Shown: positions 1 to 64,000 of the stretch, in pieces
Layout: every line of letters starts with the position of its first letter
How positions within the stretch are numbered: the stretch's first letter is position 1
DNA from: Melioribacteraceae bacterium
Lineage (GTDB): Bacteria > Bacteroidota > Ignavibacteria > Ignavibacteriales > Melioribacteraceae
NCBI GenBank assembly: GCA_030584085.1
Contig: CP129490.1
Coordinates: forward strand, 1,769,511 to 1,833,510
Direction: 5' to 3'
DNA: 64,000 nt
Notes under the pieces: model-generated
Told to the model about the DNA's origin: nothing
Database searches by the model: none
What the model saw: only the letters and a program-made list of their open reading frames with translations
Position numbers and translations under genes: made by a program

Positions 1-2
1 GT

Positions 3-2057
3 CTTGGTAATTATGAGTTTGTCGGAATTGGACAAGGGAGTTATCTTCCGATTATTTATCTTCCACTTCCGGCAAGCAGACAAATGGCAAACATTTTAAT
101 CGAAGGAAGACCATTTAACAATCTCAATATTAAAATGGAACTTGCAGGAAGTAATTGGGATAAAAATACTTTTTCAAGTTTGGATGATTCGGACAATTTT
201 GGTTACGCGAGAAATATCGAAATAAAACTTGATCCATCTCAAATTGAAATCGGTGATTTATCTTTTGGAAAAATAGGATTCAATTACAAGGATCGATTTA
301 TTCAAGACAGATTTACCGCAATTGATAGAATTGATGAAATCGAATTCAATAGAAATTATAATGTTGTTGATCAAGAGAAATACGATGAAGAATTAAGAGA
401 AGTTGGATTAACCTTAATTCCAATTGAGAGTCTTAATATTTATTCACAATTGGGTAGTTTAAGTCGCGGTGATTTGTTTTCGTCAAAACGATACTTAGTT
501 AAAACTAATTATGAAGATCCTGAATCATTCAACTTAACTTATAATCTTGATTATGTCAGTTCTTCAAACAGAGGTTTCTCAACAAATTGGTTGAAGCAAG
601 ACGGAAATACATTTTATAAAATTGGTGTCATTAAACCGGGTTTAAAATTTTTACATGAAAATAAAGAAGACTACGATTCAAATGATTCATTAATGTTAAG
701 CAGTCTTCGTTATTTTGAGTACACACCATATCTCGAATTGATTAATTGGGGTGGATTAAATTTACTTGGTGAATATTCTATACGTGAAGAATCTTTTCCA
801 CTTAATGGTATAATCCAAAAACAATCCGAAGCAATTACCAAAAATTTCAAAGTAAGTTACAGTGGAATAAAAGATTTCAATACTTCACTAAATTTTACAT
901 TACGAAACAAAAATTATACTCAAGAATTTAAGGAAATCGGTTACTTAGATTTCGAAACAATTCTGATAAGATCACAATCGCGAGCAAATTTATTTGACCG
1001 ATTTTTAGACGGGGATTTATTTTACGAAGTCTCCACACAAAAAAGCGCAAGACAAGAAAAAGTCTTTGTATTAGTTGAAAAAGGAACAGGTAATTATATC
1101 TATCTTGGTGATCTAAATAATAACGGCATTAAAGATGAAAATGAATTTGAACCCGCACTATTCGACGGTGAATATATATTACTGACAGTTCCTACCGATG
1201 AACTTTTCCCGGTAATTGATTTGAAAACAAGTACAAGATGGAAAACAGAATTTGCAAGAATCTTCAAAAATGATTCATTCATTTCAACAATCTTGAATCC
1301 AATTTCAACTGAGACATATTGGAGAGTAGAAGAAAATAGTAAAGAACAAAATACTGCTAAAATTTATCTTCTTAACTTCTCACATTTCTTGAATGATTCG
1401 ACAACTATTCGTGGTTCAAATCTTCTACAACAAGATATTTTTCTTTTCAAAAACAAAAATGATCTTTCTTTTAGATTTAGATTTACTCAAAGAAGAAACC
1501 TGAATCAATTTGCCGGAGGAACTGAAAAAGGTTTCTATCGCGAAAGAGGAATGCGAATAAGATTTCAGATGGTCGAAGAAATATCAAATCAAACCGAGTA
1601 CACAAATACAATTGATAATAACTCTGCACCGGTTACATCAAATCGTGCACGTATTGTTTCAACCAACGAATTAACAAGCGATTTCTCATATAGACCGGAA
1701 CGCAATTTGGAATTTGGTTTTGTAATTAAATTTTCTGAAAGCCGGGATGATTACCCCGAAGTGCCAACACTTGTTGATGCCAATGCCCAAATACTAAGGA
1801 TGAACCTTAATTTTTCCGGAAGAGGTAGATTAAGAGTTGAACTTGAGAGGAATGAATTGAGCGCTAGTTCGGCAAACAATATAATCCCATTTGAAATTAC
1901 AAAGGGGAGAGTAATAGGTAAAAACTATTTTTGGCGTGTCAATTTTGATTTTAGAATTGCCGGTAATTTACAAACAACACTTAATTATGATGGCAGACTT
2001 CAAGGAGCGGGAAAAGTAATTCATACAATGAGGGCTGAAGCAAGAGCTTATTTCTAA
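3..2057 (+). CDS. Large envelope/beta-barrel-like protein of unknown function, 5' end cut by the window
   Basis: The reading frame is open from base 3 to the TAA at 2055-2057. The first in-frame ATG is at 84, but the codons before it (LGNYEFVGIGQ and on) read as ordinary protein, so the true start lies outside the window. The visible 685 residues are made of alternating short strands with many aromatic residues, and the protein ends in ARAYF with a terminal aromatic, as outer-membrane barrels do. Around 1108-1152 is DLNNNGIKDENEFE, an Asp/Asn-rich calcium-loop-like motif. No family was recognised; outer-membrane or cell-surface location is inference. It is followed after about 60 bases by the Nudix gene. 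Confidence 0.6.
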   Translation, partial: LGNYEFVGIGQGSYLPIIYLPLPASRQMANILIEGRPFNNLNIKMELAGSNWDKNTFSSLDDSDNFGYARNIEIKLDPSQIEIGDLSFGKIGFNYKDRFIQDRFTAIDRIDEIEFNRNYNVVDQEKYDEELREVGLTLIPIESLNIYSQLGSLSRGDLFSSKRYLVKTNYEDPESFNLTYNLDYVSSSNRGFSTNWLKQDGNTFYKIGVIKPGLKFLHENKEDYDSNDSLMLSSLRYFEYTPYLELINWGGLNLLGEYSIREESFPLNGIIQKQSEAITKNFKVSYSGIKDFNTSLNFTLRNKNYTQEFKEIGYLDFETILIRSQSRANLFDRFLDGDLFYEVSTQKSARQEKVFVLVEKGTGNYIYLGDLNNNGIKDENEFEPALFDGEYILLTVPTDELFPVIDLKTSTRWKTEFARIFKNDSFISTILNPISTETYWRVEENSKEQNTAKIYLLNFSHFLNDSTTIRGSNLLQQDIFLFKNKNDLSFRFRFTQRRNLNQFAGGTEKGFYRERGMRIRFQMVEEISNQTEYTNTIDNNSAPVTSNRARIVSTNELTSDFSYRPERNLEFGFVIKFSESRDDYPEVPTLVDANAQILRMNLNFSGRGRLRVELERNELSASSANNIIPFEITKGRVIGKNYFWRVNFDFRIAGNLQTTLNYDGRLQGAGKVIHTMRAEARAYF

Positions 2058-2115
2058 TCCAAGTTTGGATACTACATACCTTTTTCGGATTTTTGTTTGT
2101 ACAAAGTTCAGTCTT

Positions 2116-2580
2116 ATGCATTTAACCACATTCTTAATCGAAGCTCATATATTTCGCCAAATTGACGAAAACCAAATTGAATTTCTTCTACTAAAAAGAA
2201 GTGATGGTGAAATCTATTCCGGTGTTTGGCAAATGGTTACCGGATCAATTGATAAAAATGAGAAAGCTTATCAAACTGCTCTTCGTGAAATAAAGGAAGA
2301 AACGAGTTTATTGCCCAAACAATTTTGGGTAGTTCCAAATGTTAATTCATTTTACGAACCGAAGAAAGATTACATTTGTATGGTACCGGTTTTTGCAGCT
2401 TTAGTGGATTTGGATTGCCAAGTTACTATTTCAAATGAGCATTCCGAATATAAGTGGGTAAGCCTTGATGAAGCTAAAAAATTATTAGCATGGCGTGGAC
2501 AAAGAAATTCCGTTGAAATAATTTACGAGTACTTTACTAAAGAAAAAAGCTTCTTAAATTTTGTTGAAATTAAATTATAA
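2116..2580 (+). CDS. Nudix hydrolase
   Basis: A protein of about 154 residues that probably hydrolyses a nucleoside diphosphate linked to another group. The Nudix box is visible from GSIDKNE through REIKEETSL; the box Gly near its end is Ser here, while the metal-binding REIKEE core is intact. The preceding strand (FLLLKRSDGEIYSGVWQ) fits the small dNTP pyrophosphatase-type Nudix proteins. The frame is open back to a TTG at 2065, but the ATG at 2116 starts the domain more naturally (MHLTTFLIEAHIF). Neither start has a good ribosome site. It lies 14 bases before the PfkB kinase and is probably co-transcribed. The substrate cannot be told. Confidence 0.8.
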   Translation: MHLTTFLIEAHIFRQIDENQIEFLLLKRSDGEIYSGVWQMVTGSIDKNEKAYQTALREIKEETSLLPKQFWVVPNVNSFYEPKKDYICMVPVFAALVDLDCQVTISNEHSEYKWVSLDEAKKLLAWRGQRNSVEIIYEYFTKEKSFLNFVEIKL

Positions 2581-2594
2581 AGAGGAGATCAGTT

Positions 2595-3518
2595 TTGAGT
2601 ATCTTAATTGTAGGTTCAATTGCGTTAGACTCCGTTGAAACACCATTCGATAAAGTTGATAATGCACTCGGTGGATCAGCCACTTATTTTTCATTAGCGG
2701 CAAGCTATTTTACCGGTCCAATTAATTTAGTTGGTGTTGTCGGTGAAGATTTTTCAAAAGACCATATTAAACTATTGGAAGATCATAATGTAGATTTAGA
2801 TGGATTACAAGTTGTCGAAGGCGGTAAAACATTTAGATGGGGAGGGAAGTATCATTATGACCTTAATAATCGTGATACATTGTTCACGGATTTAAATGTA
2901 TTTCAAGATTTTAACCCACAACTTCCGGAACGCTATAAAAAAAGTAGTCACGTAGTCTTAGGAAATATTCAACCCGAACTGCAATTAAAAGTATTAGATC
3001 AACTCGAAAATCCTAAATTCATTGTATGTGATACAATGAATCTCTGGATTGAAAACGCTAAAGATAAACTGCTTGAAGTACTAAAACATGTAAACGTATT
3101 AATTATAAATGATTCTGAGGCAAGACTCCTAACCAAGGAGCCAAACCTGATTAAAGCAGCTGCAATGATTCGAGCTGAAGGACCGGAATATTTAGTAATT
3201 AAAAAAGGTGAGCACGGCGCACTTCTTTTTGGAGATCAAACAATCTTCTCGGCACCAGCATATCCTATTCAAAATATTTATGATCCAACCGGTGCGGGTG
3301 ATAGTTTTGCCGGTGGTTTTGCCGGATATATGCATAAGACTTCTGATTTTAGTTTCGACAATATTAAACGAGCCGTAATTTACGGCAGCACCATGGCTTC
3401 ATTCTGTGTAGAAAAATTCAGCACAAAAGGATTGGAAAATTTATCTACTTTAGAAATACAATCTAGATTTCATGAATTTAGAGAGTTAACACGTTTCGAT
3501 GAAGATGAACGACTTTAA
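2595..3518 (+). CDS. PfkB-family carbohydrate/nucleoside kinase
   Basis: A 307-residue kinase of the ribokinase/PfkB fold that phosphorylates a sugar or nucleoside hydroxyl. Visible features are the N-terminal GGSATYFSLAAS substrate segment and the C-terminal signature DPTGAGDSFAGG near residues 230-241, whose Asp236 is the expected catalytic base. The start is TTG at 2595, supported by AGAGGAG at 2581-2587 with ordinary spacing. It overlaps mtnA by 20 bases, so translation is probably coupled. That pairing suggests a substrate on a (methylthio)ribose or nucleoside salvage route, but the family is too broad to name the sugar. The domain looks complete. Confidence 0.87.
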   Translation: MSILIVGSIALDSVETPFDKVDNALGGSATYFSLAASYFTGPINLVGVVGEDFSKDHIKLLEDHNVDLDGLQVVEGGKTFRWGGKYHYDLNNRDTLFTDLNVFQDFNPQLPERYKKSSHVVLGNIQPELQLKVLDQLENPKFIVCDTMNLWIENAKDKLLEVLKHVNVLIINDSEARLLTKEPNLIKAAAMIRAEGPEYLVIKKGEHGALLFGDQTIFSAPAYPIQNIYDPTGAGDSFAGGFAGYMHKTSDFSFDNIKRAVIYGSTMASFCVEKFSTKGLENLSTLEIQSRFHEFRELTRFDEDERL

Positions 3519-4506
3519 AACCATAGATTTCAAAAACGATAAACTTATTTTAATTGATCAGACTAAACTTCCGTTAGAAGAAGTCTATATCGAAACTGAC
3601 GATTACAATCGAATTGCTGAATCAATTGAAAAATTGGAAGTTCGTGGCGCACCCGCGATTGGCGTAGCTGCAGCTTATGCAGTTGCACTTTCATTTAAGA
3701 ATCAAGTTGAAAATAATGATCTGCATTTTCAAAAAGTATATGAAAGGCTTCGTCAAACACGACCTACCGCAGTCAATCTTTTTTGGTCTTTAGATAAAAT
3801 GAAAAATGTTTTCAACTCCGTGAAATTTAGCAGATATATCTATATTGAATTGTTATCAGAAGCAAAATCAATTCACCAAGACGATATAGAAAAATGTGAA
3901 AAGATGGCAGCAAATGGTCTTGAAATTTTCGATTCACCAAAAACAGTGTTGACTCATTGTAATGCTGGACAGTTAGCAACCGGTGGCGGAGGAACAGCAT
4001 TATACGTAATAATAAATGCTTTTAGAAAAGGGTTGGTAAAGTTAGTTTATGCCGATGAAACCCGCCCGTTATTGCAAGGAAGTAGATTAACTGCTTTTGA
4101 ATTAGAGAAAGCTAATGTTCCATTTAAAATTAATACTGACTCTACCGCGGCTATGCTAATGTCACAAAAAAAAATCGATATGGTTATTACGGGTGCTGAT
4201 CGAATTGCTGCTAACGGTGATGCTGCTAACAAAATCGGGACATATAATCTAGCTGTTTTATGTTCCCATCATAAAATACCATTCTATATCGTTGCACCGA
4301 CTTCCACAATTGATACATCATTAAAATCCGGGAAAGATATTATTATTGAAGAAAGATCTAAAACAGAAATTACAAAAATTAAAGATGTGCAGATTACAAA
4401 AGACAAATACGAAGTATATGCGCCGGCATTCGATGTAACTCCAAATCACCTTATAACGGCTATCATTACCGAAAAATCATTACACAAACCTCCTTATAAA
4501 TTTTAA
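3499..4506 (+). CDS. mtnA: Methylthioribose-1-phosphate isomerase
   Basis: Converts 5-methylthioribose 1-phosphate to the ribulose form in methionine salvage. This 335-residue protein has the family's landmarks: RGAPAIGVAAAYAVAL (about 49-64), THCNAGQLATGG with the catalytic Cys154, ETRPLLQGSRLTA (187-199) and GADRIAANGDAANKIGT with the catalytic Asp234. The ATG at 3499 overlaps the kinase gene; an ATG at 3505 is also possible. It shares ancestry with eIF2B-type regulators and with ribose-1,5-bisphosphate isomerase, so a wider role on phosphorylated pentoses cannot be excluded, particularly beside a PfkB kinase. The other methionine-salvage genes are not in the window. The stop overlaps the recO start by one base. 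Confidence 0.92.
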   Translation: MKMNDFKTIDFKNDKLILIDQTKLPLEEVYIETDDYNRIAESIEKLEVRGAPAIGVAAAYAVALSFKNQVENNDLHFQKVYERLRQTRPTAVNLFWSLDKMKNVFNSVKFSRYIYIELLSEAKSIHQDDIEKCEKMAANGLEIFDSPKTVLTHCNAGQLATGGGGTALYVIINAFRKGLVKLVYADETRPLLQGSRLTAFELEKANVPFKINTDSTAAMLMSQKKIDMVITGADRIAANGDAANKIGTYNLAVLCSHHKIPFYIVAPTSTIDTSLKSGKDIIIEERSKTEITKIKDVQITKDKYEVYAPAFDVTPNHLITAIITEKSLHKPPYKF

Positions 4507-5243
4507 TGAGTCATCTCGAAAAAACGAATGCAATAGTTCTCACTAAACTAAATTTTGGAGACACTAGTAAAATTGTAACTCTCTTTACCGAAGAGTTTGG
4601 AAAAGAGACTTGTATTATAAAAGGAGGAAGATCATCCAAATCAAAATTTGGAGCAATAATAGATGTTATGAATCATGTGCAAGTAATATTTTATAAGAAG
4701 CAAAGCAGAGAAGTCCAACTTATTAGTCAAGCCGACCTCATTTCTCATTTCCCACATATAAAACAAAACCTAGATTCCCTTAAATATGCTTCAGGTGTAT
4801 TGGAACTATTAAATTCATTAATAATTTCTAATGAACAGAACTCAAAATTATTTAGGGGAACTATAAAAATTCTTAATCTAATGGATAAAGAAGAGAACCA
4901 TCCACAGTTATTATTTGTTAAGTATTTAATGTTCTTTATTGATGAGCTCGGATATTCATTAAAAGAATACGAATGTAAAATTTGCGGAAATCCTTTGGAT
5001 GAGAACTCAGATGTGTTGTATAATCAGGAAAAAGGATTTATGTGTGTTAATTGCGGGAAACATCAATTAATAAACTTCGAGTTTTCTAAGGAACTTTTCA
5101 AATTATTAATTTGTCTAAGCGGCAGGCAAAACGAATGTAAATATTCAATCGAGAACTTAAACAGACTTGTTTCGTTTTTTGAAAAGTTTTTGAAATATCA
5201 TATACCGGAATTCAAAGGTATTAAATCCATTTACACACTTTAG
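4506..5243 (+). CDS. recO: DNA repair protein RecO
   Basis: A recombination mediator of the RecFOR pathway that anneals ssDNA and helps load RecA. This 245-residue protein has the N-terminal OB-fold typical of RecO (EKTNAIVLTKLNFGDTSKIV, then FGKETCIIKGGR at about 31-42). It has a complete four-cysteine zinc site, CKIC followed by CVNC (about 157-182), which many RecO proteins have lost. The ATG shares a base with the mtnA stop. The gene closes the Nudix-kinase-mtnA-recO run; htrA follows after 28 bases with its own ribosome site. Confidence 0.9.
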   Translation: MSHLEKTNAIVLTKLNFGDTSKIVTLFTEEFGKETCIIKGGRSSKSKFGAIIDVMNHVQVIFYKKQSREVQLISQADLISHFPHIKQNLDSLKYASGVLELLNSLIISNEQNSKLFRGTIKILNLMDKEENHPQLLFVKYLMFFIDELGYSLKEYECKICGNPLDENSDVLYNQEKGFMCVNCGKHQLINFEFSKELFKLLICLSGRQNECKYSIENLNRLVSFFEKFLKYHIPEFKGIKSIYTL

Positions 5244-5271
5244 AAAGTATTCCAATATTGGAGGATAAATT

Positions 5272-6774
5272 ATGCGTACAAAAAATCTTGTTGCGGCATT
5301 TTCACTTGTCGTGCTTGGAGTTATTTTTGGTGCGGTTTTAGTTTCAAGCTTTGGCTGGGTGAGACCCGGTTTAGCAGATGTTAGAATTGGTTCAGACGCA
5401 GCTCCCGTCCAGGATATTGATCCTGAACTTCTTACTTTTAACAATGCATTTATTGAGGTTGCTGAAAAAGTCACTCCTTCTATTGTTCAGATAAGAGTTA
5501 TTTCCAGAGTTGAACGAGAAGAAAATAAAAGAGATCCCTTCCATTTCTTTATGCCTTTTCGCGAAGATATCCCTCGTGAAAGACAAGGTTCCGGTAGTGG
5601 TGTAATAATTTCAGAAGATGGGTATATCTTAACCAATAATCACGTTGTCGAAAATGCATCACAAGTTACAGTTGATATGAATGATAGAACATCATACGAT
5701 GCGGAAGTTATCGGTACCGATCCACTCACTGATCTGGCAGTAATAAAAATTGATGCAAGTGATCTTCCAGCGGCTTATTTAGGAGATTCCGATAATCTAA
5801 AAGTAGGTCAATGGGTGATGGCAATCGGAAATCCGTTGGCATTTACCTCGACAGTTACAGCCGGAATCGTTAGTGCATTCGGAAGAAGTTTAAATCTAAT
5901 TCGAGATAGTTACGGTGTTGAAAATTATATACAAACAGATGCTGTGATTAATCGAGGAAATAGCGGTGGGGCCTTAGTCGATCTAAGTGGTGCTGTTATT
6001 GGTATTAATAGTGCAATTGCTACTGATGGAATCACATCTAGTTATATAGGTTACGGATTTGCTATACCAATAAATTTAGCTAAAGCAGTTGCAGAGGATC
6101 TGATTGTTAATGGTACGGTAAATCGTGGTTACATTGGGGTGAGAATTGAAGCTGTTAATTCTGCGACAGCGAAAGCAATCGGATTTGATAAACCAAAAGG
6201 TGTGTTAATACAAGAAGTTATGAAAGACGGCTCAGCAGCTCAAGAAGATGTTAAAGCAGGAGATGTAATCTTAAAGGTAGATGATGTTGAAGTTAATCAA
6301 CCGAATGAACTGCAGGCTTATATTGCCAAAAAACGTGCAAATGATATTGTGAAATTAACCCTTTATAGAGATGGTGAAACAATTACGCGTACAATTAAAT
6401 TGAAAGCAAGAGATGATAATCAAACTGCTACCGCTTCAAATAGTTCGTCAAAGAAAGATCGCGATTTAGATAAAAAAATTGATGAAATTGAAATCGGAAA
6501 CATTGGTTTGAAAATTAAGGATTTGAAAAGCGATCAACTAGAGAAATTTGATACTGAGTACGGAGTTTTAATTACTGAAGTAAAAAGATTTGGCAAAGCT
6601 TATGACCAAGGTTTGGCTCAAGGATTAGTGATAACCGAAGTCGATCGTAAACCGGTAGAATCAGTCGTAGATTTTGATGATGCGGTTAAATCTAAAGCTG
6701 GTAGTGCTGTTCTTCTAAAAGTAATCGATTCACAAGGCGGAACAAGATTTGTTGGATTGGAAATCCCCAACTAG
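5272..6774 (+). CDS. Periplasmic HtrA/Deg-type serine protease with two PDZ domains
   Basis: A quality-control protease of the envelope (DegP/DegQ family), 500 residues. The N-terminus is a signal anchor (about residues 6-28), so it is either periplasmic or tethered to the inner membrane. The trypsin-like triad is complete: His124 in TNNHVVENA, Asp154 in DPLTDLAVIK and Ser231 in NRGNSGGALVDL. Two PDZ domains follow at about 270-375 and 410-500, joined by a charged Ser/Lys/Asp linker. The ATG at 5272 has TTGGAGG upstream. A strong hairpin terminator follows 32 bases after the stop, so htrA ends the transcription unit. Confidence 0.93.
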   Translation: MRTKNLVAAFSLVVLGVIFGAVLVSSFGWVRPGLADVRIGSDAAPVQDIDPELLTFNNAFIEVAEKVTPSIVQIRVISRVEREENKRDPFHFFMPFREDIPRERQGSGSGVIISEDGYILTNNHVVENASQVTVDMNDRTSYDAEVIGTDPLTDLAVIKIDASDLPAAYLGDSDNLKVGQWVMAIGNPLAFTSTVTAGIVSAFGRSLNLIRDSYGVENYIQTDAVINRGNSGGALVDLSGAVIGINSAIATDGITSSYIGYGFAIPINLAKAVAEDLIVNGTVNRGYIGVRIEAVNSATAKAIGFDKPKGVLIQEVMKDGSAAQEDVKAGDVILKVDDVEVNQPNELQAYIAKKRANDIVKLTLYRDGETITRTIKLKARDDNQTATASNSSSKKDRDLDKKIDEIEIGNIGLKIKDLKSDQLEKFDTEYGVLITEVKRFGKAYDQGLAQGLVITEVDRKPVESVVDFDDAVKSKAGSAVLLKVIDSQGGTRFVGLEIPN

Positions 6775-6806
6775 TTAGAATAAAGTCCATATTCTAATTA
6801 TATAAG

Positions 6807-6837
6807 AAAGCGTCTCATTTATTGAGGCGCTTTTTTT
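6807..6837 (+). terminator. Intrinsic terminator after the HtrA gene
   Basis: An 11-bp stem (AAAGCGTCTCA at 6807-6817 with TGAGGCGCTTT at 6823-6833, one G-T pair) with a five-base loop, followed by a run of T to 6837. It lies between htrA and aroC, so aroC needs its own promoter. TATATTTG at 6837-6844 matches the Bacteroidetes -7 element TAnnTTTG, but no well-spaced -33 element is seen. Confidence 0.88.
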
Positions 6838-6870
6838 ATATTTGTAAATCATTCATAACAGAAAAATATC

Positions 6871-8082
6871 ATGATAAGATTTCTTACAGCAGGTGAATCA
6901 CACGGGAAAAGTTTAACTGCCATAGTTGAAGGATTTCCTTCGAACATTAAAATAGAAAATGAATATATCAATTATCATTTAAGCCGCAGACAAATGGGTT
7001 ACGGTCGCGGTGGTAGAATGAAAATTGAAAAAGATACAGCCGAAATTACCGCCGGTATTCGATTTCAAAAAACTCTCAGTTCTCCAATTTCTTTAATAAT
7101 TAAAAACAATGATTGGGAAAATTGGATAGAGAAAATGTCTCCCGAAATTAATAGAGGAAAGGGTATTGAGTTTATTACAGTTCCTCGTCCCGGTCATGCG
7201 GATTTGGTTGGTGTTACAAAATACAATTTTGACGATATTCGAAACTCCATAGAGAGATCAAGTGCAAGAGAAACAGCTGCCAGAGTTGCTGCTTGTTCAA
7301 TCGCCAGAAAGTTTTTAGAGGAATTTGATATTCATATTGGAAGTTATGTTGAAAGTATCGGTGACATTTATTCTGAAGATAATTTTACAGATAAATTATA
7401 CCAGAATAAAACCGGTAAGTATTTTACAGCTAATAAACTAAATGAAAGAGCGGATAAAAGTTCTGTCCGAGTTCTTGACAAACATCAAGAAGCTAATATT
7501 ATTAATAAAATTAAACTTGCAAAGAAAAAAGGCGATACACTCGGTGGAAATTTTGTTGTTGTTGCAACCGGTGTGCCGGTTGGTCTTGGCAGCTTTGTTC
7601 ATTACGATCGTAAACTTGATGCAGAAATAGCGCAATCAATAATGTCAATTAATGCAGTTAAGGGTGTTGAAATAGGAACGGGATTCCAATCTGCTGATGC
7701 ATTCGGTTCACAATCTCATGATGAAATTGTTTTAAGAAACAATGAACTTACTAGAAAAACAAATCGTGCCGGTGGTATTGAAGGTGGAATTTCTACGGGG
7801 CTTCCAATTATTGTTCGTGCTGCAATGAAACCAATCGCTACACTTATGTCACCGATTGAAACAGTTGATTTAAAAGGAATGAATTCAATAAAAGCTCGCA
7901 GAGAACGAAGTGATTTTGTTGCCGTTCCCGCTTGTGCCGTAATTAGCGAATCAATGCTTGCATGGAGTTTAGCAAAAATTTTCTTGGAAAAATTCGGCGG
8001 TGATTCGATTGAAGAAACAAAGGAGAATTACAAAAATTATAATCGCAATTTGATGAAAAAAATAAAACATAATTTTAGGTAA
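6871..8082 (+). CDS. aroC: Chorismate synthase
   Basis: The last step of the shikimate pathway: EPSP to chorismate, needing reduced FMN. This 403-residue cytoplasmic enzyme has the N-terminal FLTAGESHGKSLTAIVEG (about 4-21), the RRQMGYGRGGRMKIE FMN/EPSP region, the RSSARETAARVAA signature and the C-terminal RRERSDFVAVPA segment. Its length is at the upper end of the family and resembles the long Gram-positive/Bacteroidota-like form. The start ATG follows a terminator, so it begins a new transcription unit. Chorismate from this enzyme would feed the pabB-pabC fusion at 28.4 kb. The MBL-fold gene follows six bases after the stop. Confidence 0.95.
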   Translation: MIRFLTAGESHGKSLTAIVEGFPSNIKIENEYINYHLSRRQMGYGRGGRMKIEKDTAEITAGIRFQKTLSSPISLIIKNNDWENWIEKMSPEINRGKGIEFITVPRPGHADLVGVTKYNFDDIRNSIERSSARETAARVAACSIARKFLEEFDIHIGSYVESIGDIYSEDNFTDKLYQNKTGKYFTANKLNERADKSSVRVLDKHQEANIINKIKLAKKKGDTLGGNFVVVATGVPVGLGSFVHYDRKLDAEIAQSIMSINAVKGVEIGTGFQSADAFGSQSHDEIVLRNNELTRKTNRAGGIEGGISTGLPIIVRAAMKPIATLMSPIETVDLKGMNSIKARRERSDFVAVPACAVISESMLAWSLAKIFLEKFGGDSIEETKENYKNYNRNLMKKIKHNFR

Positions 8083-8088
8083 GTAATA

Positions 8089-8733
8089 ATGTCATTAAAA
8101 CTACACAAATTTGTATTCAGTCCATTTATGGAAAACACTTATTTAGTATGGGATGATGCAAATAAAGAAACTGCAATAATTGACCCAGGTTGTTACAACG
8201 AAGAAGAAAGAATAAAATTGGAAAATTTCATCGAGAAGAATGAATTAAAAGTGAAATATCTCGTAAATACTCATTGTCATATTGACCACGTATTTGGAAA
8301 TGAATTTGTTAAGAATAAATACAATCCATTATTCATAGCTCCGGAAGAAGATAAATTTTTACTTGACAACACGGTTGAGCAAGCTAAAATGTTTGCTGTA
8401 GAGATGTCTCCTTCTCCTCAGCCGGATGAATTTATTTATGATGGTATGTCAATCGCAATCGGTAATATCCAGAATGAATTCATTTTCACACCGGGACATA
8501 CACCGGGTGAGTATTCAATTTATTTCCCGGATGATAAAATATGCATAACCGGTGATGTATTGTTCAGAGAGGGAATCGGAAGAACAGATTTGTGGGGAGG
8601 TAATATGGAAACTCTGCTTAGTTCAATAAAAACGAGATTATTCACTTTACCCGATGAAGTTACAATATTCCCCGGTCATGGAGAAAAAAGTACAATCGGA
8701 CACGAGAAGAAGAACAATCCCTTTTTATCGTAA
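8089..8733 (+). CDS. MBL-fold metallo-hydrolase, glyoxalase II-like
   Basis: A 214-residue metallo-beta-lactamase-fold hydrolase. The two-metal site is complete: THCHIDH (His62, His64, Asp66, His67), PGHTPGEYS for the next His, CITGDVLF for the bridging Asp and FPGHGE for the last His. The compact size without a C-terminal helical domain matches the small glyoxalase II-like group (YcbL type), whose natural substrates are mostly not known, rather than full-size GloB. The start ATG is six bases after aroC, so the two are probably co-transcribed. Thioester hydrolysis is the likeliest chemistry. Confidence 0.87.
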   Translation: MSLKLHKFVFSPFMENTYLVWDDANKETAIIDPGCYNEEERIKLENFIEKNELKVKYLVNTHCHIDHVFGNEFVKNKYNPLFIAPEEDKFLLDNTVEQAKMFAVEMSPSPQPDEFIYDGMSIAIGNIQNEFIFTPGHTPGEYSIYFPDDKICITGDVLFREGIGRTDLWGGNMETLLSSIKTRLFTLPDEVTIFPGHGEKSTIGHEKKNNPFLS

Positions 8734-8791
8734 GATTAATTGATTTCCGTTAATGCTATAAATATATTCGTTTAACAAAACTAAAAGTCTA

Positions 8792-9559
8792 TTGCCATTG
8801 AATTCATTTCAGAAAAAAATAATTCTTAAGAATCGCTTAACTTTTTTATTCGTACTTGTTTTTGTTTATGTACTTTTATTTGAGTTCATTCTTCCAATTA
8901 ACAAATTCTTACCCAAACCCAGTCTGCTTATTGAAACATTCCCGGCATTATTAACCGATTACAATTTGCTAGCTGAAATGACAATTACTACCACGATTGT
9001 CTATCTTTCGATTGTTATCGGATATTTTATTGTTTGGCTTTTTTCTTATCAGTTTTCAAAATTGATATCAAAGAATATAGGATTGTTTAATAATCTCAGA
9101 TTATTTAGGAACTTCCCCGCATTCTATTTCGCAATACTTTTTGCATTTTGGTTTGGTTCTTCACTACTAGCAGAACTTTTATTCGCTTCGGTTATTTCAG
9201 CATTTTTTATTGCATTATCGTATATGCAGATTGCTGTGAATGTACCAGCTGAATATTTTGATTCAGGGAGAAGTCTTGGATTAACAGGGAAAAATTTACA
9301 TAAAAATGTTACTTGGAAATATTCATTACCATTCATATTCAAAGAATTACACCGTTTGCATTACTATTTATGGGTATTAATATTAATCTATGAATTTATT
9401 GGTTCCTCAAATGGATTCGGAGGGATATATAATCTTGCATTAAGTTACAATGATCTCTCTGCAATTATTATGTTGGGAATTATTATTGCCTTGTTGATTT
9501 GGCTCGGTAATTCAATAATTGATTTTATTGAAAAGAAATTAGTTTTCTGGAAAGTTTAA
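8792..9559 (+). CDS. ABC transporter permease, nitrate/sulfonate/taurine-like family
   Basis: A 255-residue inner-membrane permease with about six hydrophobic segments. The EAA-type loop that docks on the ATPase is seen in EYFDSGRSLGLTGKNLHK (about 151-168), and the C-terminal half (GLxGI..A..+ND..A.I..GI) resembles SsuC/TauC-type permeases. There is no ATG near the N-terminus; a TTG at 8792 (or 8798) is used by default, with no clear ribosome site. The ATPase gene follows after four bases. No periplasmic binding-protein gene is adjacent, so the substrate and even the direction of transport are unknown. Confidence 0.75.
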   Translation: MPLNSFQKKIILKNRLTFLFVLVFVYVLLFEFILPINKFLPKPSLLIETFPALLTDYNLLAEMTITTTIVYLSIVIGYFIVWLFSYQFSKLISKNIGLFNNLRLFRNFPAFYFAILFAFWFGSSLLAELLFASVISAFFIALSYMQIAVNVPAEYFDSGRSLGLTGKNLHKNVTWKYSLPFIFKELHRLHYYLWVLILIYEFIGSSNGFGGIYNLALSYNDLSAIIMLGIIIALLIWLGNSIIDFIEKKLVFWKV

Positions 9560-9563
9560 AGAA

Positions 9564-10319
9564 ATGAAGAATCTCATTGAAGTAAAAAATTTATCAAAAG
9601 ATTATGCTGACCCATCGGGATTTAATGTCCATCTTCTTGAGGATATTTCAATAAATATAGAAGAAGGATCAATTACATCTATAGTGGCTCCTACCGGTGC
9701 GGGAAAATCTTCGTTGCTTCGTATTCTTGGTAATTTGGAAAGTCTAACTGGCGGCACAATCAATAATAATTTTGAGAACAAAAAAATAGTATATATTCCA
9801 TCTCAAGCTTCTTCATATCCTTGGTATTCCGTAAGAGAAAATTTAATGTTGCTCAATATTGATGAAAAATTGTTCAAAGAAATTATTCATTTGGTTGGAT
9901 TGGAAGGCTATGAAGATCATTATCCTGACAATAATAGTTTAGCATTTAGATTAAGAATTTCCCTCGGCAGAGCGATCGCAGCTAATGCAGGTACAATAAT
10001 TTTAGATGAACCCTTCTTAAAAAATATTAAACAGGAATCATTGGAACGAATTTACGAGTTAATATTATTGCTTAAATCTACTTTGGGTCTTACGATAATA
10101 ATGGGAACTTCAAATTTATCAGAGAGTATTCTATTATCGGATAAAATTTATTTGATGAAAAAGAATCCTGGCAAGATATTCGATAGTATTGATATATCTT
10201 TTGAACAAAATAGAGATGTAAAGCAGATGAGTTCGGAAAAATTCAATGAGTATAGAAGTCTAATTGAACAAAAAATGAAATCAGAACCATCACAAATTTT
10301 ATCAAATATTACAGTGTAA
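9564..10319 (+). CDS. ABC transporter ATPase with a degenerate signature motif and H-loop
   Basis: A 251-residue nucleotide-binding subunit for the preceding permease. Walker A (APTGAGKS, 42-49), the Q-loop Gln81 and Walker B with the catalytic Glu (IILDEPF, Asp148-Glu149) are intact. Where related proteins have LSGGMxQR, this one reads LAFRLRIS (about 126-133), so the ABC signature is gone. The H-loop, normally VTHD, reads GTSN (181-184), so the switch His is Ser. ATP binding looks possible, but the usual dimer-dependent hydrolysis would be impaired unless another subunit supplies a good site. It sits between the permease and a carboxyltransferase gene that starts two bases later. Confidence 0.78.
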
Positions 10320-10321
10320 GA

Positions 10322-11866
10322 ATGAAAGAGAATTGGAAAAAATTAGAACAAGTTAGAGAAGAAGCAAAATTAGGCGGAGGTCTAGAGAAAATTAAAGCTC
10401 AGCATGATAAAGGAAAGTTAACTGCCCGCGAAAGAATTGATTTGCTTGTTGATGAAGGCAGTTTCGATGAAATAGATATGTTCGTTAAACATAGAACTTC
10501 AGATTTCGGATTAGACAAAAAAAAGTTACCTGGTGATGGTGTTGTAACCGGTTTTGCAAAAATTAATGATAGACCCGTTGGAATATTCAGTCAAGATTTT
10601 ACAGTATTCGGAGGTTCACTTTCCGAAGCCCATGCAGAAAAAATTTGTAAGATAATGGATAAATGTTTGAAGTTAGGTCTTCCAATTATTGGTTTGAATG
10701 ATAGCGGTGGTGCGAGAATTCAAGAAGGAGTTGTTAGTCTAGGTGGTTATGCAGATATATTTTTACGAAATACATTAGCGTCAGGTGTCATTCCTCAAAT
10801 TTCTGCAATATTGGGTCCTTGTGCAGGTGGTGCTGTATATTCACCGGCAATAACAGATTTTGTTTTTATGGTTCAAGAGACAAGCCATATGTTCGTGACT
10901 GGTCCTAATGTTGTCAAAACTGTAACTCATGAAGAAGTAACATTTGAGGATTTAGGTGGTGCTTCAACTCATGCATCTAAAAGTGGAGTAGCACATTTTG
11001 CATATGAATCCGAGATTGAAGTCTTCCAAAACATCAGGAAGTTAATGGATTTTCTTCCACTAAATTGGAAAGATAGAAGTCCCGAAAAAGATTTTGATTT
11101 CACAAAAGTTTTTATTGAACCTAAGTTGGATGAAATCGTTCCGGAGAATCCAAATAAGCCATACAATATGTATGATATTATAAATCTTCTTGTTGATGAT
11201 CATGATTTCCTAGAAGTGCATAAGTATTATGCCCAAAATCTGATTGTAGGTTTTGGAAGAGTTGGTGGTATGACAGTCGGAATAATTGCAAACCAACCCT
11301 CGGTTCTTGCGGGAGTTCTTGATATTAATGCATCAACAAAAGGTGCTAGATTTGTAAGATTTTGTGATGCTTTCAATATTCCTTTATTAGTGTTAGAAGA
11401 TGTACCCGGATTTTTACCAGGGACTGAACAGGAATGGAATGGTATTATTAGGCATGGAGCTAAGTTATTATTTGCGTTCTGTGAGGCAACAGTTCCTAAA
11501 GTTACAGTTATTACTCGTAAAGCATATGGTGGTGCTTACGATGTGATGAACTCCAAACATATTCGTGGTGACTTCAACTTTGCTTGGCCAACAGCTGAAA
11601 TAGCAGTTATGGGTCCAAAAGGTGCGGTTGAAATAATCTTTAAAAAAGAGATTGAGGCTTCCGAAAATCCCGAGCAAAAAATTCAAGAAATGGTGGAAGA
11701 TTATAGAGAAAAATTTGCTAATCCTTTTATCGCGGCCGAAAGAGGATATGTTGATGATGTAATCAAACCAAATGAAACAAGACAAAAACTAATAAATGCT
11801 TATCAATTGCTAAAAACAAAAGTAGATGCAAATCCCAAAAAGAAACACTGCAATATTCCGCTTTAG
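10322..11866 (+). CDS. Biotin-dependent acyl-CoA carboxylase, carboxyltransferase (beta) subunit
   Basis: A 514-residue crotonase-fold carboxyltransferase of the PccB/MmdA group, which moves CO2 between biotin and propionyl- or related acyl-CoA. The two half-domains are visible: the N-terminal half has GGARIQEG and [17 protein letters not shown] (oxyanion-hole glycines), and the C-terminal half has [13 protein letters not shown] and [15 protein letters not shown]. No biotin carboxylase, biotin carrier or decarboxylase partner is adjacent, so it could serve propionyl-CoA carboxylase or a sodium-pumping methylmalonyl-CoA decarboxylase. The ATG at 10322 is two bases after the ABC ATPase, a tight link that may be operon packing only. 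Confidence 0.9.
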
Positions 11867-11953
11867 GAATTATTTTATCGCTTTATTTAGGCAATAAAAC
11901 TTCTGCTAAGTTATTTAATATCAATAATTAACAGTAATCCTATAACAAATCCC

Positions 11954-11982
11954 TTGACAAAATTTATATAAGATATTAATTT
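11954..11982 (+). promoter_or_regulatory. Candidate promoter for the LysM transglycosylase gene
   Basis: A perfect TTGACA at 11954-11959 is followed after 17 bases by TAATTT (11977-11982). The sequence TTAATTTG here is also one mismatch from the Bacteroidetes TAnnTTTG element. It lies about 30 bases before the start codon in the 146-base gap after the carboxyltransferase. Similarity only; the region is AT-rich. Confidence 0.4.
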
Positions 11983-12012
11983 GCAAAAGCATTTCAAAAT
12001 AAAGGAGAATAG

Positions 12013-14823
12013 GTGAAGCCGACCAAAATTTTACTCATTACGATCTTATTAACTTTTCTAACATCCTGCGGTGTATTTAGTGATGTTTCAAAATCAGATG
12101 GACAGATTTCCGAAGAGCAAAATAAAACAGTTGAAACCTTCGTTTTAATAAATGAGAAAATGGAACAATCGCGTCAACACTATGTCGATGCTTTAAGATA
12201 TCAGCGACTTGGTTTCAAAAAAGAAACTATTGACGCTTATGAAAACTCCCTCAAAATTATTAATGAACTCAGTTACTATCCGGACATTGAACAGAACGAA
12301 GCTTACTATGAATTAGAGAATTCTATAGTTGAAGATTATCAAGGATTTATTGACTCATTAGATGAACTTCCTGAGAATGCTTCAGTATATGCATTAGAAG
12401 AATGGATGTCCAAACAAATGCCTGATATACTTCTATCTGATGAAGAAGAATTTATCGAGGAAGAACCGCTTGATAATCAAACCATAATTATTGGCGATTT
12501 CCCGTTAGATATTAACCGTTATGTTGAACAATACATAGAATATTTTACCGGTCGCGGAAGAAGATATATGGAAAGTTGGTTAAGCCGTTCTGGCAAGTAT
12601 TTTCCTATGATGGTAAAAATATTTAATGAAGAACAAGTTCCAACTCAGCTTATATTTTTGAGTATGATGGAAAGCGGATTAAATCCATCTGCAAGGTCTT
12701 GGGCACGAGCTGTAGGTTTATGGCAGTTTGTAAAAGGTACCGGAAAAATGTATGACTTAGAGGCAGATTTTTATGTAGATGAAAGACGTGATCCTGAAAA
12801 AGCTACGCGTGCAGCTGCGAGACATTTAAGAGATTTGTATTATTCTCTTGGTGATTGGTATTTAGCTTTAGCATCTTATAATGCCGGAGAAGGCAGAATA
12901 AGAAGAGCAATGAAAAGAGCCGGCTCAACGGACTATTGGGAATTAAGAAATTATTTGCCAAAAGAAACACGTAACTACGTCCCTCAATATATTGCCGTAA
13001 CTTTAATTTCCAGTAGACCTGAAAATTACGGATTCTCGGACATACAATTTGAAAAGGAATATGATTACACCGTTTATGAAATTAATGAAGCAATCGATCT
13101 AAATGTTTTGGCAAAATGTGCTGGAATATCATTAGATATTTTGAAAGATATGAATCCATCTCTTTTACAATATTCCACACCACCCCAACGTGTGAGACCA
13201 TTTGAATTGAAAATTCCCACAAAATCCTATGATTCTTTTGTTGAAAATTTAAAATCAATTCCAGATGAAGCTAAACTTCAATATGTTGTCCATACTGTTA
13301 GATCAGGTGAAACTCTTTCGGGTATTGCATCGAAATACAGTGTGAATCTAAATAATCTAGCAAAGACCAATAACATCTCGATTAAATCTCGTATTTATCC
13401 GGGTGTCGACCTCAAAATCCCAATTTCGAATGTATCAAGTGATGATATAGTCATAAATACCGATAATATGATCGCACTTGAAGATGGTGATCTTTATGTG
13501 CTTGGTGCTGACCAGCCTTACAAAACTGAAGTTACAGAGAATTCATCTGAAGATAAATTCTTAAAATTATATCAACAGCAAATGAGTGAGACAAATGTAA
13601 CCGAGTTGGTCATACCGGAAGGAATGGAAATGGTTACTTATACGGTTAAATCCGGTGATAAATTAATTGATCTAGCCGAAATTTTTGATGTGAGAGTCTC
13701 TGATATTCGTAACTGGAATAATTTGCCTTATACAAGCACAATAATTGTTGGTCAAATACTGAATATTTATGTTCCCGGAGAAAACAAAGACTATTATGCT
13801 TCAATAGATGAACTTAGCAGAACACAAAAAACTCGGATGCAAAATACCTCGGCAGAAGGTTCTTGGGTTAAACATAAGATAAGAAGAGGTGAGACTTTAT
13901 CCGCAATTGCTTATAAATATGGAGTATCGATTAATCAGTTAAAACGATGGAACAATTTAAGGAATACTAGAATCGTTGCCGGAAAGACATTAGAAATTTA
14001 CACCGGTGATGAATCAAATATGGTTGCAAATTCTTCATCTAATCAAGATCAGGGTAATTCAAATTTTTCTACATATAGAATTAAAAAAGGCGATACATTA
14101 AGTGAAATTGCTATTAAATTTGGTGTTACCACAAATGAATTACGCGCTTGGAATAATATTGACGGAAATAAAATTGTTGCAGGAAAGAATCTAAAAGTTA
14201 AAGGTGATGAGCAGCCGGTATCTTACGGAGACAACACTCCAACTACCACAGAAAATATGGTAAATTATACAATCCGCAAAGGGGATACAATTGGCGGAAT
14301 CGCATATAAGTTCGGAGTTACTTCCGCTCAAGTAAGAGATTGGAATGGATTATCAAATAACAAAATTATTGCCGGTAAAAATTTGAAAATATATTCAAGC
14401 GTAACTAATAGTGAAAGTAAAAACCCGGAATTAACTTCACCACAAGAATTTAAATCCGGTAATGATGAAACAATAACCTATGTTGTTAAAAAAGGCGATA
14501 CAATCGGTCATATAGCCGAGAAATACAAAATTTATGCATCAGATATAAGACAGTGGAATAATCTAATCGGAAGTAGAATTAATATCGGTCAAGAATTGGT
14601 TATTTATCCAAATAAATCTTCAAGAGAGGAAGATTTACAAAATAATACACAGACATTTGCAAATCCGGCAAATATTTCTAAATTACACAAGGTAAAAGAA
14701 GGCGAATCGCTTTGGTCTATAGCCAAAAAGTATAATATTAAAGTTGCTGATATAATGAAATGGAATTCATTAAATAGTGACAAGATTCGTCCCGGATCCG
14801 AATTAAAAATTATGCACAATTAG
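12013..14823 (+). CDS. MltD-like lytic transglycosylase lipoprotein with seven LysM modules
   Basis: Cleaves peptidoglycan glycan strands. A 936-residue protein with a lipoprotein signal whose lipobox is LTSC (Cys19). A helical N-terminal segment precedes the SLT domain at about 185-320; the catalytic Glu220 is in MMESGLNP, followed by [10 protein letters not shown] and [12 protein letters not shown]. Seven LysM peptidoglycan-binding modules fill the rest, opening near residues 426, 537, 619, 690, 754, 821 and 889, joined by Ser/Asn/Thr-rich linkers; six of them carry a W-N pair. Typical MltD proteins have fewer modules. The GTG start at 12013 is supported by AAAGGAG at 12001-12007. It has its own candidate promoter and is followed by the TPP riboswitch region. 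Confidence 0.92.
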
Positions 14824-14850
14824 TTCTTCAAAATTTTGTTGGTCGAATAC

Positions 14851-14930
14851 CGTTAGGGGTGTCCGTTATTGTATGCGGACTGAGATAACACCCTTGAACC
14901 TGATCTGGATAATACCAGCGTAGGAAAACG
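14851..14930 (+). ncRNA. TPP (THI-box) riboswitch aptamer
   Basis: The conserved thiamine-pyrophosphate aptamer is clear: GGGGTG at 14856-14861, CTGAGA at 14880-14885, ACCC at 14890-14893, GAACCTGATCTGGAT at 14896-14910, then CCAGCG and TAGGAAAACG. CGTT at 14851-14854 can pair with AACG at 14927-14930 to close P1. It lies in the 184-base leader of the TonB receptor gene and is followed by a terminator, so TPP binding should lower transcription of the three downstream genes. Confidence 0.96.
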
Positions 14931-14950
14931 TGAAAGAGAATTACTCTCTC

Positions 14951-14983
14951 AAGCCGTTTTCGTTTCGGATTCGGCTTTTTTTA
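14951..14983 (+). terminator. Riboswitch expression-platform terminator
   Basis: AAGCCG at 14951-14956 can pair with CGGCTT at 14972-14977, followed by an uninterrupted T run to about 14983. A smaller AGAG/CTCT hairpin at 14936-14948 lies between aptamer and terminator and may take part in the switch. This layout fits premature transcription termination when TPP is bound. Confidence 0.75.
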
Positions 14984-15007
14984 TTTCATTAATAATAGGA
15001 GAGAGCA

Positions 15008-17494
15008 ATGGCTAAACAACTTATCTTACTTTTTTTATTTTCCGCATCACTTTTTTCACAAGTTCAAATTGTAGGGACTGTAGTTAATAGTGAGAATAAC
15101 CAACCTCTGGAAAATGTAAACATTACTATTGTTGGTACAACCTTTGGCACATCAAGTGACAGTAAAGGAAATTTTCAACTGGTTGGAAATTTTAACAAGA
15201 ATGATATTATTAAAATCAGTCACTTAGGTTTCGAAATTATAGAAATATCTGTCCGTGATTTCCAAAATGATTCAATTTTAAAACTTGTTCCTAGAGTATT
15301 ATCAAGCCAAAGTATATTAATAAGTGCTTCGATTGGACAAGAAGGTTTTTCACCGATTACTTTTTCAAAAATTAAGCGGAAAGAAATTCAAGAGAAATTT
15401 TCTGTACAAGATGTACCGGAGTTCTTAAGCTATCTTCCGAATACAACATTTTACTCAGAAGGTGGAAATGGAATTGGATATAACTATTTAAGCATACGTG
15501 GGTTTAATCAACGAAGAATATCTATATCAATAAATGGTATTCCTCAAAATGAGCCTGAAGATCATAATATTTATTGGTTAGATTTTCCGGATTTACTTGG
15601 CAGCACTGAATTGATCCAAGTACAACGGGGTGCCGGTTCCGGAGTTATTGGCTATCCGGCTGTCGGCGGATCCATTAACATTATCACCTCTTCATTTTCT
15701 GATATAAGAAAATTTGAATTAACTACAAATTACGGAAGCTTCAATACCAGAAGATACACAGCATCATTTTCAAGTGGATTAATCGATAATAAATATTCAG
15801 TATATGCTAAACTTGGAAAAATTTTAAGTTCAGGTTATAGAGAACAAAGTTGGGCGGATTTTAATTCTTATCACTTATCAGCCGTTCGCTATGATGAGAA
15901 TGTAACTACTCAAATTAATTTTTATGGCGGCCCTGTCTCGGATGGACTTGTTTATAACGGACTTCCAAAATTTGCAATAAAGAATAAAGATTTAAGAAGA
16001 GAGAATCTTTCTTATTGGGAAGCTGATCAAAATGAATATACATATAAAGTACATCGAAGAGCCGATGAAATTGAGAATTTTTCACAACCACATTTTGAAT
16101 TATTAAATGAGATACAAATTTCTGAAAATCTTACCTTGAATAATGCTTTATTCCTAATATTGGGTGACGGTTTTTTTGATTATGATGGCTCTTGGGCTGA
16201 TTCATCATACTTCAGATTAACTAATGATAACGGATTTAATCTCACCGAAAATCCATCAAATGTTTTAATTCGAGCGATGGTGGAAAATAAACAGTGGGGA
16301 ATCATACCGAGAATAAAATGGTCACATAGAAATGGCGAATTTACTACGGGTTTGGAATACAGAAATCATCGATCGGTTCATTGGGGAAGTTTAAAATACG
16401 GTGAAAATTTACCTCTCGGTATCACACAAGACTACAGATATTATTATTATGAAGGCGGAAAGGATATTTTCAATTTCTTTGTAAATGAAAATTATAGAGT
16501 TAATGAGAGATTAAATCTTCTAGCGGAAATACAGTTTTCTTATCATAAATATATGATTGACAATGAAAGATATTTAGATAATGAATTTTCGATTGATAAC
16601 TTTTTTGTAAATCCGCGTTTCGGATTGAATTATAAATTTAATCAAGATCTAAACGCATACATTTCCATTGCGAGAGTTTCACGTGAGCCTAGATTAAAAA
16701 CTTACTACGACGCAGCAGAATCAAGTGGTGGAGAAGTCCCTCAGTTTGAACAAAATGCCGATGGAAGTTATAATTACGAAAAACCATTAGTACAACCGGA
16801 AGTTATGAATAATATTGAAATTGGAACTCATTATTCAAAAGATGAGGTGAATCTATCCTTGAATTTCTATTACATGCAATTTAATGATGAAATTGTAAAC
16901 AGCGGTCAACTGGATAGATTCGGGCAGCCGATTACAGGAAACATTGAAAATACAATTCACACGGGATTAGAGTTTTCCGGTAATATAAAATTCTTGAACC
17001 ACTTTGATCTGACTTTGAACGGATCTTACAGCAAAAACTATGTTAGCCAAGGGAAGACATATTTAAATTATTATAATGAATCAAATGCATCCGATGAAAT
17101 TATTGAAATTGACTTAACGGAAAATGAAATTGGAGGATTCCCGAGTGTCACAATTAATTCCATACTTAGATTTTATTATGATAAGTTTTCGCTACAATTA
17201 ATGGCAAAGTATGTCGGTAAATATTATTCAGATAATTATGCAGATAAATTATCAAAATTAATGAATGAATATCCCGGCATAATTGATTACTCAGATAATA
17301 CAGTTGATGCGTATTTTACATCTAATGTAATTGCAAGTTATGAGTTTCCTTTAATGCCGGTATTTAAAAAAGTAAGACTCTTTGCTCAAGTAAATAATAT
17401 ATTTGATAATCTTTATGCTGCTCATGCAATAGGAAAGGAATATTTCCCGGCAGCGGAAAGAAATTATTTAGTTGGTTTAACAATAGGATTGTAA
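15008..17494 (+). CDS. TonB-dependent outer-membrane receptor, probably for thiamine
   Basis: An 828-residue receptor with a signal peptide ending near ASLFSQ. A carboxypeptidase-regulatory-like beta-sandwich follows (about 20-95, VGTVVNSENNQPLENVNI), then the plug (about 130-225, with YLSIRGFNQRR and VQRGAGSGVIGYPAVGGSINI), then a 22-strand-type barrel ending in NYLVGLTIGL. ATG at 15008 has AGGAGAG before it. Its position directly behind a TPP riboswitch and ahead of thiamine pyrophosphokinase assigns thiamine or a thiamine derivative as the ligand. This parallels the TPP-regulated receptor genes described in Bacteroidetes. The stop overlaps the next start by one base. Confidence 0.9.
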   Translation: MAKQLILLFLFSASLFSQVQIVGTVVNSENNQPLENVNITIVGTTFGTSSDSKGNFQLVGNFNKNDIIKISHLGFEIIEISVRDFQNDSILKLVPRVLSSQSILISASIGQEGFSPITFSKIKRKEIQEKFSVQDVPEFLSYLPNTTFYSEGGNGIGYNYLSIRGFNQRRISISINGIPQNEPEDHNIYWLDFPDLLGSTELIQVQRGAGSGVIGYPAVGGSINIITSSFSDIRKFELTTNYGSFNTRRYTASFSSGLIDNKYSVYAKLGKILSSGYREQSWADFNSYHLSAVRYDENVTTQINFYGGPVSDGLVYNGLPKFAIKNKDLRRENLSYWEADQNEYTYKVHRRADEIENFSQPHFELLNEIQISENLTLNNALFLILGDGFFDYDGSWADSSYFRLTNDNGFNLTENPSNVLIRAMVENKQWGIIPRIKWSHRNGEFTTGLEYRNHRSVHWGSLKYGENLPLGITQDYRYYYYEGGKDIFNFFVNENYRVNERLNLLAEIQFSYHKYMIDNERYLDNEFSIDNFFVNPRFGLNYKFNQDLNAYISIARVSREPRLKTYYDAAESSGGEVPQFEQNADGSYNYEKPLVQPEVMNNIEIGTHYSKDEVNLSLNFYYMQFNDEIVNSGQLDRFGQPITGNIENTIHTGLEFSGNIKFLNHFDLTLNGSYSKNYVSQGKTYLNYYNESNASDEIIEIDLTENEIGGFPSVTINSILRFYYDKFSLQLMAKYVGKYYSDNYADKLSKLMNEYPGIIDYSDNTVDAYFTSNVIASYEFPLMPVFKKVRLFAQVNNIFDNLYAAHAIGKEYFPAAERNYLVGLTIGL

Positions 17495-18156
17495 TGAAAG
17501 CTTGTTTGATTTTAGCAAATGGTGATCCACCAAAAATATCAGTAATTACTTTTTTAATTAAATCGGGTTACGAAACATTAATTTGTGCCGACGGTGGAGC
17601 AAATTCTGCTAAAAAGTTAGGATTACTGCCAAAATATATTATTGGTGATTTTGACTCGATTAATAATGACGTTTTAAAATATTATTCGTCAAAATCGGTA
17701 ATAACACGTGTAAAAAGACAGAATGACACTGATGTGGAAAAAGCAATTAAACTCGCTATCAAGAAGAAATATAGCAGTGCAATTCTACTCGGTGCAACAG
17801 GAGATAGACTTGATCATTCATTTTGTAACATAGGAATAATATTGAAATACTTTGACCGCATAAAGATTTCGATATTGCATGCAAAATCATTTATTTCTGT
17901 TTATAGTGGAAGTGTTCTACTTAATACAAAACGAGATGAGACAATTTCTATTTACGGTGTTGATGAGAAAACGAAGGTTACATCTTACGGTTTGAAATAT
18001 AATTTGAAGAATTCCTCGCTCCCATTTGGGAAAAAAGAAAGTACAAGTAATGTCGCAATAGGTAAGGAAGTCAAATTAGAAATAAAAAATGGAAAGATGC
18101 TAATTGTTAGAGATTATGAAACTCTGAGGAAGAATGGTTTCTTTAGAAATTCTTGA
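17494..18156 (+). CDS. Thiamine pyrophosphokinase
   Basis: Converts thiamine and ATP directly to TPP, the cofactor that the upstream riboswitch senses. This 220-residue protein shows the family motifs ADGGANSAKKLG, IIGDFDSI, QNDTDVEKAI and GATGDRLDHSFCNI, holding the metal- and thiamine-binding Asp residues; a C-terminal beta domain has SLPFGKKESTSNVA. The ATG overlaps the receptor stop (TAATG), so translation is probably coupled. It overlaps the transporter gene downstream by 23 bases. Imported thiamine would be trapped by phosphorylation. The family is called thiN, tnr3 or TPK in different groups, so no symbol is set. Confidence 0.92.
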   Translation: MKACLILANGDPPKISVITFLIKSGYETLICADGGANSAKKLGLLPKYIIGDFDSINNDVLKYYSSKSVITRVKRQNDTDVEKAIKLAIKKKYSSAILLGATGDRLDHSFCNIGIILKYFDRIKISILHAKSFISVYSGSVLLNTKRDETISIYGVDEKTKVTSYGLKYNLKNSSLPFGKKESTSNVAIGKEVKLEIKNGKMLIVRDYETLRKNGFFRNS

Positions 18157-19519
18157 TATTATTATTATTGTTTTATTCTTTTTAACAGTAACGCTGGTTG
18201 GAATATTAGTCTCTAGTTCACAAAGAAAAAATGAAGACGACTATCTTCTATCCGGAAGAAAAGTCGGTTTCTTTTTATTTGTAACAACAACCGTCAGCAC
18301 TTGGTACGGTGGTATTCTTGGTGTAGGTGAATTTTCATACAGTTATGGTTTAGTTAGTTGGTTCACACAAGGATTACCTTACTACATTTTTGCGATAGTG
18401 TTTGCTTTCCTATTTGCAAAAAAAGTACGCTCTGCTTCATTGTTTACAATCCCACAAAAGTTGGAAATTGCTTATGGTAAGGAAGTTGGAATTTTATCAG
18501 CAATATTTATTTTCTTTTTGGTATCACCAGCTCCTTATCTATTAATGGTAGGAAGTCTGTTTTCACTTTTGTTTGAAATTCATCTAGCTTATGGAATGTT
18601 GCTTGGTTTATTATTGTCTTCCGTCTATTTAATTAAAGGTGGTTTCAAAGCCGATTTGTGGACAGATGTTTTTCAATTTTTTGTGATGTTCATCGGATTT
18701 ATTATTATCATTTTTATCGCCACAACTGAATTTGGCGGACTTACTTATTTAGAAAATAATCTACCAACTAACCACCTAGATTTTACGGGAAATTTCTCAC
18801 CAATTTATCTTACCGTTTGGTTCCTTATTGCTTTATGGACATTTTCCGATCCGGGATTCCATCAAAGATGTTACTCGGCAAAGAATGGCAACATAGCAAA
18901 GTGGGGAATAATTGTTTCTGTGTTTATCTGGTTTGCATTTGATTTTTTAACAACTGCAACGGGTTTATTCTCAAGAGCGGTTCTGGGTGAAATTGAAATT
19001 CCGGTTTTAGCATATCCTTTACTGGCGGAAAAAATATTATCACCGGGATTAAAAGGAATATTTTACGCCGCTTTATTTGCGACTATATTTTCTACCTTAA
19101 ATAGCTTTTTATTTCTTGGAGCGACAACGTTCAGCAAAGATTTTATTTCTAAGATACCTTCGATAAAAACTTCTTCGGTCCAATTGACTCAAGTAGGAAT
19201 AGTTGTTTCCGGATTGATTGCTTTTATAATAGCATTAATTATTCCGTCAGTAATTGAAATTTGGTATGGCATTGGAAGTATTTTTATACCTTCACTCATC
19301 TTTTTAATTATCGGAAGTTATTACGAAAAGTTTTTCATAACTAAAAAATATGCTTTAATAGAAATGATCGTTGCAATTTTAGCCGGATTATTTTGGATGA
19401 TTTTGCGAGATAATGGAATTATCGAAGGCATTATATATGAAATTGAACCAATGATTGTTGGATTAACATCGGCGATAATTATTCATTTAATAGGAATAAA
19501 AAATAGAGGCAGAGTTTAG
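18134..19519 (+). CDS. Sodium:solute symporter (SSS/SLC5 family), candidate thiamine transporter
   Basis: A 461-residue inner-membrane protein with about 12-13 hydrophobic segments. SSS-type features include DDYLLSGRKVGFFLFVTTTVSTWYG near the N-terminus (the unwound TM1 region and sodium-site area) and SDPGFHQRCYSAKN in the middle. The ATG at 18134 lies inside the thiamine pyrophosphokinase gene. In related Bacteroidetes operons the inner-membrane slot is usually held by a PnuT-type transporter; here an SSS protein takes that place. Thiamine as substrate is inference from the TPP riboswitch operon. The stop codon lies in the loop of a hairpin at 19504-19529. Confidence 0.88.
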   Translation: MVSLEILDIIIIVLFFLTVTLVGILVSSSQRKNEDDYLLSGRKVGFFLFVTTTVSTWYGGILGVGEFSYSYGLVSWFTQGLPYYIFAIVFAFLFAKKVRSASLFTIPQKLEIAYGKEVGILSAIFIFFLVSPAPYLLMVGSLFSLLFEIHLAYGMLLGLLLSSVYLIKGGFKADLWTDVFQFFVMFIGFIIIIFIATTEFGGLTYLENNLPTNHLDFTGNFSPIYLTVWFLIALWTFSDPGFHQRCYSAKNGNIAKWGIIVSVFIWFAFDFLTTATGLFSRAVLGEIEIPVLAYPLLAEKILSPGLKGIFYAALFATIFSTLNSFLFLGATTFSKDFISKIPSIKTSSVQLTQVGIVVSGLIAFIIALIIPSVIEIWYGIGSIFIPSLIFLIIGSYYEKFFITKKYALIEMIVAILAGLFWMILRDNGIIEGIIYEIEPMIVGLTSAIIIHLIGIKNRGRV

Positions 19520-19529
19520 TCTGCCTCTA
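19496..19529 (-). terminator. Terminator between convergent genes, oriented for the arginine decarboxylase transcript
   Basis: A perfect 10-bp stem, TAGAGGCAGA (19504-19513) with TCTGCCTCTA (19520-19529), and a six-base loop. Read on the minus strand it is followed by a T run (19503 down to about 19498), as an intrinsic terminator requires; on the plus strand the tail is not T-rich. The plus-strand transporter stop (TAG, 19517-19519) sits in the loop, so the stem may also protect or end that message. Confidence 0.8.
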
Positions 19530-19534
19530 AATAT

Positions 19535-20080
19535 TTATGGCAATAAAATTGCTGCAGAAATTACCGTAGTCCACAATCCATTTTTATCACCACGAGCAGA
19601 TTGAGTAACATTGAATGTTTGCACAATCTGTCCTGACATTTTGAAAACTTGTTCTTTTTCGTTCCAAGCTTCATCCGGATTAAAATCAATACCTAATGTA
19701 GTTGCTAACATTGACGCAGCTAAATCTTCGGCATAATCACCCGCAAATTGACCGGTTTGCCCATATGGGTGATGTTCCGATAAGTAACCGTACATTGATT
19801 TGTTAGCAGGTAAAGCAACACCAATGGATGATGAAATTAATCGGTTTGGTTCGTTGGTTGCATTACGAGCCATTACACAATGAACAATTTGACCGGGATG
19901 TAATTCATCCAATCCTTTTTCAACTGGAATTCTTTTACAACCGGTTGGGAATATACTGCTGACGGTAACTAAATTGTACTTTTCGATCTGAGCATCACGT
20001 AAAGCGGACTCAAACGAAGCAAGATATTCTTTGTGTTTTCCGACGCCTTTTGTAAAAAATATTCTTTTAGGTACGTACAA
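19535..20080 (-). CDS. Pyruvoyl-dependent arginine decarboxylase
   Basis: Decarboxylates arginine to agmatine, the entry to polyamine synthesis. The 181-residue precursor is expected to cleave itself at the Ser-Ser in [12 protein letters not shown] (about 38-49) to make beta and alpha chains with an N-terminal pyruvoyl group. Other family segments are [20 protein letters not shown] and a C-terminal substrate-site region. The start is TTG at 20080-20078 with AAGGAGG directly upstream on the minus strand, which decides the start. It lies 15 bases after tyrS, in the same direction. This is the archaeal/chlamydial-type enzyme rather than the PLP-dependent SpeA. Confidence 0.92.
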
Positions 20081-20095
20081 TTTACTCCTCCTTCT

Positions 20096-21322
20096 TTATT
20101 TGGATATTAATTTAATGAATTTTCTCTTTCCAACTTTTAAAATCTTTTGTTCATTAATAATGATTTCTTCGTTAATATTCTCAATTTTGTCTCCATTTAT
20201 TGATACTCCGCCTTGCTGAACTAATCTTCTTGCTTCAGCTCTTGATGGAGCAAAGTTAACATCTACAATTAGATCAAGAATGTTAATCTTATAATTTGAT
20301 AAGTATTCTTTTTCTTCAATATCATCTGGAATATCTTTATTGATGAATATTTTATCGAATTCGGCTTCTGCTTTGTTTGCTGCTTCTACACTATGATACA
20401 TAGTTACCAGTCTTTTTGCAAGCGCTCGTTTTAAATCTCTCGGATTGTTTTCCGGATTACCGAGTAATTTTTTTATTGACTCTAATTCGCTTGCAGTTGC
20501 ATCAGTTGTTAATTCATAGTAAGTATAAATTAAGTTATCCGGAATTGACAGTGTCCTCCCAAATATATCCTGTGGTGTATCATCAATACCAATATAGTTA
20601 TCGTATGATTTACTCATCTTTTCGGTGCCATCGGTTCCAACCAATAAAGGCATTGTTAAAATTACTTGTGGTTCTAAACCATGTTCTTTTTGAATATCTC
20701 TACCGACAAGCAAGTTAAATTTTTGATCTGTTCCGCCCAGTTCAACATCACTTTTAATTGCTACAGAGTCGTAAGCTTGAGCAAGGGGATACAAAATTTC
20801 ATGCATACTAATCGGAATACCGGATTTATATCTTTTTGTGAAGTCATCACGTTCAAGCATTCTGGCAACTGTATAATGCGAAGCGAGCTTTATTACTTCC
20901 TCAAATTTCATTTTTCCGAGCCATTCGGAATTATAAACAATATTGGTTTTCTTCGGATCAAGTATTTTTGAAGCTTGCTCCCAATATGATTTGGCGTTTT
21001 CACGTGCTTCTTCAAATGATAATGGGGGACGAGTTGAATTTTTTCCTGAGGGATCGCCAATCATTGCTGTGAAATCACCGATGATCAAAATTGCTTGATG
21101 ACCTAATTGCTGAAATTGAGCTAGTTTTCTTAAAACAACAGAATGTCCCAAATGTAAATCCGGACGAGTGGGATCACAACCCAATTTTATATTTAACGGT
21201 TTGTTTTCCTTTTCTGCCTTTTTGAGTTTTTCAATTAATTCGTTTTCGGGGATAATCTCGGAAACACCTAGTCTGATTACTTCTAATTGCTCTGCGATAG
21301 ATGGGAAATTTGTTTTACTCAA
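20096..21322 (-). CDS. tyrS: Tyrosyl-tRNA synthetase
   Basis: Charges tRNA-Tyr. This 408-residue class I synthetase has the HIGH-type motif [11 protein letters not shown] (after GCDPTRPD) and KMSKS (in [11 protein letters not shown]), with an S4 RNA-binding domain at the C-terminus (about 345-405, with [16 protein letters not shown]). The sequence between the motifs matches the TyrZ-like type. The start is TTG at 21322-21320 with GGAG about nine bases upstream. It is 14 bases downstream of smpB and the two form a translation-related operon with the decarboxylase gene. Confidence 0.94.
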
Positions 21323-21336
21323 TTCTGTAACTCCAA

Positions 21337-21795
21337 TTAATATTTTAATTTTCTGTCTAGTTCTCTTTCAGCGTCTTTCTTTGCGATATCTTGACGCTTA
21401 TCATAAAGCTTTTTTCCTTTTACAATTCCTAACTCAACTTTTACACGTCCTCCTTTAAAGTAAAATCTAAGTGGTATAAGTGTATTACCTTTTTCATTAA
21501 CGGATTTCTCTAATTTTCTGATTTCACTTCTATTCAACAATAATTTTCGTTTTCTAAGCGGATCATGATTATTAATATTCCCGTGATCATAAACATTTAT
21601 ATGTGAATTGATCAACCAAACTTCACCATCTTTAATAGTGGCATAACTATCGGTTAAATTAATTTTACCTTGTCTCAGAGATTTAACCTCAGTACCAACC
21701 AATACAATTCCAACTTCAACTGAATGAAGAATTGTAAATTCATGTCTCGCTTTACGGTTAACGGTGATATTTTTTTCGTTTACAGTTTCTGTCAT
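21337..21795 (-). CDS. smpB: SsrA-binding protein SmpB
   Basis: Binds tmRNA and delivers it to stalled ribosomes in trans-translation. A 152-residue protein with the classic order: [38 protein letters not shown], then [17 protein letters not shown] and the lysine-rich tail [20 protein letters not shown] that enters the ribosome decoding centre. The ATG at 21795 is the first gene of the minus-strand unit smpB-tyrS-arginine decarboxylase. The tmRNA gene itself is not in this window. Confidence 0.96.
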
Positions 21796-21826
21796 TTGTA
21801 AATTTATCTAAAATGAACTTGCTAAA

Positions 21827-21855
21827 ATACAATATATGTTAAAATAATGTGTCAA
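21827..21855 (-). promoter_or_regulatory. Candidate promoter for the smpB unit
   Basis: On the minus strand TTGACA (21855-21850) and TTGTAT (21832-21827) are separated by 17 bases, about 30 bases before the smpB start. The region is the 130-base divergent gap shared with the GH13 gene. Pattern match only. Confidence 0.35.
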
Positions 21856-21925
21856 AATCTTCTTTAAGGAAAGAAATAAATAAAAACATTATCTTTTAAC
21901 CAAACTTTATAAATAAAAGGGAATT

Positions 21926-23764
21926 ATGAAAAGGTTTTTTCCAATCTTAGTTTTTACTCTCATTTTAATTACTCAACAAGCAATAGCTCAAAATTTTACA
22001 ATTGACAAAATAGAACCGCCAAATTGGTGGATCGGGATGAAGTGGGATACTCTGCAAATAATGGTTTATGGCGAAAATTTAAAAGATATTGATGTAAAAA
22101 GCAGTTCCGATTTCATCGAAGTGTTAAACGTTCATGAATCCGAAAGCGATAAATATGTTTTTGTCGATTTACAAATAAAACCTTCAGCCGAAGAAGGTAC
22201 TTATAAATTGCTATTCGATCAGAATGATAAAGTTATTGAATGGGATTATCCAATTCATGAAAGAGAATTTGCTCCGGAAGAACACCTAGGATTCACAAAT
22301 GAAGATGTGGTTTATTTAATATTTACCGACCGATTTAATAATGGTGATCCGACAAATGATACTCTCGCAATTTCTAGAGACGAATTTAAATATCGAGAAT
22401 TAAACGGAAGACATGGCGGTGATTTGCAAGGTGTGATTGAAAAACTTGATTATATAAAAGAATTGGGATTCACCGCAATTTGGTTGACTCCATTCTTAGA
22501 AAACGACATGTACATGAGTTATCACGGTTATGCAGCAACAAATCTTTACAAAGTTGACGAACGGTTTGGGTCTAATGAACTTTACAAAGAACTGGTTAAA
22601 TCCGCAAAAGAAAAGGGAATAAAAGTTATTTATGATCATGTTGCTAACCATATTGGCATTAATCACGAGTGGGTTGAAAATCTCCCATTTGAAAGTTGGA
22701 TAAACGGTAAAGTCGGTGAACATGAAAGAGCGAATCATGATAAACCATCGATTGTAGATATACACACTAATGAAAATGCAAGATCGTTTAATGAAAAGGG
22801 TTGGTTTACTAATTATATGGTTGATCTTAATCAAGCTAATTCATTTTTAGCAAAGTATTTAATTCAGAATATGTTATGGTGGATTGAATATGCCGGAATT
22901 GATGGAATCAGAGAGGATACATACCCATATGCAAATCAAAAATTTATGTCGGATTGGGCTAAGGCAATTTTAGATGAGTATCCAAATTTTAATATAGTTG
23001 GTGAGGTTTGGACCGGTGAACCGGCATTCTTGGCGGGATTCCAGAAAAATTCTAAAGTCCGCGAAAATTTTGAAACAAATCTCCCGGCTCTTCTCGATTT
23101 TGGTTTACGTGATTCATTTTACAGATATTTAAGCGGAAAAGCCGGTTTGTATGATTTTTACAAGACCTTCGCAATGGATTATCTATACAGAGATATTGAT
23201 AATCTCATGACATTCATTGATAATCATGATATTGATAGAGGAATGTACATCGCAAATGGAGATGTTGATAAGTATAAAATAGCGCTCACTATTCTCTTAA
23301 CATCAAGAGGTATTCCTCAAATATTTTATGGATCCGAAATAGGAATTAATGAAGGTGATCATCACGGAAGAATAAGAAAACCTTTTCCAGGCGGTTTCAC
23401 GAATGATGAACGAGACGCATTTACAAAAGAAGGCAGAACTGATTTAGAAAATGAAATTTATTGTTTCACAAAGAAGCTTTTGGAACTTCGTAAAGAATAC
23501 AAATCGCTTTCAACCGGAAAGATGATACAATATGCTCCCTATGATGAGACATATGTTTATTTCAAGATGAAAGACGACGAAAAAATTATGATAGCAATTA
23601 ACAATAATGATGAAGAATATGAAGTTGAACTAAAAAGAATGACAAGTGAATTTAACTCTCAATCAACTTTTGAAGAATTACAAAGTGGTGAAATGATTTC
23701 TTTAAATGAAAATGGAAATTTAATTCTTCCTGCTAAAACGGCAAGAATTTATTTATTAAATTAA
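21926..23764 (+). CDS. Secreted GH13 alpha-amylase/neopullulanase-like enzyme
   Basis: Hydrolyses alpha-glucans or maltodextrins, probably in the periplasm or outside. This 612-residue protein has a signal peptide (cleavage near AIAQ-N), an N-terminal beta-sandwich (about 25-115), the (beta/alpha)8 barrel and a C-terminal beta domain. The four GH13 regions are visible: YDHVANH (236-242), GIREDTYPY with nucleophile Asp331, GEVWTG with acid/base Glu360 and IDNHD with Asp435. The GIREDTYPYA form is close to the SusA/neopullulanase type of Bacteroidota. ATG at 21926 follows AAAAGGGA. Two sugar-transporter-like MFS genes nearby make a small maltodextrin-use cluster likely. Confidence 0.92.
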   Translation: MKRFFPILVFTLILITQQAIAQNFTIDKIEPPNWWIGMKWDTLQIMVYGENLKDIDVKSSSDFIEVLNVHESESDKYVFVDLQIKPSAEEGTYKLLFDQNDKVIEWDYPIHEREFAPEEHLGFTNEDVVYLIFTDRFNNGDPTNDTLAISRDEFKYRELNGRHGGDLQGVIEKLDYIKELGFTAIWLTPFLENDMYMSYHGYAATNLYKVDERFGSNELYKELVKSAKEKGIKVIYDHVANHIGINHEWVENLPFESWINGKVGEHERANHDKPSIVDIHTNENARSFNEKGWFTNYMVDLNQANSFLAKYLIQNMLWWIEYAGIDGIREDTYPYANQKFMSDWAKAILDEYPNFNIVGEVWTGEPAFLAGFQKNSKVRENFETNLPALLDFGLRDSFYRYLSGKAGLYDFYKTFAMDYLYRDIDNLMTFIDNHDIDRGMYIANGDVDKYKIALTILLTSRGIPQIFYGSEIGINEGDHHGRIRKPFPGGFTNDERDAFTKEGRTDLENEIYCFTKKLLELRKEYKSLSTGKMIQYAPYDETYVYFKMKDDEKIMIAINNNDEEYEVELKRMTSEFNSQSTFEELQSGEMISLNENGNLILPAKTARIYLLN

Positions 23765-23791
23765 GTCCATTAATTTTTCAGTGAGATAAAC

Positions 23792-25267
23792 ATGTTGGAA
23801 ATCCAAAAGAAACTCTCTAATGTTTTTTATGCATTACTCGCACTTCCGGCAACTGCAATGGGATTCGCACTATCGATTCAAATTGCCGCTCTAAGCTGGA
23901 TTCTTAGCACTCAATATGGATTAGAAATTCATGATGTAGGACTTGTTTGGGCTGCCGGTCCAATTGCCGGCATTCTTGGACAAGTTATTATCGGTTTGAT
24001 AAGTGATAAAGTTTGGTTTTGGAAGGGAAGAAGAAGACCATTCATTTTTATTGGTGGATTTTTAGCAGCATTGATGTTACTTGCTCTCCCTAATATTGAT
24101 GTAATATCAACTTCTATGGGAATTGAAGGAATTCTTGGAGTTGCAATTGCGGTTGCACTTACACTTGATTTAGCAATTAATATTAGTTTCAATCCAACTA
24201 GATCAATCATTGCAGATGTTACACCGGAAGGGGTTGAAAGAACAAAAGGTTATGCTTGGATGCAAACAATATCCGGAACATTCGGAGTTCTAGCATATGT
24301 AATCGGCGCTGTTTGGGATAATTATGTACTGATTTACTTTGGAGTATTCTTAGTTTTAGTACTTTCAATTATTCCACCGTTCTTTATTGAAGAACCAAGG
24401 GAACTTAAAAAATCCGAAGATGATGAACCGAATGACATTCCCACAAATAATTCTTCACCGATTGAAATTTTAAATAACATCAAACCATTGTGGGGATTTT
24501 TAATTTATGCGGTCTATGCACTTACTGCTAGATTAATAAATTTCCATATGGATAATTATTATGTTGAAATTATATGTCTTGTAATTACGTTATATTTTAT
24601 AATAACCGTCATACTCGCAAAAACTGATGGATTAACAAAGAAGCAAAGAGGAATTATTGGATTCAAAAAAGTGCTTGCCGCACATTCATTTACTTGGCTC
24701 GGTATTCAAACAATGTTTGTTTACATGTTTGCTTATGTACAATATAAAGTTTATGGATATCAGACGGGTATGGAAATAGCCCCGGCAATACAAATTGAAA
24801 TGGGGAAAGTTGTCACAATAAGTTTTCTAATTCTAAACGCGGTTGGAGCGATATTGCCTGCATTTGTTTTAGAACCAATCACAAGAAAAATCGGTAGAGT
24901 TAAGACACATGCTGCCTGTATTGCTATAATGGCTGTTGGTTATACGGGAATGTTATTCTTTGGGTTTACTCCAATAATTATATACATAATGATGGGAATA
25001 TTAGGTGTAGGCTGGGCGGCTACAATCAGTTTGCCTTTTGCAATCATGTCACAGAAGGTCGATCAATCTCAAATGGGTTTATTTATGGGATTGTTCAATT
25101 TAGCTGTTGTGCTTCCTCAACTTGTTGCAAGTTTTGGAGTCGGACAAGCCGTAAGTTCCGCACCGGATAAAAGTCTAATCTTTATCATTAGTGCTGTAAC
25201 ACTTGCAATTTCTGCAATTCTCTGGTTTATGGTTAAAGAAGATCAAGAACCACAAGAATCAATATAA
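23792..25267 (+). CDS. MFS sugar transporter (SLC45/maltose-like)
   Basis: A 491-residue inner-membrane transporter with about 12 membrane helices and a central loop (about 200-225) rich in Glu/Asp/Asn. The family motif is seen as GLISDKVWFWKGRRRPF after the second helix. Such MFS proteins sit next to alpha-glucosidase or SusA-like genes in Bacteroidota and are usually annotated as maltose or glucose transporters. It starts 27 bases after the GH13 gene, so it probably imports the sugars released by that enzyme. It is a distant paralogue of the minus-strand transporter at 26771-28267. Confidence 0.87.
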   Translation: MLEIQKKLSNVFYALLALPATAMGFALSIQIAALSWILSTQYGLEIHDVGLVWAAGPIAGILGQVIIGLISDKVWFWKGRRRPFIFIGGFLAALMLLALPNIDVISTSMGIEGILGVAIAVALTLDLAINISFNPTRSIIADVTPEGVERTKGYAWMQTISGTFGVLAYVIGAVWDNYVLIYFGVFLVLVLSIIPPFFIEEPRELKKSEDDEPNDIPTNNSSPIEILNNIKPLWGFLIYAVYALTARLINFHMDNYYVEIICLVITLYFIITVILAKTDGLTKKQRGIIGFKKVLAAHSFTWLGIQTMFVYMFAYVQYKVYGYQTGMEIAPAIQIEMGKVVTISFLILNAVGAILPAFVLEPITRKIGRVKTHAACIAIMAVGYTGMLFFGFTPIIIYIMMGILGVGWAATISLPFAIMSQKVDQSQMGLFMGLFNLAVVLPQLVASFGVGQAVSSAPDKSLIFIISAVTLAISAILWFMVKEDQEPQESI

Positions 25268-25279
25268 AAAGGAATCGAA

Positions 25280-26101
25280 ATGAAGAACAAAATAATTGTA
25301 ATGATATTTATACTATTCGCTTCTTTTTATTCTCAAGAATTCTATGTTGATTATCAAAAAACAGAAGGCGAGTTAACTTCCAAAGATCTTTACCGGTCGG
25401 ATTTTGGAAGATATGATGGTTACCAGATGCAGTTGAATAAAGGTGAAAGAGTTCATTTTATTGTTTATTCAAATGAATTCAGCCCATCTCTTATTGTAGT
25501 GACTCCCCAAGAGAAAAAGTATCAGCAAGTTTCTGCAAAAGGAGAAGATTTTGTTACTCTGGGGTTTAAAGTTCCCGAATCCGGTGAATGGGTATTATAT
25601 GTTGTTGGTGACAGCATCTCAAGAGGTGACTACTTATTGCAAACTGCATTTGCAGATTCCGCCTCTCTGTTCTTAAGTTCTACAGCAGATTTTTGCACCG
25701 GATTAAAGTATTTACTTGCTCATTCAAATGCGTATTTCATTTTCCCTCAAACTGTACCGTCATCAAGAAATCTTTATCAAATTAAAGGTGCCATAGATTC
25801 ATTTATAAACGGTGATGATCCATCTTACAATGCGTCCTTTTATCAAGGGGATAATAAAGTAGAAGCAGAAAAATCATTTAAGGAAACAACAGATAATATT
25901 GATAAGTGTTTAACAAAAGGTTGGAAGAAAAAAGTCGAAAAAGATAATTTAGGAGATGAAGTTATTGAAGAAATAATTTCTTGGACTGAACAAGTCAGTA
26001 AAAATCCTCGTGAAATACGTTTATCTCTATCAGACTTTAGTCAAGAACAAAGTGCCGATCTCGATCCCTACTCAGTCGATATGATTATAATCAAGTATTG
26101 A
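25280..26101 (+). CDS. Secreted protein of unknown function, pre-peptidase-like beta domain
   Basis: Not recognised as a named family. It has 273 residues with a clear signal peptide (KIIVMIFILFASFYSQ) and a predicted beta-sandwich at about 25-120. The pattern there, GYQMQLNKGERVHFIVYSN then VPESGEWVLYVVGD, resembles bacterial pre-peptidase C-terminal (PPC-like) domains. The C-terminal half is helical and charged. It begins 12 bases after the MFS gene with AAAAGGAA upstream, so it may belong to the amylase-transporter unit. Its 3' end overlaps the opposite-strand tmk by 11 bases. Confidence 0.6.
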   Translation: MKNKIIVMIFILFASFYSQEFYVDYQKTEGELTSKDLYRSDFGRYDGYQMQLNKGERVHFIVYSNEFSPSLIVVTPQEKKYQQVSAKGEDFVTLGFKVPESGEWVLYVVGDSISRGDYLLQTAFADSASLFLSSTADFCTGLKYLLAHSNAYFIFPQTVPSSRNLYQIKGAIDSFINGDDPSYNASFYQGDNKVEAEKSFKETTDNIDKCLTKGWKKKVEKDNLGDEVIEEIISWTEQVSKNPREIRLSLSDFSQEQSADLDPYSVDMIIIKY

Positions 26102-26750
26102 TAATTTTATTAACGCTTAATTTTACTTTTTCAAAAATGCTCTCAACCGGGAGCATTTTTTCATTATCAAAACATTCTATAACAACCGCATTATCTTTAT
26201 CTTTTGCGAAACGAGAATATAGCTCACGAGCCTGAGTTTGCAATTTAACGTCGCGTTCATATTTATCCACTTCACTATCGATATAATCTCTTTTCCCTTT
26301 TCCTTCATTATTCTTTAATGCCAATTCAAAAGGCAAGTCAAAAATAAGATAAAGATCGGGACGGGGAAGCCCAAGAATATTATGTTCAAGATTTTCAACC
26401 CAATTGGCTAAGTTTTCCGATTCACCGGCTCTAATAACTTGATAAACCATGTTTGAAAGTGTATAACGATTTAGAAGTAAAATTTCGGTATCACGATCAG
26501 TTTCAATAAAATCTTTTCTATCTTTCCATCTATCCATAGCATACCAAAGAGCCATAGATCGTGCATCTATATTATGTTTAATATCCTTGCTGCTTAAATG
26601 AATTCCTATTTCCTTACCGAAAAAAGATTCATAAACCGGATAGGATCTTACGTTAACTTTATATCCTTCGGATGTTAAATAATCATTCAACAATTGAATT
26701 TGCGTTGTCTTACCGGTTCCGTCTATCCCTTCAAAACTAATTATCTTCAT
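26091..26750 (-). CDS. tmk: Thymidylate kinase
   Basis: Phosphorylates dTMP to dTDP. This 219-residue P-loop kinase has EGIDGTGKTTQ (about 6-16) and a lid region with GKGKRDYID. The usual DR-Y/H motif reads LLLNRYTLSN here: the Asp that helps place the substrate and Mg is Asn. The rest (LSNMVYQ, LIFDLP) follows the family, so activity is still likely. The ATG at 26750 is about 20 bases after the neighbouring MFS gene in the same direction. Its C-terminal coding sequence contains a hairpin that looks like the terminator of the opposite-strand gene. Confidence 0.88.
   Translation of the reverse strand: MKIISFEGIDGTGKTTQIQLLNDYLTSEGYKVNVRSYPVYESFFGKEIGIHLSSKDIKHNIDARSMALWYAMDRWKDRKDFIETDRDTEILLLNRYTLSNMVYQVIRAGESENLANWVENLEHNILGLPRPDLYLIFDLPFELALKNNEGKGKRDYIDSEVDKYERDVKLQTQARELYSRFAKDKDNAVVIECFDNEKMLPVESIFEKVKLSVNKIINT
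26133..26161 (+). terminator. Terminator-like hairpin for the plus-strand gene, embedded in tmk
   Basis: AAAAATGCTCTC (26133-26144) pairs with GGGAGCATTTTT (26149-26160), one G-T pair and a four-base loop, ending in six T at 26156-26161. It lies 32 bases after the plus-strand stop and inside the last 25 codons of tmk on the other strand. Confidence 0.65.
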
Positions 26751-26770
26751 TATACCTTCAGAATTATAAT

Positions 26771-28267
26771 TTAATCAACATCCTTTACTCTAATAACTAA
26801 TAATGCTGCGATAAACATTGAAATTCCACCCAATACTAGAGCATAAATCGCATGACCATCAAATAGATTCTTAACAAAAAAACCTAATATTGCAGCCGCG
26901 GTTATTTGCGGGATGACAATAAAGAAATTAAAAATTCCCATATATACACCCATTTTTTTAGCCGGAAGTGAACCGGTTAAAATTGCATATGGCATCGCTA
27001 AGATTGACGCCCAAGCTAAGCCGATACCAAGTTCGGAAATTATTAGCAAGTCGGGATTGGTAATAAAATAAAACGAAACTAATCCCAAACCACCGCAGAT
27101 CAAACTTATTGCGTGAACAGATTTACGGGTAAGTTTTTTTGCCAACCAAATTAATAAGAATGCCATTATGGCTGCAAAACCATTATAAACTGCCATTAAC
27201 ACTCCAACCCAATCGGCACCTTGATTATAATCGAAGGAAGTTGGATCAGTTGTATTATAAATGTGACGTGTAACAGCCGGTGTTGTATAAATCCACATTG
27301 CAAAAAGTGCAAACCATGAAAAGAACTGCACATAAGAAAGTTGAATCATAGTTTTCGGCATGTGATATAAATCGTTTATAACCGAAACCAAACCACTTGT
27401 TGTATTTCCACTTTTAGTAAGAAATCCGCTTACAATTTGTATTAATCCGAAAACAGCACCACCACCGAAAAACACTAATAATCCGTAGTCCATATATATA
27501 AACAGTTCAAAAATTGCAAACAAAATTGCGCATATCAAAAACCAGATAACACCATATCGTATTTGTTTTTCCGGAGAAGTTACTTCGTTCCGTTCAAGAT
27601 TATCGTATTTAGATTCATTAGCTTTTTCGAATTCAGCCAATTGCTCGGGAGAGTATTCTTTTGAACTTATCACTGTCCATAACACTGCCAAAAAGAAAAT
27701 TGCGCCGCCGATATAAAACGAGAATTTTACAGAATCGGGAATAGCTCCGGCTTCTGCTGTATTACTTATACCAAACCAGTTTGTCATGACATATGGTAAC
27801 GCGGAAGCAACAACTGCTCCGGTTCCGATAAAAAAACTTTGCATTGAAAAACCAAGAGTTCTTTGTTCGGAAGGAAGCATATCACCGACAAAAGCTCTAA
27901 ATGGTTCCATCGAGATATTTATTGAAGCATCCATAATCCAAAGCATACCGGCAGCAACCCACAACACAGGTGAGTTTGGCATTATGAATAAAGCAATAGA
28001 AGCCAGAATTGCACCAATTAAGAAAAATGGTCTTCTTCTGCCAAGTCTGTTCCAAGTTTTATCGCTCATATGCCCAATTATGGGTTGAACGATTAGGCCT
28101 GTTACTGGCGCAGCAATCCAAAGTATCGGAATCTCATCAATATTTGCACCTAGAGTTTCAAAAATTCTGGAAACATTTGCATTTTGCAGAGCAAACCCGA
28201 ATTGAATTCCTAAAAAACCGAAACTCATATTCCAAATTTGCCAAAAACTGAGGCGGGGTTTATTCAT
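26771..28267 (-). CDS. MFS sugar transporter (SLC45/maltose-like)
   Basis: A 498-residue inner-membrane transporter with about 12 helices. GHMSDKTWNRLGRRRPF after helix two is the same signature as in the plus-strand transporter at 23792-25267, and the C-terminal half (MPYAILTGSLPAKKMGVYMGIFNFFIVIPQ) is also shared in pattern, so the two are paralogues. Its central loop is long and acidic (about 200-235). It is transcribed with tmk downstream, and divergently from the pabB-pabC fusion. Sugar or disaccharide import is the family expectation; the substrate may differ from the paralogue's. Confidence 0.85.
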   Translation of the reverse strand: MNKPRLSFWQIWNMSFGFLGIQFGFALQNANVSRIFETLGANIDEIPILWIAAPVTGLIVQPIIGHMSDKTWNRLGRRRPFFLIGAILASIALFIMPNSPVLWVAAGMLWIMDASINISMEPFRAFVGDMLPSEQRTLGFSMQSFFIGTGAVVASALPYVMTNWFGISNTAEAGAIPDSVKFSFYIGGAIFFLAVLWTVISSKEYSPEQLAEFEKANESKYDNLERNEVTSPEKQIRYGVIWFLICAILFAIFELFIYMDYGLLVFFGGGAVFGLIQIVSGFLTKSGNTTSGLVSVINDLYHMPKTMIQLSYVQFFSWFALFAMWIYTTPAVTRHIYNTTDPTSFDYNQGADWVGVLMAVYNGFAAIMAFLLIWLAKKLTRKSVHAISLICGGLGLVSFYFITNPDLLIISELGIGLAWASILAMPYAILTGSLPAKKMGVYMGIFNFFIVIPQITAAAILGFFVKNLFDGHAIYALVLGGISMFIAALLVIRVKDVD

Positions 28268-28366
28268 TTAATTTCCGTAAATATGCATTCGAATTCGTCA
28301 AAATTAGCTAAAAAATTATTAATGCCCAATATTTTGTAAATTTGAAAATCCATATAAAAATTGCGT

Positions 28367-30208
28367 ATGAAATTATTCGAAATCATTAAATACATTGTAG
28401 ATAAACCTAATTCCGCATTCTTCTACACACCACCGATTTATAAAAATGCTCAATCTTATCTTTTCAAAAATGTTTCCGAAGAAGTAAAAATTTACTCACC
28501 CGATGAATTGAACTTTGGATTTGCTAAAATAGATGAACTAATAAGTTTAGATCTTACTGCTTTCGGTTATATCGAATATGAACTGGGATATTTATTAGAG
28601 CAAAGATTGGAGCACTATTCAACAGAATCTGAAAAACCGTTATTGCATTTTTCATTTTGTGATTCGAGTTCGATAGAAATCATTAAAAGTACTGAAATAG
28701 ATTATTCTGGTTTTTCGAAACTAATCGGGAAGAAAATAATTAGTGATTTTAAAATTAATACTTCCAAACAAGAGTACATAAAAAATGTAGAGAAAATAAA
28801 AAAATACATCAAAGAAGGGGACACCTACCAAGTTAATTATACAGTTAAAGGAAGTTTCAAATTAACGTCCAAGATTGAAGAATTATTTGCGCAATTAATA
28901 TTTTCGCAATCCGCTGAATATACTGCAATTATGAATCTCGATGATCGAATAATAGTCTCCTCTTCACCCGAATTATTTTTAGAGCTAATCGATCATAATA
29001 TAAAAGTAAAACCAATGAAGGGAACGATTGCCAGAGGAATAAATACACACGCTGATGAAATAAATCAATCGATGTTACTTGATAGCGCAAAAGATCGTGC
29101 GGAAAATATTATGATTGTCGATTTACTGAGAAATGATATAGGTAAAATTTGTGAGTACGGAAGCGTAGAGGTTAAAAATAAATACAAATTGGAAAAATAT
29201 GAGTCGGTTTTTCAGTTAACTTCAGAGATTGTTGGAAAGCTAAAAACAAATTCAATTTCAGAAATAATTAAGAATCTATTCCCAAGCGGTTCAATTACCG
29301 GTGCTCCAAAGTTGCGGACGATGGAAATTATTCACGAACTTGAAAAATCCAAACGAGGAGTTTATACCGGATTAATTGGAATGTTTAACAAGAATCATTC
29401 AATTACAAATGTTGCTATTAGAACACTCGATATTAATAAATCAAGTATGAAAGGTGAATTAGGCATTGGAAGCGGGGTAGTTTGGGATAGCGACCCTGAA
29501 CTTGAATATGAAGAAGTATTATTGAAGTCAAATTTCCTAACTCAATCAACGAAATATTTTGAACTCTTTGAAACAATGCTTCTTGAAGATGGCGTGATAT
29601 TTCTATTTGAAAATCATCTATATAGATTAAAGGATGCCTCACAATATTTTTTGTTTAATTATGATGAAAAATTTGTTAGAAGTGAACTCTCAAAGCATAT
29701 TTACAGTTTAGACAAAAATAAATTGTATAAAATTCGATTATCGCTTTCAAAATGGGGAAATATTACAATAACTAACGAAATAATTTCACCAAATTCTGAA
29801 ACAGTCGATTTGAGAATATCGGATAAAAAAATTGATTCACATAATAAATATCAGTTCTTTAAGACAACTAATAGAGAATTATACGAAAGGGAGCTTCGAG
29901 TTGGGCGAAAAAATGGATTTTTCGAAACGATATTCTTCAATGAAAAAGAGCAGCTTGCCGAAGGGTGCATTACAAATATTTTAGTCGAGTTTAATAATGC
30001 TACAATCACTCCACCAATTAATGCCGGAATATTAAACGGATGTTATAGACAATTTATGTTGGACAATAAATCAATTCAAGAACAACATATAAATATCCAG
30101 CAATTAATTAATTCAAAAAGAATTATATTAATAAATTCAGTTCGCAAAGAAGTGAAAGTTGACAGACTATTTGATAGCAAAGGCAATTTACTGAGGGATT
30201 TTACTTAA
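28367..30208 (+). CDS. Aminodeoxychorismate synthase component I fused to aminodeoxychorismate lyase (PabB-PabC)
   Basis: Makes p-aminobenzoate for folate. The chorismate-binding half (to about residue 385) contains YQVNYTVKGSF, PMKGTIARG, FPSGSITGAPK and ELGIGSGVVWDSDPE. The C-terminal third (about 390-613) is a fold-type IV PLP lyase with FFKTTNRELYERE (expected PLP lysine) and LAEGCITNILV. A TTG at 28361 is also in frame; ATG at 28367 is preferred, without a good ribosome site. TAAATTTG at 28337-28344 matches the Bacteroidetes -7 element. The glutaminase subunit PabA is not nearby. It opens a run with isoprenoid and PTS genes at 2-4 base spacing. Confidence 0.9.
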   Translation: MKLFEIIKYIVDKPNSAFFYTPPIYKNAQSYLFKNVSEEVKIYSPDELNFGFAKIDELISLDLTAFGYIEYELGYLLEQRLEHYSTESEKPLLHFSFCDSSSIEIIKSTEIDYSGFSKLIGKKIISDFKINTSKQEYIKNVEKIKKYIKEGDTYQVNYTVKGSFKLTSKIEELFAQLIFSQSAEYTAIMNLDDRIIVSSSPELFLELIDHNIKVKPMKGTIARGINTHADEINQSMLLDSAKDRAENIMIVDLLRNDIGKICEYGSVEVKNKYKLEKYESVFQLTSEIVGKLKTNSISEIIKNLFPSGSITGAPKLRTMEIIHELEKSKRGVYTGLIGMFNKNHSITNVAIRTLDINKSSMKGELGIGSGVVWDSDPELEYEEVLLKSNFLTQSTKYFELFETMLLEDGVIFLFENHLYRLKDASQYFLFNYDEKFVRSELSKHIYSLDKNKLYKIRLSLSKWGNITITNEIISPNSETVDLRISDKKIDSHNKYQFFKTTNRELYERELRVGRKNGFFETIFFNEKEQLAEGCITNILVEFNNATITPPINAGILNGCYRQFMLDNKSIQEQHINIQQLINSKRIILINSVRKEVKVDRLFDSKGNLLRDFT

Positions 30209-30210
30209 TT

Positions 30211-31254
30211 ATGCCCGATCAAAAAAAGGAAACCATCCAACGCAAAAAGGATCATATCCAGCTTTGTCTTAATGATGACGTCGGTTTCTCATATCTTACC
30301 AACGGTTTAGAAAATTACTACTTTGAACACAATGCAATAACTGAAGTCCAATTCGATAAAATTGATCTCACAACAAAATTCTTTGGTCATAAAATTAGTT
30401 ACCCATTTCTTATTTCATGTATGACCGGCGGAACTTCAGAAGCTGAAAAAATTAATGAGTCATTAGCCATAGTTGTAAATCAATTAAATATCCCGATTGG
30501 TGTTGGTAGTCAGAGACAAGCTTTAGAATCAGACGATTATCATACTACTTATGCTACTGTTAAAAAGAATGCAAAGGATGTTCCCATTCTTGCTAATATT
30601 GGAGCTGCTCAAGTTGCTTCTATTAAAGAGATTAAACCATTTCAAAAAATTGTTGATCTTGTGGAGGCTTCTGCTTTAGTGATTCATGTTAATCCATTAC
30701 AAGAAGTATTGCAAAAATCCGGCGAACCAAATTTTACCGGATTGTTAAAGCGTATTGAGATTCTGGTCAATAAATTAAAAGTGCCAATAATTGTAAAAGA
30801 AGTTGGATCGGGAATTAGTAGAAAATCAGCAAAGCAATTGTTAGAAGTTGGGGTAGAGGGAATTGATGTTGCTGGCGCCGGAGGTACAAGCTGGTCACAA
30901 GTAGAATTAAAAAGGAACAAACAACAAGACGAATATTTTAGAAACTGGGGATTGCCGACTTCATATTGTTTGCGTGAAGTAAACACATTAAAGAAAAAGT
31001 ATAGTTTTACTTTAATATCATCGGGCGGTATTTATAGCGGTATTGAAATCGCAAAATCAATTGCACTCGGTGCAGATATTGCGGCATCTGCCAGACCTCT
31101 TCTTCAAAGTATATTGAAATCCGGAGTTGACGGCACAATCAAATTAATAGATGATTGGTTCAAGGAAGTTAGAAAAATAATGTATTTGACAGGATCAAAA
31201 AATATAAAAGCACTTTCTAAACAAAAATTAATTAAAAAATCAGAATTATATTGA
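30211..31254 (+). CDS. fni: Type 2 isopentenyl-diphosphate delta-isomerase
   Basis: Interconverts IPP and DMAPP using reduced FMN. This 347-residue protein has the type 2 signatures RKKDHIQLCL at the N-terminus, FLISCMTGGTSEAEKIN, GVGSQRQALE, VHVNPLQE, VKEVGSGISRKSAKQLLEVGVEGIDVAGAGGTSW (in parts) and ALGADIAASARPLLQS. It follows the pabB-pabC stop after two bases. The prenyl synthase gene begins at or just after its stop, so substrate isomer and chain elongation genes are coupled. Confidence 0.94.
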   Translation: MPDQKKETIQRKKDHIQLCLNDDVGFSYLTNGLENYYFEHNAITEVQFDKIDLTTKFFGHKISYPFLISCMTGGTSEAEKINESLAIVVNQLNIPIGVGSQRQALESDDYHTTYATVKKNAKDVPILANIGAAQVASIKEIKPFQKIVDLVEASALVIHVNPLQEVLQKSGEPNFTGLLKRIEILVNKLKVPIIVKEVGSGISRKSAKQLLEVGVEGIDVAGAGGTSWSQVELKRNKQQDEYFRNWGLPTSYCLREVNTLKKKYSFTLISSGGIYSGIEIAKSIALGADIAASARPLLQSILKSGVDGTIKLIDDWFKEVRKIMYLTGSKNIKALSKQKLIKKSELY

Positions 31255-31262
31255 CGGCAAAA

Positions 31263-32249
31263 ATGACTGAAAAGCAAATTTCAAATTACTACAAAAACGA
31301 GATCTTAAAAGTTGAGAAGAAACTAAGAGAAGCATTCATTAAATCACTTCCTAAATCTTTATATGATCCATGCACTTATGCTTTAGAATCCGGCGGAAAA
31401 AGATTAAGACCATTTTTAGTTATGATGGCTGCAAAAGCTGTTGGAGGTAAAGTTAATGATGTTTACAATGCAGCACTTGCGGTAGAAATTCTTCATAACT
31501 TTACTTTAATTCATGACGATATAATGGATAATGCTGATATTCGCCGCGGTAGAGCGAGTCTTCATAAAAAGTATGATGAAAATACTGCAATTCTTGCAGG
31601 CGATAATTTAATGGCAGTTGCGTATTTATATTTAACTAAAGATTGTAAAAACAATGTAAACGAAATTGTAAATCATTTCACACAAGGTATTATTGAAATT
31701 TGCGAAGGACAAAGCTACGATAAAGACTTTGAGTTAAAAAAGAATGTAACAATTGACGAGTATTTGCTAATGATTCAAAAGAAAACTGCAGCACTTGCCG
31801 AAATGTGTTGTTATATAGGTGCGAAAATTGTCGGAGGAAGTAAAAGTGAAGTGAATAATTTGGCTAGTTACGGAAGAAATCTTGGTTTAGCTTTTCAACT
31901 GCAAGACGATCTATTGGATATCTTTGGAGATGAAAAAAAATTTGGCAAAACTGTCGGCGGTGATTTAGTTGAGGGCAAGAAAACATTTCTATTTCTTAAG
32001 GCATTAGAGAAGTCAAAAGGGGAGGATAGAAAACTACTTCAAAAGGTTATTGATAACAAAGGGATTAAAAAGAATCAAGTTGCCAAATATCGTGAAATTT
32101 ATGAAAAGTTTGGCGTTATCGAAGACACCAAAAAAGAAATTAGAAAGTTTTCAAAAAATGCATTAAAATGCGTTGGTAAAGTTAAGGATTCAGAAGCAAG
32201 AGAAATATTATTCTGGCTTACTCATAAATTAGTCGATAGAATTAATTAA
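31263..32249 (+). CDS. Short-chain polyprenyl diphosphate synthase
   Basis: Condenses IPP onto allylic diphosphates to make C15-C20 (or longer) prenyl chains. A 328-residue all-helical enzyme with the first Asp-rich motif DDIMD in TLIHDDIMDNADIRRG and the second in FQLQDDLLDIFGDEKKFGK. GGKRLRPFL precedes them. Phe is five residues before the first motif, and there is no two-residue insertion in that motif; these do not settle FPP versus GGPP. A TTG at 31251 overlapping the upstream stop is an alternative start. The stop TAA overlaps the HPr ATG by one base. Confidence 0.88.
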   Translation: MTEKQISNYYKNEILKVEKKLREAFIKSLPKSLYDPCTYALESGGKRLRPFLVMMAAKAVGGKVNDVYNAALAVEILHNFTLIHDDIMDNADIRRGRASLHKKYDENTAILAGDNLMAVAYLYLTKDCKNNVNEIVNHFTQGIIEICEGQSYDKDFELKKNVTIDEYLLMIQKKTAALAEMCCYIGAKIVGGSKSEVNNLASYGRNLGLAFQLQDDLLDIFGDEKKFGKTVGGDLVEGKKTFLFLKALEKSKGEDRKLLQKVIDNKGIKKNQVAKYREIYEKFGVIEDTKKEIRKFSKNALKCVGKVKDSEAREILFWLTHKLVDRIN

Positions 32250-32515
32250 TGATAGAAAAAGAAGTTAAAATAATTAACAATGCCGGACTTCATACAAGAC
32301 CAGCGGCAACAATAGTTAAACTTGCTGCTCAATTTAAGTCTGAGTTTTTTATTAACAAAGACGGTTTGCATATAAACGGAAAAAGCATTATTGGTGTAAT
32401 GACATTAGCTGCTGAGAAAGGATCATCATTAATTTTAACGTTTGAAGGTCCTGATGAAGAAGAAGCATCTAAAGAAATATTAGCCTATTTTGAACGAGGA
32501 TTCGACGAGATGTAA
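32249..32515 (+). CDS. ptsH: Phosphocarrier protein HPr
   Basis: An 88-residue phosphotransfer protein with the phosphorylatable His15 in NNAGLHTRPAA and the regulatory Ser46 in NGKSIIGVM. The intact Ser46 site leaves room for control by an HPr kinase, which is not in the window. The ATG shares a base with the prenyl synthase stop, and ptsI follows three bases after its own stop. No sugar-specific enzyme II is present here, so the pair may serve regulation as much as sugar import. Confidence 0.95.
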   Translation: MIEKEVKIINNAGLHTRPAATIVKLAAQFKSEFFINKDGLHINGKSIIGVMTLAAEKGSSLILTFEGPDEEEASKEILAYFERGFDEM

Positions 32516-32518
32516 ACT

Positions 32519-34276
32519 ATGCAAAAAGAAAAATCAAATATTTACAAAGGACTTCCCGCTGCACCCGGCATCACAATTGCTCCCGCATATTTATTCAAAA
32601 AAGAAAAAGAATCTATTAATTCCGACACAATTGAAAATGTGGAAGAAGCTATAACTATTCTGGAAGAATCACTTGAATCTTCACGCAAGGAACTTAAAAA
32701 AGTATTTGGATTGGCGATCGATAAACTTGGTGAAAAAAGAGCCGCAATTTTTGAAGCACAAATAATGATTTTAGATGATCCGGTTCTTATTGATACAATT
32801 AAGAAAAGAATAAGAGACGAGAAACGCACTTCAGAATATATTGTTTACGATGAAATTTCTAAGTATCAACGCATGATGGATCAAGTTAACGAACCATACA
32901 TGAAAGAGCGTTCACAAGATATAGATGATATTAAAAACAGAATCATCAGAAACATCAAAAAGAAGAAATGGAAATCAAAGATTACTAATGATGTCATAGT
33001 CGTTACAGATAATATAACCCCGGCTGATACAGTTTTATTTTCAAGAGCAAATGTAAAAGGCTATGTCACTAACTTTGGCGGATTAACTTCTCATGCCGCA
33101 ATTGTGGCAAGATCCCTTCATATACCTGCTGTGCTTGGTTTGCATGATGCTACGGCAAAAATTAACGATGGCGATACAATTATTGTAGATGGTTACAGAG
33201 GCGAAGTAGTTGTTGCTCCAACCGATGAACAACTGTCTTATTACAAAAAGAGAATAAAGAATCTCAATTTATACGATGCAGAACTTTCCAAGCTAAAAGA
33301 TCTTCCGGCAGAGACAACAGATGGCAGAAGAATATCATTGCTCGCCAATTTAGATTTAACGGAAGAAATTGATTTAATCGTTCAAAATGGTGCTAATGGA
33401 ATCGGTCTTGTAAGAACAGAACAAATATTCGAAGAAATGGACCAATTCCCCACTGAAGAAGTACAATTGGAATGGTATAAGCAAATTTCGGAAAATATAT
33501 ACCCTGATATCGCAATCATTAGAGTACTTGATATTGGCGGCGATAAAATTTTACCGGTTGATGTTAAAGAAGCAAATCCGTTTTTAGGATGGCGAGGAAT
33601 AAGATTTTTACTGGATAATAGGGAATTATTCAAAACTCAGTTGCGGGCGATCCTCAGAGCTAGCATACATAAAAATATTAAAGTAATGTTACCGATGATT
33701 GCATCGCTTGTAGAAGTGCGTGAAACAAAAAAAATTATGGAAGGATGCAAGGCTGAACTTAAGAAAGAAGGACATAAATTTGATAACGATATAGAACTCG
33801 GTATAATGATTGAAGTTCCATCCGCTGCAGTTCTAGCACATGAATTTGCAAAAGAAGTTTCATTTTTCTCGATTGGTACGAATGATTTAATTCAATATTT
33901 ACTTGCCGTAGATAGAGGAAATGAAATTGTCTCGAGTTTATATCAAGAATTTCATCCATCTGTTGTAAGAACAATTGATTTTATTATAAAAGAAGGTAAG
34001 CAAAACGATGTGTTTGTTAGTATCTGCGGTGAAATGGCATCCGATCAAATAGCAATTCCATTGTTAATCGGGTTGGGACTCGATTCGCTCAGTGTTTCTC
34101 CAGCACTTATTCCCGTTACTAAACAGATTATTAGAAATATTTCTTTTGAGGAAACTCAAAAGTTAGTTGAAAAATGCTTAACCGCCATAACCGAAAAGGA
34201 TATCAAAGATATTTTGACAAATTATTTTGATGAAAAAGTTAAACATCATTTGAAGAGTTTTTTTGTTACTAATTAG
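32519..34276 (+). CDS. ptsI: Phosphoenolpyruvate-protein phosphotransferase (PTS enzyme I)
   Basis: Transfers phosphate from PEP to HPr. The 585-residue protein is full length: the N-terminal HPr-binding and phosphohistidine domain has GGLTSHAAIVARS with His192, and the C-terminal PEP-binding TIM barrel has GIGLVRTEQIFE, DIGGDKILP, EVPSAAVLAHEFAKEV and the Cys-containing SICGEMASDQ. It ends the pabB-pabC to PTS unit; the next gene begins after 74 bases in which no terminator was seen. Confidence 0.95.
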   Translation: MQKEKSNIYKGLPAAPGITIAPAYLFKKEKESINSDTIENVEEAITILEESLESSRKELKKVFGLAIDKLGEKRAAIFEAQIMILDDPVLIDTIKKRIRDEKRTSEYIVYDEISKYQRMMDQVNEPYMKERSQDIDDIKNRIIRNIKKKKWKSKITNDVIVVTDNITPADTVLFSRANVKGYVTNFGGLTSHAAIVARSLHIPAVLGLHDATAKINDGDTIIVDGYRGEVVVAPTDEQLSYYKKRIKNLNLYDAELSKLKDLPAETTDGRRISLLANLDLTEEIDLIVQNGANGIGLVRTEQIFEEMDQFPTEEVQLEWYKQISENIYPDIAIIRVLDIGGDKILPVDVKEANPFLGWRGIRFLLDNRELFKTQLRAILRASIHKNIKVMLPMIASLVEVRETKKIMEGCKAELKKEGHKFDNDIELGIMIEVPSAAVLAHEFAKEVSFFSIGTNDLIQYLLAVDRGNEIVSSLYQEFHPSVVRTIDFIIKEGKQNDVFVSICGEMASDQIAIPLLIGLGLDSLSVSPALIPVTKQIIRNISFEETQKLVEKCLTAITEKDIKDILTNYFDEKVKHHLKSFFVTN

Positions 34277-34350
34277 GTAATCATTTTTACATTGCAGTAA
34301 CAACAGAGTTTCGTTATTTAACACGCAAAACAAAATAATCGTTTATTATC

Positions 34351-37164
34351 TTGACAAAAAAAATCCTACTAACTCTTTCGTTATTTCTTATCTCAGTCAA
34401 TATTACGACTGCCCAATTTTTCTTTTTTGGAAGAAACAAAGTCACCTATGAAGATTTTGAGTGGAAGCTTCTTAAGACCGAACATTTTGATATTTATTAC
34501 AGCGGTGAATTTTTAGAAATCGCAGAAATCGGTGCTCAATATGCCGAAGAAGCATTTGATGAATATAAAGTTAAATTTAACAATATAATTACTCGCAGAA
34601 TCCCTCTAGTTTTTTACAACTCACATTTACAATTTCAGCAGACCAACATCGTCCCAAATTTCATCCCCGAAGGTGTTGGTGGTTTTTTTGAGTTCTTAAA
34701 GGGGAGAGTTGTAATACCTTATCTCGGTTCACTTGAGCAATTTCGTCATGTAATCCGGCATGAGCTTGTGCACGTATTTATGACTTCAAAGTTATTCAAT
34801 CTGCAAAGAGATAGAAGAATTGCAATAATGAAGCAACCACCGCTTTGGTTTATCGAAGGTCTCGCTGAATACTGGTCTTATCATTGGGATACGCAAGCGG
34901 AGATGATTTTACGCGATGCGGTTCTGAACGGATATTTTATTCCGTTAAAAGAGATGTTGAAAATTTACGGCACATTTTTGATGTATAAAGAAGGTCAGAA
35001 TTTTTTAATGTTTGTTGGTGAAGAATACGGTGAAGAAAAAGTTCTACTCATGCTTGAAAACATTTGGAGGTTTTCTTCATTTGAAAAAGTTATTGAATAC
35101 ACATTGGAAGAATCAATAGATGAAATTGATGAGAAATGGTCTCACTCTCTAAAGCAAAAATATTTTCCATTATATGAGAATAAATATCCTCACACACTAG
35201 CATCAAAGAAGATAACATCGGAAGGATTTAATTTCTCTCCCGCAATTTATCAGGACAATGAAGCAAAAGAAATATACTTCATCGGGAATTATGATGGATA
35301 TGCGTCAGTATTTAAAATTGAATTTGACGATACCACGAAATCTTGGAGCGAACCAATTAAAATAGTACAAGGAGAAAAAGAAGAAGTTTTTGAAGCATTT
35401 CATTTACTTCAACTTTCTTTAACTGCATCAAGTGATGGAAAAGTTGCGTTTGTTTCAAAATCCGGTGGAAGCGACGCAATTCATATTTATTCAATAGGAG
35501 ATGAAGAAGTTATTCAAACTTATAAATGGGATGATTTGATAACAATTCAATCACCTTCATTTTCGAATGACAATAATAAGTTAGTCTTTAATGCAACAGA
35601 TAAAAAAGGTTACAGCGACATTTTTATTTTCGATCTAAGTTTAGATAGTCTATTCAGAATTACAAATGATTACTATGATGACCTAGATCCAATATTTACG
35701 AAGAATGACAATCATATAATTTTTTCATCAGATAGAACCGAAGGTTATTTTGAAGGAAAAAGTAATCTTTTTAAGATTGATCTAAGCACTTTCGAAATTG
35801 AATACCTGACTTATGTAAATGCTAACATAAAAACTCCGCATTTCAACCCGGATTTTTCTGAACTTTATTTCACTTCAGATTACGACGGTGTATTTAATAT
35901 TTGGAAATTGGAAAATGAAAATGCTAATCCCATCGGAATGAAACAGTATTCACATTTTGTCACAAGTGTATATGATTTTGATTTCTTTTCTAATAATGAA
36001 GTGGTTACTTCCTCATTCCAAAAATTCTCGCTTCAATTTTATGAATATGATATGAATAGTGTACCGGATTCGGCAAAAAAATACGTCACATTTAATTTCG
36101 CCTTGCGTGACAAACCTTGGATAGCAAAGAAAATTGAATTAGAATCCGAGTTTAAAGAAGTCGATTATAAAAAAGAATACTCACTTGATTATGCGGTGGG
36201 TCAGTTTGCGGCAGGTCCAAGTTATGGTGAACGTGCCGGTGCGTTAATGACTTTCAGCGATATGCTTGGTGATGATAAATACTATTTTCTTTTTTATAAC
36301 AGCGGTGATTTTCATAACGATATTTTTCGAAACATAAATGTAGCACTAACTAGATTATACGTTGGAGAAAGAACCAACTATGCGTACGGAGTTTTTCATT
36401 TCAATGGACCGCGATATGATATAAGAGTTTCGGATGATCGATTTTATGAAAGAGTTTATGGCGGTTTCTTTAGTCTAATCTATCCACTTTCTTTTTTCAA
36501 ACGGTTGGAAGTAAGTGTTAGTCTTGCAAATTCCGATAGAGAACTTTTACCGGGTGTTTATGGCAGGAAGTCATTACAACTTACCAACATGGTTTCTTTC
36601 GTCCATGATAATTCATTGTGGGGACCATCCGGTCCTCTGGACGGTTCACGTTATAGGTTTTTGCTCGGTTATACAAGTGATATAAAATATTCCAACACAA
36701 ATTACTTAACCGCAGTGATGGATTACCGGCATTATTTGAGATTAGGTTTCAGAAGTGCACTTGCTTTCAGAGGATCTATATATTACAACGAAGGTAAAGA
36801 TGCGACTAGATATATCGCCGGTGGAAGCTGGGATTTACGAGGCTGGCCAAGATGGGGAATTCGTGGGGAGAAACTTTGGATTTCATCCGCAGAATTAAGG
36901 TTTCCTTTAATAGATGAACTTACAATCAGATTTCCTTTTCTCGGAATAAGTTTTTCACAATTGCGCGGTGCTGTTTTCTTTGATGCCGGCGGTGCTTGGG
37001 ATGATGCTTATAACGAAACTTTAGGATCAATTGGTGCCGGAATTAGATTTAACTTCTTCAATGCGATTGTATTTAGATACGATGTTGGTAAAAAGATTGA
37101 AAACAACTTTACAAAATTTCAAGACACATTATTTTACCAATTTTTCTTCGGTTGGGATTTTTAG
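34351..37164 (+). CDS. Outer-membrane fusion: zinc-peptidase domain, WD40-like propeller and Omp85-type barrel
   Basis: A 937-residue envelope protein. After a signal peptide (to about SVNITTAQ) comes a peptidase-MA-like domain with zinc motif HELVH (His137, Glu138, His141) and the downstream EGLAEYWS (169-176) supplying the third ligand. A TolB/PD40-type propeller follows at about 270-590, with repeats such as SFSNDNNKLVF and FSSDRTEGYFEG. The C-terminal third is an Omp85-like barrel with GGSWDLRGWPRWGIRGEK and AVFFDAGGAWDD, ending in FFGWDF. TTG at 34351 is the only plausible start; no ribosome site is seen. Known parts in an unusual order; a role in outer-membrane processing or secretion is inference. 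Confidence 0.82.
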   Translation: MTKKILLTLSLFLISVNITTAQFFFFGRNKVTYEDFEWKLLKTEHFDIYYSGEFLEIAEIGAQYAEEAFDEYKVKFNNIITRRIPLVFYNSHLQFQQTNIVPNFIPEGVGGFFEFLKGRVVIPYLGSLEQFRHVIRHELVHVFMTSKLFNLQRDRRIAIMKQPPLWFIEGLAEYWSYHWDTQAEMILRDAVLNGYFIPLKEMLKIYGTFLMYKEGQNFLMFVGEEYGEEKVLLMLENIWRFSSFEKVIEYTLEESIDEIDEKWSHSLKQKYFPLYENKYPHTLASKKITSEGFNFSPAIYQDNEAKEIYFIGNYDGYASVFKIEFDDTTKSWSEPIKIVQGEKEEVFEAFHLLQLSLTASSDGKVAFVSKSGGSDAIHIYSIGDEEVIQTYKWDDLITIQSPSFSNDNNKLVFNATDKKGYSDIFIFDLSLDSLFRITNDYYDDLDPIFTKNDNHIIFSSDRTEGYFEGKSNLFKIDLSTFEIEYLTYVNANIKTPHFNPDFSELYFTSDYDGVFNIWKLENENANPIGMKQYSHFVTSVYDFDFFSNNEVVTSSFQKFSLQFYEYDMNSVPDSAKKYVTFNFALRDKPWIAKKIELESEFKEVDYKKEYSLDYAVGQFAAGPSYGERAGALMTFSDMLGDDKYYFLFYNSGDFHNDIFRNINVALTRLYVGERTNYAYGVFHFNGPRYDIRVSDDRFYERVYGGFFSLIYPLSFFKRLEVSVSLANSDRELLPGVYGRKSLQLTNMVSFVHDNSLWGPSGPLDGSRYRFLLGYTSDIKYSNTNYLTAVMDYRHYLRLGFRSALAFRGSIYYNEGKDATRYIAGGSWDLRGWPRWGIRGEKLWISSAELRFPLIDELTIRFPFLGISFSQLRGAVFFDAGGAWDDAYNETLGSIGAGIRFNFFNAIVFRYDVGKKIENNFTKFQDTLFYQFFFGWDF

Positions 37165-38303
37165 TGAAACGAATATCTGTCATATTAATTCTATTATTAT
37201 TTCTCATTGGTTGCACTAAACAACTGCTTATAAAAAATTATCCAAACGGACAACCGGCTTATGCTATGTTCGGACAAATTCCGGAAAGATCATTTTACTA
37301 TCCGATGACTTTGCCGGATTCGCTTGAATTAATTTGGGAGGCAACTGTTACCGGCAGCTTTAATTTTAATTCAGTTGTTGTTGAGGGAAATCATGTATTC
37401 ACATCGGATTTAGCGGGAAATATCTTCTGCATTGATACGGAAACCGGAAAAGTTTTAGGTGCAGATAAAAGTAAGGGAGAAATTGCCGTAGCTCCAATTT
37501 TAAATAATGGTATAATGTATTACATAATTACACAATCGGGTGAGGATTACTCTCTCCTCGTAAGTTACGATATACGAAAAGGGGAAAGATTAAAAGAAAT
37601 TGAAATACCCGGAAGAGTCGGTAATGAGATGATAAAGATCGGAAATAATTTTGTCTTTGTTAGCGATGACGGAGTTATTTATAAATACGATACTTTTCTC
37701 AACAGACAATGGAGAACAGAACTTAACCAAAAAGTATATTCTTCTCCGGCTGCTCACAAAAACAAACTTTACGTAGCAGCTTTTAACGGTGAATTATTTT
37801 GTATAGACCTTAACGATGGTGAGATAAAATATTCAAAAAAGATTTTAGATAATAATGAAGCAGCAATATCTATAAAAGACAATATCGGATTAATCGGAAC
37901 AAATAATGGTGAACTTGTGTCATTCGATTTATCCGACTTTAGTGAAAATTGGAGATTTGATACAAACGCGAAAATCAAATCACCCGCAGTTATAAATGAT
38001 CAAAATATTTACATCGGCAACTTAGCTGGATCATATTATTGTTTAAATATCAATTCCGGCGAACAAATCTGGAAATTTGAATCCGAAGGAATGTTCAATG
38101 CGCCGGGAGCACTCTTTGAAAATATTCTACTTCAACCGGATGTAAATGGGAAGTTATTATTTATCAACACTGGCAATGGAAATATTCTAAAAACGATAGA
38201 ATATGAATCAAGAGTAAAACTTAATCCGGCATATTTTGATGACAAATTATATATCGGAATTGATCGCGGTGAATTGCTGGTTTATCAACTGGTAAGAAAT
38301 TAA
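37164..38303 (+). CDS. Lipoprotein with a PQQ-like/BamB-like beta-propeller
   Basis: A lipoprotein of 379 residues; the lipobox is LIGC with Cys17. The body is a repeated propeller with blades such as GNIFCIDTETGKVLG, GELFCIDLNDGEIKYSK and GSYYCLNINSGEQIWKFES, the PQQ/BamB type. The GTG at 37164 shares a base with the upstream stop and puts the signal peptide at the right distance; an in-frame TTG at 37152 would only add residues before it. Directly behind an Omp85-type barrel, it could be an accessory lipoprotein in the way BamB serves BamA. That role is inference. Confidence 0.83.
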   Translation: MKRISVILILLLFLIGCTKQLLIKNYPNGQPAYAMFGQIPERSFYYPMTLPDSLELIWEATVTGSFNFNSVVVEGNHVFTSDLAGNIFCIDTETGKVLGADKSKGEIAVAPILNNGIMYYIITQSGEDYSLLVSYDIRKGERLKEIEIPGRVGNEMIKIGNNFVFVSDDGVIYKYDTFLNRQWRTELNQKVYSSPAAHKNKLYVAAFNGELFCIDLNDGEIKYSKKILDNNEAAISIKDNIGLIGTNNGELVSFDLSDFSENWRFDTNAKIKSPAVINDQNIYIGNLAGSYYCLNINSGEQIWKFESEGMFNAPGALFENILLQPDVNGKLLFINTGNGNILKTIEYESRVKLNPAYFDDKLYIGIDRGELLVYQLVRN

Positions 38304-39026
38304 ATGAAAATAAAAATCCTAACCATATTATTTGGATTGCTATTTATTCCCAATATCTCTGCACAAGAAGAGTGTTTGGTTAATATAAATATAAATTCGA
38401 ATCGTGATAGTATTTTTGCATCGATAAATGATGGAGAATATATATTTGTGAATTCTCAATTAGCATTACCAATTGGAGTTCATAAAATCAAATTTACGGA
38501 ATCCATTGAAAAGTGGGGAAGTGAAGTAATAGAAAAGGAAGTCAAAATCAATAATTGTGATGAAGTAATAAATATAATTGCAGATTTTGATGAAAGAACA
38601 TTAATAATATCTTCTCCCGATGCTGAAATAACTTTAAATGATTCAATAATCGGTTATACACCGATCAGATTACCGATGAGTTTTAATGAAGTATATCTAT
38701 CAAGAAAGTATTATTCTAGTGAAAAAATTACCTTGCAAAATATACCGGAACAACCTAGAGTAAAATTAAATTTCTTAGGAACGGAAAATGAAGAACCTTT
38801 CATTCATTCCACTTTATTTAAGATATTGATTGGAAGTGCAGTTGCTCTCGGTGCAACCGCAGCATATTTTAAAATTGAAGCCGATAATAATTTTGATAAA
38901 TATACAGAAACCAGACAATCAGTGTATCTCGATAATACCGATCAATATGATCTTTACAGCGGATTAGCTTTCGGAGCACTGCAAATTAATTTTGGTGTGC
39001 TTCTTTATTTATTTTTGATTGAGTAA
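38304..39026 (+). CDS. PEGA-domain membrane protein
   Basis: A 240-residue exported protein with signal peptide (to about PNISAQ). A short N-terminal beta domain is followed by a PEGA domain at about 97-150 (ISSPDAEITLNDSIIGYTPIRL). Two hydrophobic segments follow (about 175-192 and 220-239), the second at the very C-terminus. The ATG follows the propeller-lipoprotein stop directly, so the three genes from 34351 form one unit. PEGA domains are common on envelope proteins and their ligand is generally unknown. Confidence 0.72.
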   Translation: MKIKILTILFGLLFIPNISAQEECLVNININSNRDSIFASINDGEYIFVNSQLALPIGVHKIKFTESIEKWGSEVIEKEVKINNCDEVINIIADFDERTLIISSPDAEITLNDSIIGYTPIRLPMSFNEVYLSRKYYSSEKITLQNIPEQPRVKLNFLGTENEEPFIHSTLFKILIGSAVALGATAAYFKIEADNNFDKYTETRQSVYLDNTDQYDLYSGLAFGALQINFGVLLYLFLIE

Positions 39027-39029
39027 ATA

Positions 39030-39047
39030 GATGATTTTCTAATCATC
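39030..39047. terminator. Small hairpin between convergent genes
   Basis: GATGATT (39030-39036) pairs with AATCATC (39041-39047) around a four-base loop, just after the plus-strand stop and including the minus-strand stop. The T tails are weak on both sides, so it may be a poor bidirectional terminator only. Confidence 0.3.
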
Positions 39048-40442
39048 GGATTGCTTCTTTAACATCTTTAACAAGCCTTGATAAGTTATACCCAAGTGTT
39101 CAGCGGCTTTTGATTTATTGCCATTAAACTTTTTCAATGCTCTATCAATCAACCACGTTTTAGCATTTTCAAGTTCTTTCATATTGCCTAGAGAAAATTT
39201 GTAAGTATCTTTTTGCTGATTAGTCTGATAGTGATTTTTCGAATGGAGTATAAAATCTTCATCAGACCAGTCATTTCCAAATAAACAAAATGTTTTAATA
39301 AAATTAGAGAATTGTCTTAAATTTCCGGGCCATTCCGAATCCGTAAGTAATTTCATTTTTTCATTACCGAGAGCGGGAGACTTAATATTTAGAAGCAACT
39401 CGTATTTAGAAATAAAATGTGTCGTCAATAATTTAAAATCATCTATTCGTTCTCTTAATGGAGGGAGATAAATCTGTGTTTCACTTAATCTATGGAACAA
39501 ATCATTTCTCAAAATATTATTTTCTATAACTTCTTCAATATTTCTGTTAGTTGATGAAATAATTTGGATATTAATATCCATCCATTCATTCGAACCGATT
39601 CTTCTAACTTTTTTCTCTTCCACTACGCGCAAAAGTTTCGATTGCAAACTAATATCCATTTCGGTGATTTCATCCAGATAAAGTATTCCTCCATTAGCAA
39701 TTTCAATTAAGCCTGCTCTTGAATTTGCCGCATCGGTAAAAGCGCCCTTAACATAACCAAACAATTCCGATTCAAATAAAGTCGAATTTATTTCCGAACA
39801 ATTAATCGGTATAAAAGGATAATTCTTTCTTGGTCCGTTTCTATGAATATATCTTGCTAATAATTCCTTTCCGGTTCCGCTTTCTCCATGCACTAAAGTA
39901 TTCAATCCGTGATTAGAAATTGTTATAGCTTTCGCGAGAACATCTTTTATAGCTTTTGATTCACCCACAATTAAGTATTCATCTTCAAGAATTTTTTTAT
40001 TCAACTGAGTTTTAAGAACTTGGTTTTCTCTCTCGACTTTTTCCTTGAGTGAATGGCTCTCTCTCTCAAGTGTGATCTGATTAATTTGCTTTTGGATAGA
40101 ATTAAATAATTCGATTTCCTCATATGGTTTTTTGATTATGTCATTTATGCCGGTTTTTATTGCTTTTATAACTAACGGTTCATCGGAATAACCGGTAATA
40201 AGAATTGATTTTATGCAAGGAAGTCGGTCTTTAAATTCTTTAATTACTTCAACGCCATTGGTGCCGGGTAATTTTAAGTCACTGATAATTATATCAATTT
40301 CATTTTCAATGTAGCTTAAGGCTTTTTTGGCAGTGGCGCAGAAATATAATTTATAACCTTTGTTATTTAACGATAACTTTAAATTCTCGAGTGAGAATTC
40401 ATCATCGTCTAGTATCAGTAAAGTAAATTTTTTATCCCTCAT
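39039..40442 (-). CDS. Sigma54-dependent response regulator (NtrC family)
   Basis: A 467-residue activator. The receiver domain (about 5-120) has the acidic pair in LDDDE and phospho-acceptor Asp55 in IIISDLKLPG. The AAA+ domain (about 150-380) has Walker A GESGTGKE and Walker B GGILYLDEITEMD. The loop that touches sigma54, usually GAFTGA, is GAFTDA. A Fis-type helix-turn-helix closes the protein (FNGNKSKAAEHLGITYQGL). It overlaps the sensor kinase gene by 11 bases, so the two are a pair. It would activate sigma54 promoters; none was found with confidence in the neighbouring gaps. Confidence 0.93.
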   Translation of the reverse strand: MRDKKFTLLILDDDEFSLENLKLSLNNKGYKLYFCATAKKALSYIENEIDIIISDLKLPGTNGVEVIKEFKDRLPCIKSILITGYSDEPLVIKAIKTGINDIIKKPYEEIELFNSIQKQINQITLERESHSLKEKVERENQVLKTQLNKKILEDEYLIVGESKAIKDVLAKAITISNHGLNTLVHGESGTGKELLARYIHRNGPRKNYPFIPINCSEINSTLFESELFGYVKGAFTDAANSRAGLIEIANGGILYLDEITEMDISLQSKLLRVVEEKKVRRIGSNEWMDINIQIISSTNRNIEEVIENNILRNDLFHRLSETQIYLPPLRERIDDFKLLTTHFISKYELLLNIKSPALGNEKMKLLTDSEWPGNLRQFSNFIKTFCLFGNDWSDEDFILHSKNHYQTNQQKDTYKFSLGNMKELENAKTWLIDRALKKFNGNKSKAAEHLGITYQGLLKMLKKQSDD

Positions 40443-42582
40443 TTCTCCCTATTATTAATGTTATTCTTGCACCCTTTTCTGAGTTTGATAGTTGAATTTC
40501 TCCACCGGCATCCTGAATTAGTTTTTTACAGATCCACAAGCCTAGCCCTGTCCCTTTACCGGGTTCTTTGGTAGTAATAAATGCGTCACATGCTTTTAAT
40601 AACATCTCATCGTTGAATCCGCTTCCGGTATCTTCGATTGCTACAATTACTCTTGCTTCTTCTGCTTTAGCAAAAATGTCGATAATATTTTCATCTTTAT
40701 TTGATTCAAGAATCGCATCCTTTGCGTTAGAGAGCAGATTTATAAAAATCTGATTTAATTCTTCGGGGGATATCTTTGCAATTAAATTCTTATCAATATC
40801 ATAGTTAATGTTAATGCCATGTAAGGCGAACTGCTTTTCAAATAATTCTTTCCAATCATTAATAACATCCCAGACATTCGCAACATCACTTGATCGATCT
40901 GTTCTCGAAGCAATTAAAAATTTCTCGACAATCGTTTTTGATCGCTTTGCAGCCTTTTCTATTAGTTGACTGTTTTGTAAAATTTGTTCGTCAATCTTTT
41001 CAGAATGATTTATTCTTTCGGCACTATTAATAATTGCACCAAGCGGACTGTTAATTTCATGTGCTACCGAACTGGCGATTGTTCCAAGTACTGCAAGCTT
41101 TTCAGCTTGAATCAGTTTGACAGTCGTTTCAGTTAATTCTCTATGACTTTTTTCAAGTTCTATTTTTTGTCTTAATATTCTCTTCTTCGAGATGGACATG
41201 GTTAATAACCAGAAAAAAAGTATGAATAGTGTGCTGATACCAAGAACCCAAGAGAGAAAGAAATATGTGTTCGGAGTGATTCTATCAATAAAATTTTGTT
41301 CAACTAAAGATGAGAGATTAAATCTTGACCCTTCTTTTATTGCAAAGAGCTCCAAGCCGTTTAGATAAGATATATCATCATATGCACTTGTTTGAGCAAT
41401 TATATTTCCTTCAATATCTAGGATATATCTTTTATCTCCCACTTCAAATCTTATATAAGGTGAGATCGTATTCAGAGATACATAAGAATGCCCTGTTGTA
41501 TAACTGCTTAAATCAAATACTTCTATCTTTTCACCTTTTCCGGTTAGCTCATAAATTTTGTGAAGCTGATTAAATAAAAATATTTGATCATTCACATATA
41601 ATATATTTTCTGTAAGTATGTTATTTAATGTGTATTCAAAAAAATGCCTAATAGTATTTTCATTTATATTAAAACTAAAGAGATTGAATTGCTGAGAATC
41701 ATTTATAGAATTGAATTTAATATATCCAACAAGTGTGCTGTCTGTTTTGTAATATACGTTTGAGGAGGTAAACTTACCGCCTAATTTTATGCTGCTAATT
41801 AATTCACCGCTTAAAGATAATCTTCTCAAGTAGCTCACGGTATCCGCTGAATAAAATGAATTCTTTATTACTGAATTGTTGTCAAAAAGATTTGTAACAG
41901 AGCGTCCGGGTTTACCCTTATGAGAATAACTGCTTGTTGCTGGATCAAAAGCTAATTCATTACTATATGAAATTGTTGTATAATAAATACTTTTTGTAGC
42001 GGGTGCATAGTTGAGCGAGGTTACAAATTCTCCGAGAGGCAAAAACCAATCGAGCGATAAATCATCTGTATTGAACGAAGCTATTCCGCGCAACGAGTTT
42101 TCATCCGGGTAGAGTTCTGCAATTGCTACAAAATATTTCCCCTCTTCCGCAGTAGGTAATACAATTAGATTTGATGAATAATATTCTTTTAAAATATCAA
42201 ATGAAAAAATTACTTTTTGAACATCTTGAAAGGGATATAGAATTCTTAGTTCTATTTTATTTCCTTTCCGTATTAAGAAGACAACCTCTTCTTCATTATC
42301 ATTATCTAAATCAACAATATTTATCGAACGGACTATAACCGTACCTTCTTCGAAGTTAAATGCATCAACAACTGCATAATTAATATCCATAATTCTAAAT
42401 CTAGGGGGAATATCATTTCTGCGTAGTTCATAAGAGATGACGAAGGTACGTCCGTCACCTCTTTGTATTTCTGAAATATATTCAGCCGTTAAGGAGAGTT
42501 GGGTTTCAAGTTTAAAAGGAGGAGCTAAAATTTGTGATAAAATGGTAAGACTAAAAAATGATATGAGTATCAAATACTTCAT
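40432..42582 (-). CDS. Sensor histidine kinase with a large predicted periplasmic domain
   Basis: A 716-residue kinase partner of the following regulator. A signal peptide (to about SQILAPP) is followed by about 415 residues of beta-rich sequence with DLDNDNEEEV-type repeats, probably a propeller in the periplasm. A single membrane segment lies at about 440-463, then a short coiled linker, the HisKA helix with phosphorylatable His508 (SSVAHEINSPLGA) and the ATPase domain with N box NLLSNAKDAI, DTGSGF and GKGTGLGLWIC. It is transcribed away from the protease/cohesin locus, sharing a 265-base gap with it. The signal is unknown. Confidence 0.9.
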   Translation of the reverse strand: MKYLILISFFSLTILSQILAPPFKLETQLSLTAEYISEIQRGDGRTFVISYELRRNDIPPRFRIMDINYAVVDAFNFEEGTVIVRSINIVDLDNDNEEEVVFLIRKGNKIELRILYPFQDVQKVIFSFDILKEYYSSNLIVLPTAEEGKYFVAIAELYPDENSLRGIASFNTDDLSLDWFLPLGEFVTSLNYAPATKSIYYTTISYSNELAFDPATSSYSHKGKPGRSVTNLFDNNSVIKNSFYSADTVSYLRRLSLSGELISSIKLGGKFTSSNVYYKTDSTLVGYIKFNSINDSQQFNLFSFNINENTIRHFFEYTLNNILTENILYVNDQIFLFNQLHKIYELTGKGEKIEVFDLSSYTTGHSYVSLNTISPYIRFEVGDKRYILDIEGNIIAQTSAYDDISYLNGLELFAIKEGSRFNLSSLVEQNFIDRITPNTYFFLSWVLGISTLFILFFWLLTMSISKKRILRQKIELEKSHRELTETTVKLIQAEKLAVLGTIASSVAHEINSPLGAIINSAERINHSEKIDEQILQNSQLIEKAAKRSKTIVEKFLIASRTDRSSDVANVWDVINDWKELFEKQFALHGININYDIDKNLIAKISPEELNQIFINLLSNAKDAILESNKDENIIDIFAKAEEARVIVAIEDTGSGFNDEMLLKACDAFITTKEPGKGTGLGLWICKKLIQDAGGEIQLSNSEKGARITLIIGRNEG

Positions 42583-42619
42583 ATAAAAAAATAAAAAGAA
42601 AAGTTGAGATAATCACTAT

Positions 42620-42653
42620 AAACAGAGTTTACAGTTTATGTAAAAAGAGTTTA
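42620..42653. promoter_or_regulatory. Pair of 12-base direct repeats spaced 22 bases, candidate operator
   Basis: AAACAGAGTTTA (42620-42631) and AAAAAGAGTTTA (42642-42653) match at 11 of 12 bases with start-to-start spacing of 22, about two helical turns. They lie in the 265-base divergent gap (42583-42847), 38-71 bases before the sensor kinase start. The gap is AT-rich, so chance is possible. Apart from this pair I see no clear promoter in it. Confidence 0.3.
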
Positions 42654-42847
42654 TATCTAAGAAAAGACATAATCAAATTAAAGCAAAAATCAAGAAATAA
42701 AATTGGTACAATTATTTCTTATAAGATTAAATGAATTATTTGATATTAATATTGATTTCGGGGGTGTTGTTTGTATCAAGTTTACTTTTATTCTTAAAAT
42801 GGCTAAAAGACACGAAGATTTAATAATAAATAAACATAGAGTAAAAA

Positions 42848-45800
42848 ATGAAAAAAATATTACTCACACTTATACTAATAATTATTAACAGTCAAATAAT
42901 TGCCCAAACAGACGACTGCCCAATTTGCCCACCCAACGGGAGTGACCAAACAGAATATGATGTAATAAAAACCAAAGATATGATGTACGAGGGAGAGTAT
43001 GTTCCGGGAGAAATACTTATTAAATATAAAGATGAAGTAACACTGGTACTTGGTAAAAGTAGTAAGGGAACAGTGATAACCGGCATTAGTGCAATAGATG
43101 CAGTATTCGAAAAACATAAAATAACCGAAGCAAAAAAACTTTTTCCACAAGAAGATAGACTTCAGCAGAAACAAATATTAAAATCATTTAATGGATATGA
43201 ATTTGAAAGACCGTCTCTGCATAACATACATAAAATAAAAATCTGTGAGGAAGCAGAAAGAGTAAACATATTTGAAGCAATAGAAGAGCTAAAACAAATA
43301 CCTGAAGTAGAATACGCAGAACCAAATTACATTTATTCTATTATTGATAGTGAACCATTATCACCCGAACTAAGCGAAGAAGAAATGCTTGAGTGGATAA
43401 ATAAACAAGGAGGGGGAGAAGGGGAGAAAGGGAGAATTAATAAAATACAAGCGGTAGTCCCCAACGATCCCTTATACTCCGAACAATGGGGCATACCTGC
43501 AACACAAGTTGATTTAGTTTGGGAAACTACCACCGGAGATACAACACAAGTAATAGCAATACTTGATACGGGGGTAGATTGGAACCACCCCGACCTAAAA
43601 AATAAGATATGGAAAAACATAGATGAAATAGAAGGTAACGGACAAGATAACGATGGCAATGGATTTATTGATGACATAAGAGGCTGGGACTTTATAAACC
43701 ATGACAACAACCCAATGGATGATAACTCCCATGGTACACACGTAGCCGGAATAGCCGCAGCGGAGGGAAATAATGGAATAGGAATAGCGGGAGTAAATTG
43801 GGGTGCTAAGATAATGCCTATAAAAGTATTCCAGAGCAGCGGAAGAGGAGATGCAGCAACGATAACGGAAGGGATAATTTACGCCACGAACAAAGGTGCA
43901 ACAGTAATTAACATGAGCTTTGGCAGTTATACAAGAAGTTTAACGATGGAAGATGCACTTGCAAATGCATACGCAACAAGCGTTTTAGTTGCTGCTGCTG
44001 GAAATGATGATAAATGCATTGGTCCTCCAGAAGTCATGAAATGTAAAAGATTTTATCCCGCAGCTATTTCGTATGTATTAGGAGTTGAAGCTACAAAAGA
44101 AATAGCTTCACCATGCTCGCCTGGACAACCATCAACATTTAGAGCATGTTTTTCAAACTATGACCAAGATGGGCCTGTATTTAGTAGGTATGAAGAATTA
44201 AATAATTATGAAATAAAAGCACCTGGTGCCAATATAATTAGCTCCGTTCCAAATGGAAATTATAGAGTATATAACGGAACATCAATGTCAGTTCCTTTGG
44301 TTGCCGGAGCAGTATCACTATACAGTAGTGTATATACGAGTCAATCACAAGAATTAATGTGGGGGAATTTTATAAATACAATCAATATTCATATTCAAGT
44401 TTTTAATGCAATGAATATCGATGCTGATCCCAGATTATGGTTTGTATCACATACGATAGTAGATACTTTAGACGGAGATGGTGACGGAAGAGTAGATGCT
44501 GGGGAAACAATAGAATTATGGTTTGAAGTAAGAAATACGTGGGGACAAGTGGATTCTGTTTGGGTTGGAATTGAATTTGGCGAGTTTGAGGATACAACAA
44601 CTGCTACTATTCTGAAGGAGAATGCGTTTATAGGAAGTATAAGTACTTATGCAAAAAGATCAAACGAATTTAATCCCTTGAAAATTGCAGTAGAATCAAG
44701 TTTAGCAAATGCAAGAGATATTACTTTCCGGGCTAGTCTATGGTACCCTGGTTTAACAGAGCCTGTTTTCCATAATATGATTTTAGTAGCAGAAAATGGA
44801 GAGGAAATTTCAGGTGTTATTGATTCAATATTAGTTCTGACTCCAAATAAACTATGGCTAGTAAGAAATAGTTTAAGAATAGGGAATAATGGAAAATTAA
44901 TAATTAAACCTGGTGCTAAAATACTAATTGATGGCAGTCAAACTATTGATTTGCGAGGCAATATAAGTGCTAGAGGAACAAAAGACAGTCTAATTATAAT
45001 TTCAAGTTATCCCTTTACCGGTTTCTCATCTGGATTTTATCGAAATAATCGCCCAACAATTGGTGATACACTAGAGTTTGTTCATTTTCGTAACCTTAAC
45101 AAAGTATATATTCAAGATCTTGCTAATTGGCCAGGATTAACAGTAAAGAACTGTATATTTGAAAATATTTATGGTGGAACAGCTGGAGTAAGTGACTTTT
45201 TAAGGGGATTTAGATATTTAATAAACAATGTCTTTTTATTCTGTCATGGTCAAATAGTAGCAGAACCAATTGGGTCGATTTCATTAGCCTTATTCAATAA
45301 TTTTATCGGAGGCTATTACAGACAAAGTAATTCAAATAATCGACCTGAGTTTAAGTATAACAATTTTGTAAATATCAAAACATATAATGATTTTAGTACA
45401 TTTTTTGAAATATCATCAGATGATGGTTCATATAGCTATAATAACTTTATTTCAAGTAAAATAATGAATACTGTTGGCTCTGCTGATATTTTGCATGTCC
45501 CATATAATTATTGGGGAACTCTTAATGAGGATAAAATAAATGATTTTTATATAGATTTTTGGGATGGTTCAAATTTACCTTTGTTAGATATAACTCCTTA
45601 TTTGACTATGCCCTCAGATTCCGCTCACGGAATAGTTTGGAAAGTATTAGTAGACGGAGTAGATTCCCAAGACGAACATCTTGATCCAATCGGTCCCGGT
45701 CCACACCGCTTTGATGTTTACTTTAATCGGGCAATGGATACAGATTATACTCCATCACTATCATTTGGAGTAAGAGAACCATTTAACCAACAAGCAGTAA

Positions 45801-47089
45801 CAGACTCATCCTTTTGGTCAGCAGACAGTATGATATGGACGGCATATAAAACCATCCAACTCCACACCGGTGACGGAATAAATAGAATACGAGTTGCTGA
45901 TGCAAGAGATACAGAAGACTTTGAAATACCAATAGAAGACCAGCGATTTGAGTTTGTAATTGATGCAGCCGGTTTAAGCTCTGTTGACTTTAATGCTACA
46001 GCCGGTCTAGGCAAAATAGAGCTTGACTGGATTCAACCAGAGGACGTTGTTGATTTGCTAGGGTATAACCTTTACCGCTTTACAAATCTTACAGACACAA
46101 CCTATACCGATACACTAATGGTAAATACCGAGATGATACTCGATACAACTTATGTGGATTATGACGTGATACCGGGTAACAATTACTATTACCAATACAC
46201 AGTAGTAAAAACAGACTTTACAGAGAGCGACAGATCAATAGTAGTTGGCTCTACAGCATTAACTTCAAGTCCGGGAGATGCAAATGGAGATTTGGCGGTA
46301 ACAGTACAAGATATAGTTTCCATAGTAGCATATTTATTGAACCAAAACCCTCAACCATTTATTCTCGAAGCAGCAGACGTAAACGGTGACTCTCAAGTAA
46401 ATATTCTGGATATAGTAGCGACCGTAAATATTATCATGTCTGAGAGCTTGCCAAAACTATCAGAAATAAGCGGCACACCAAAAATAACATTTGATAAAAA
46501 ATCAGCATACATAGAAGAAGGAGAAGGACTAGCCGGATTACAGTTCAAGATAGTAGGAACAGACATAGCTAAGGCAAACCTAATAACCGGAGAAGCAGCC
46601 AAAGGAATGGAGATATCTTACAATGTAGTAGGTGATACGATGTATGTAGTAATGTTCAGTTTCAAGAACCAAACACTTACAAACAAAGAGAAAGGAATGC
46701 TGTTCAGTTTAACGGAAGGATACTTAAGAGAACTGAAGGAAGTAACGGGAAGCAACCAGAAGGGAGACAAAGTAGAGATCGGTTTAGTAAATGACGGAGA
46801 AATAATACCGAAAGATTTTACGTTATATCAGAACTACCCAAACCCGTTTAATCCGACAACAACGATAAGATACGCAATCCCAAAACAAGAGAAAGTAGAG
46901 ATAAGGATATACAACATACTGGGACAAAAAGTATGGGAATACTTAACAGAAGAACAACAACCCGGTTACTATGAAGTAAAATGGAATAGTGTAAATAGCA
47001 GTAACAGACAAGTAGCAACTGGAGTTTATATATATCAAATAAGAGCGGGCAAATTTATTCAAGCTAAGAAGATGTTGTTGCTGAAGTAA
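42848..47089 (+). CDS. T9SS-secreted subtilisin-like protease with dockerin-like module (copy A)
   Basis: A 1413-residue extracellular S8 protease. Signal peptide to about IIAQ; propeptide (about 30-165) with VPGEILIKYK and VEYAEPNY; catalytic domain with Asp240 (AILDTGVDW), His295 (DNSHGTHVAGIAAAE), oxyanion Asn386 and Ser479 (NGTSMSVP). A long beta-rich middle follows, then a fibronectin III-like segment. The dockerin-like pair (about 1143-1200) has loops GDANGDLAVTVQD and ADVNGDSQVNILD, and the T9SS sorting domain (from about 1323) starts at QNYPNPFNP and ends KKMLLLK. First 300 and last 417 residues are almost those of copy B; the middle is not. It opens the protease/cohesin locus. No strong ribosome site. 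Confidence 0.93.
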   Translation: MKKILLTLILIIINSQIIAQTDDCPICPPNGSDQTEYDVIKTKDMMYEGEYVPGEILIKYKDEVTLVLGKSSKGTVITGISAIDAVFEKHKITEAKKLFPQEDRLQQKQILKSFNGYEFERPSLHNIHKIKICEEAERVNIFEAIEELKQIPEVEYAEPNYIYSIIDSEPLSPELSEEEMLEWINKQGGGEGEKGRINKIQAVVPNDPLYSEQWGIPATQVDLVWETTTGDTTQVIAILDTGVDWNHPDLKNKIWKNIDEIEGNGQDNDGNGFIDDIRGWDFINHDNNPMDDNSHGTHVAGIAAAEGNNGIGIAGVNWGAKIMPIKVFQSSGRGDAATITEGIIYATNKGATVINMSFGSYTRSLTMEDALANAYATSVLVAAAGNDDKCIGPPEVMKCKRFYPAAISYVLGVEATKEIASPCSPGQPSTFRACFSNYDQDGPVFSRYEELNNYEIKAPGANIISSVPNGNYRVYNGTSMSVPLVAGAVSLYSSVYTSQSQELMWGNFINTINIHIQVFNAMNIDADPRLWFVSHTIVDTLDGDGDGRVDAGETIELWFEVRNTWGQVDSVWVGIEFGEFEDTTTATILKENAFIGSISTYAKRSNEFNPLKIAVESSLANARDITFRASLWYPGLTEPVFHNMILVAENGEEISGVIDSILVLTPNKLWLVRNSLRIGNNGKLIIKPGAKILIDGSQTIDLRGNISARGTKDSLIIISSYPFTGFSSGFYRNNRPTIGDTLEFVHFRNLNKVYIQDLANWPGLTVKNCIFENIYGGTAGVSDFLRGFRYLINNVFLFCHGQIVAEPIGSISLALFNNFIGGYYRQSNSNNRPEFKYNNFVNIKTYNDFSTFFEISSDDGSYSYNNFISSKIMNTVGSADILHVPYNYWGTLNEDKINDFYIDFWDGSNLPLLDITPYLTMPSDSAHGIVWKVLVDGVDSQDEHLDPIGPGPHRFDVYFNRAMDTDYTPSLSFGVREPFNQQAVTDSSFWSADSMIWTAYKTIQLHTGDGINRIRVADARDTEDFEIPIEDQRFEFVIDAAGLSSVDFNATAGLGKIELDWIQPEDVVDLLGYNLYRFTNLTDTTYTDTLMVNTEMILDTTYVDYDVIPGNNYYYQYTVVKTDFTESDRSIVVGSTALTSSPGDANGDLAVTVQDIVSIVAYLLNQNPQPFILEAADVNGDSQVNILDIVATVNIIMSESLPKLSEISGTPKITFDKKSAYIEEGEGLAGLQFKIVGTDIAKANLITGEAAKGMEISYNVVGDTMYVVMFSFKNQTLTNKEKGMLFSLTEGYLRELKEVTGSNQKGDKVEIGLVNDGEIIPKDFTLYQNYPNPFNPTTTIRYAIPKQEKVEIRIYNILGQKVWEYLTEEQQPGYYEVKWNSVNSSNRQVATGVYIYQIRAGKFIQAKKMLLLK
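42926..43825 (+). repeat. 5' homology block of copy A (partner 50978-51877)
   Basis: Gapless 900-base match to the second protease gene at a constant offset of 8052, coding for the propeptide and the first part of the catalytic domain. Similarity is high at the DNA level, including many silent positions, and falls sharply after GAKIMPIK. Confidence 0.85.
45837..47089 (+). repeat. 3' homology block of copy A (partner 53943-55195)
   Basis: A 1253-base gapless match at offset 8106, coding for the end of the middle region, the fibronectin III-like segment, dockerin-like pair and sorting domain. It runs to the stop codon in both genes. Confidence 0.87.
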
Positions 47090-47134
47090 CTATGAACAGA
47101 ATATCCACCTTAATAAAATATTGAATATGCTTAA

Positions 47135-47154
47135 CCCACAGTTTCAACTGTGGG
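47135..47154. repeat. Intergenic palindrome 1 with GTTTCAAC core
   Basis: CCCACAGTT-TC-AACTGTGGG: perfect 9-bp arms around a two-base loop, with GTTTCAAC at its centre. It has no T tail, so it is not a classical terminator. It sits in the 136-base gap between copy A and the triple-cohesin gene; a second palindrome with the same centre follows. Confidence 0.75.
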
Positions 47155-47181
47155 AGAATAAAAGAAGCCAAAATTTAATTT

Positions 47182-47197
47182 AACCGTTTCAACGGTT
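47182..47197. repeat. Intergenic palindrome 2 with GTTTCAAC core
   Basis: AACCGTT-TC-AACGGTT: perfect 7-bp arms, the same two-base loop and the same GTTTCAAC centre as the palindrome 28 bases upstream. The outer flanks can pair further with a mismatch. The two look like members of one short extragenic repeat family. Confidence 0.7.
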
Positions 47198-47225
47198 TAA
47201 TAATTGTAAAAAATATGAGTAAAAA

Positions 47226-49730
47226 ATGAAAAAAATAATTCCGTTCATTATCGCATTCACTTTACAGAGTTTTTTACTTGCACAAAACATTATGCACATA
47301 CCAAATGTTTCGGGAGATGCAAATAATACAATACTTGTAAATCTGGAAATTAATAATGCAGATGAGTTTGTAGCATTCCAAACTGATATAACACTTCCGG
47401 CTCAAGTGACATACCTTGCAAACTCCGCATCTTTAACAGGAAGAAAATCCGATCACAGTTTATCCGCTAATGTAATTAACGGAAATATTTTAAGAATAAT
47501 TGCATTTTCGATAAATCAAAATCCTTTTTCCGGGAACTCAGGGTCGGTTCTTACTTATGAGCTGGTATTAAAAACAATTCCGGGTATATATACTCTGCAA
47601 ATGTCAAACTCAATAATAAGTGATGAAAACTCTACAAATATTATTACATCCTTCGTAAACGGGCAGTTAACATTATATGCTCCGGATGTTGATTTAAGCA
47701 CAGGTTCAATCAACTTTGGTGAAATCCCACTATTACAAAATAATACCAGGCAGTTCACAATTTATAATTATGGGAATGTGACACTAAATGTTTCTCGTGT
47801 AGCAAATACAATTGAATACTTTGAGGTAATTGGTGATACTCTATTTTCAATCTCACCGGGAAGTAATAGGTCTGTTTCGGTGCGGTTTAATTCGGTTGAA
47901 AAGGGTGTATATGCAAATAAAATACAAATTTATTCCAACGATCCCGATGAAGCATTAAAAGAAATAAATACAACCGCAACCGCATTTGCTGTCAATGAAT
48001 TGCACGGACTTTCAGCTTCAGGTCGTTCAGGTTATCCCGTTGAAGTTGAATTTACTATGAACAATATGGAAGGGATAACCGGTTTCCAATTTGATATAGT
48101 GCTTCCGAGTGTGCTCACATTCATCCCGGATTCGATTTTTTTATCCGAAAGAAAAGTTGATCATGTCATCAGTGCCTCTCAGATATCTTCAAATCGATTA
48201 AGAGTTGTTTCTTATTCACCTTCAAACAATACTTTCACAGGAAATGACGGACAGCTATTAAGTGCTAAGTTTAATTTGGATGGAACAGGAGGTAATCATA
48301 ATTATAATCTTGAAAACGTTGTACTTTCGGATGGTAGTGCTGAAAATGTGGTTTCTGATTATTCCTCAAGTTATGTTAATGTCGCCTCACCGGATATAAA
48401 CGGGAACGGAATAATAAATTTTAGTGAAGTTTCTGTTGTGGACTCTGCTAATGTAATTTATCAAATAAGTAACACCGGTAACGATACTCTCAAAATAACT
48501 TCAATAACTTCAAACAACCCTAGCTTTTGGACAAATTTTGAATCACTTTTAATTATTCAACAAGGGACGTCTGAGAATCTAAGTGTGTCATTCCATAATT
48601 CACAAAAAAATACTCACACCGGAAGACTTACTTTACGCAGTAATGATCCTGATGAAGATCCGTTTTATGTTAATCTCACTGCTAATGCATTTGCCCCTAA
48701 TTACATTGGTGTTGGTGATACCAGTGGATTTAAGAATACTGAAGTTATTTTAGAAATAAATATTGACAATCATGAACAATTTACGGCATTTCAAGTTGAC
48801 ATTGATGTTCCGGAGAACTTTACCTATGTAGATAATAGTGCGGTTCTTACCGATCGAAAACAAGATCATAGTATTAGTGTATCTGTCGTAGGGACGAATA
48901 AAATTAGAGTCATCTCATTTTCAATGACAGGTAAAGTTTTTGAAGAAAACACCGGAGCTGTTGCCCAGTTATCTTTTATGGCTGACTGCAATGCGGGTGA
49001 CTATGAGTTAACCTTATCAAGCGGTATTCTATCCGATCAGTCATCAAACAATATTTTATATGCTTTACACAACGGGAGTTTAGAGATAAAGGAAAATATA
49101 GTTATTAATGCAAAAGTGTTTTTAGAAGGACCATATAATGCCGGTACAATGCAAGCTTCCTTAACAAATATTCCACTCTCACAACCTTATAATGCTGCAC
49201 CGTGGAATTATGTGGGAACTGAATCAGTTGAAGAAATACCGGTGGATGTTGTTGATTGGGTTCTTATTGAACTAAGAAGTAATACAACAACTGCGATTAA
49301 TAAATATGCTTGTTTCTTGAAAACCGATGGATCTATTGTTGATCTCACCGGAACCGGCTTAATCAATTTTCCGGAGAATTCTGGAAATTATTATCTAGTT
49401 ATTCATCACAGAAATCATTTGTCGATTATGAGCCAATCAGCTCTATCGCTTAATACAAATTCGGAATCATATGATTTTACAACAAATACAAGTAAAGCAT
49501 ATGGAACCAATTCTCTTAAAGATTTAGGCAATGATACTTGGGGTATGAAATCAGGTGATTCAAATGCTTCAAAAATAGTAACGTTTGCAGATATCCTTTT
49601 TGCTATACCTAGTCTGAATTCAACAGATTACAATTCTGCAGATATAAATTTGTCAGGTATTGTGACAATCGCAGATCTTTTAAAAATTATACCAAATAAT
49701 AATTCATCTTCCAACGTTCCAGAAAATTAG
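47226..49730 (+). CDS. Scaffold-like protein with three cohesin-like modules and a terminal dockerin-like segment
   Basis: An 834-residue secreted protein (signal peptide to about SFLLAQ). Cohesin-like modules lie at about 23-150, 257-386 and 492-622; each has a VxxxxNxxxFxAFQxDI-type strand, an R-x-x-DH motif (RKSDH, RKVDH, RKQDH) and LRxIxFS. Two choice-of-anchor/ASH-like domains (155-255, 390-490, with YSNDPDE and LRSNDPDEDPF) separate them. Next comes a Bacteroidota-type domain (LEGPYNAGTMQ, PLSQPYNAAPWNY), then GDSNASKIVTFADI and ADINLSGIVTIADLL, a divergent dockerin-like pair (about 777-822). There is no T9SS sorting domain. Calcium-dependent scaffold function is inference. Confidence 0.8.
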   Translation: MKKIIPFIIAFTLQSFLLAQNIMHIPNVSGDANNTILVNLEINNADEFVAFQTDITLPAQVTYLANSASLTGRKSDHSLSANVINGNILRIIAFSINQNPFSGNSGSVLTYELVLKTIPGIYTLQMSNSIISDENSTNIITSFVNGQLTLYAPDVDLSTGSINFGEIPLLQNNTRQFTIYNYGNVTLNVSRVANTIEYFEVIGDTLFSISPGSNRSVSVRFNSVEKGVYANKIQIYSNDPDEALKEINTTATAFAVNELHGLSASGRSGYPVEVEFTMNNMEGITGFQFDIVLPSVLTFIPDSIFLSERKVDHVISASQISSNRLRVVSYSPSNNTFTGNDGQLLSAKFNLDGTGGNHNYNLENVVLSDGSAENVVSDYSSSYVNVASPDINGNGIINFSEVSVVDSANVIYQISNTGNDTLKITSITSNNPSFWTNFESLLIIQQGTSENLSVSFHNSQKNTHTGRLTLRSNDPDEDPFYVNLTANAFAPNYIGVGDTSGFKNTEVILEINIDNHEQFTAFQVDIDVPENFTYVDNSAVLTDRKQDHSISVSVVGTNKIRVISFSMTGKVFEENTGAVAQLSFMADCNAGDYELTLSSGILSDQSSNNILYALHNGSLEIKENIVINAKVFLEGPYNAGTMQASLTNIPLSQPYNAAPWNYVGTESVEEIPVDVVDWVLIELRSNTTTAINKYACFLKTDGSIVDLTGTGLINFPENSGNYYLVIHHRNHLSIMSQSALSLNTNSESYDFTTNTSKAYGTNSLKDLGNDTWGMKSGDSNASKIVTFADILFAIPSLNSTDYNSADINLSGIVTIADLLKIIPNNNSSSNVPEN

Positions 49731-49741
49731 AGAGGTTGTTT

Positions 49742-50857
49742 ATGAGATATGTAACAATATTCTTTTTTATTCTTTGCTTCTCTTTATACGGACAAAGAAT
49801 TGCATTACACACTATTACTAATGTAAATGTAGATACAGATTTGAACAAATATTCATTCGATATTTATTCAAAAAGCACAGGCGGCACAAGTATCAGAGTT
49901 GGGTTAACAAGTTATTATATTAACTTTAATTCACTTGGCCTAGCAAATCCAATATTATCGAATGTAAACTCCAAATATACTACAGGTTCACCAACCGGTG
50001 ATTATGACGAATTGACTGTCGAAATAGTTGGGGGTACTAACATCGCTGTAACAATTTGGTTTAGCGGAGACGGAGATGGTATCGGAGATGTGCTTTCCAC
50101 GGATGGAGAAAATGGGGAGCGAATTGCGACTGTAACACTCGATATTACAAACTCAGAATTGACGGCGGGGATTAGTTGGAACGAAATCGATAGTGGAATG
50201 ATCACACCTACTTTCCAATTAATTACGAATAATTACCAAGGTTCAGATGATAGTCCGCTTCCCGTAGAATTAACAATGTTTTCGCATGAATTAGTTGATG
50301 GTGAAATATCATTGTTTTGGGAAACTGCAACCGAGGTAAATAATTTTGGATTTGATGTGGAGAGAGGAACTCTTAATACAGACAGCACAAAAGAATGGTA
50401 TAAACTTGGATTTGTAGAAGGTGCTGGTACATCAAATTCACCGAAAAGTTACGAATTTATAGATTCATACCTACCTGATGAACTTACAGTTTGGTACAGA
50501 TTAAAACAAATAGATAACGACGGAAAATATACTTATACAAAGTCCATTGAAGTGGATTTATCACCAATAACAAGTGTTGAAGAGTTTTTACCCACTCAAT
50601 ATTCAATATCCCAAAATTATCCCAACCCGTTCAATCCAAGTACAGTGATTAGGTATACGATCCCGGAAGATTCCAGAGTTAAGCTAGAAATATATAATTC
50701 AATAGGACAGAAAGTAAGAACAATAATAGATAACCAAATTCAAGCTGGATATCACGAAGTAAAATTAAACGCAAATGATTTTTCAAGCGGAGTATATTTT
50801 TTCAGAATACAAGCTGGAAGTTTTATAGAGACTAAAAAGATGTTATTAATTAAGTAG
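49742..50857 (+). CDS. Secreted protein with T9SS sorting domain, function unknown
   Basis: A 371-residue secreted protein: signal peptide (to about SLYGQ), a beta-rich N-terminal domain of about 150 residues, a common Ignavibacteria/Bacteroidota linker domain with ELTMFSHELVDGEISLFWETATEVNNFGF (in parts), then the T9SS sorting domain starting QNYPNPFNPSTVIRYTIP and ending KKMLLIK. ATG at 49742 is chosen because AGAGAGG lies upstream at the right distance; the in-frame TTG at 49736 touches that site. No catalytic or cohesin/dockerin module is seen. It sits between the triple-cohesin gene and protease copy B and may be a structural member of the locus. Confidence 0.82.
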   Translation: MRYVTIFFFILCFSLYGQRIALHTITNVNVDTDLNKYSFDIYSKSTGGTSIRVGLTSYYINFNSLGLANPILSNVNSKYTTGSPTGDYDELTVEIVGGTNIAVTIWFSGDGDGIGDVLSTDGENGERIATVTLDITNSELTAGISWNEIDSGMITPTFQLITNNYQGSDDSPLPVELTMFSHELVDGEISLFWETATEVNNFGFDVERGTLNTDSTKEWYKLGFVEGAGTSNSPKSYEFIDSYLPDELTVWYRLKQIDNDGKYTYTKSIEVDLSPITSVEEFLPTQYSISQNYPNPFNPSTVIRYTIPEDSRVKLEIYNSIGQKVRTIIDNQIQAGYHEVKLNANDFSSGVYFFRIQAGSFIETKKMLLIK

Positions 50858-50878
50858 TATGAAGTACTACTAACTTTT
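50853..50878 (+). terminator. Hairpin with T run between the sorting-domain gene and protease copy B
   Basis: AGTAGTA (50853-50859) pairs with TACTACT (50865-50871) around a five-base loop and includes the stop codon; TTTTT follows at 50874-50878. The short stem makes it a weak intrinsic terminator at best. Confidence 0.35.
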
Positions 50879-50896
50879 TAAAGAAAAGGTGATGTA

Positions 50897-53800
50897 ATGA
50901 AATCAAAAGGAATGCTGGTGAGCTTATTCCTTTTATTGTGTATTACTATCTTCAGTCAAGACAAAGACTGTCCAACCTGCCCACCCAATGGGAGCGATCA
51001 AACAGAATATGATGTAATAAAAACCAAAGACATGATGTACGAGGGAGAGTATGTACCGGGAGAGATATTAATTAAATATAAAGCTGAAGTAAACCCGGTA
51101 CTTGGTAAAACAAGTAAGGGTCATGTAGTTACCGGCATATCCGCAGTTGATGCTGTATTTAAAAAGCACAAAGTAACCGAAGCAAAAAAACTCTTTCCAC
51201 AAGCTGAAAGACTTCAGCAGAGACAAATATTAAAATCATTTAACGGATATGAATTTGAAAGACCGTCTCTGCATAACATACATAAAATAAAAATATCAGA
51301 AGAAGCAGAAAGACTAAACTTATTTGAAGCAATAGAAGAATTAAAACAAATACCGGAAATAGAATACGCAGAACCGAATTACATTTATTCTATCATTGAC
51401 AGCGAAGCATTATCACCCGGACTAAGCGAAGAAGAAACGTTGGAGTGGATAAATAAACAAGGAGTGGGAGAAGGGGAGAAAGGGAGAATTAATGAGATAC
51501 AGGCGGTAGTCCCTAATGATCCATTATACTCCGAGCAATGGAGCATTCCAGCAACGCAAGTTGATTTAGTTTGGGAAACAACCACGGGTGATACAACACA
51601 AGTAATAGCAATACTTGACACCGGAGTAGATTGGAACCATCCCGATCTAAAGAACAAGATTTGGAAAAACCCTGATGAGATAGAAGGTAACGGACAAGAT
51701 AATGACGGCAACGGATTTATTGATGATATAAGAGGCTGGGATTTTATAAACAACGACAACAACCCAATGGATGACAACTCTCACGGAACGCACGTTGCTG
51801 GAATAGCAGCAGCGGAAGGGAATAATGGAATAGGTATAGCGGGAGTAAATTGGGGAGCTAAGATAATGCCTATAAAAATTCTTGATAATAAGGGAAGAGG
51901 AGATGCAGCAATTATCTCTCAAGGGATTATTTATGCTAGTTCGAATGGAGCTTCAATTCTAAATATGAGTTTCGGAGGATACTCAAAAAGTTTTACAATG
52001 GAAGCTGCTTTAATGGATGCTATTGCAATCTCAGAATTAGTCGCAGCTGCTGGGAATGATAGAAAAAGTATTTATCCATCTAGTCCAGATTTAAGGGATG
52101 CGAGTACAATGTACCCTGCCGCATTTAATTTTGTCCTCGGAGTCCAGGTTGTAGAGTCGTTTTCAAATTATGATCCAGATGGACCCATAAAATCTGAATT
52201 CGCCACGGGTGAAAACTATGAGTTGATAAGCTACGGAGGTAGCATTCTCAGTTCAGTTCCTGCAGGTCTGTATCGAATTTATTCGGGTACTTCAATGGGT
52301 GCTCCCTTGGTTTCTGGTATCATTTCATTATATAATCAAATTAAGAATCCAATTACTCGAGAGGAGCGTTGGTCTGATTTCATTCATCTTTCGAGACCAA
52401 CTAATGCCAATACAAATATATTTTCTTCAACAAAATTCCCTGTTTTTGATCTACGACATTTCGAATTAACCGATACTCTAACCGGGAATGATTATGATAA
52501 CCAAGCTGATGCAGGTGAAATAATACATCTTTGGACAAGGATTAGAAATTCTTTTGGACAAGCAGATAGTACATTTATTAAATTACAATTAAGTGACATA
52601 AGCAGAGAATATTTTTCAGATCATATTGAATTTACTAAAGACGTGGTTTTCCTTGGCAGCATCAGTCCTTTTGGTGAGAAAAATAATCAATACGATCCAT
52701 TTATATTCTATCTAGAACCAACATTTCCCAACGAATCGTACTTTGAATTAGAAGTGTTAATGTGGGATGCTGCGAATTCTGACACTTCAAGTCACTTGAT
52801 AAGCATTGTTGTTTTCAATGGAACAGAATTATCCGGATTCTTAGAGGGCGATATTGTTCTCACTCCGGATAAGCTTTGGTTAATTAATAATAGTACCAGG
52901 TTAACAGAAGGATCGACTATGAAAATTCTACCTGGAACTCATCTTATCTTGAACGGTTCTTTTGATAATCGCGGTTATATTGAAGCTATTGGAAGTAAGG
53001 ATAGTTTAATAATTATTGAGGGAGGTGGGCTTGGGATTACTTTAAATAAATATGTGAAATATTTTGGGAAAGGGAATGATATTAGAGGTGGAATATTTAA
53101 TAATTGTGAATTTTATAATGGTAATTATTTTTATGGTGATTTTGATTCTTGCAAATTTTATATCGGAAAGTCTTTCTTCGATTCCAAAGTAAAAAATTCT
53201 TTTATAGATAGTTTTAATGACACAGATATAAACAGCACCTATCTAATTAACAATCATTCGGGTGCATTCAGTAATAATACAGTACAAAATTCAGTTTTGT
53301 GGGGTGGGTTGCAATGGGCAGATACTCTTACAACAAATAATTTTATCAATAATATTTACAGCGCCTACTCAAATTTTCCTAATATAAAAAAATCTACTTA
53401 TTCGAAGTATAATAATTTTGTAAAGGCTATAAATGGGTATGTTTACTCATATCCCACATTCCCTCATCTTTGGCAACCAGCATATTTATTTTATTTAGAC
53501 GAAACTAATGGGGCAAAATATTATGGGAATAATTTTATTATTCCAGATGATACTAAGGAATTTTTCATTGTCAAAACTGAAGGTTCATCCAATATTATCG
53601 ATTTCCCAAATCAATATTGGGGTACCACTGATTTAAATAAAGTCAATTCATTAATCTATGACTTCAATGATAATGCAAGTATTCCTTTAGTCAATATTCA
53701 GCCATTGACCACACCTCCATCTGATTCTGCTCACGGAGTAGTTTGGAAGATACTTGTAAACGGTCAAGACGCACAAGATGAGATTACAGACCCTATTGGT

Positions 53801-55195
53801 GTAGGTATTCAAAGATTTGATATTTATTTCAATAGGCCAATGAACCCAAATTTCGAACCCCAGGTCACGTTTGGAAGAATTTACCCTTATTTGACAGATA
53901 GTGTCAAAGATTCTAGTTCTTGGTCACATGATTATAAAATTTGGACGGCATATAAAACTATTCAACTCCACACCGGTGACGGAATAAACAGAATACGTGT
54001 AGCAGATGCCCGTGATACTCAAGACTTTGAAATACCGGTTGAAGATATGCGATTTGAATTTGTGATTGATGCAGCCGGCTTAAGCTCAGTTGATTTTAAT
54101 GCAACAGCCGGGCTCGGTAAAATAGAATTAGACTGGATTCAACCGGAAGATGTAGTTGACCTACTTGGTTATAATCTCTACCGATTTACGAATCTTACAG
54201 ATACAACCTATACAGATACACTAATGATTAACAATCAACTGATAACAGATACAACGTACACAGATTTTGATGTAATACCGGGGGATAATTATTACTATCA
54301 ATACACAGTAGTAAAAACAGACTTCAACGAATCAGAAAGATCAAAAGTAGTTGGTACAGAAGCTCTTACTGCCTCCGCCGGAGATGCCAACGGAGACTTA
54401 AGTGTTACGGTTCAAGATATAGTTTCCATAGTAGCATATCTATTAAACCAAAACCCTCAACCCTTCATTTTAGAAGCAGCCGATGTAAACGGTGATTCTC
54501 AAGTAAATATTCTGGATATAGTAGCAACTGTAAATATTATCATGTCTGAGAGCTTGCCAAAACTATCGGAAGTAAGCGGTCCACCAAAGATAACATTCGA
54601 TAAAAAGAGAGCATACATAGAAGAAGGCGAAGGACTAGCCGGATTACAGTTCAAGATAGTTGGAACAGATATATCTAAAGCAAACCTAGTAACCGGAGAA
54701 GCAGCCAAGGAAATGGAGATATCGTACAATGTAATTAGTGATACGATGTATATAGTAATGTTCAGCTTCAAGAACCAGACACTTAATAATAAAGAAAAAG
54801 AAATGTTGTTCAGTATAACAGAAGGATACTTCAGAGAACTCAAGGAAGTAACGGGAAGCAATCAGAAGGGAGAAAAAGTAGAGATCGGTTTAGTAAATGA
54901 CGGAGAAATAATACCGAAAGATTTTACGCTATATCAGAACTACCCGAACCCGTTTAATCCTACGACAACAATAAGATACGCATTACCAAAACAAGAGAAA
55001 GTAGAGATAAGAGTATTCAACATACTTGGACAAAAGGTATGGGAATACTTTGCAGAAGCACAACAACCGGGATATTATGAAGTAAAATGGAATAGTGTAA
55101 ACAGCAGCAACAGACAAGTAGCAACGGGAGTGTACATATATCAAATAAGAGCAGGCAAATTTATTCAAGCTATGAAAATGTTGCTTCTTAAATAA
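50897..55195 (+). CDS. T9SS-secreted subtilisin-like protease with dockerin-like module (copy B)
   Basis: A 1432-residue paralogue of copy A. Same order: signal peptide (to about TIFSQ), propeptide, S8 domain with Asp241, His296 and Ser466 (SGTSMGAP), beta-rich middle, fibronectin III-like segment, dockerin-like pair (about 1162-1220, GDANGDLSVTVQD and ADVNGDSQVNILD) and T9SS sorting domain (from about 1342). The ends match copy A closely, but the middle (about 328-1015) is largely unrelated in detail and 54 bases longer, with aromatic- and Asn-rich beta-helix-like stretches such as NNCEFYNGNYFYG. AAGGTG precedes the ATG. The triad is intact, so both copies should be active. Confidence 0.92.
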   Translation: MKSKGMLVSLFLLLCITIFSQDKDCPTCPPNGSDQTEYDVIKTKDMMYEGEYVPGEILIKYKAEVNPVLGKTSKGHVVTGISAVDAVFKKHKVTEAKKLFPQAERLQQRQILKSFNGYEFERPSLHNIHKIKISEEAERLNLFEAIEELKQIPEIEYAEPNYIYSIIDSEALSPGLSEEETLEWINKQGVGEGEKGRINEIQAVVPNDPLYSEQWSIPATQVDLVWETTTGDTTQVIAILDTGVDWNHPDLKNKIWKNPDEIEGNGQDNDGNGFIDDIRGWDFINNDNNPMDDNSHGTHVAGIAAAEGNNGIGIAGVNWGAKIMPIKILDNKGRGDAAIISQGIIYASSNGASILNMSFGGYSKSFTMEAALMDAIAISELVAAAGNDRKSIYPSSPDLRDASTMYPAAFNFVLGVQVVESFSNYDPDGPIKSEFATGENYELISYGGSILSSVPAGLYRIYSGTSMGAPLVSGIISLYNQIKNPITREERWSDFIHLSRPTNANTNIFSSTKFPVFDLRHFELTDTLTGNDYDNQADAGEIIHLWTRIRNSFGQADSTFIKLQLSDISREYFSDHIEFTKDVVFLGSISPFGEKNNQYDPFIFYLEPTFPNESYFELEVLMWDAANSDTSSHLISIVVFNGTELSGFLEGDIVLTPDKLWLINNSTRLTEGSTMKILPGTHLILNGSFDNRGYIEAIGSKDSLIIIEGGGLGITLNKYVKYFGKGNDIRGGIFNNCEFYNGNYFYGDFDSCKFYIGKSFFDSKVKNSFIDSFNDTDINSTYLINNHSGAFSNNTVQNSVLWGGLQWADTLTTNNFINNIYSAYSNFPNIKKSTYSKYNNFVKAINGYVYSYPTFPHLWQPAYLFYLDETNGAKYYGNNFIIPDDTKEFFIVKTEGSSNIIDFPNQYWGTTDLNKVNSLIYDFNDNASIPLVNIQPLTTPPSDSAHGVVWKILVNGQDAQDEITDPIGVGIQRFDIYFNRPMNPNFEPQVTFGRIYPYLTDSVKDSSSWSHDYKIWTAYKTIQLHTGDGINRIRVADARDTQDFEIPVEDMRFEFVIDAAGLSSVDFNATAGLGKIELDWIQPEDVVDLLGYNLYRFTNLTDTTYTDTLMINNQLITDTTYTDFDVIPGDNYYYQYTVVKTDFNESERSKVVGTEALTASAGDANGDLSVTVQDIVSIVAYLLNQNPQPFILEAADVNGDSQVNILDIVATVNIIMSESLPKLSEVSGPPKITFDKKRAYIEEGEGLAGLQFKIVGTDISKANLVTGEAAKEMEISYNVISDTMYIVMFSFKNQTLNNKEKEMLFSITEGYFRELKEVTGSNQKGEKVEIGLVNDGEIIPKDFTLYQNYPNPFNPTTTIRYALPKQEKVEIRVFNILGQKVWEYFAEAQQPGYYEVKWNSVNSSNRQVATGVYIYQIRAGKFIQAMKMLLLK
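50978..51877 (+). repeat. 5' homology block of copy B (partner 42926-43825)
   Basis: See the partner block for extent and offset. Within it, 51737-51774 (38 bases around DFINNDNNPMDD) is identical to 55909-55946 in the third protease, although the rest of that gene is much less similar. Confidence 0.85.
53943..55195 (+). repeat. 3' homology block of copy B (partner 45837-47089)
   Basis: Same length as its partner with no gaps; encodes the shared C-terminal 417 residues. Differences are mostly silent or conservative, such as KKMLLLK against MKMLLLK at the end. Confidence 0.87.
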
Positions 55196-55239
55196 ACTGG
55201 AATCAGAATTGCAATAATCCTATAACTATTGGAGTGAGC

Positions 55240-58200
55240 GTGCGAAATATAATTCTATTACTGCTATTGGTTGCTTTGTTAATTAATGCGCAAGAAGTAT
55301 TAAAAAATGATCCATACAACATTACATACGAACCAGATGTGATATTATTTATGATCAATGATGAATATGAAATTGATGGTAACGCTCTCAAAGCAAAGGG
55401 TAATATTGTCACCGGCTTAGATGGTTTGGATGCAATTCTAACTAAGTATCGTGTAAAAGAAATCAAGAAACTCTTTGAGAATTTTGAAGTAGAGAACCAG
55501 CAAAGATTATTTAAGGATTATTACGGTAACGAGCATGAAGTAAAACGTCTCGATAAAATTTATGAAATGAAGTATGAAGCCGAGATTGATCCTAAAGAAT
55601 TAGCAAGCAAGTTAAGTGAACTTTCCGAAATAGAATACGCAGAACCCGATTATCACTTCCATGCAAACGCAGTTTATCCCGATGATCCATTATATCAAAG
55701 CGGAGACCAATGGCATATTAATGCGGTAAACGCTCCGGAGGCTTGGGAATTAACGACCGGAGATACAACCCAAGTAATTGCAATTATAGATACCGGTGTT
55801 GATTGGTTACATCCCGACCTAGATGACAATATTTGGATAAATAAAGATGAAATACCCGGCAACGGAATTGACGATGATGGAAATGGATTTGTAGATGATA
55901 TAAGAGGTTGGGATTTTATAAACAACGACAACAACCCAATGGATGATAATTCCCACGGAACACACGTAGCCGGGATAGCCGCTGCAGAGGGAAACAATGG
56001 AGTCGGAGTAACGGGGATAAACTGGCATGCTAAGATAATGCCGGTCAAGATGCTTCAGAGTAATGGAAGAGGAAACAGCAGCGATTTAGCGGAAGCAATA
56101 ACATACGCATCCCAGAACAGAGTGGATGTAATAAATATGAGTTTGGGCAGTTACGGAGAGAGTCTAACAGTAAAGATAGCTTTGGAGAATGCATACGCTT
56201 ATTCAGTATTAGTTGCTGCTGCAGGGAATAATGGATATAAAGTTGATCCGCCATATCCACCGGCACCATATTTCCCAAGTTACCCTGCGTGCTATGGATT
56301 TGTAATTGGAGTTGAAGCCTCTACTAGTGGAAATGAAAGAGCATTATTCTCAAACTATGATCCTTCAGGACCAGTTGCTGTTGGCAATCCATACAACCAT
56401 AACTATGAAATAATGGCGCCAGGAGTGAATATAGAAAGCATATTTCCAAATGGAGGATATAAAGGGATAAGTGGAACATCAATGGCATCCCCGATAGTGG
56501 CAGGAGCTGTTAGTTTAATGAAGTTGTTTGAACCAAATCAATCAACCGAAGAGATATTTGCAAAACTTATCCAGGGAACGACTAATGGAGTTTTAGATAT
56601 TGAGATGAGCATGACAATTAACCTTGTCCCCAATTTATCACTAGTGGAATATGCAATAGTAGACACTTTAGATGGAGACGGAGATGGAATAGCAGATGCG
56701 GGAGAGACGATAGAGATTTACTTTACAGTTAAGAATGCCGGAGGATATGCAGATAGTGTATGGTCGAAGATAAGATTTGGAGAATATGAAGATCAATCAG
56801 TAGCAACTATTTTGGACAGCACAAGTTACATAGGTGATATCTCTGCCTATGGAACGATGACAGGGGAACTAGATCCATTTAGAATTTATATTGACCCAGA
56901 TGTAGCTAATAGTAGAGATATAGTATTTGAGTATGAGATAGGACATGACATTAATACATTTATGACTGATGAAATTACAATCAACATACAAAATGGAATT
57001 GAATTGTCAGGATTTTATAACGGTATGAAAAAATTATACCCGAATAAAGAATATATCATAACTGGTAATGCTGTTTTTGATTCACTGATTATTTATCCTG
57101 GCACAATTTTAAGAATTGATCAGGATATATCTATTATTATAGATAAGTTTTTTTATTGTAAAGGAAAGCCCGATTCATTAATCCTATTTACAAAAAACGG
57201 AAATAATTATTGGAATAGAATAGATATATTAAATAATGCAGGTATCGGAGAGGATCCTTATTTCAGTGAAATTGAATACTGTATTTTCGAATATTCAAGT
57301 CATAATTATCAAATTGTTAGCGGAGCATCATCAATCGAGAATTCGATTTTTAGATATAACTTTGGTGTTGGCGATATCATAACTAGTGGTAATATCCGAT
57401 ATTCTAATTTTTATTATAATCAATCATCAAATATTATCTATTACCATTCAGGAGTAGCAGAATATAATAATATTATAAGTAATGAAACGGGATACTATCC
57501 ACCAATTCTTGGTAACATTAGTTCCAAAACTAATAATAATTTTTTCGATAATTATCAGAGAATACCAAGAACTTATTTTTCGATTGGACTCCCCGAAGGA
57601 TCCTTTAGTATAAACTATTTGCCATCTAATTATTTTGGTTCTTTCGATAATGAGAAAATCGATAAAGAAATTTTGGATTTTTTTGATAATTCAGACTTCC
57701 CAATTATTGAACCCATTGAACCACTTTTTGCACCTTCTCCACTAGCTCATGGTATTGTTTGGAAAGTAGAAGTAAACGGAATAGACCCTCAAGACGAACA
57801 TCTAGATCCACTCGGATCTGAGACAGTAAGATTTGATGTTTACTTCAACCGATCAATGGATGTAGCATCAACTCCATTCCTTACCTTTGGAGTGAGAGAA
57901 CCCTACACACAACATATTGTAACAGACAATTCTTCTTGGTCGGCAGACTCAACTATTTGGACAGCTTTCTACACCTTCGGTCTGGAGACCGGTGACGGTA
58001 TAAATACAATCAGAGTAGCCAACGCAAGAGATGATGAGTACTTTGAAATTCCAATTGAAAACTCACGCTTTAAGTTTGTACTCCAAGCAGCCGGCGCTGC
58101 GTCAACTGAGTTCCTTGCCACAGCGGATATCGGTAAAGTTAACTTAGAATGGCCGGTAGCAAATACAGATGACGAGCTTGGCTACAACATGTATCGTTAC

Positions 58201-59205
58201 TATATGGTGGATGAATCAACCACCTCAGACACTACAAGAATTAATCAGACACTTATCACAGACTCTACTTACACAGACTACAATGTAATTCCAGATACGA
58301 CTTACCGTTATTATTATACAGTTCTCGGTACGGATATGGCAGAAAGCGATCCTTCAAAAACAGTTGCAGCTAAACCGTTCAACGCATCAAAAGGAGATGC
58401 AAACGGTGACTTGGAAATAAACGTACTAGATATAACGACTATAGTAAGCTACTTACTTAACCAAAACCCTCAGCCCTTCTTAAGTGATGCCGCGGATGTG
58501 AACAATGATGGATTTATAAATGTTTTGGATATAGTCGCTTCGGTAAATATTATAATGGGTAACTCCAATCCAAAAATCATCGCTTCATCGGGAGAACCGC
58601 TAATTCAATATGATGACAAGACAGTAAGATTAAAAAATGGCGATCACATAACAGCAATCTATTTAAAAGCACTTGTAAATATTGAAAGTGAATATAGACT
58701 TGTTCCAAATGAATTAATGAAGAGGATGGAATTTGGCTTCAATGTAGTGAATGATACTTTATATATGGTTGCGTATAATCTTAATAATCGAGCAATCGAA
58801 ATAGATGAAGGGAGTTTATTTACAATAAACAATGGTAAGATAAAAGAGATTATAGAAGTTTCGGCCGCGGATCAGCTCAACAATCTTTTAAATGTAACTA
58901 TATCAAATAGTAAGGAAGAAATACCAAATGAGTTTGTTCTTTTTCAAAATTATCCCAATCCTTTTAATCCCACCACTACTATTAAGTATGGACTAAAACA
59001 GATGGAAGATGTTGAAATAAAAATAATTAATATACTCGGTCAATTAGTTTGGGAGTATAAAGAGTTACAAAAACCGGTAGGTTATCATGAAGTATTATGG
59101 AACAGTCTTAATAGCAGTAACAGAAATGTAGCCAGTGGAGTTTATATATATCAAATTAAAGCCGGAAGTTTTTTTGACGCAATGAAAATGATTTTGTTGA
59201 AGTAA
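55240..59205 (+). CDS. T9SS-secreted subtilisin-like protease with dockerin-like module (copy C)
   Basis: A 1321-residue third S8 protease. GTG at 55240 is chosen because GGAG at 55231-55234 is correctly spaced from it and overlaps the earlier in-frame GTG at 55234. Signal peptide (to about LLINAQ), propeptide with IEYAEPDYHFH, then Asp184 (AIIDTGVDW), His239 and Ser414 (SGTSMASP). The middle starts with DTLDGDGDGIADAGETIEI, shared with copy A but not B, followed by a beta-rich region. A fibronectin III-like segment, dockerin-like pair (from about 1054, GDANGDLEINVLD and ADVNNDGFINVLD) and sorting domain (QNYPNPFNPTTTIKYG) follow. More diverged overall; a separate lineage of the same family. 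Confidence 0.92.
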   Translation: MRNIILLLLLVALLINAQEVLKNDPYNITYEPDVILFMINDEYEIDGNALKAKGNIVTGLDGLDAILTKYRVKEIKKLFENFEVENQQRLFKDYYGNEHEVKRLDKIYEMKYEAEIDPKELASKLSELSEIEYAEPDYHFHANAVYPDDPLYQSGDQWHINAVNAPEAWELTTGDTTQVIAIIDTGVDWLHPDLDDNIWINKDEIPGNGIDDDGNGFVDDIRGWDFINNDNNPMDDNSHGTHVAGIAAAEGNNGVGVTGINWHAKIMPVKMLQSNGRGNSSDLAEAITYASQNRVDVINMSLGSYGESLTVKIALENAYAYSVLVAAAGNNGYKVDPPYPPAPYFPSYPACYGFVIGVEASTSGNERALFSNYDPSGPVAVGNPYNHNYEIMAPGVNIESIFPNGGYKGISGTSMASPIVAGAVSLMKLFEPNQSTEEIFAKLIQGTTNGVLDIEMSMTINLVPNLSLVEYAIVDTLDGDGDGIADAGETIEIYFTVKNAGGYADSVWSKIRFGEYEDQSVATILDSTSYIGDISAYGTMTGELDPFRIYIDPDVANSRDIVFEYEIGHDINTFMTDEITINIQNGIELSGFYNGMKKLYPNKEYIITGNAVFDSLIIYPGTILRIDQDISIIIDKFFYCKGKPDSLILFTKNGNNYWNRIDILNNAGIGEDPYFSEIEYCIFEYSSHNYQIVSGASSIENSIFRYNFGVGDIITSGNIRYSNFYYNQSSNIIYYHSGVAEYNNIISNETGYYPPILGNISSKTNNNFFDNYQRIPRTYFSIGLPEGSFSINYLPSNYFGSFDNEKIDKEILDFFDNSDFPIIEPIEPLFAPSPLAHGIVWKVEVNGIDPQDEHLDPLGSETVRFDVYFNRSMDVASTPFLTFGVREPYTQHIVTDNSSWSADSTIWTAFYTFGLETGDGINTIRVANARDDEYFEIPIENSRFKFVLQAAGAASTEFLATADIGKVNLEWPVANTDDELGYNMYRYYMVDESTTSDTTRINQTLITDSTYTDYNVIPDTTYRYYYTVLGTDMAESDPSKTVAAKPFNASKGDANGDLEINVLDITTIVSYLLNQNPQPFLSDAADVNNDGFINVLDIVASVNIIMGNSNPKIIASSGEPLIQYDDKTVRLKNGDHITAIYLKALVNIESEYRLVPNELMKRMEFGFNVVNDTLYMVAYNLNNRAIEIDEGSLFTINNGKIKEIIEVSAADQLNNLLNVTISNSKEEIPNEFVLFQNYPNPFNPTTTIKYGLKQMEDVEIKIINILGQLVWEYKELQKPVGYHEVLWNSLNSSNRNVASGVYIYQIKAGSFFDAMKMILLK

Positions 59206-59229
59206 ACAAGTAAAAATTCAGAGGAACTT

Positions 59230-60885
59230 TTGAATAAAATAATATTAGTTATTCTGTTTGTATCTCTTCAATTGCTCGAGGCTCAAGCGCAAAATATTGT
59301 TTCAATCAATGATGTGACTGCTTCAGTTGGAGACACAATAAAGATAGCAGTCAATGTTCAAAACGTTGATGAATTTGTTGCTTTCCAATCAGACATTGTT
59401 TTGCCCGATGTTTGTATTTATCAACAAGGGTCAGTAAAACTTAGTGAAAGAGCAGAGGATCATACGTTATCTGCTAATCTATTAGATGGAAATGTTCTGC
59501 GGGTAATTGCGTTTTCAATCAGCCAAAAAAGTTTTTCGGGAAATAGTGGTGAGTTGATAACATTTAATGTTATTCTCAAAGATCAGCCGGGTGATTACAT
59601 AATAAATATTTCTAATTGTGTTTTAGCTAATAGTAATTCGGATAATATTCTTACCGGTATTAATCCGGGTAATTTAATCGTAAAAAAAAAGTCCATCATT
59701 AAAAAAGTTCAATTAAATGTGGGTTGGAATTTAGTTTCAGCCCCATTGGTAAAAGATAACATGAATTATTTGAGTGTGTTCCCCACCGCAATTTCACATC
59801 CTTATGAATTTACGGATAGTTATCACAAAATTGATACTCTCAGAATTTTTAGCGGATACTGGATAAAGTTCTCTGCCGATTTACTACAACAGATAGAAGG
59901 ATTAGAAAGTGATGAAAATAGAATTCCAGTTTACCAAGGTTGGAATTTAATTGGCAGTTTTAGTGACTTAGTTTCAACGGGTGAAATGCTTCAAGTCCCA
60001 AATGGTATAACATCTTCGGAGTTTTTCGAGTTTGATGGTGGTTACAAATCAGTAGATGAATTACAACCGGGTAAAGGTTATTGGATTAAAACTATGTCGG
60101 ATGGCTATCTTGAAAGAAATGATCAGCCTAGTAAAATGAAATATGAGTTGCTCAATAACGCTAATTATGAAGTAGAGTTCAATGCCTCAAATGGCAAGGG
60201 AAGTTCACAACTCTTAAAAATTGGTTTTGACTCAACCGGTACAGATGGATTAGATCCACATTTAGGAGAACAAGAGTTACCGCCGCCCCCACCCAGCGAA
60301 ATATTCTTTATTCGATTTGCACTTCCTAATTCATTCATTAGTTCATATTCTGATATAAGATTTGGTGAATTGAATGGAATCTATACTTACGAACATGAAC
60401 TACAATTTCAATTAGGTGAAGATGCTACGGAGTTAATACTAAACTGGGATCAACCATCCGGTGTTAATATTACAATACAAGATTTGTTTGGAGGTGTGAT
60501 AGTTAATGAAAATTATTTACCGGGAACAAATGAATTTAGCCTAAATAACACCAATATTACCTCGCTTAAACTAATAGTTAGTTATTCAAACATAACTTCA
60601 ATTGACCAAAAACGATTACCAATCGAATATACACTTTATCAAAACTACCCAAACCCGTTTAATCCAACTACAATGATTGAATATTCAGTTTCGAAGAACG
60701 TTTTTGTTACTTTAAAAATTTATGACTTATTGGGTCGAGAAATAAAAACTTTAGTAAATGAGGAGAAATCTGCAGGTAAATACAAAGTGTCTTTTGATGG
60801 ATCTGAAACATCATCTGGTATTTATATTTATAGTTTAAAGGCTGGTGAATTTTATAAAACTCGGAAATTACTTCTATTGAAATAG
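59230..60885 (+). CDS. Single-cohesin protein with T9SS sorting domain, candidate surface anchor
   Basis: A 551-residue secreted protein. TTG at 59230 is preceded by GAGGAA at 59221-59226. Signal peptide to about EAQAQ, then one cohesin-like module (about 22-150) with VGDTIKIAVNVQNVDEFVAF, RAEDH and LRVIAFS, closely resembling the first module of the triple-cohesin protein. A middle domain with GWNLVSAPL, GYWIKF, GWNLIGSF and GYWIKT repeats follows, then a short beta domain and the sorting domain from about 471 (QNYPNPFNPTTMIEYS), ending RKLLLLK. Cohesin plus sorting domain is what an anchoring scaffold would need: surface export by T9SS and capture of a dockerin partner. Function is inference. 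Confidence 0.83.
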   Translation: MNKIILVILFVSLQLLEAQAQNIVSINDVTASVGDTIKIAVNVQNVDEFVAFQSDIVLPDVCIYQQGSVKLSERAEDHTLSANLLDGNVLRVIAFSISQKSFSGNSGELITFNVILKDQPGDYIINISNCVLANSNSDNILTGINPGNLIVKKKSIIKKVQLNVGWNLVSAPLVKDNMNYLSVFPTAISHPYEFTDSYHKIDTLRIFSGYWIKFSADLLQQIEGLESDENRIPVYQGWNLIGSFSDLVSTGEMLQVPNGITSSEFFEFDGGYKSVDELQPGKGYWIKTMSDGYLERNDQPSKMKYELLNNANYEVEFNASNGKGSSQLLKIGFDSTGTDGLDPHLGEQELPPPPPSEIFFIRFALPNSFISSYSDIRFGELNGIYTYEHELQFQLGEDATELILNWDQPSGVNITIQDLFGGVIVNENYLPGTNEFSLNNTNITSLKLIVSYSNITSIDQKRLPIEYTLYQNYPNPFNPTTMIEYSVSKNVFVTLKIYDLLGREIKTLVNEEKSAGKYKVSFDGSETSSGIYIYSLKAGEFYKTRKLLLLK

Positions 60886-60936
60886 AGCTATGATTCTTAA
60901 TAGAGAAAAATGCTTTACTATTTCCTTACTGAATAA

Positions 60937-63717
60937 CTAATGCGCATCCAGCCAATTATCACCAACTCCGGTATCGACTACAACCGGGACTTGCAATGGT
61001 AACGCTTCTTCCATTAACTTTTTAACAAGTGGAATTAGGTCATCAATTTCATCTTTTTGAGCATCGAATAATAATTCGTCATGGACTTGCAAAACCATTT
61101 TGGAATTAAACTTTTGTTTAATTAATTCACGATGAATATTAATCATAGCCAACTTTATCATATCTGCTGCAGTTCCTTGAATCGGCATATTAATTGCAAC
61201 TCGTTCTTCAAATTGTTTTACCACTCGATTACTGCTATTAATATTTCGTAAATATCTTCTTCTGCCGAGCAAAGTTTCCGCATAACCCTTTTCTTGAGCG
61301 AATTTTACGGAATCATCCATGAACTTTTTTACATTTTTGAATGTTCCGAAATAAGTATCAATTATTTCTTTCGCATGATTTTGAGTTATTCTTAATCTAT
61401 TTTTCAATCCGAATGGTCCGATTCCATAAAGGATTCCGAAATTAACTTCTTTTGCTTTTCTTCTCATATCTGCAGTAACATCGTTCGGATCAACCATGAA
61501 GACAAGTGCGGCGGTTCTTCTGTGAATGTCTTCGTTATTCTTAAACGCTTCCATTAAATTTTTGTCGCTGCATATACTTGCCATTATTCGAAGTTCAATT
61601 TGACTGTAATCCGCACTGAAAATAACATGATCTTTATCTCTTGGAACGAATGCTTTTCTTATTTCTTTTCCAAGTTCGGTTCTGATAGGAATGTTCTGCA
61701 GGTTCGGATCTAAACTTGACAATCTTCCGGTCGATGCAACAGTTTGATTAAACGTAGTATGAACTCTTCCGGTTTTAGGATTAATTAATTTGGGTAATGA
61801 ATCCGCATAAGTTGATTTTAGCTTGGCAACTTGTCTATAATTCAAAATGATATCTATTATTTCATGTTCGCCTTTTAGGGATTCCAGAGATCTTGCGTCC
61901 GTTGAAAAACCGGTTTTTGTTTTTTTAGTCTTCTGTAATTTTAATTTTTCGAATAAGATTTTTTGAAGCTGCTGAGTAGAGTTAATATTGAATTCTTCTT
62001 CGGCAAGCTTAAAAATTTCTTTCGTATAGTTATCTAATAAAATTTGTAAATCCTTGCTGAACGCCCCTAAACTTTTCTTATCAACACTAATTCCGTTTCT
62101 TTCCATATCTTCAAGAACTTCAACTAACGGGAATTCAATTTCGTATGCGACTTTCTCTAAATTCTCCTTCTTTAATTCTTTCTTAAATAATTCATAAAGG
62201 CGAAATGTAATGTCGGCATCTTCCGCCGCATAATTAGATAACCTTTCCAAATCAACTTCGTATATTTTGGACGCTTCTTTCTTCGCACCAATTAAATCAG
62301 ACAATGGAATTGGAGTGTAGTTGAGATATTTTTCTGCTAAACTATCCATACCATGTTTTTGGTCTGGATCGATAACATAGCTTGCAAGCATTGTATCAAA
62401 GTAAAAGTTCTTTACTTCTATTCCATGTGTTCTTAAAACTGCAATATCATACTTACCGTTTTGACATACTTTTTTGATCTTCTCGTTTTCAAAAACCGGT
62501 TTGAATATTTTCGCAAACTGATCAAGTTCAATTCTATCCGATAAATCAGTTTCGAAAAGTTGAGTTGTTTCCTTTGACGGTTTTATCGGAATGAAATAAG
62601 CTTCACCACTCTTACAAGCGAATGCACAACCGGCAAGGTTTACGTTTAAGACATCGAGCGAATCTGTCTCGGTATCAAAAACAAGTAATTCCTTTTTTGA
62701 TAATTCATCTGCTAACTTTGCAGCTTCCTTAATTTTATTTACAAGATAATACTTCACTTTTTTCGAGTCGAAGTTATCAACTTCATCATTTAAATATGCT
62801 TCTGTTGTTTCGGTGATTGCCTTATCTGCTTTCTTGCCAAAAAGTTTAATAAGCTTATCACCGAAATTTTTGAATTCTAATTCGACAAATAACTTTGTTA
62901 ATGTCTCATAATCCGGTTCGCAGAATATTGCGTCTTCTAAATTAAATTCAAAATCAACATCGGTTACAATTGTTGCGAGTTCTTTTGAGATGATTGCATT
63001 TTCTTTTCCTTCTTCTAGCTTTTTACGCAAACCGGCTTTATCAATTATGCCAATATTCTCATAGATATTTTCAACAGATCCGAACTGTTCGATCAATGGT
63101 TGAGCAGTTTTTGGACCGATTCCCGCAACACCGGGTATATCATCACTCGAATCGCCAATCAATGCCAAATAGTCAATCATTTGAATAGGTTCAAAACCAT
63201 ATACTTCTTTAACCTTTTGCTTATCGAAAATCACTATTTCGTCGGTCGATTTACCCGGCTTAATAACTTTTACATCGTCAGTTATTAATTGCATGTAGTC
63301 TTTATCCGGTGTTATTGCAAAAGCTTCCAAGCCGGCTTCGGCAGCTTTTTTAACTGCAGTACCAATTAAGTCATCGGCTTCAAATCCGGATTTAATGTAA
63401 AGCGGCATTTTGAATGCTTCGATAACTTCTCGGATTCTTCTGATTTGTGGAATCATATCTTCCGGCATTGCTTCTCTGGATGATTTATATTTTTCATATT
63501 TATCGTGACGGAAGGTTTTTTCTTTTGAATCAAACGCAACAGCTATATAATCGGGTTGAGTATCATCTATAATTTTAAATACTTGGTTTATAAAGCCATA
63601 AACAGCTGAAGTCGGTTCACCTGATTTAGTTTTTAACGGTCTATTTATAAAAGCAAAATAAGCTTTGTATGCTAAAGCCATTGCGTCGATTATTACAAAT
63701 TTTTTCTTTTTTGCCAT
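60937..63717 (-). CDS. polA: DNA polymerase I
   Basis: A 926-residue repair and Okazaki-fragment polymerase. The N-terminal 5'-3' nuclease (about 1-290) has SGFEADDLIGT, YMQLITDDV and GDSSDDIPGVAGIGPKTA. The 3'-5' proofreading domain looks active, with FDTETDSLD, NGKYDIAVLR and YAAEDADITFRLYE all keeping their acidic residues. The polymerase domain has motif A DYSQIELRI, motif B RRKAKEVNFGILYG and motif C QVHDELLFD. Full length and ordinary. The ATG at 63717 is divergent from the next gene. It ends 52 bases from the single-cohesin gene in convergent orientation; no good terminator is visible in that gap. Confidence 0.96.
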   Translation of the reverse strand: MAKKKKFVIIDAMALAYKAYFAFINRPLKTKSGEPTSAVYGFINQVFKIIDDTQPDYIAVAFDSKEKTFRHDKYEKYKSSREAMPEDMIPQIRRIREVIEAFKMPLYIKSGFEADDLIGTAVKKAAEAGLEAFAITPDKDYMQLITDDVKVIKPGKSTDEIVIFDKQKVKEVYGFEPIQMIDYLALIGDSSDDIPGVAGIGPKTAQPLIEQFGSVENIYENIGIIDKAGLRKKLEEGKENAIISKELATIVTDVDFEFNLEDAIFCEPDYETLTKLFVELEFKNFGDKLIKLFGKKADKAITETTEAYLNDEVDNFDSKKVKYYLVNKIKEAAKLADELSKKELLVFDTETDSLDVLNVNLAGCAFACKSGEAYFIPIKPSKETTQLFETDLSDRIELDQFAKIFKPVFENEKIKKVCQNGKYDIAVLRTHGIEVKNFYFDTMLASYVIDPDQKHGMDSLAEKYLNYTPIPLSDLIGAKKEASKIYEVDLERLSNYAAEDADITFRLYELFKKELKKENLEKVAYEIEFPLVEVLEDMERNGISVDKKSLGAFSKDLQILLDNYTKEIFKLAEEEFNINSTQQLQKILFEKLKLQKTKKTKTGFSTDARSLESLKGEHEIIDIILNYRQVAKLKSTYADSLPKLINPKTGRVHTTFNQTVASTGRLSSLDPNLQNIPIRTELGKEIRKAFVPRDKDHVIFSADYSQIELRIMASICSDKNLMEAFKNNEDIHRRTAALVFMVDPNDVTADMRRKAKEVNFGILYGIGPFGLKNRLRITQNHAKEIIDTYFGTFKNVKKFMDDSVKFAQEKGYAETLLGRRRYLRNINSSNRVVKQFEERVAINMPIQGTAADMIKLAMINIHRELIKQKFNSKMVLQVHDELLFDAQKDEIDDLIPLVKKLMEEALPLQVPVVVDTGVGDNWLDAH

Positions 63718-63736
63718 ATGATTTGCAATCTTATAA

Positions 63737-63765
63737 TTGTTTATATAGGTTAATTATTATTTTTG
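63737..63765 (+). promoter_or_regulatory. Candidate Bacteroidetes-type promoter
   Basis: ATTG (TTG at 63737-63739) and TATTTTTG (63758-63765, matching TAnnTTTG) are 18 bases apart, a spacing typical of the Bacteroidetes -33/-7 promoter. They lie 41 bases before the start of the last gene, in the divergent gap with polA. Confidence 0.4.
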
Positions 63766-63806
63766 AATATAATTAAAAGAGAAGTTATTTACTAAAACGG
63801 GCTCAA

Positions 63807-64000
63807 ATGAAAATTCAATTCATGCTTTTTTTCGTACTTGGTTTTACGATTATGATTCCCGCACAGAATATTGATACAATATATATAGCTTCATGGAATA
63901 TTGAAAACTTGTTTGATAATGTTAATGATCTCGATAAAGAAGATGAGGAATTTTTATCAACCGGATCGAAAGAGTGGACTGACGAAAGAATTCATCAAAA
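63807..64000 (+). CDS. Secreted endonuclease/exonuclease/phosphatase-family protein, 3' end cut by the window
   Basis: The first 64 codons are visible from ATG at 63807. They give a signal peptide (MKIQFMLFFVLGFTIMIPAQ) followed by IASWNIENLFDNVND, the N-terminal strand of the endonuclease/exonuclease/phosphatase fold with its metal-site Asn and Glu (WNIENLFD). Extracellular or periplasmic nuclease/phosphatase proteins that start this way are common in Bacteroidota. The rest lies beyond the window, so the catalytic His and Asp cannot be checked. Confidence 0.75.
   Translation, partial: MKIQFMLFFVLGFTIMIPAQNIDTIYIASWNIENLFDNVNDLDKEDEEFLSTGSKEWTDERIHQ

Follow-up and report, generated by a model that had tools for sequence, protein, structure and literature searches.

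A likely two-tier, T9SS-anchored protease complex assembled through cohesins and dockerins in a Melioribacteraceae bacterium

We analyzed a six-gene locus within a window of 64,000 nucleotides from a Melioribacteraceae bacterium (contig CP129490.1), and suggest that it probably encodes a protease complex in two tiers, held on the outer cell surface by T9SS tails. The locus holds three dockerin-bearing proteases, a three-cohesin scaffold and two anchors, and therefore the proteases are probably assembled on the surface in the manner of a cellulosome. In the first tier, the dockerins of ORF1, ORF4 and ORF5, which are close to canonical, would plug into the three cohesins of ORF2 or, alternatively, into the single cohesin of the anchor ORF6. 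In the second tier, the C-terminal X-dockerin (XDOC) of ORF2 would plug into the cohesin-fold domain of ORF3, and the T9SS tail of ORF3 would fix the scaffold to the cell surface. The computation supports the identity of the modules, their folds, the gene pairing and the covariation of dockerin and cohesin in the second tier; binding, calcium dependence, surface location and the breakdown of extracellular protein are inferred. The features are listed in Table 1.

Table 1. Features of the locus, in positions of the window
Feature	Position	Strand	Evidence or remark
Six-gene locus	42848-60885	+	ORF1-ORF6 adjacent, all on one strand
ORF1, S8 protease, 1413 aa, dockerin and T9SS type A tail	42848..47089	+	Pfam, TIGR04183
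Dockerin of ORF1, two 12-residue loops D-x-N-x-D...D	46274..46441	+	PF00404, 33.4 bits
Post-dockerin domain of ORF1, weakly cohesin-like, identity unproven	46436..46759	+	hhalign
ORF2, triple-cohesin scaffoldin, 834 aa, without T9SS tail	47226..49730	+	Profile and fold searches
Cohesin 1 of ORF2	47286..47672	+	VIA-align 6kgd_A, Z 17.4, rmsd 1.8, 134 aligned, model range 16-152
HYDIN/ASH-type Ig spacer 1	47697..47954	+	PF22544 in two stretches, DUF1573, choice_anch_D
Cohesin 2 of ORF2	47994..48383	+	VIA-align 6kg8, Z 16.6, rmsd 2.7, 138 aligned, model range 252-392
HYDIN/ASH-type Ig spacer 2	48411..48677	+	PF22544, best stretch 396-484
Cohesin 3 of ORF2	48699..49088	+	VIA-align 6kgc_A, Z 17.6, rmsd 1.8, 132 aligned
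XDOC of ORF2, beta-rich part and divergent dockerin-like end (49554-49721)	49104..49721	+	C-terminal module recurring in many other proteins
ORF3, anchor: cohesin-fold domain, FN3, T9SS tail	49736..50857	+	Pfam, fold search, TIGR04183
Cohesin-fold domain of ORF3	49793..50266	+	VIA-align 6kgf_C, Z 14.4, rmsd 2.7, 143 aligned
ORF4, S8 protease, 1432 aa, dockerin (54380-54547), T9SS tail	50897..55195	+	Pfam, TIGR04183
ORF5, S8 protease, 1323 aa, dockerin (58393-58560), T9SS tail	55234..59205	+	Pfam, TIGR04183
ORF6, single cohesin (59293-59679), T9SS tail, probable direct anchor	59230..60885	+	Pfam, TIGR04183

A preliminary description, made from the sequence alone, had claimed six adjacent plus-strand genes for three S8 proteases with dockerin-like modules, a triple-cohesin protein, a single-cohesin protein and one further T9SS cargo. 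The gene layout held as stated, the proteases were confirmed by Pfam, and the cohesin proteins (ORF2 and ORF6) were upheld by sequence profile and predicted fold; assignment to unrelated beta-sandwich families, which would have refuted the claim, was not borne out. The further cargo, ORF3, held only in part, because it has the T9SS tail but also bears a cohesin-fold domain. T9SS had been named as the export route, and TIGR04183 (T9SS type A sorting domain) was above its cut-off in ORF1, ORF3, ORF4, ORF5 and ORF6, with no tail match in ORF2; with SprA found in the genome at 1039 bits, the five tail-bearing ORFs meet the criterion for T9SS type A cargo. The claimed absence of glycosidases and carbohydrate-binding modules also held, in that no such family was matched in the six ORFs (Pfam, E<=1). 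What had been missed was the second docking tier, from the end of ORF2 to ORF3, together with the divergent dockerin-like end of ORF2. Overall, the earlier interpretation is likely to be right, the modules being as named and the gene pairing conserved, while physical binding is inferred. Promoter-like sites (88 vs 81.8 expected) and terminator-like sites (6 vs 9.9) were at the level of shuffled sequences and give no guide to operon borders.

The Peptidase_S8 scores of ORF1, ORF4 and ORF5 were 154-181 bits in Pfam, and the S8 motifs LDTG, HGTH and GTSM were all present in ORF1. Dockerin_1 (PF00404) exceeded its gathering score of 22.9 bits in all three, ORF4 and ORF5 reaching 29.1 and 36.0 bits. 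Loop positions 1, 3, 5 and 12 of the protease dockerins are D, N, D and D, in both loops of ORF1; such residues of dockerin loops bind calcium. By score and by two calcium-loop repeats, the three modules are thus type I dockerins, although calcium binding itself is inferred. In the whole genome there were six dockerin matches at E<=0.01, three of them in these proteases; the other three ORFs have no GH catalytic family, one having a GH43 C-terminal lectin-like domain. The locus falls short of a cellulosome, which would require that glycoside hydrolases carry the dockerins and that the scaffoldin bears a CBM. Between ORF1 and ORF4, the end blocks share 79-94% identity and three middle blocks only 28-39%. 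The domain following the dockerin, detected in 34 of the 42 proteins of the protease family, matched a cohesin profile in hhalign (E 7.8e-4, probability just 25%); we did not adopt it as a cohesin because Pfam finds none there.

ORF2 is non-catalytic, with three cohesins and no catalytic Pfam family, and so meets the definition of a scaffoldin. Its modules were borderline for Pfam: PF00963 found no cohesin in ORF2 in a whole-protein scan at E<=1, while ORF6 lay near the cut-off of 24.1 bits (21.7 for the whole protein, 26.8 for the isolated module), and 10 of 16 cohesin modules of the family matched at E<=1. A profile of these 16 modules retrieved 15 PDB sequences at E<=10 (best 1.3e-4), every one a cohesin-bearing scaffoldin or cohesin chain. 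The predicted models of the ORF2 modules aligned to solved cohesins with Z of 16.6-17.6, which meets the criterion for the cohesin beta-sandwich fold. In Foldseek, the top rows for the ORF2 model were ciliary HYDIN-type chains, which we ascribe to the Ig spacers; the cohesin matches came from VIA-align. The closest cohesins to the ORF6 module are position-1 modules of scaffoldins. The scaffoldins of close relatives (L043, L044 and L046) terminate in a T9SS tail and ORF2 in the XDOC instead, which in the proposed complex would occupy the position of that tail.

Pairing of the protease with a cohesin gene was conserved. When GTDB was scanned with just the dockerin region as the query, 39 loci with this dockerin were returned, with Ignavibacteria, Bacteroidales, Prevotella, Cloacimonadota, KSB1 and Neomarinimicrobiota among the carriers. 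A cohesin gene was found in 29 of them, at most 809 bp downstream in 27 and with three cohesins in 27. In nine of the ten remaining loci the sequence ends within 169 bp of the last protease; the tenth (L133) has 1816 bp downstream and no cohesin gene. An S8 domain was present in 37 of the 42 dockerin proteins, the rest being N-terminally incomplete, and no other catalytic module was detected among the 42. In 97 related genomes, the dockerin-protease region occurred in five, and a search with ORF2 matched whole cohesin modules in all five (one match, in G031, being weak at 24% identity) vs 1 of the 92 others; this one (G071) has cohesins and no such dockerin protease. The adjacency is far too frequent for chance; a side-by-side search was among the checks proposed beforehand. 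Among the 27 three-cohesin genes of the GTDB loci, a T9SS tail was matched in 12, another 8 are cut off by the contig end, and the remaining 7 are intact but have no tail match; of the last, three from Prevotella terminate in a dockerin, and L111 and L116 have no recognizable tail.

The new element is a second docking pair, likely but without binding data, formed by the X-dockerin of ORF2 and a sequence-cryptic cohesin fold in ORF3, whose gene begins 5 bp downstream. A cohesin fold in the N-domain of ORF3 had been expected from the gene order before the fold search, and the first 24 rows of that search were cohesin structures without exception. This relation is visible by fold only, because ORF3 did not match PF00963 at E<=1 and comparison of its N-domain with the ORF2 cohesins by sequence gave nothing (probability 0.6%). 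The XDOC scored 15.6 bits against PF00404, under the cut-off of 22.9, and is classed as dockerin-like rather than as a member of that family; its two loop repeats keep D, N, S and D. Its profile gave 13 PDB matches, all weak (best 0.027), 11 of which we take to be dockerin chains. As a side observation, the XDOC is a widespread C-terminal module that is weakly matched by Pfam and is left unnamed by NCBIfam in ORF2.

The XDOC/ORF3 pairing recurs within the phylum. ORF3-type domains had 10 matches in the 97 related genomes, 8 directly downstream of an XDOC (4 of 6 without the seed sequences). A T9SS tail was matched in none of 69 XDOC ORFs vs 30 of 34 ORFs of the ORF3 family, and in 58 of the 69 no more than 11 residues separated the XDOC from the end of the ORF (some ORFs are broken). 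However, for 44 of the 69 the 400 bp downstream contained no gene of the ORF3 type, 6 of 26 genomes had no adjacent pair, and one genome (G019) has many XDOC genes and few ORF3-type genes.

Over 25 pairs, the distance correlation between the XDOC dockerin and the cohesin-fold domain of ORF3 was 0.75; the X module (0.40), FN3 (0.30) and the T9SS tail (0.14) gave lower values. The covariation of the second tier thus centres on these two domains and drops at the borders of both. Since the X-module correlation also exceeded all 5000 permutations, co-inheritance contributes to the signal, and permutation within genomes was not significant (929/5000). In the first tier, no signal was localized to the dockerin: its correlations with the three cohesins were 0.61, 0.54 and 0.53, against 0.58, 0.65 and 0.64 for the S8 control, and without Prevotella they were 0.44, 0.30 and 0.25 vs 0.17, 0.20 and 0.22. 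We read the strong conservation of the protease dockerin as that of a fixed interface, but this is not positive evidence.

Further points count against the two-tier reading. The proteases bear their own T9SS tails, and therefore the scaffold is dispensable for their display; the location of ORF2 at the cell surface is inferred, and its route across the outer membrane is without explanation. In a bolder reading, which as a whole falls a little short of being probable, the XDOC and ORF3-type domains would be a general second cohesin-dockerin system in the phylum, standing in for the T9SS sorting tail as a plug-in. Tailless XDOC proteins would bind the cryptic cohesin on a small, tail-bearing partner encoded by the next gene, and would be displayed, perhaps even exported through T9SS, as passengers; here, with the same reserve, the system would carry the whole protease scaffold.

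Among the alternatives, it remains possible that the complex is real but that its role lies in maturing or turning over surface proteins, or in adhesion, and not in the use of external protein as food. For dockerin-bearing S8 proteases of clostridial cellulosomes, the suggested roles are the processing of cellulosome parts or the recycling of secreted proteins (PMC12484212), and S8 as the only catalytic family detected would be a small repertoire for digestion. Against this, the diverged middle blocks and similar ends of ORF1 and ORF4 might fit differing substrates on a common dock. Secondly, the XDOC could be no dockerin but itself a signal for T9SS targeting or retention, and ORF3 an independent surface adhesin. 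Its terminal position, the lack of tails in XDOC ORFs and the sharing of few ORF3-type genes among many XDOC genes in G019 favour this, but we regard it as unlikely in view of the weak PDB matches to presumed dockerins, the two loop repeats, the cohesin fold of ORF3 and the covariation that drops at the domain borders. Lastly, the protease dockerin might pack on the following domain in its own chain, merely stabilizing the C-terminus, with the cohesin proteins as separate co-transcribed adhesins, as the frequency of that domain, its weak resemblance to cohesins and two other proteins of the same genome (L047 and L048) with dockerin and cohesin Pfam matches in one chain would allow; this is improbable, because it offers no reason for a cohesin gene to neighbour the protease in 29 of the 39 loci, which span several phyla, and the following domain is poorly conserved (no profile match in Prevotella L135, L138 and L140), unlike the dockerin.

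The two-tier layout resembles the cellulosome of Clostridium thermocellum, in which CipA carries cohesins and an X-dockerin II and is held by anchoring scaffoldins. Enzyme dockerins, a multi-cohesin scaffoldin with a terminal X-dockerin and a separate anchor bearing a different cohesin are common to both, and residues 489-832 of ORF2 align with two solved chains of cohesin and X-dockerin, 4fl4_I and 3kcp_A. In architecture and covariation, the arrangement of X-dockerin and anchoring scaffoldin probably fits ORF2 and ORF3, although binding is inferred and the fold of the X module is barely supported. The locus differs in that its partners are S8 proteases, glycosidases and CBMs are absent, the anchors have T9SS tails, HYDIN-type Ig spacers lie between the cohesins and the anchor cohesin is cryptic in sequence.

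A protease-gathering complex had been described beforehand as a new use of this assembly, which is too strong because similar proposals exist. The planctosome of Nemodlikiaceae (Planctomycetes) is a cohesin/dockerin complex proposed for polypeptide breakdown, but with M12B and M14 peptidases, a lamin-tail-domain anchor and one cohesin each in anchor and adaptor (PMC6461901). For Ca. Stygibacter (Cloacimonadota), a cellulosome-like complex was proposed with dockerin-bearing S8 and C25 peptidases and a scaffoldin whose C-terminal domain serves surface attachment; unlike ORF2, that scaffoldin has 3,755 aa with CBM2/CBM3, and GH18 and GH57 occur too, and we did not find a separate X-dockerin/anchor pair in the relevant sections (PMC8542988). 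The double-dockerin S8 protease dDoc_0689 of C. thermocellum, which prefers a cell-bound scaffoldin, is likewise a dockerin-bearing S8 protease, but as a cellulosome accessory and not as part of a dedicated protease scaffold (PMC12484212). In the open-licence PMC literature searched, we found neither this cassette nor the XDOC/ORF3 pair described, although absence is not proven.

The locus represents a conserved, multi-phylum cassette in which a cohesin-dockerin assembly is devoted to proteases, and 'proteolytic cellulosomes' therefore become testable in defined proteins rather than in single genomes. If the XDOC/ORF3 pair is true, it would be a source of new orthogonal cohesin-dockerin pairs for engineering and would account for a widespread C-terminal module that Pfam matches only weakly. 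It would also explain by what means tailless proteins can be displayed on T9SS bacteria.

In clostridial cellulosomes, the enzymes carry dockerins, a multi-cohesin scaffoldin ends in an X-dockerin and a cohesin serves as the anchor. The layout inferred for the six-gene locus is the same. However, it has no glycosidase or carbohydrate-binding module, as the preliminary description had observed, and it is therefore not a cellulosome. The claims of six adjacent genes, whose positions were confirmed, and of three S8 proteases with dockerin modules also held: in Pfam and NCBIfam, ORFs 1, 4 and 5 each combine an S8 protease, Dockerin_1 and a T9SS type A tail, and the expected catalytic motifs are all present. 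The same searches detected the tail in ORFs 3 and 6 and found none in ORF2, where the matches were two HYDIN/choice-of-anchor-D Ig domains and, below threshold, a dockerin; a cohesin match in the whole ORF6 protein likewise fell short of the threshold. T9SS export is plausible because SprA is present in this genome at 1039 bits. Between ORF1 and ORF4, the end blocks are 79-94% identical and three middle blocks only 28-39%, which fits differing substrate-facing parts on a common dock and suggests that the region linking the catalytic domain to the dock has recombined or diversified. Upstream of ORF1 and divergent from it are genes that, by eye, encode a sensor kinase and an NtrC-type response regulator; they are possible regulators of ORF1.

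Locations of the genes, modules and loci discussed
Feature	Location	Strand
Sensor kinase and NtrC-type regulator	window 39039-42582	minus
ORF1 to ORF6	window 42848-60885	plus
ORF1	window 42848-47089	plus
ORF4	window 50897-55195	plus
ORF2 cohesin 1	ORF2 residues 16-152	
ORF2 cohesin 2	ORF2 residues 252-392	
ORF2 cohesin 3	ORF2 residues 490-624	
ORF2 X-dockerin module (XDOC)	ORF2 residues 620-834	
Part of ORF2 aligned with solved cohesin-X-dockerin chains	ORF2 489-832	
Covarying part of ORF2	ORF2 about 760-830	
Covarying part of ORF3	ORF3 about 1-175	
Two-cohesin protein and neighbours, genome G071	L046:9233-19122	
Dockerin and cohesin matches, own genome	L047:8965-12780	
Dockerin and cohesin matches, own genome	L048:5621-7642	
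Dockerin and cohesin matches, own genome	L049:7917-12938	
ORF3-family and XDOC matches in one chain	L186:6406-7635	

The cohesins claimed for the triple- and single-cohesin proteins were upheld by profile search and predicted fold. A profile of 16 modules (four from the window, twelve from relatives) retrieved 15 PDB sequences at E<=10, every one a cohesin or scaffoldin chain (top 3l8q, 1.3e-4). PF00963 was matched by 10 of the 16 modules at E<=1, and the ORF6 module in isolation cleared its cut-off. The ORF2 model had a pLDDT of 85.8 and a pTM of 0.44, so that the arrangement of its domains is undetermined; its predicted cohesins 1 to 3 matched solved cohesins with Z of 17.4, 16.6 and 17.6, the last with an rmsd of 1.8 over 132 residues. 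Foldseek alone placed ciliary HYDIN-type chains at the top of the ORF2 ranking. Solved cohesin-X-dockerin chains also aligned (4fl4_I, Z 16.6, 279 of 309, rmsd 11.4); since single cohesins reach an equal Z, little of this score comes from the X and dockerin parts.

The proposed check for the same genes side by side in other genomes was run, and the pairing of protease and cohesin gene recurs. Alignment A8 (dockerin and following domain) matched 5 of 97 related genomes, namely G000 (three times), G005, G031, G049 and G075. A search with ORF2 matched whole cohesin modules in the same five genomes, only weakly for G031, and also in G071; its remaining matches were Ig spacers or the C-terminal module. 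A8 includes none of the scaffold cohesins; scanning GTDB with it gave 76 loci, of which 39 had a dockerin scoring 75 bits or more with the window dockerin profile, and 29 of these had a cohesin-family gene (>25 bits). Four of the 29 were already known (L108 is G075, L109 G031, L110 G005 and L121 G049) and several loci came from one MAG, hence some of the loci are not independent of one another. In 27 of the 29, the protease is followed by its nearest cohesin gene after no more than 809 bp; in L109 and L146 that gene lies upstream. A three-cohesin gene is likewise present in 27, with two cohesins before the contig end in L124 and one in L109. For nine of the ten loci without a cohesin gene, the contig runs on for 169 bp or less past the last protease; no such gene was found in 1816 bp past that of L133. 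The 39 loci encode 42 dockerin proteins, 37 with an S8 domain (one partial); four of the five without it start at a contig edge, and the L109 protein starts mid-contig with its N-terminal part missing. Carriers include Ignavibacteriaceae, Melioribacter, BRH_c32, Prolixibacteraceae, Paludibacter, Prevotella, Ancylomarina, Cloacimonadota, KSB1 and Neomarinimicrobiota.

In the 24 cassettes examined, each scaffoldin position retains its own cohesin type: the nearest cohesin from another cassette sits at the same position for 68 of 72 cohesins. That of ORF6 is nearest to position-1 cohesins, and ORF6-like single-cohesin proteins recur next to the protease/scaffoldin pair (e.g. L108, L131, L137, L141). 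Elsewhere, the neighbours of a two-cohesin protein of G071 include an S8 protease that lacks a dockerin match and a protein in which HYDIN/ASH-type Ig domains were matched eight times. In the window's own genome, three further proteins (in L047, L048 and L049) combine dockerin and cohesin matches with a T9SS tail, and their dockerins gave no match to the protease-dockerin profile.

The XDOC of ORF2 matches many differing proteins of relatives, whereas the cohesin part does not. In the predicted model, two short helices come after a beta-rich part. At E<=10, its profile found 13 PDB sequences, each of them a weak match (best 0.027): two cyanovirin sequences and 11 chains which, going by entry names, we take to be dockerins, two being titled only 'Serine protease'. 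Pfam Dockerin_1 was matched by 5 of 19 XDOC members at E<=1; the ORF2 copy is under the cut-off and is therefore not classed as a member. In fetched loci, chosen around XDOC matches, 58 of 69 XDOC ORFs have the module at most 11 residues from their end, and a T9SS tail match was found in none of the 69; scaffoldins of close relatives (L043, L044, L046) bear such a tail. In L093 and L094, XDOC ORFs are broken into two frames right before an ORF3-type gene, through either assembly errors or decay.

ORF3, which bears a tail, begins 5 bp past the ORF2 stop, and because of this gene order it was proposed as the XDOC partner before its structure was known. In its predicted structure (pLDDT 88.5, pTM 0.55), the first 24 structural matches of the N-domain are all cohesins (6kgf_C, Z 14.4, rmsd 2.7, 143 aligned). 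The model also shows FN3 and, at the C-terminus, a domain resembling that of PorU (6za2, Z 9.8). Sequence comparison found no similarity between the N-domain and the ORF2 cohesins. XDOC occurs in 28 of 97 related genomes, and the N-domain profile gave 10 matches in seven, all with XDOC, eight directly downstream of it; four of the ten were profile seeds, and four of the other six adjoin XDOC. In the fetched loci, an ORF3-family gene lies at most 400 bp downstream of 25 of the 69 XDOC ORFs, XDOC is directly upstream of 24 of 34 ORF3-family genes (30 of the 34 with a T9SS tail match), and the pair occurs in 20 of 26 genomes. All of these counts come from loci selected around XDOC matches. A further draw from the phylum showed XDOC in 12 of 99 genomes, own genome counted, and 17 regions were fetched from the other 11. 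In nine (L185, L186, L187, L192, L194, L195, L198, L199, L201), the next gene after an XDOC gene encodes a 362-435 aa protein with a T9SS-tail match, weak (9-34 bits) in four, and just two of the nine match the ORF3-family profile. The other eight had no neighbour, or one without a T9SS-tail match or of other size. A 409-aa protein in L186 joins weak ORF3-family matches (22-34 bits) to XDOC, as would be expected of an adaptor.

Pairwise distances were compared over 25 adjacent XDOC/ORF3-family pairs (171-300 comparisons, varying with gaps). The dockerin part correlated with the ORF3 cohesin-fold domain at 0.75; the X module, which adjoins the dockerin, gave 0.40, the FN3 domain, which adjoins the cohesin fold, 0.30, and the T9SS tail 0.14, and sliding windows reached 0.6 or more only in the two covarying parts tabulated. 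The bootstrapped difference between dockerin and X was 0.35 (0.18-0.52), and alternative boundaries gave correlations of 0.70 for the dockerin and 0.35 for X, both above all 5000 permutations. X and FN3 correlated at 0.69, and thus general co-inheritance exists; the dockerin-cohesin link persisted after control for X or FN3 (partial 0.74 and 0.71). Permuting partners within genomes was not significant (929 of 5000), with only five genomes having two pairs. The same analysis of the protease dockerins and scaffold cohesins gave no localised signal.

In Prevotella, a dockerin closes the scaffoldin (scored at 42.2 bits by Pfam in L135 and recognised by local profile in L138 and L140), and a cohesin is encoded by the gene that follows; gene content suggests a parallel two-tier solution. 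The protein of that following gene has about 2500 aa and contains a cohesin, a dockerin and, close to its end, another cohesin-like stretch. G164 (L201) has a divergent version: cohesins with XDOC, then an ORF3 type, then a cohesin with a T9SS tail. Contig C21 of genome G019 (L052, L053, L101) holds twelve XDOC matches in about 40 kb; the ten XDOC proteins scanned include GH9, GH67-N/DUF4838, a GDSL lipase and an S8 protease, and one ORF3-type gene adjoins the cluster. This might be a cellulosome-like system of an Ignavibacteria on the XDOC/ORF3-type docking pair. Cellulases of Melioribacter roseus lack dockerin and scaffoldin domains according to its 2013 genome paper (PMC3534657). The preliminary claim that gathering proteases would be a new use of this assembly was too strong, since protein-degrading cohesin/dockerin complexes have been proposed before, as the planctosome (PMC6461901) and for Stygibacter (PMC8542988); no account of the protease/scaffoldin cassette or XDOC was found in the open-licence PMC literature searched.

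We suggest that the T9SS tail of each protease would most likely bring it to the surface, that the proteases would collect there on ORF2 and ORF6, and that ORF2 would be held by ORF3, both location and binding being inferred. What is gained by gathering proteases that already bear tails can only be guessed; it may be proximity on one substrate or release from an individual anchor. In the boldest reading, ORF2 may leave the periplasm as the passenger of ORF3.
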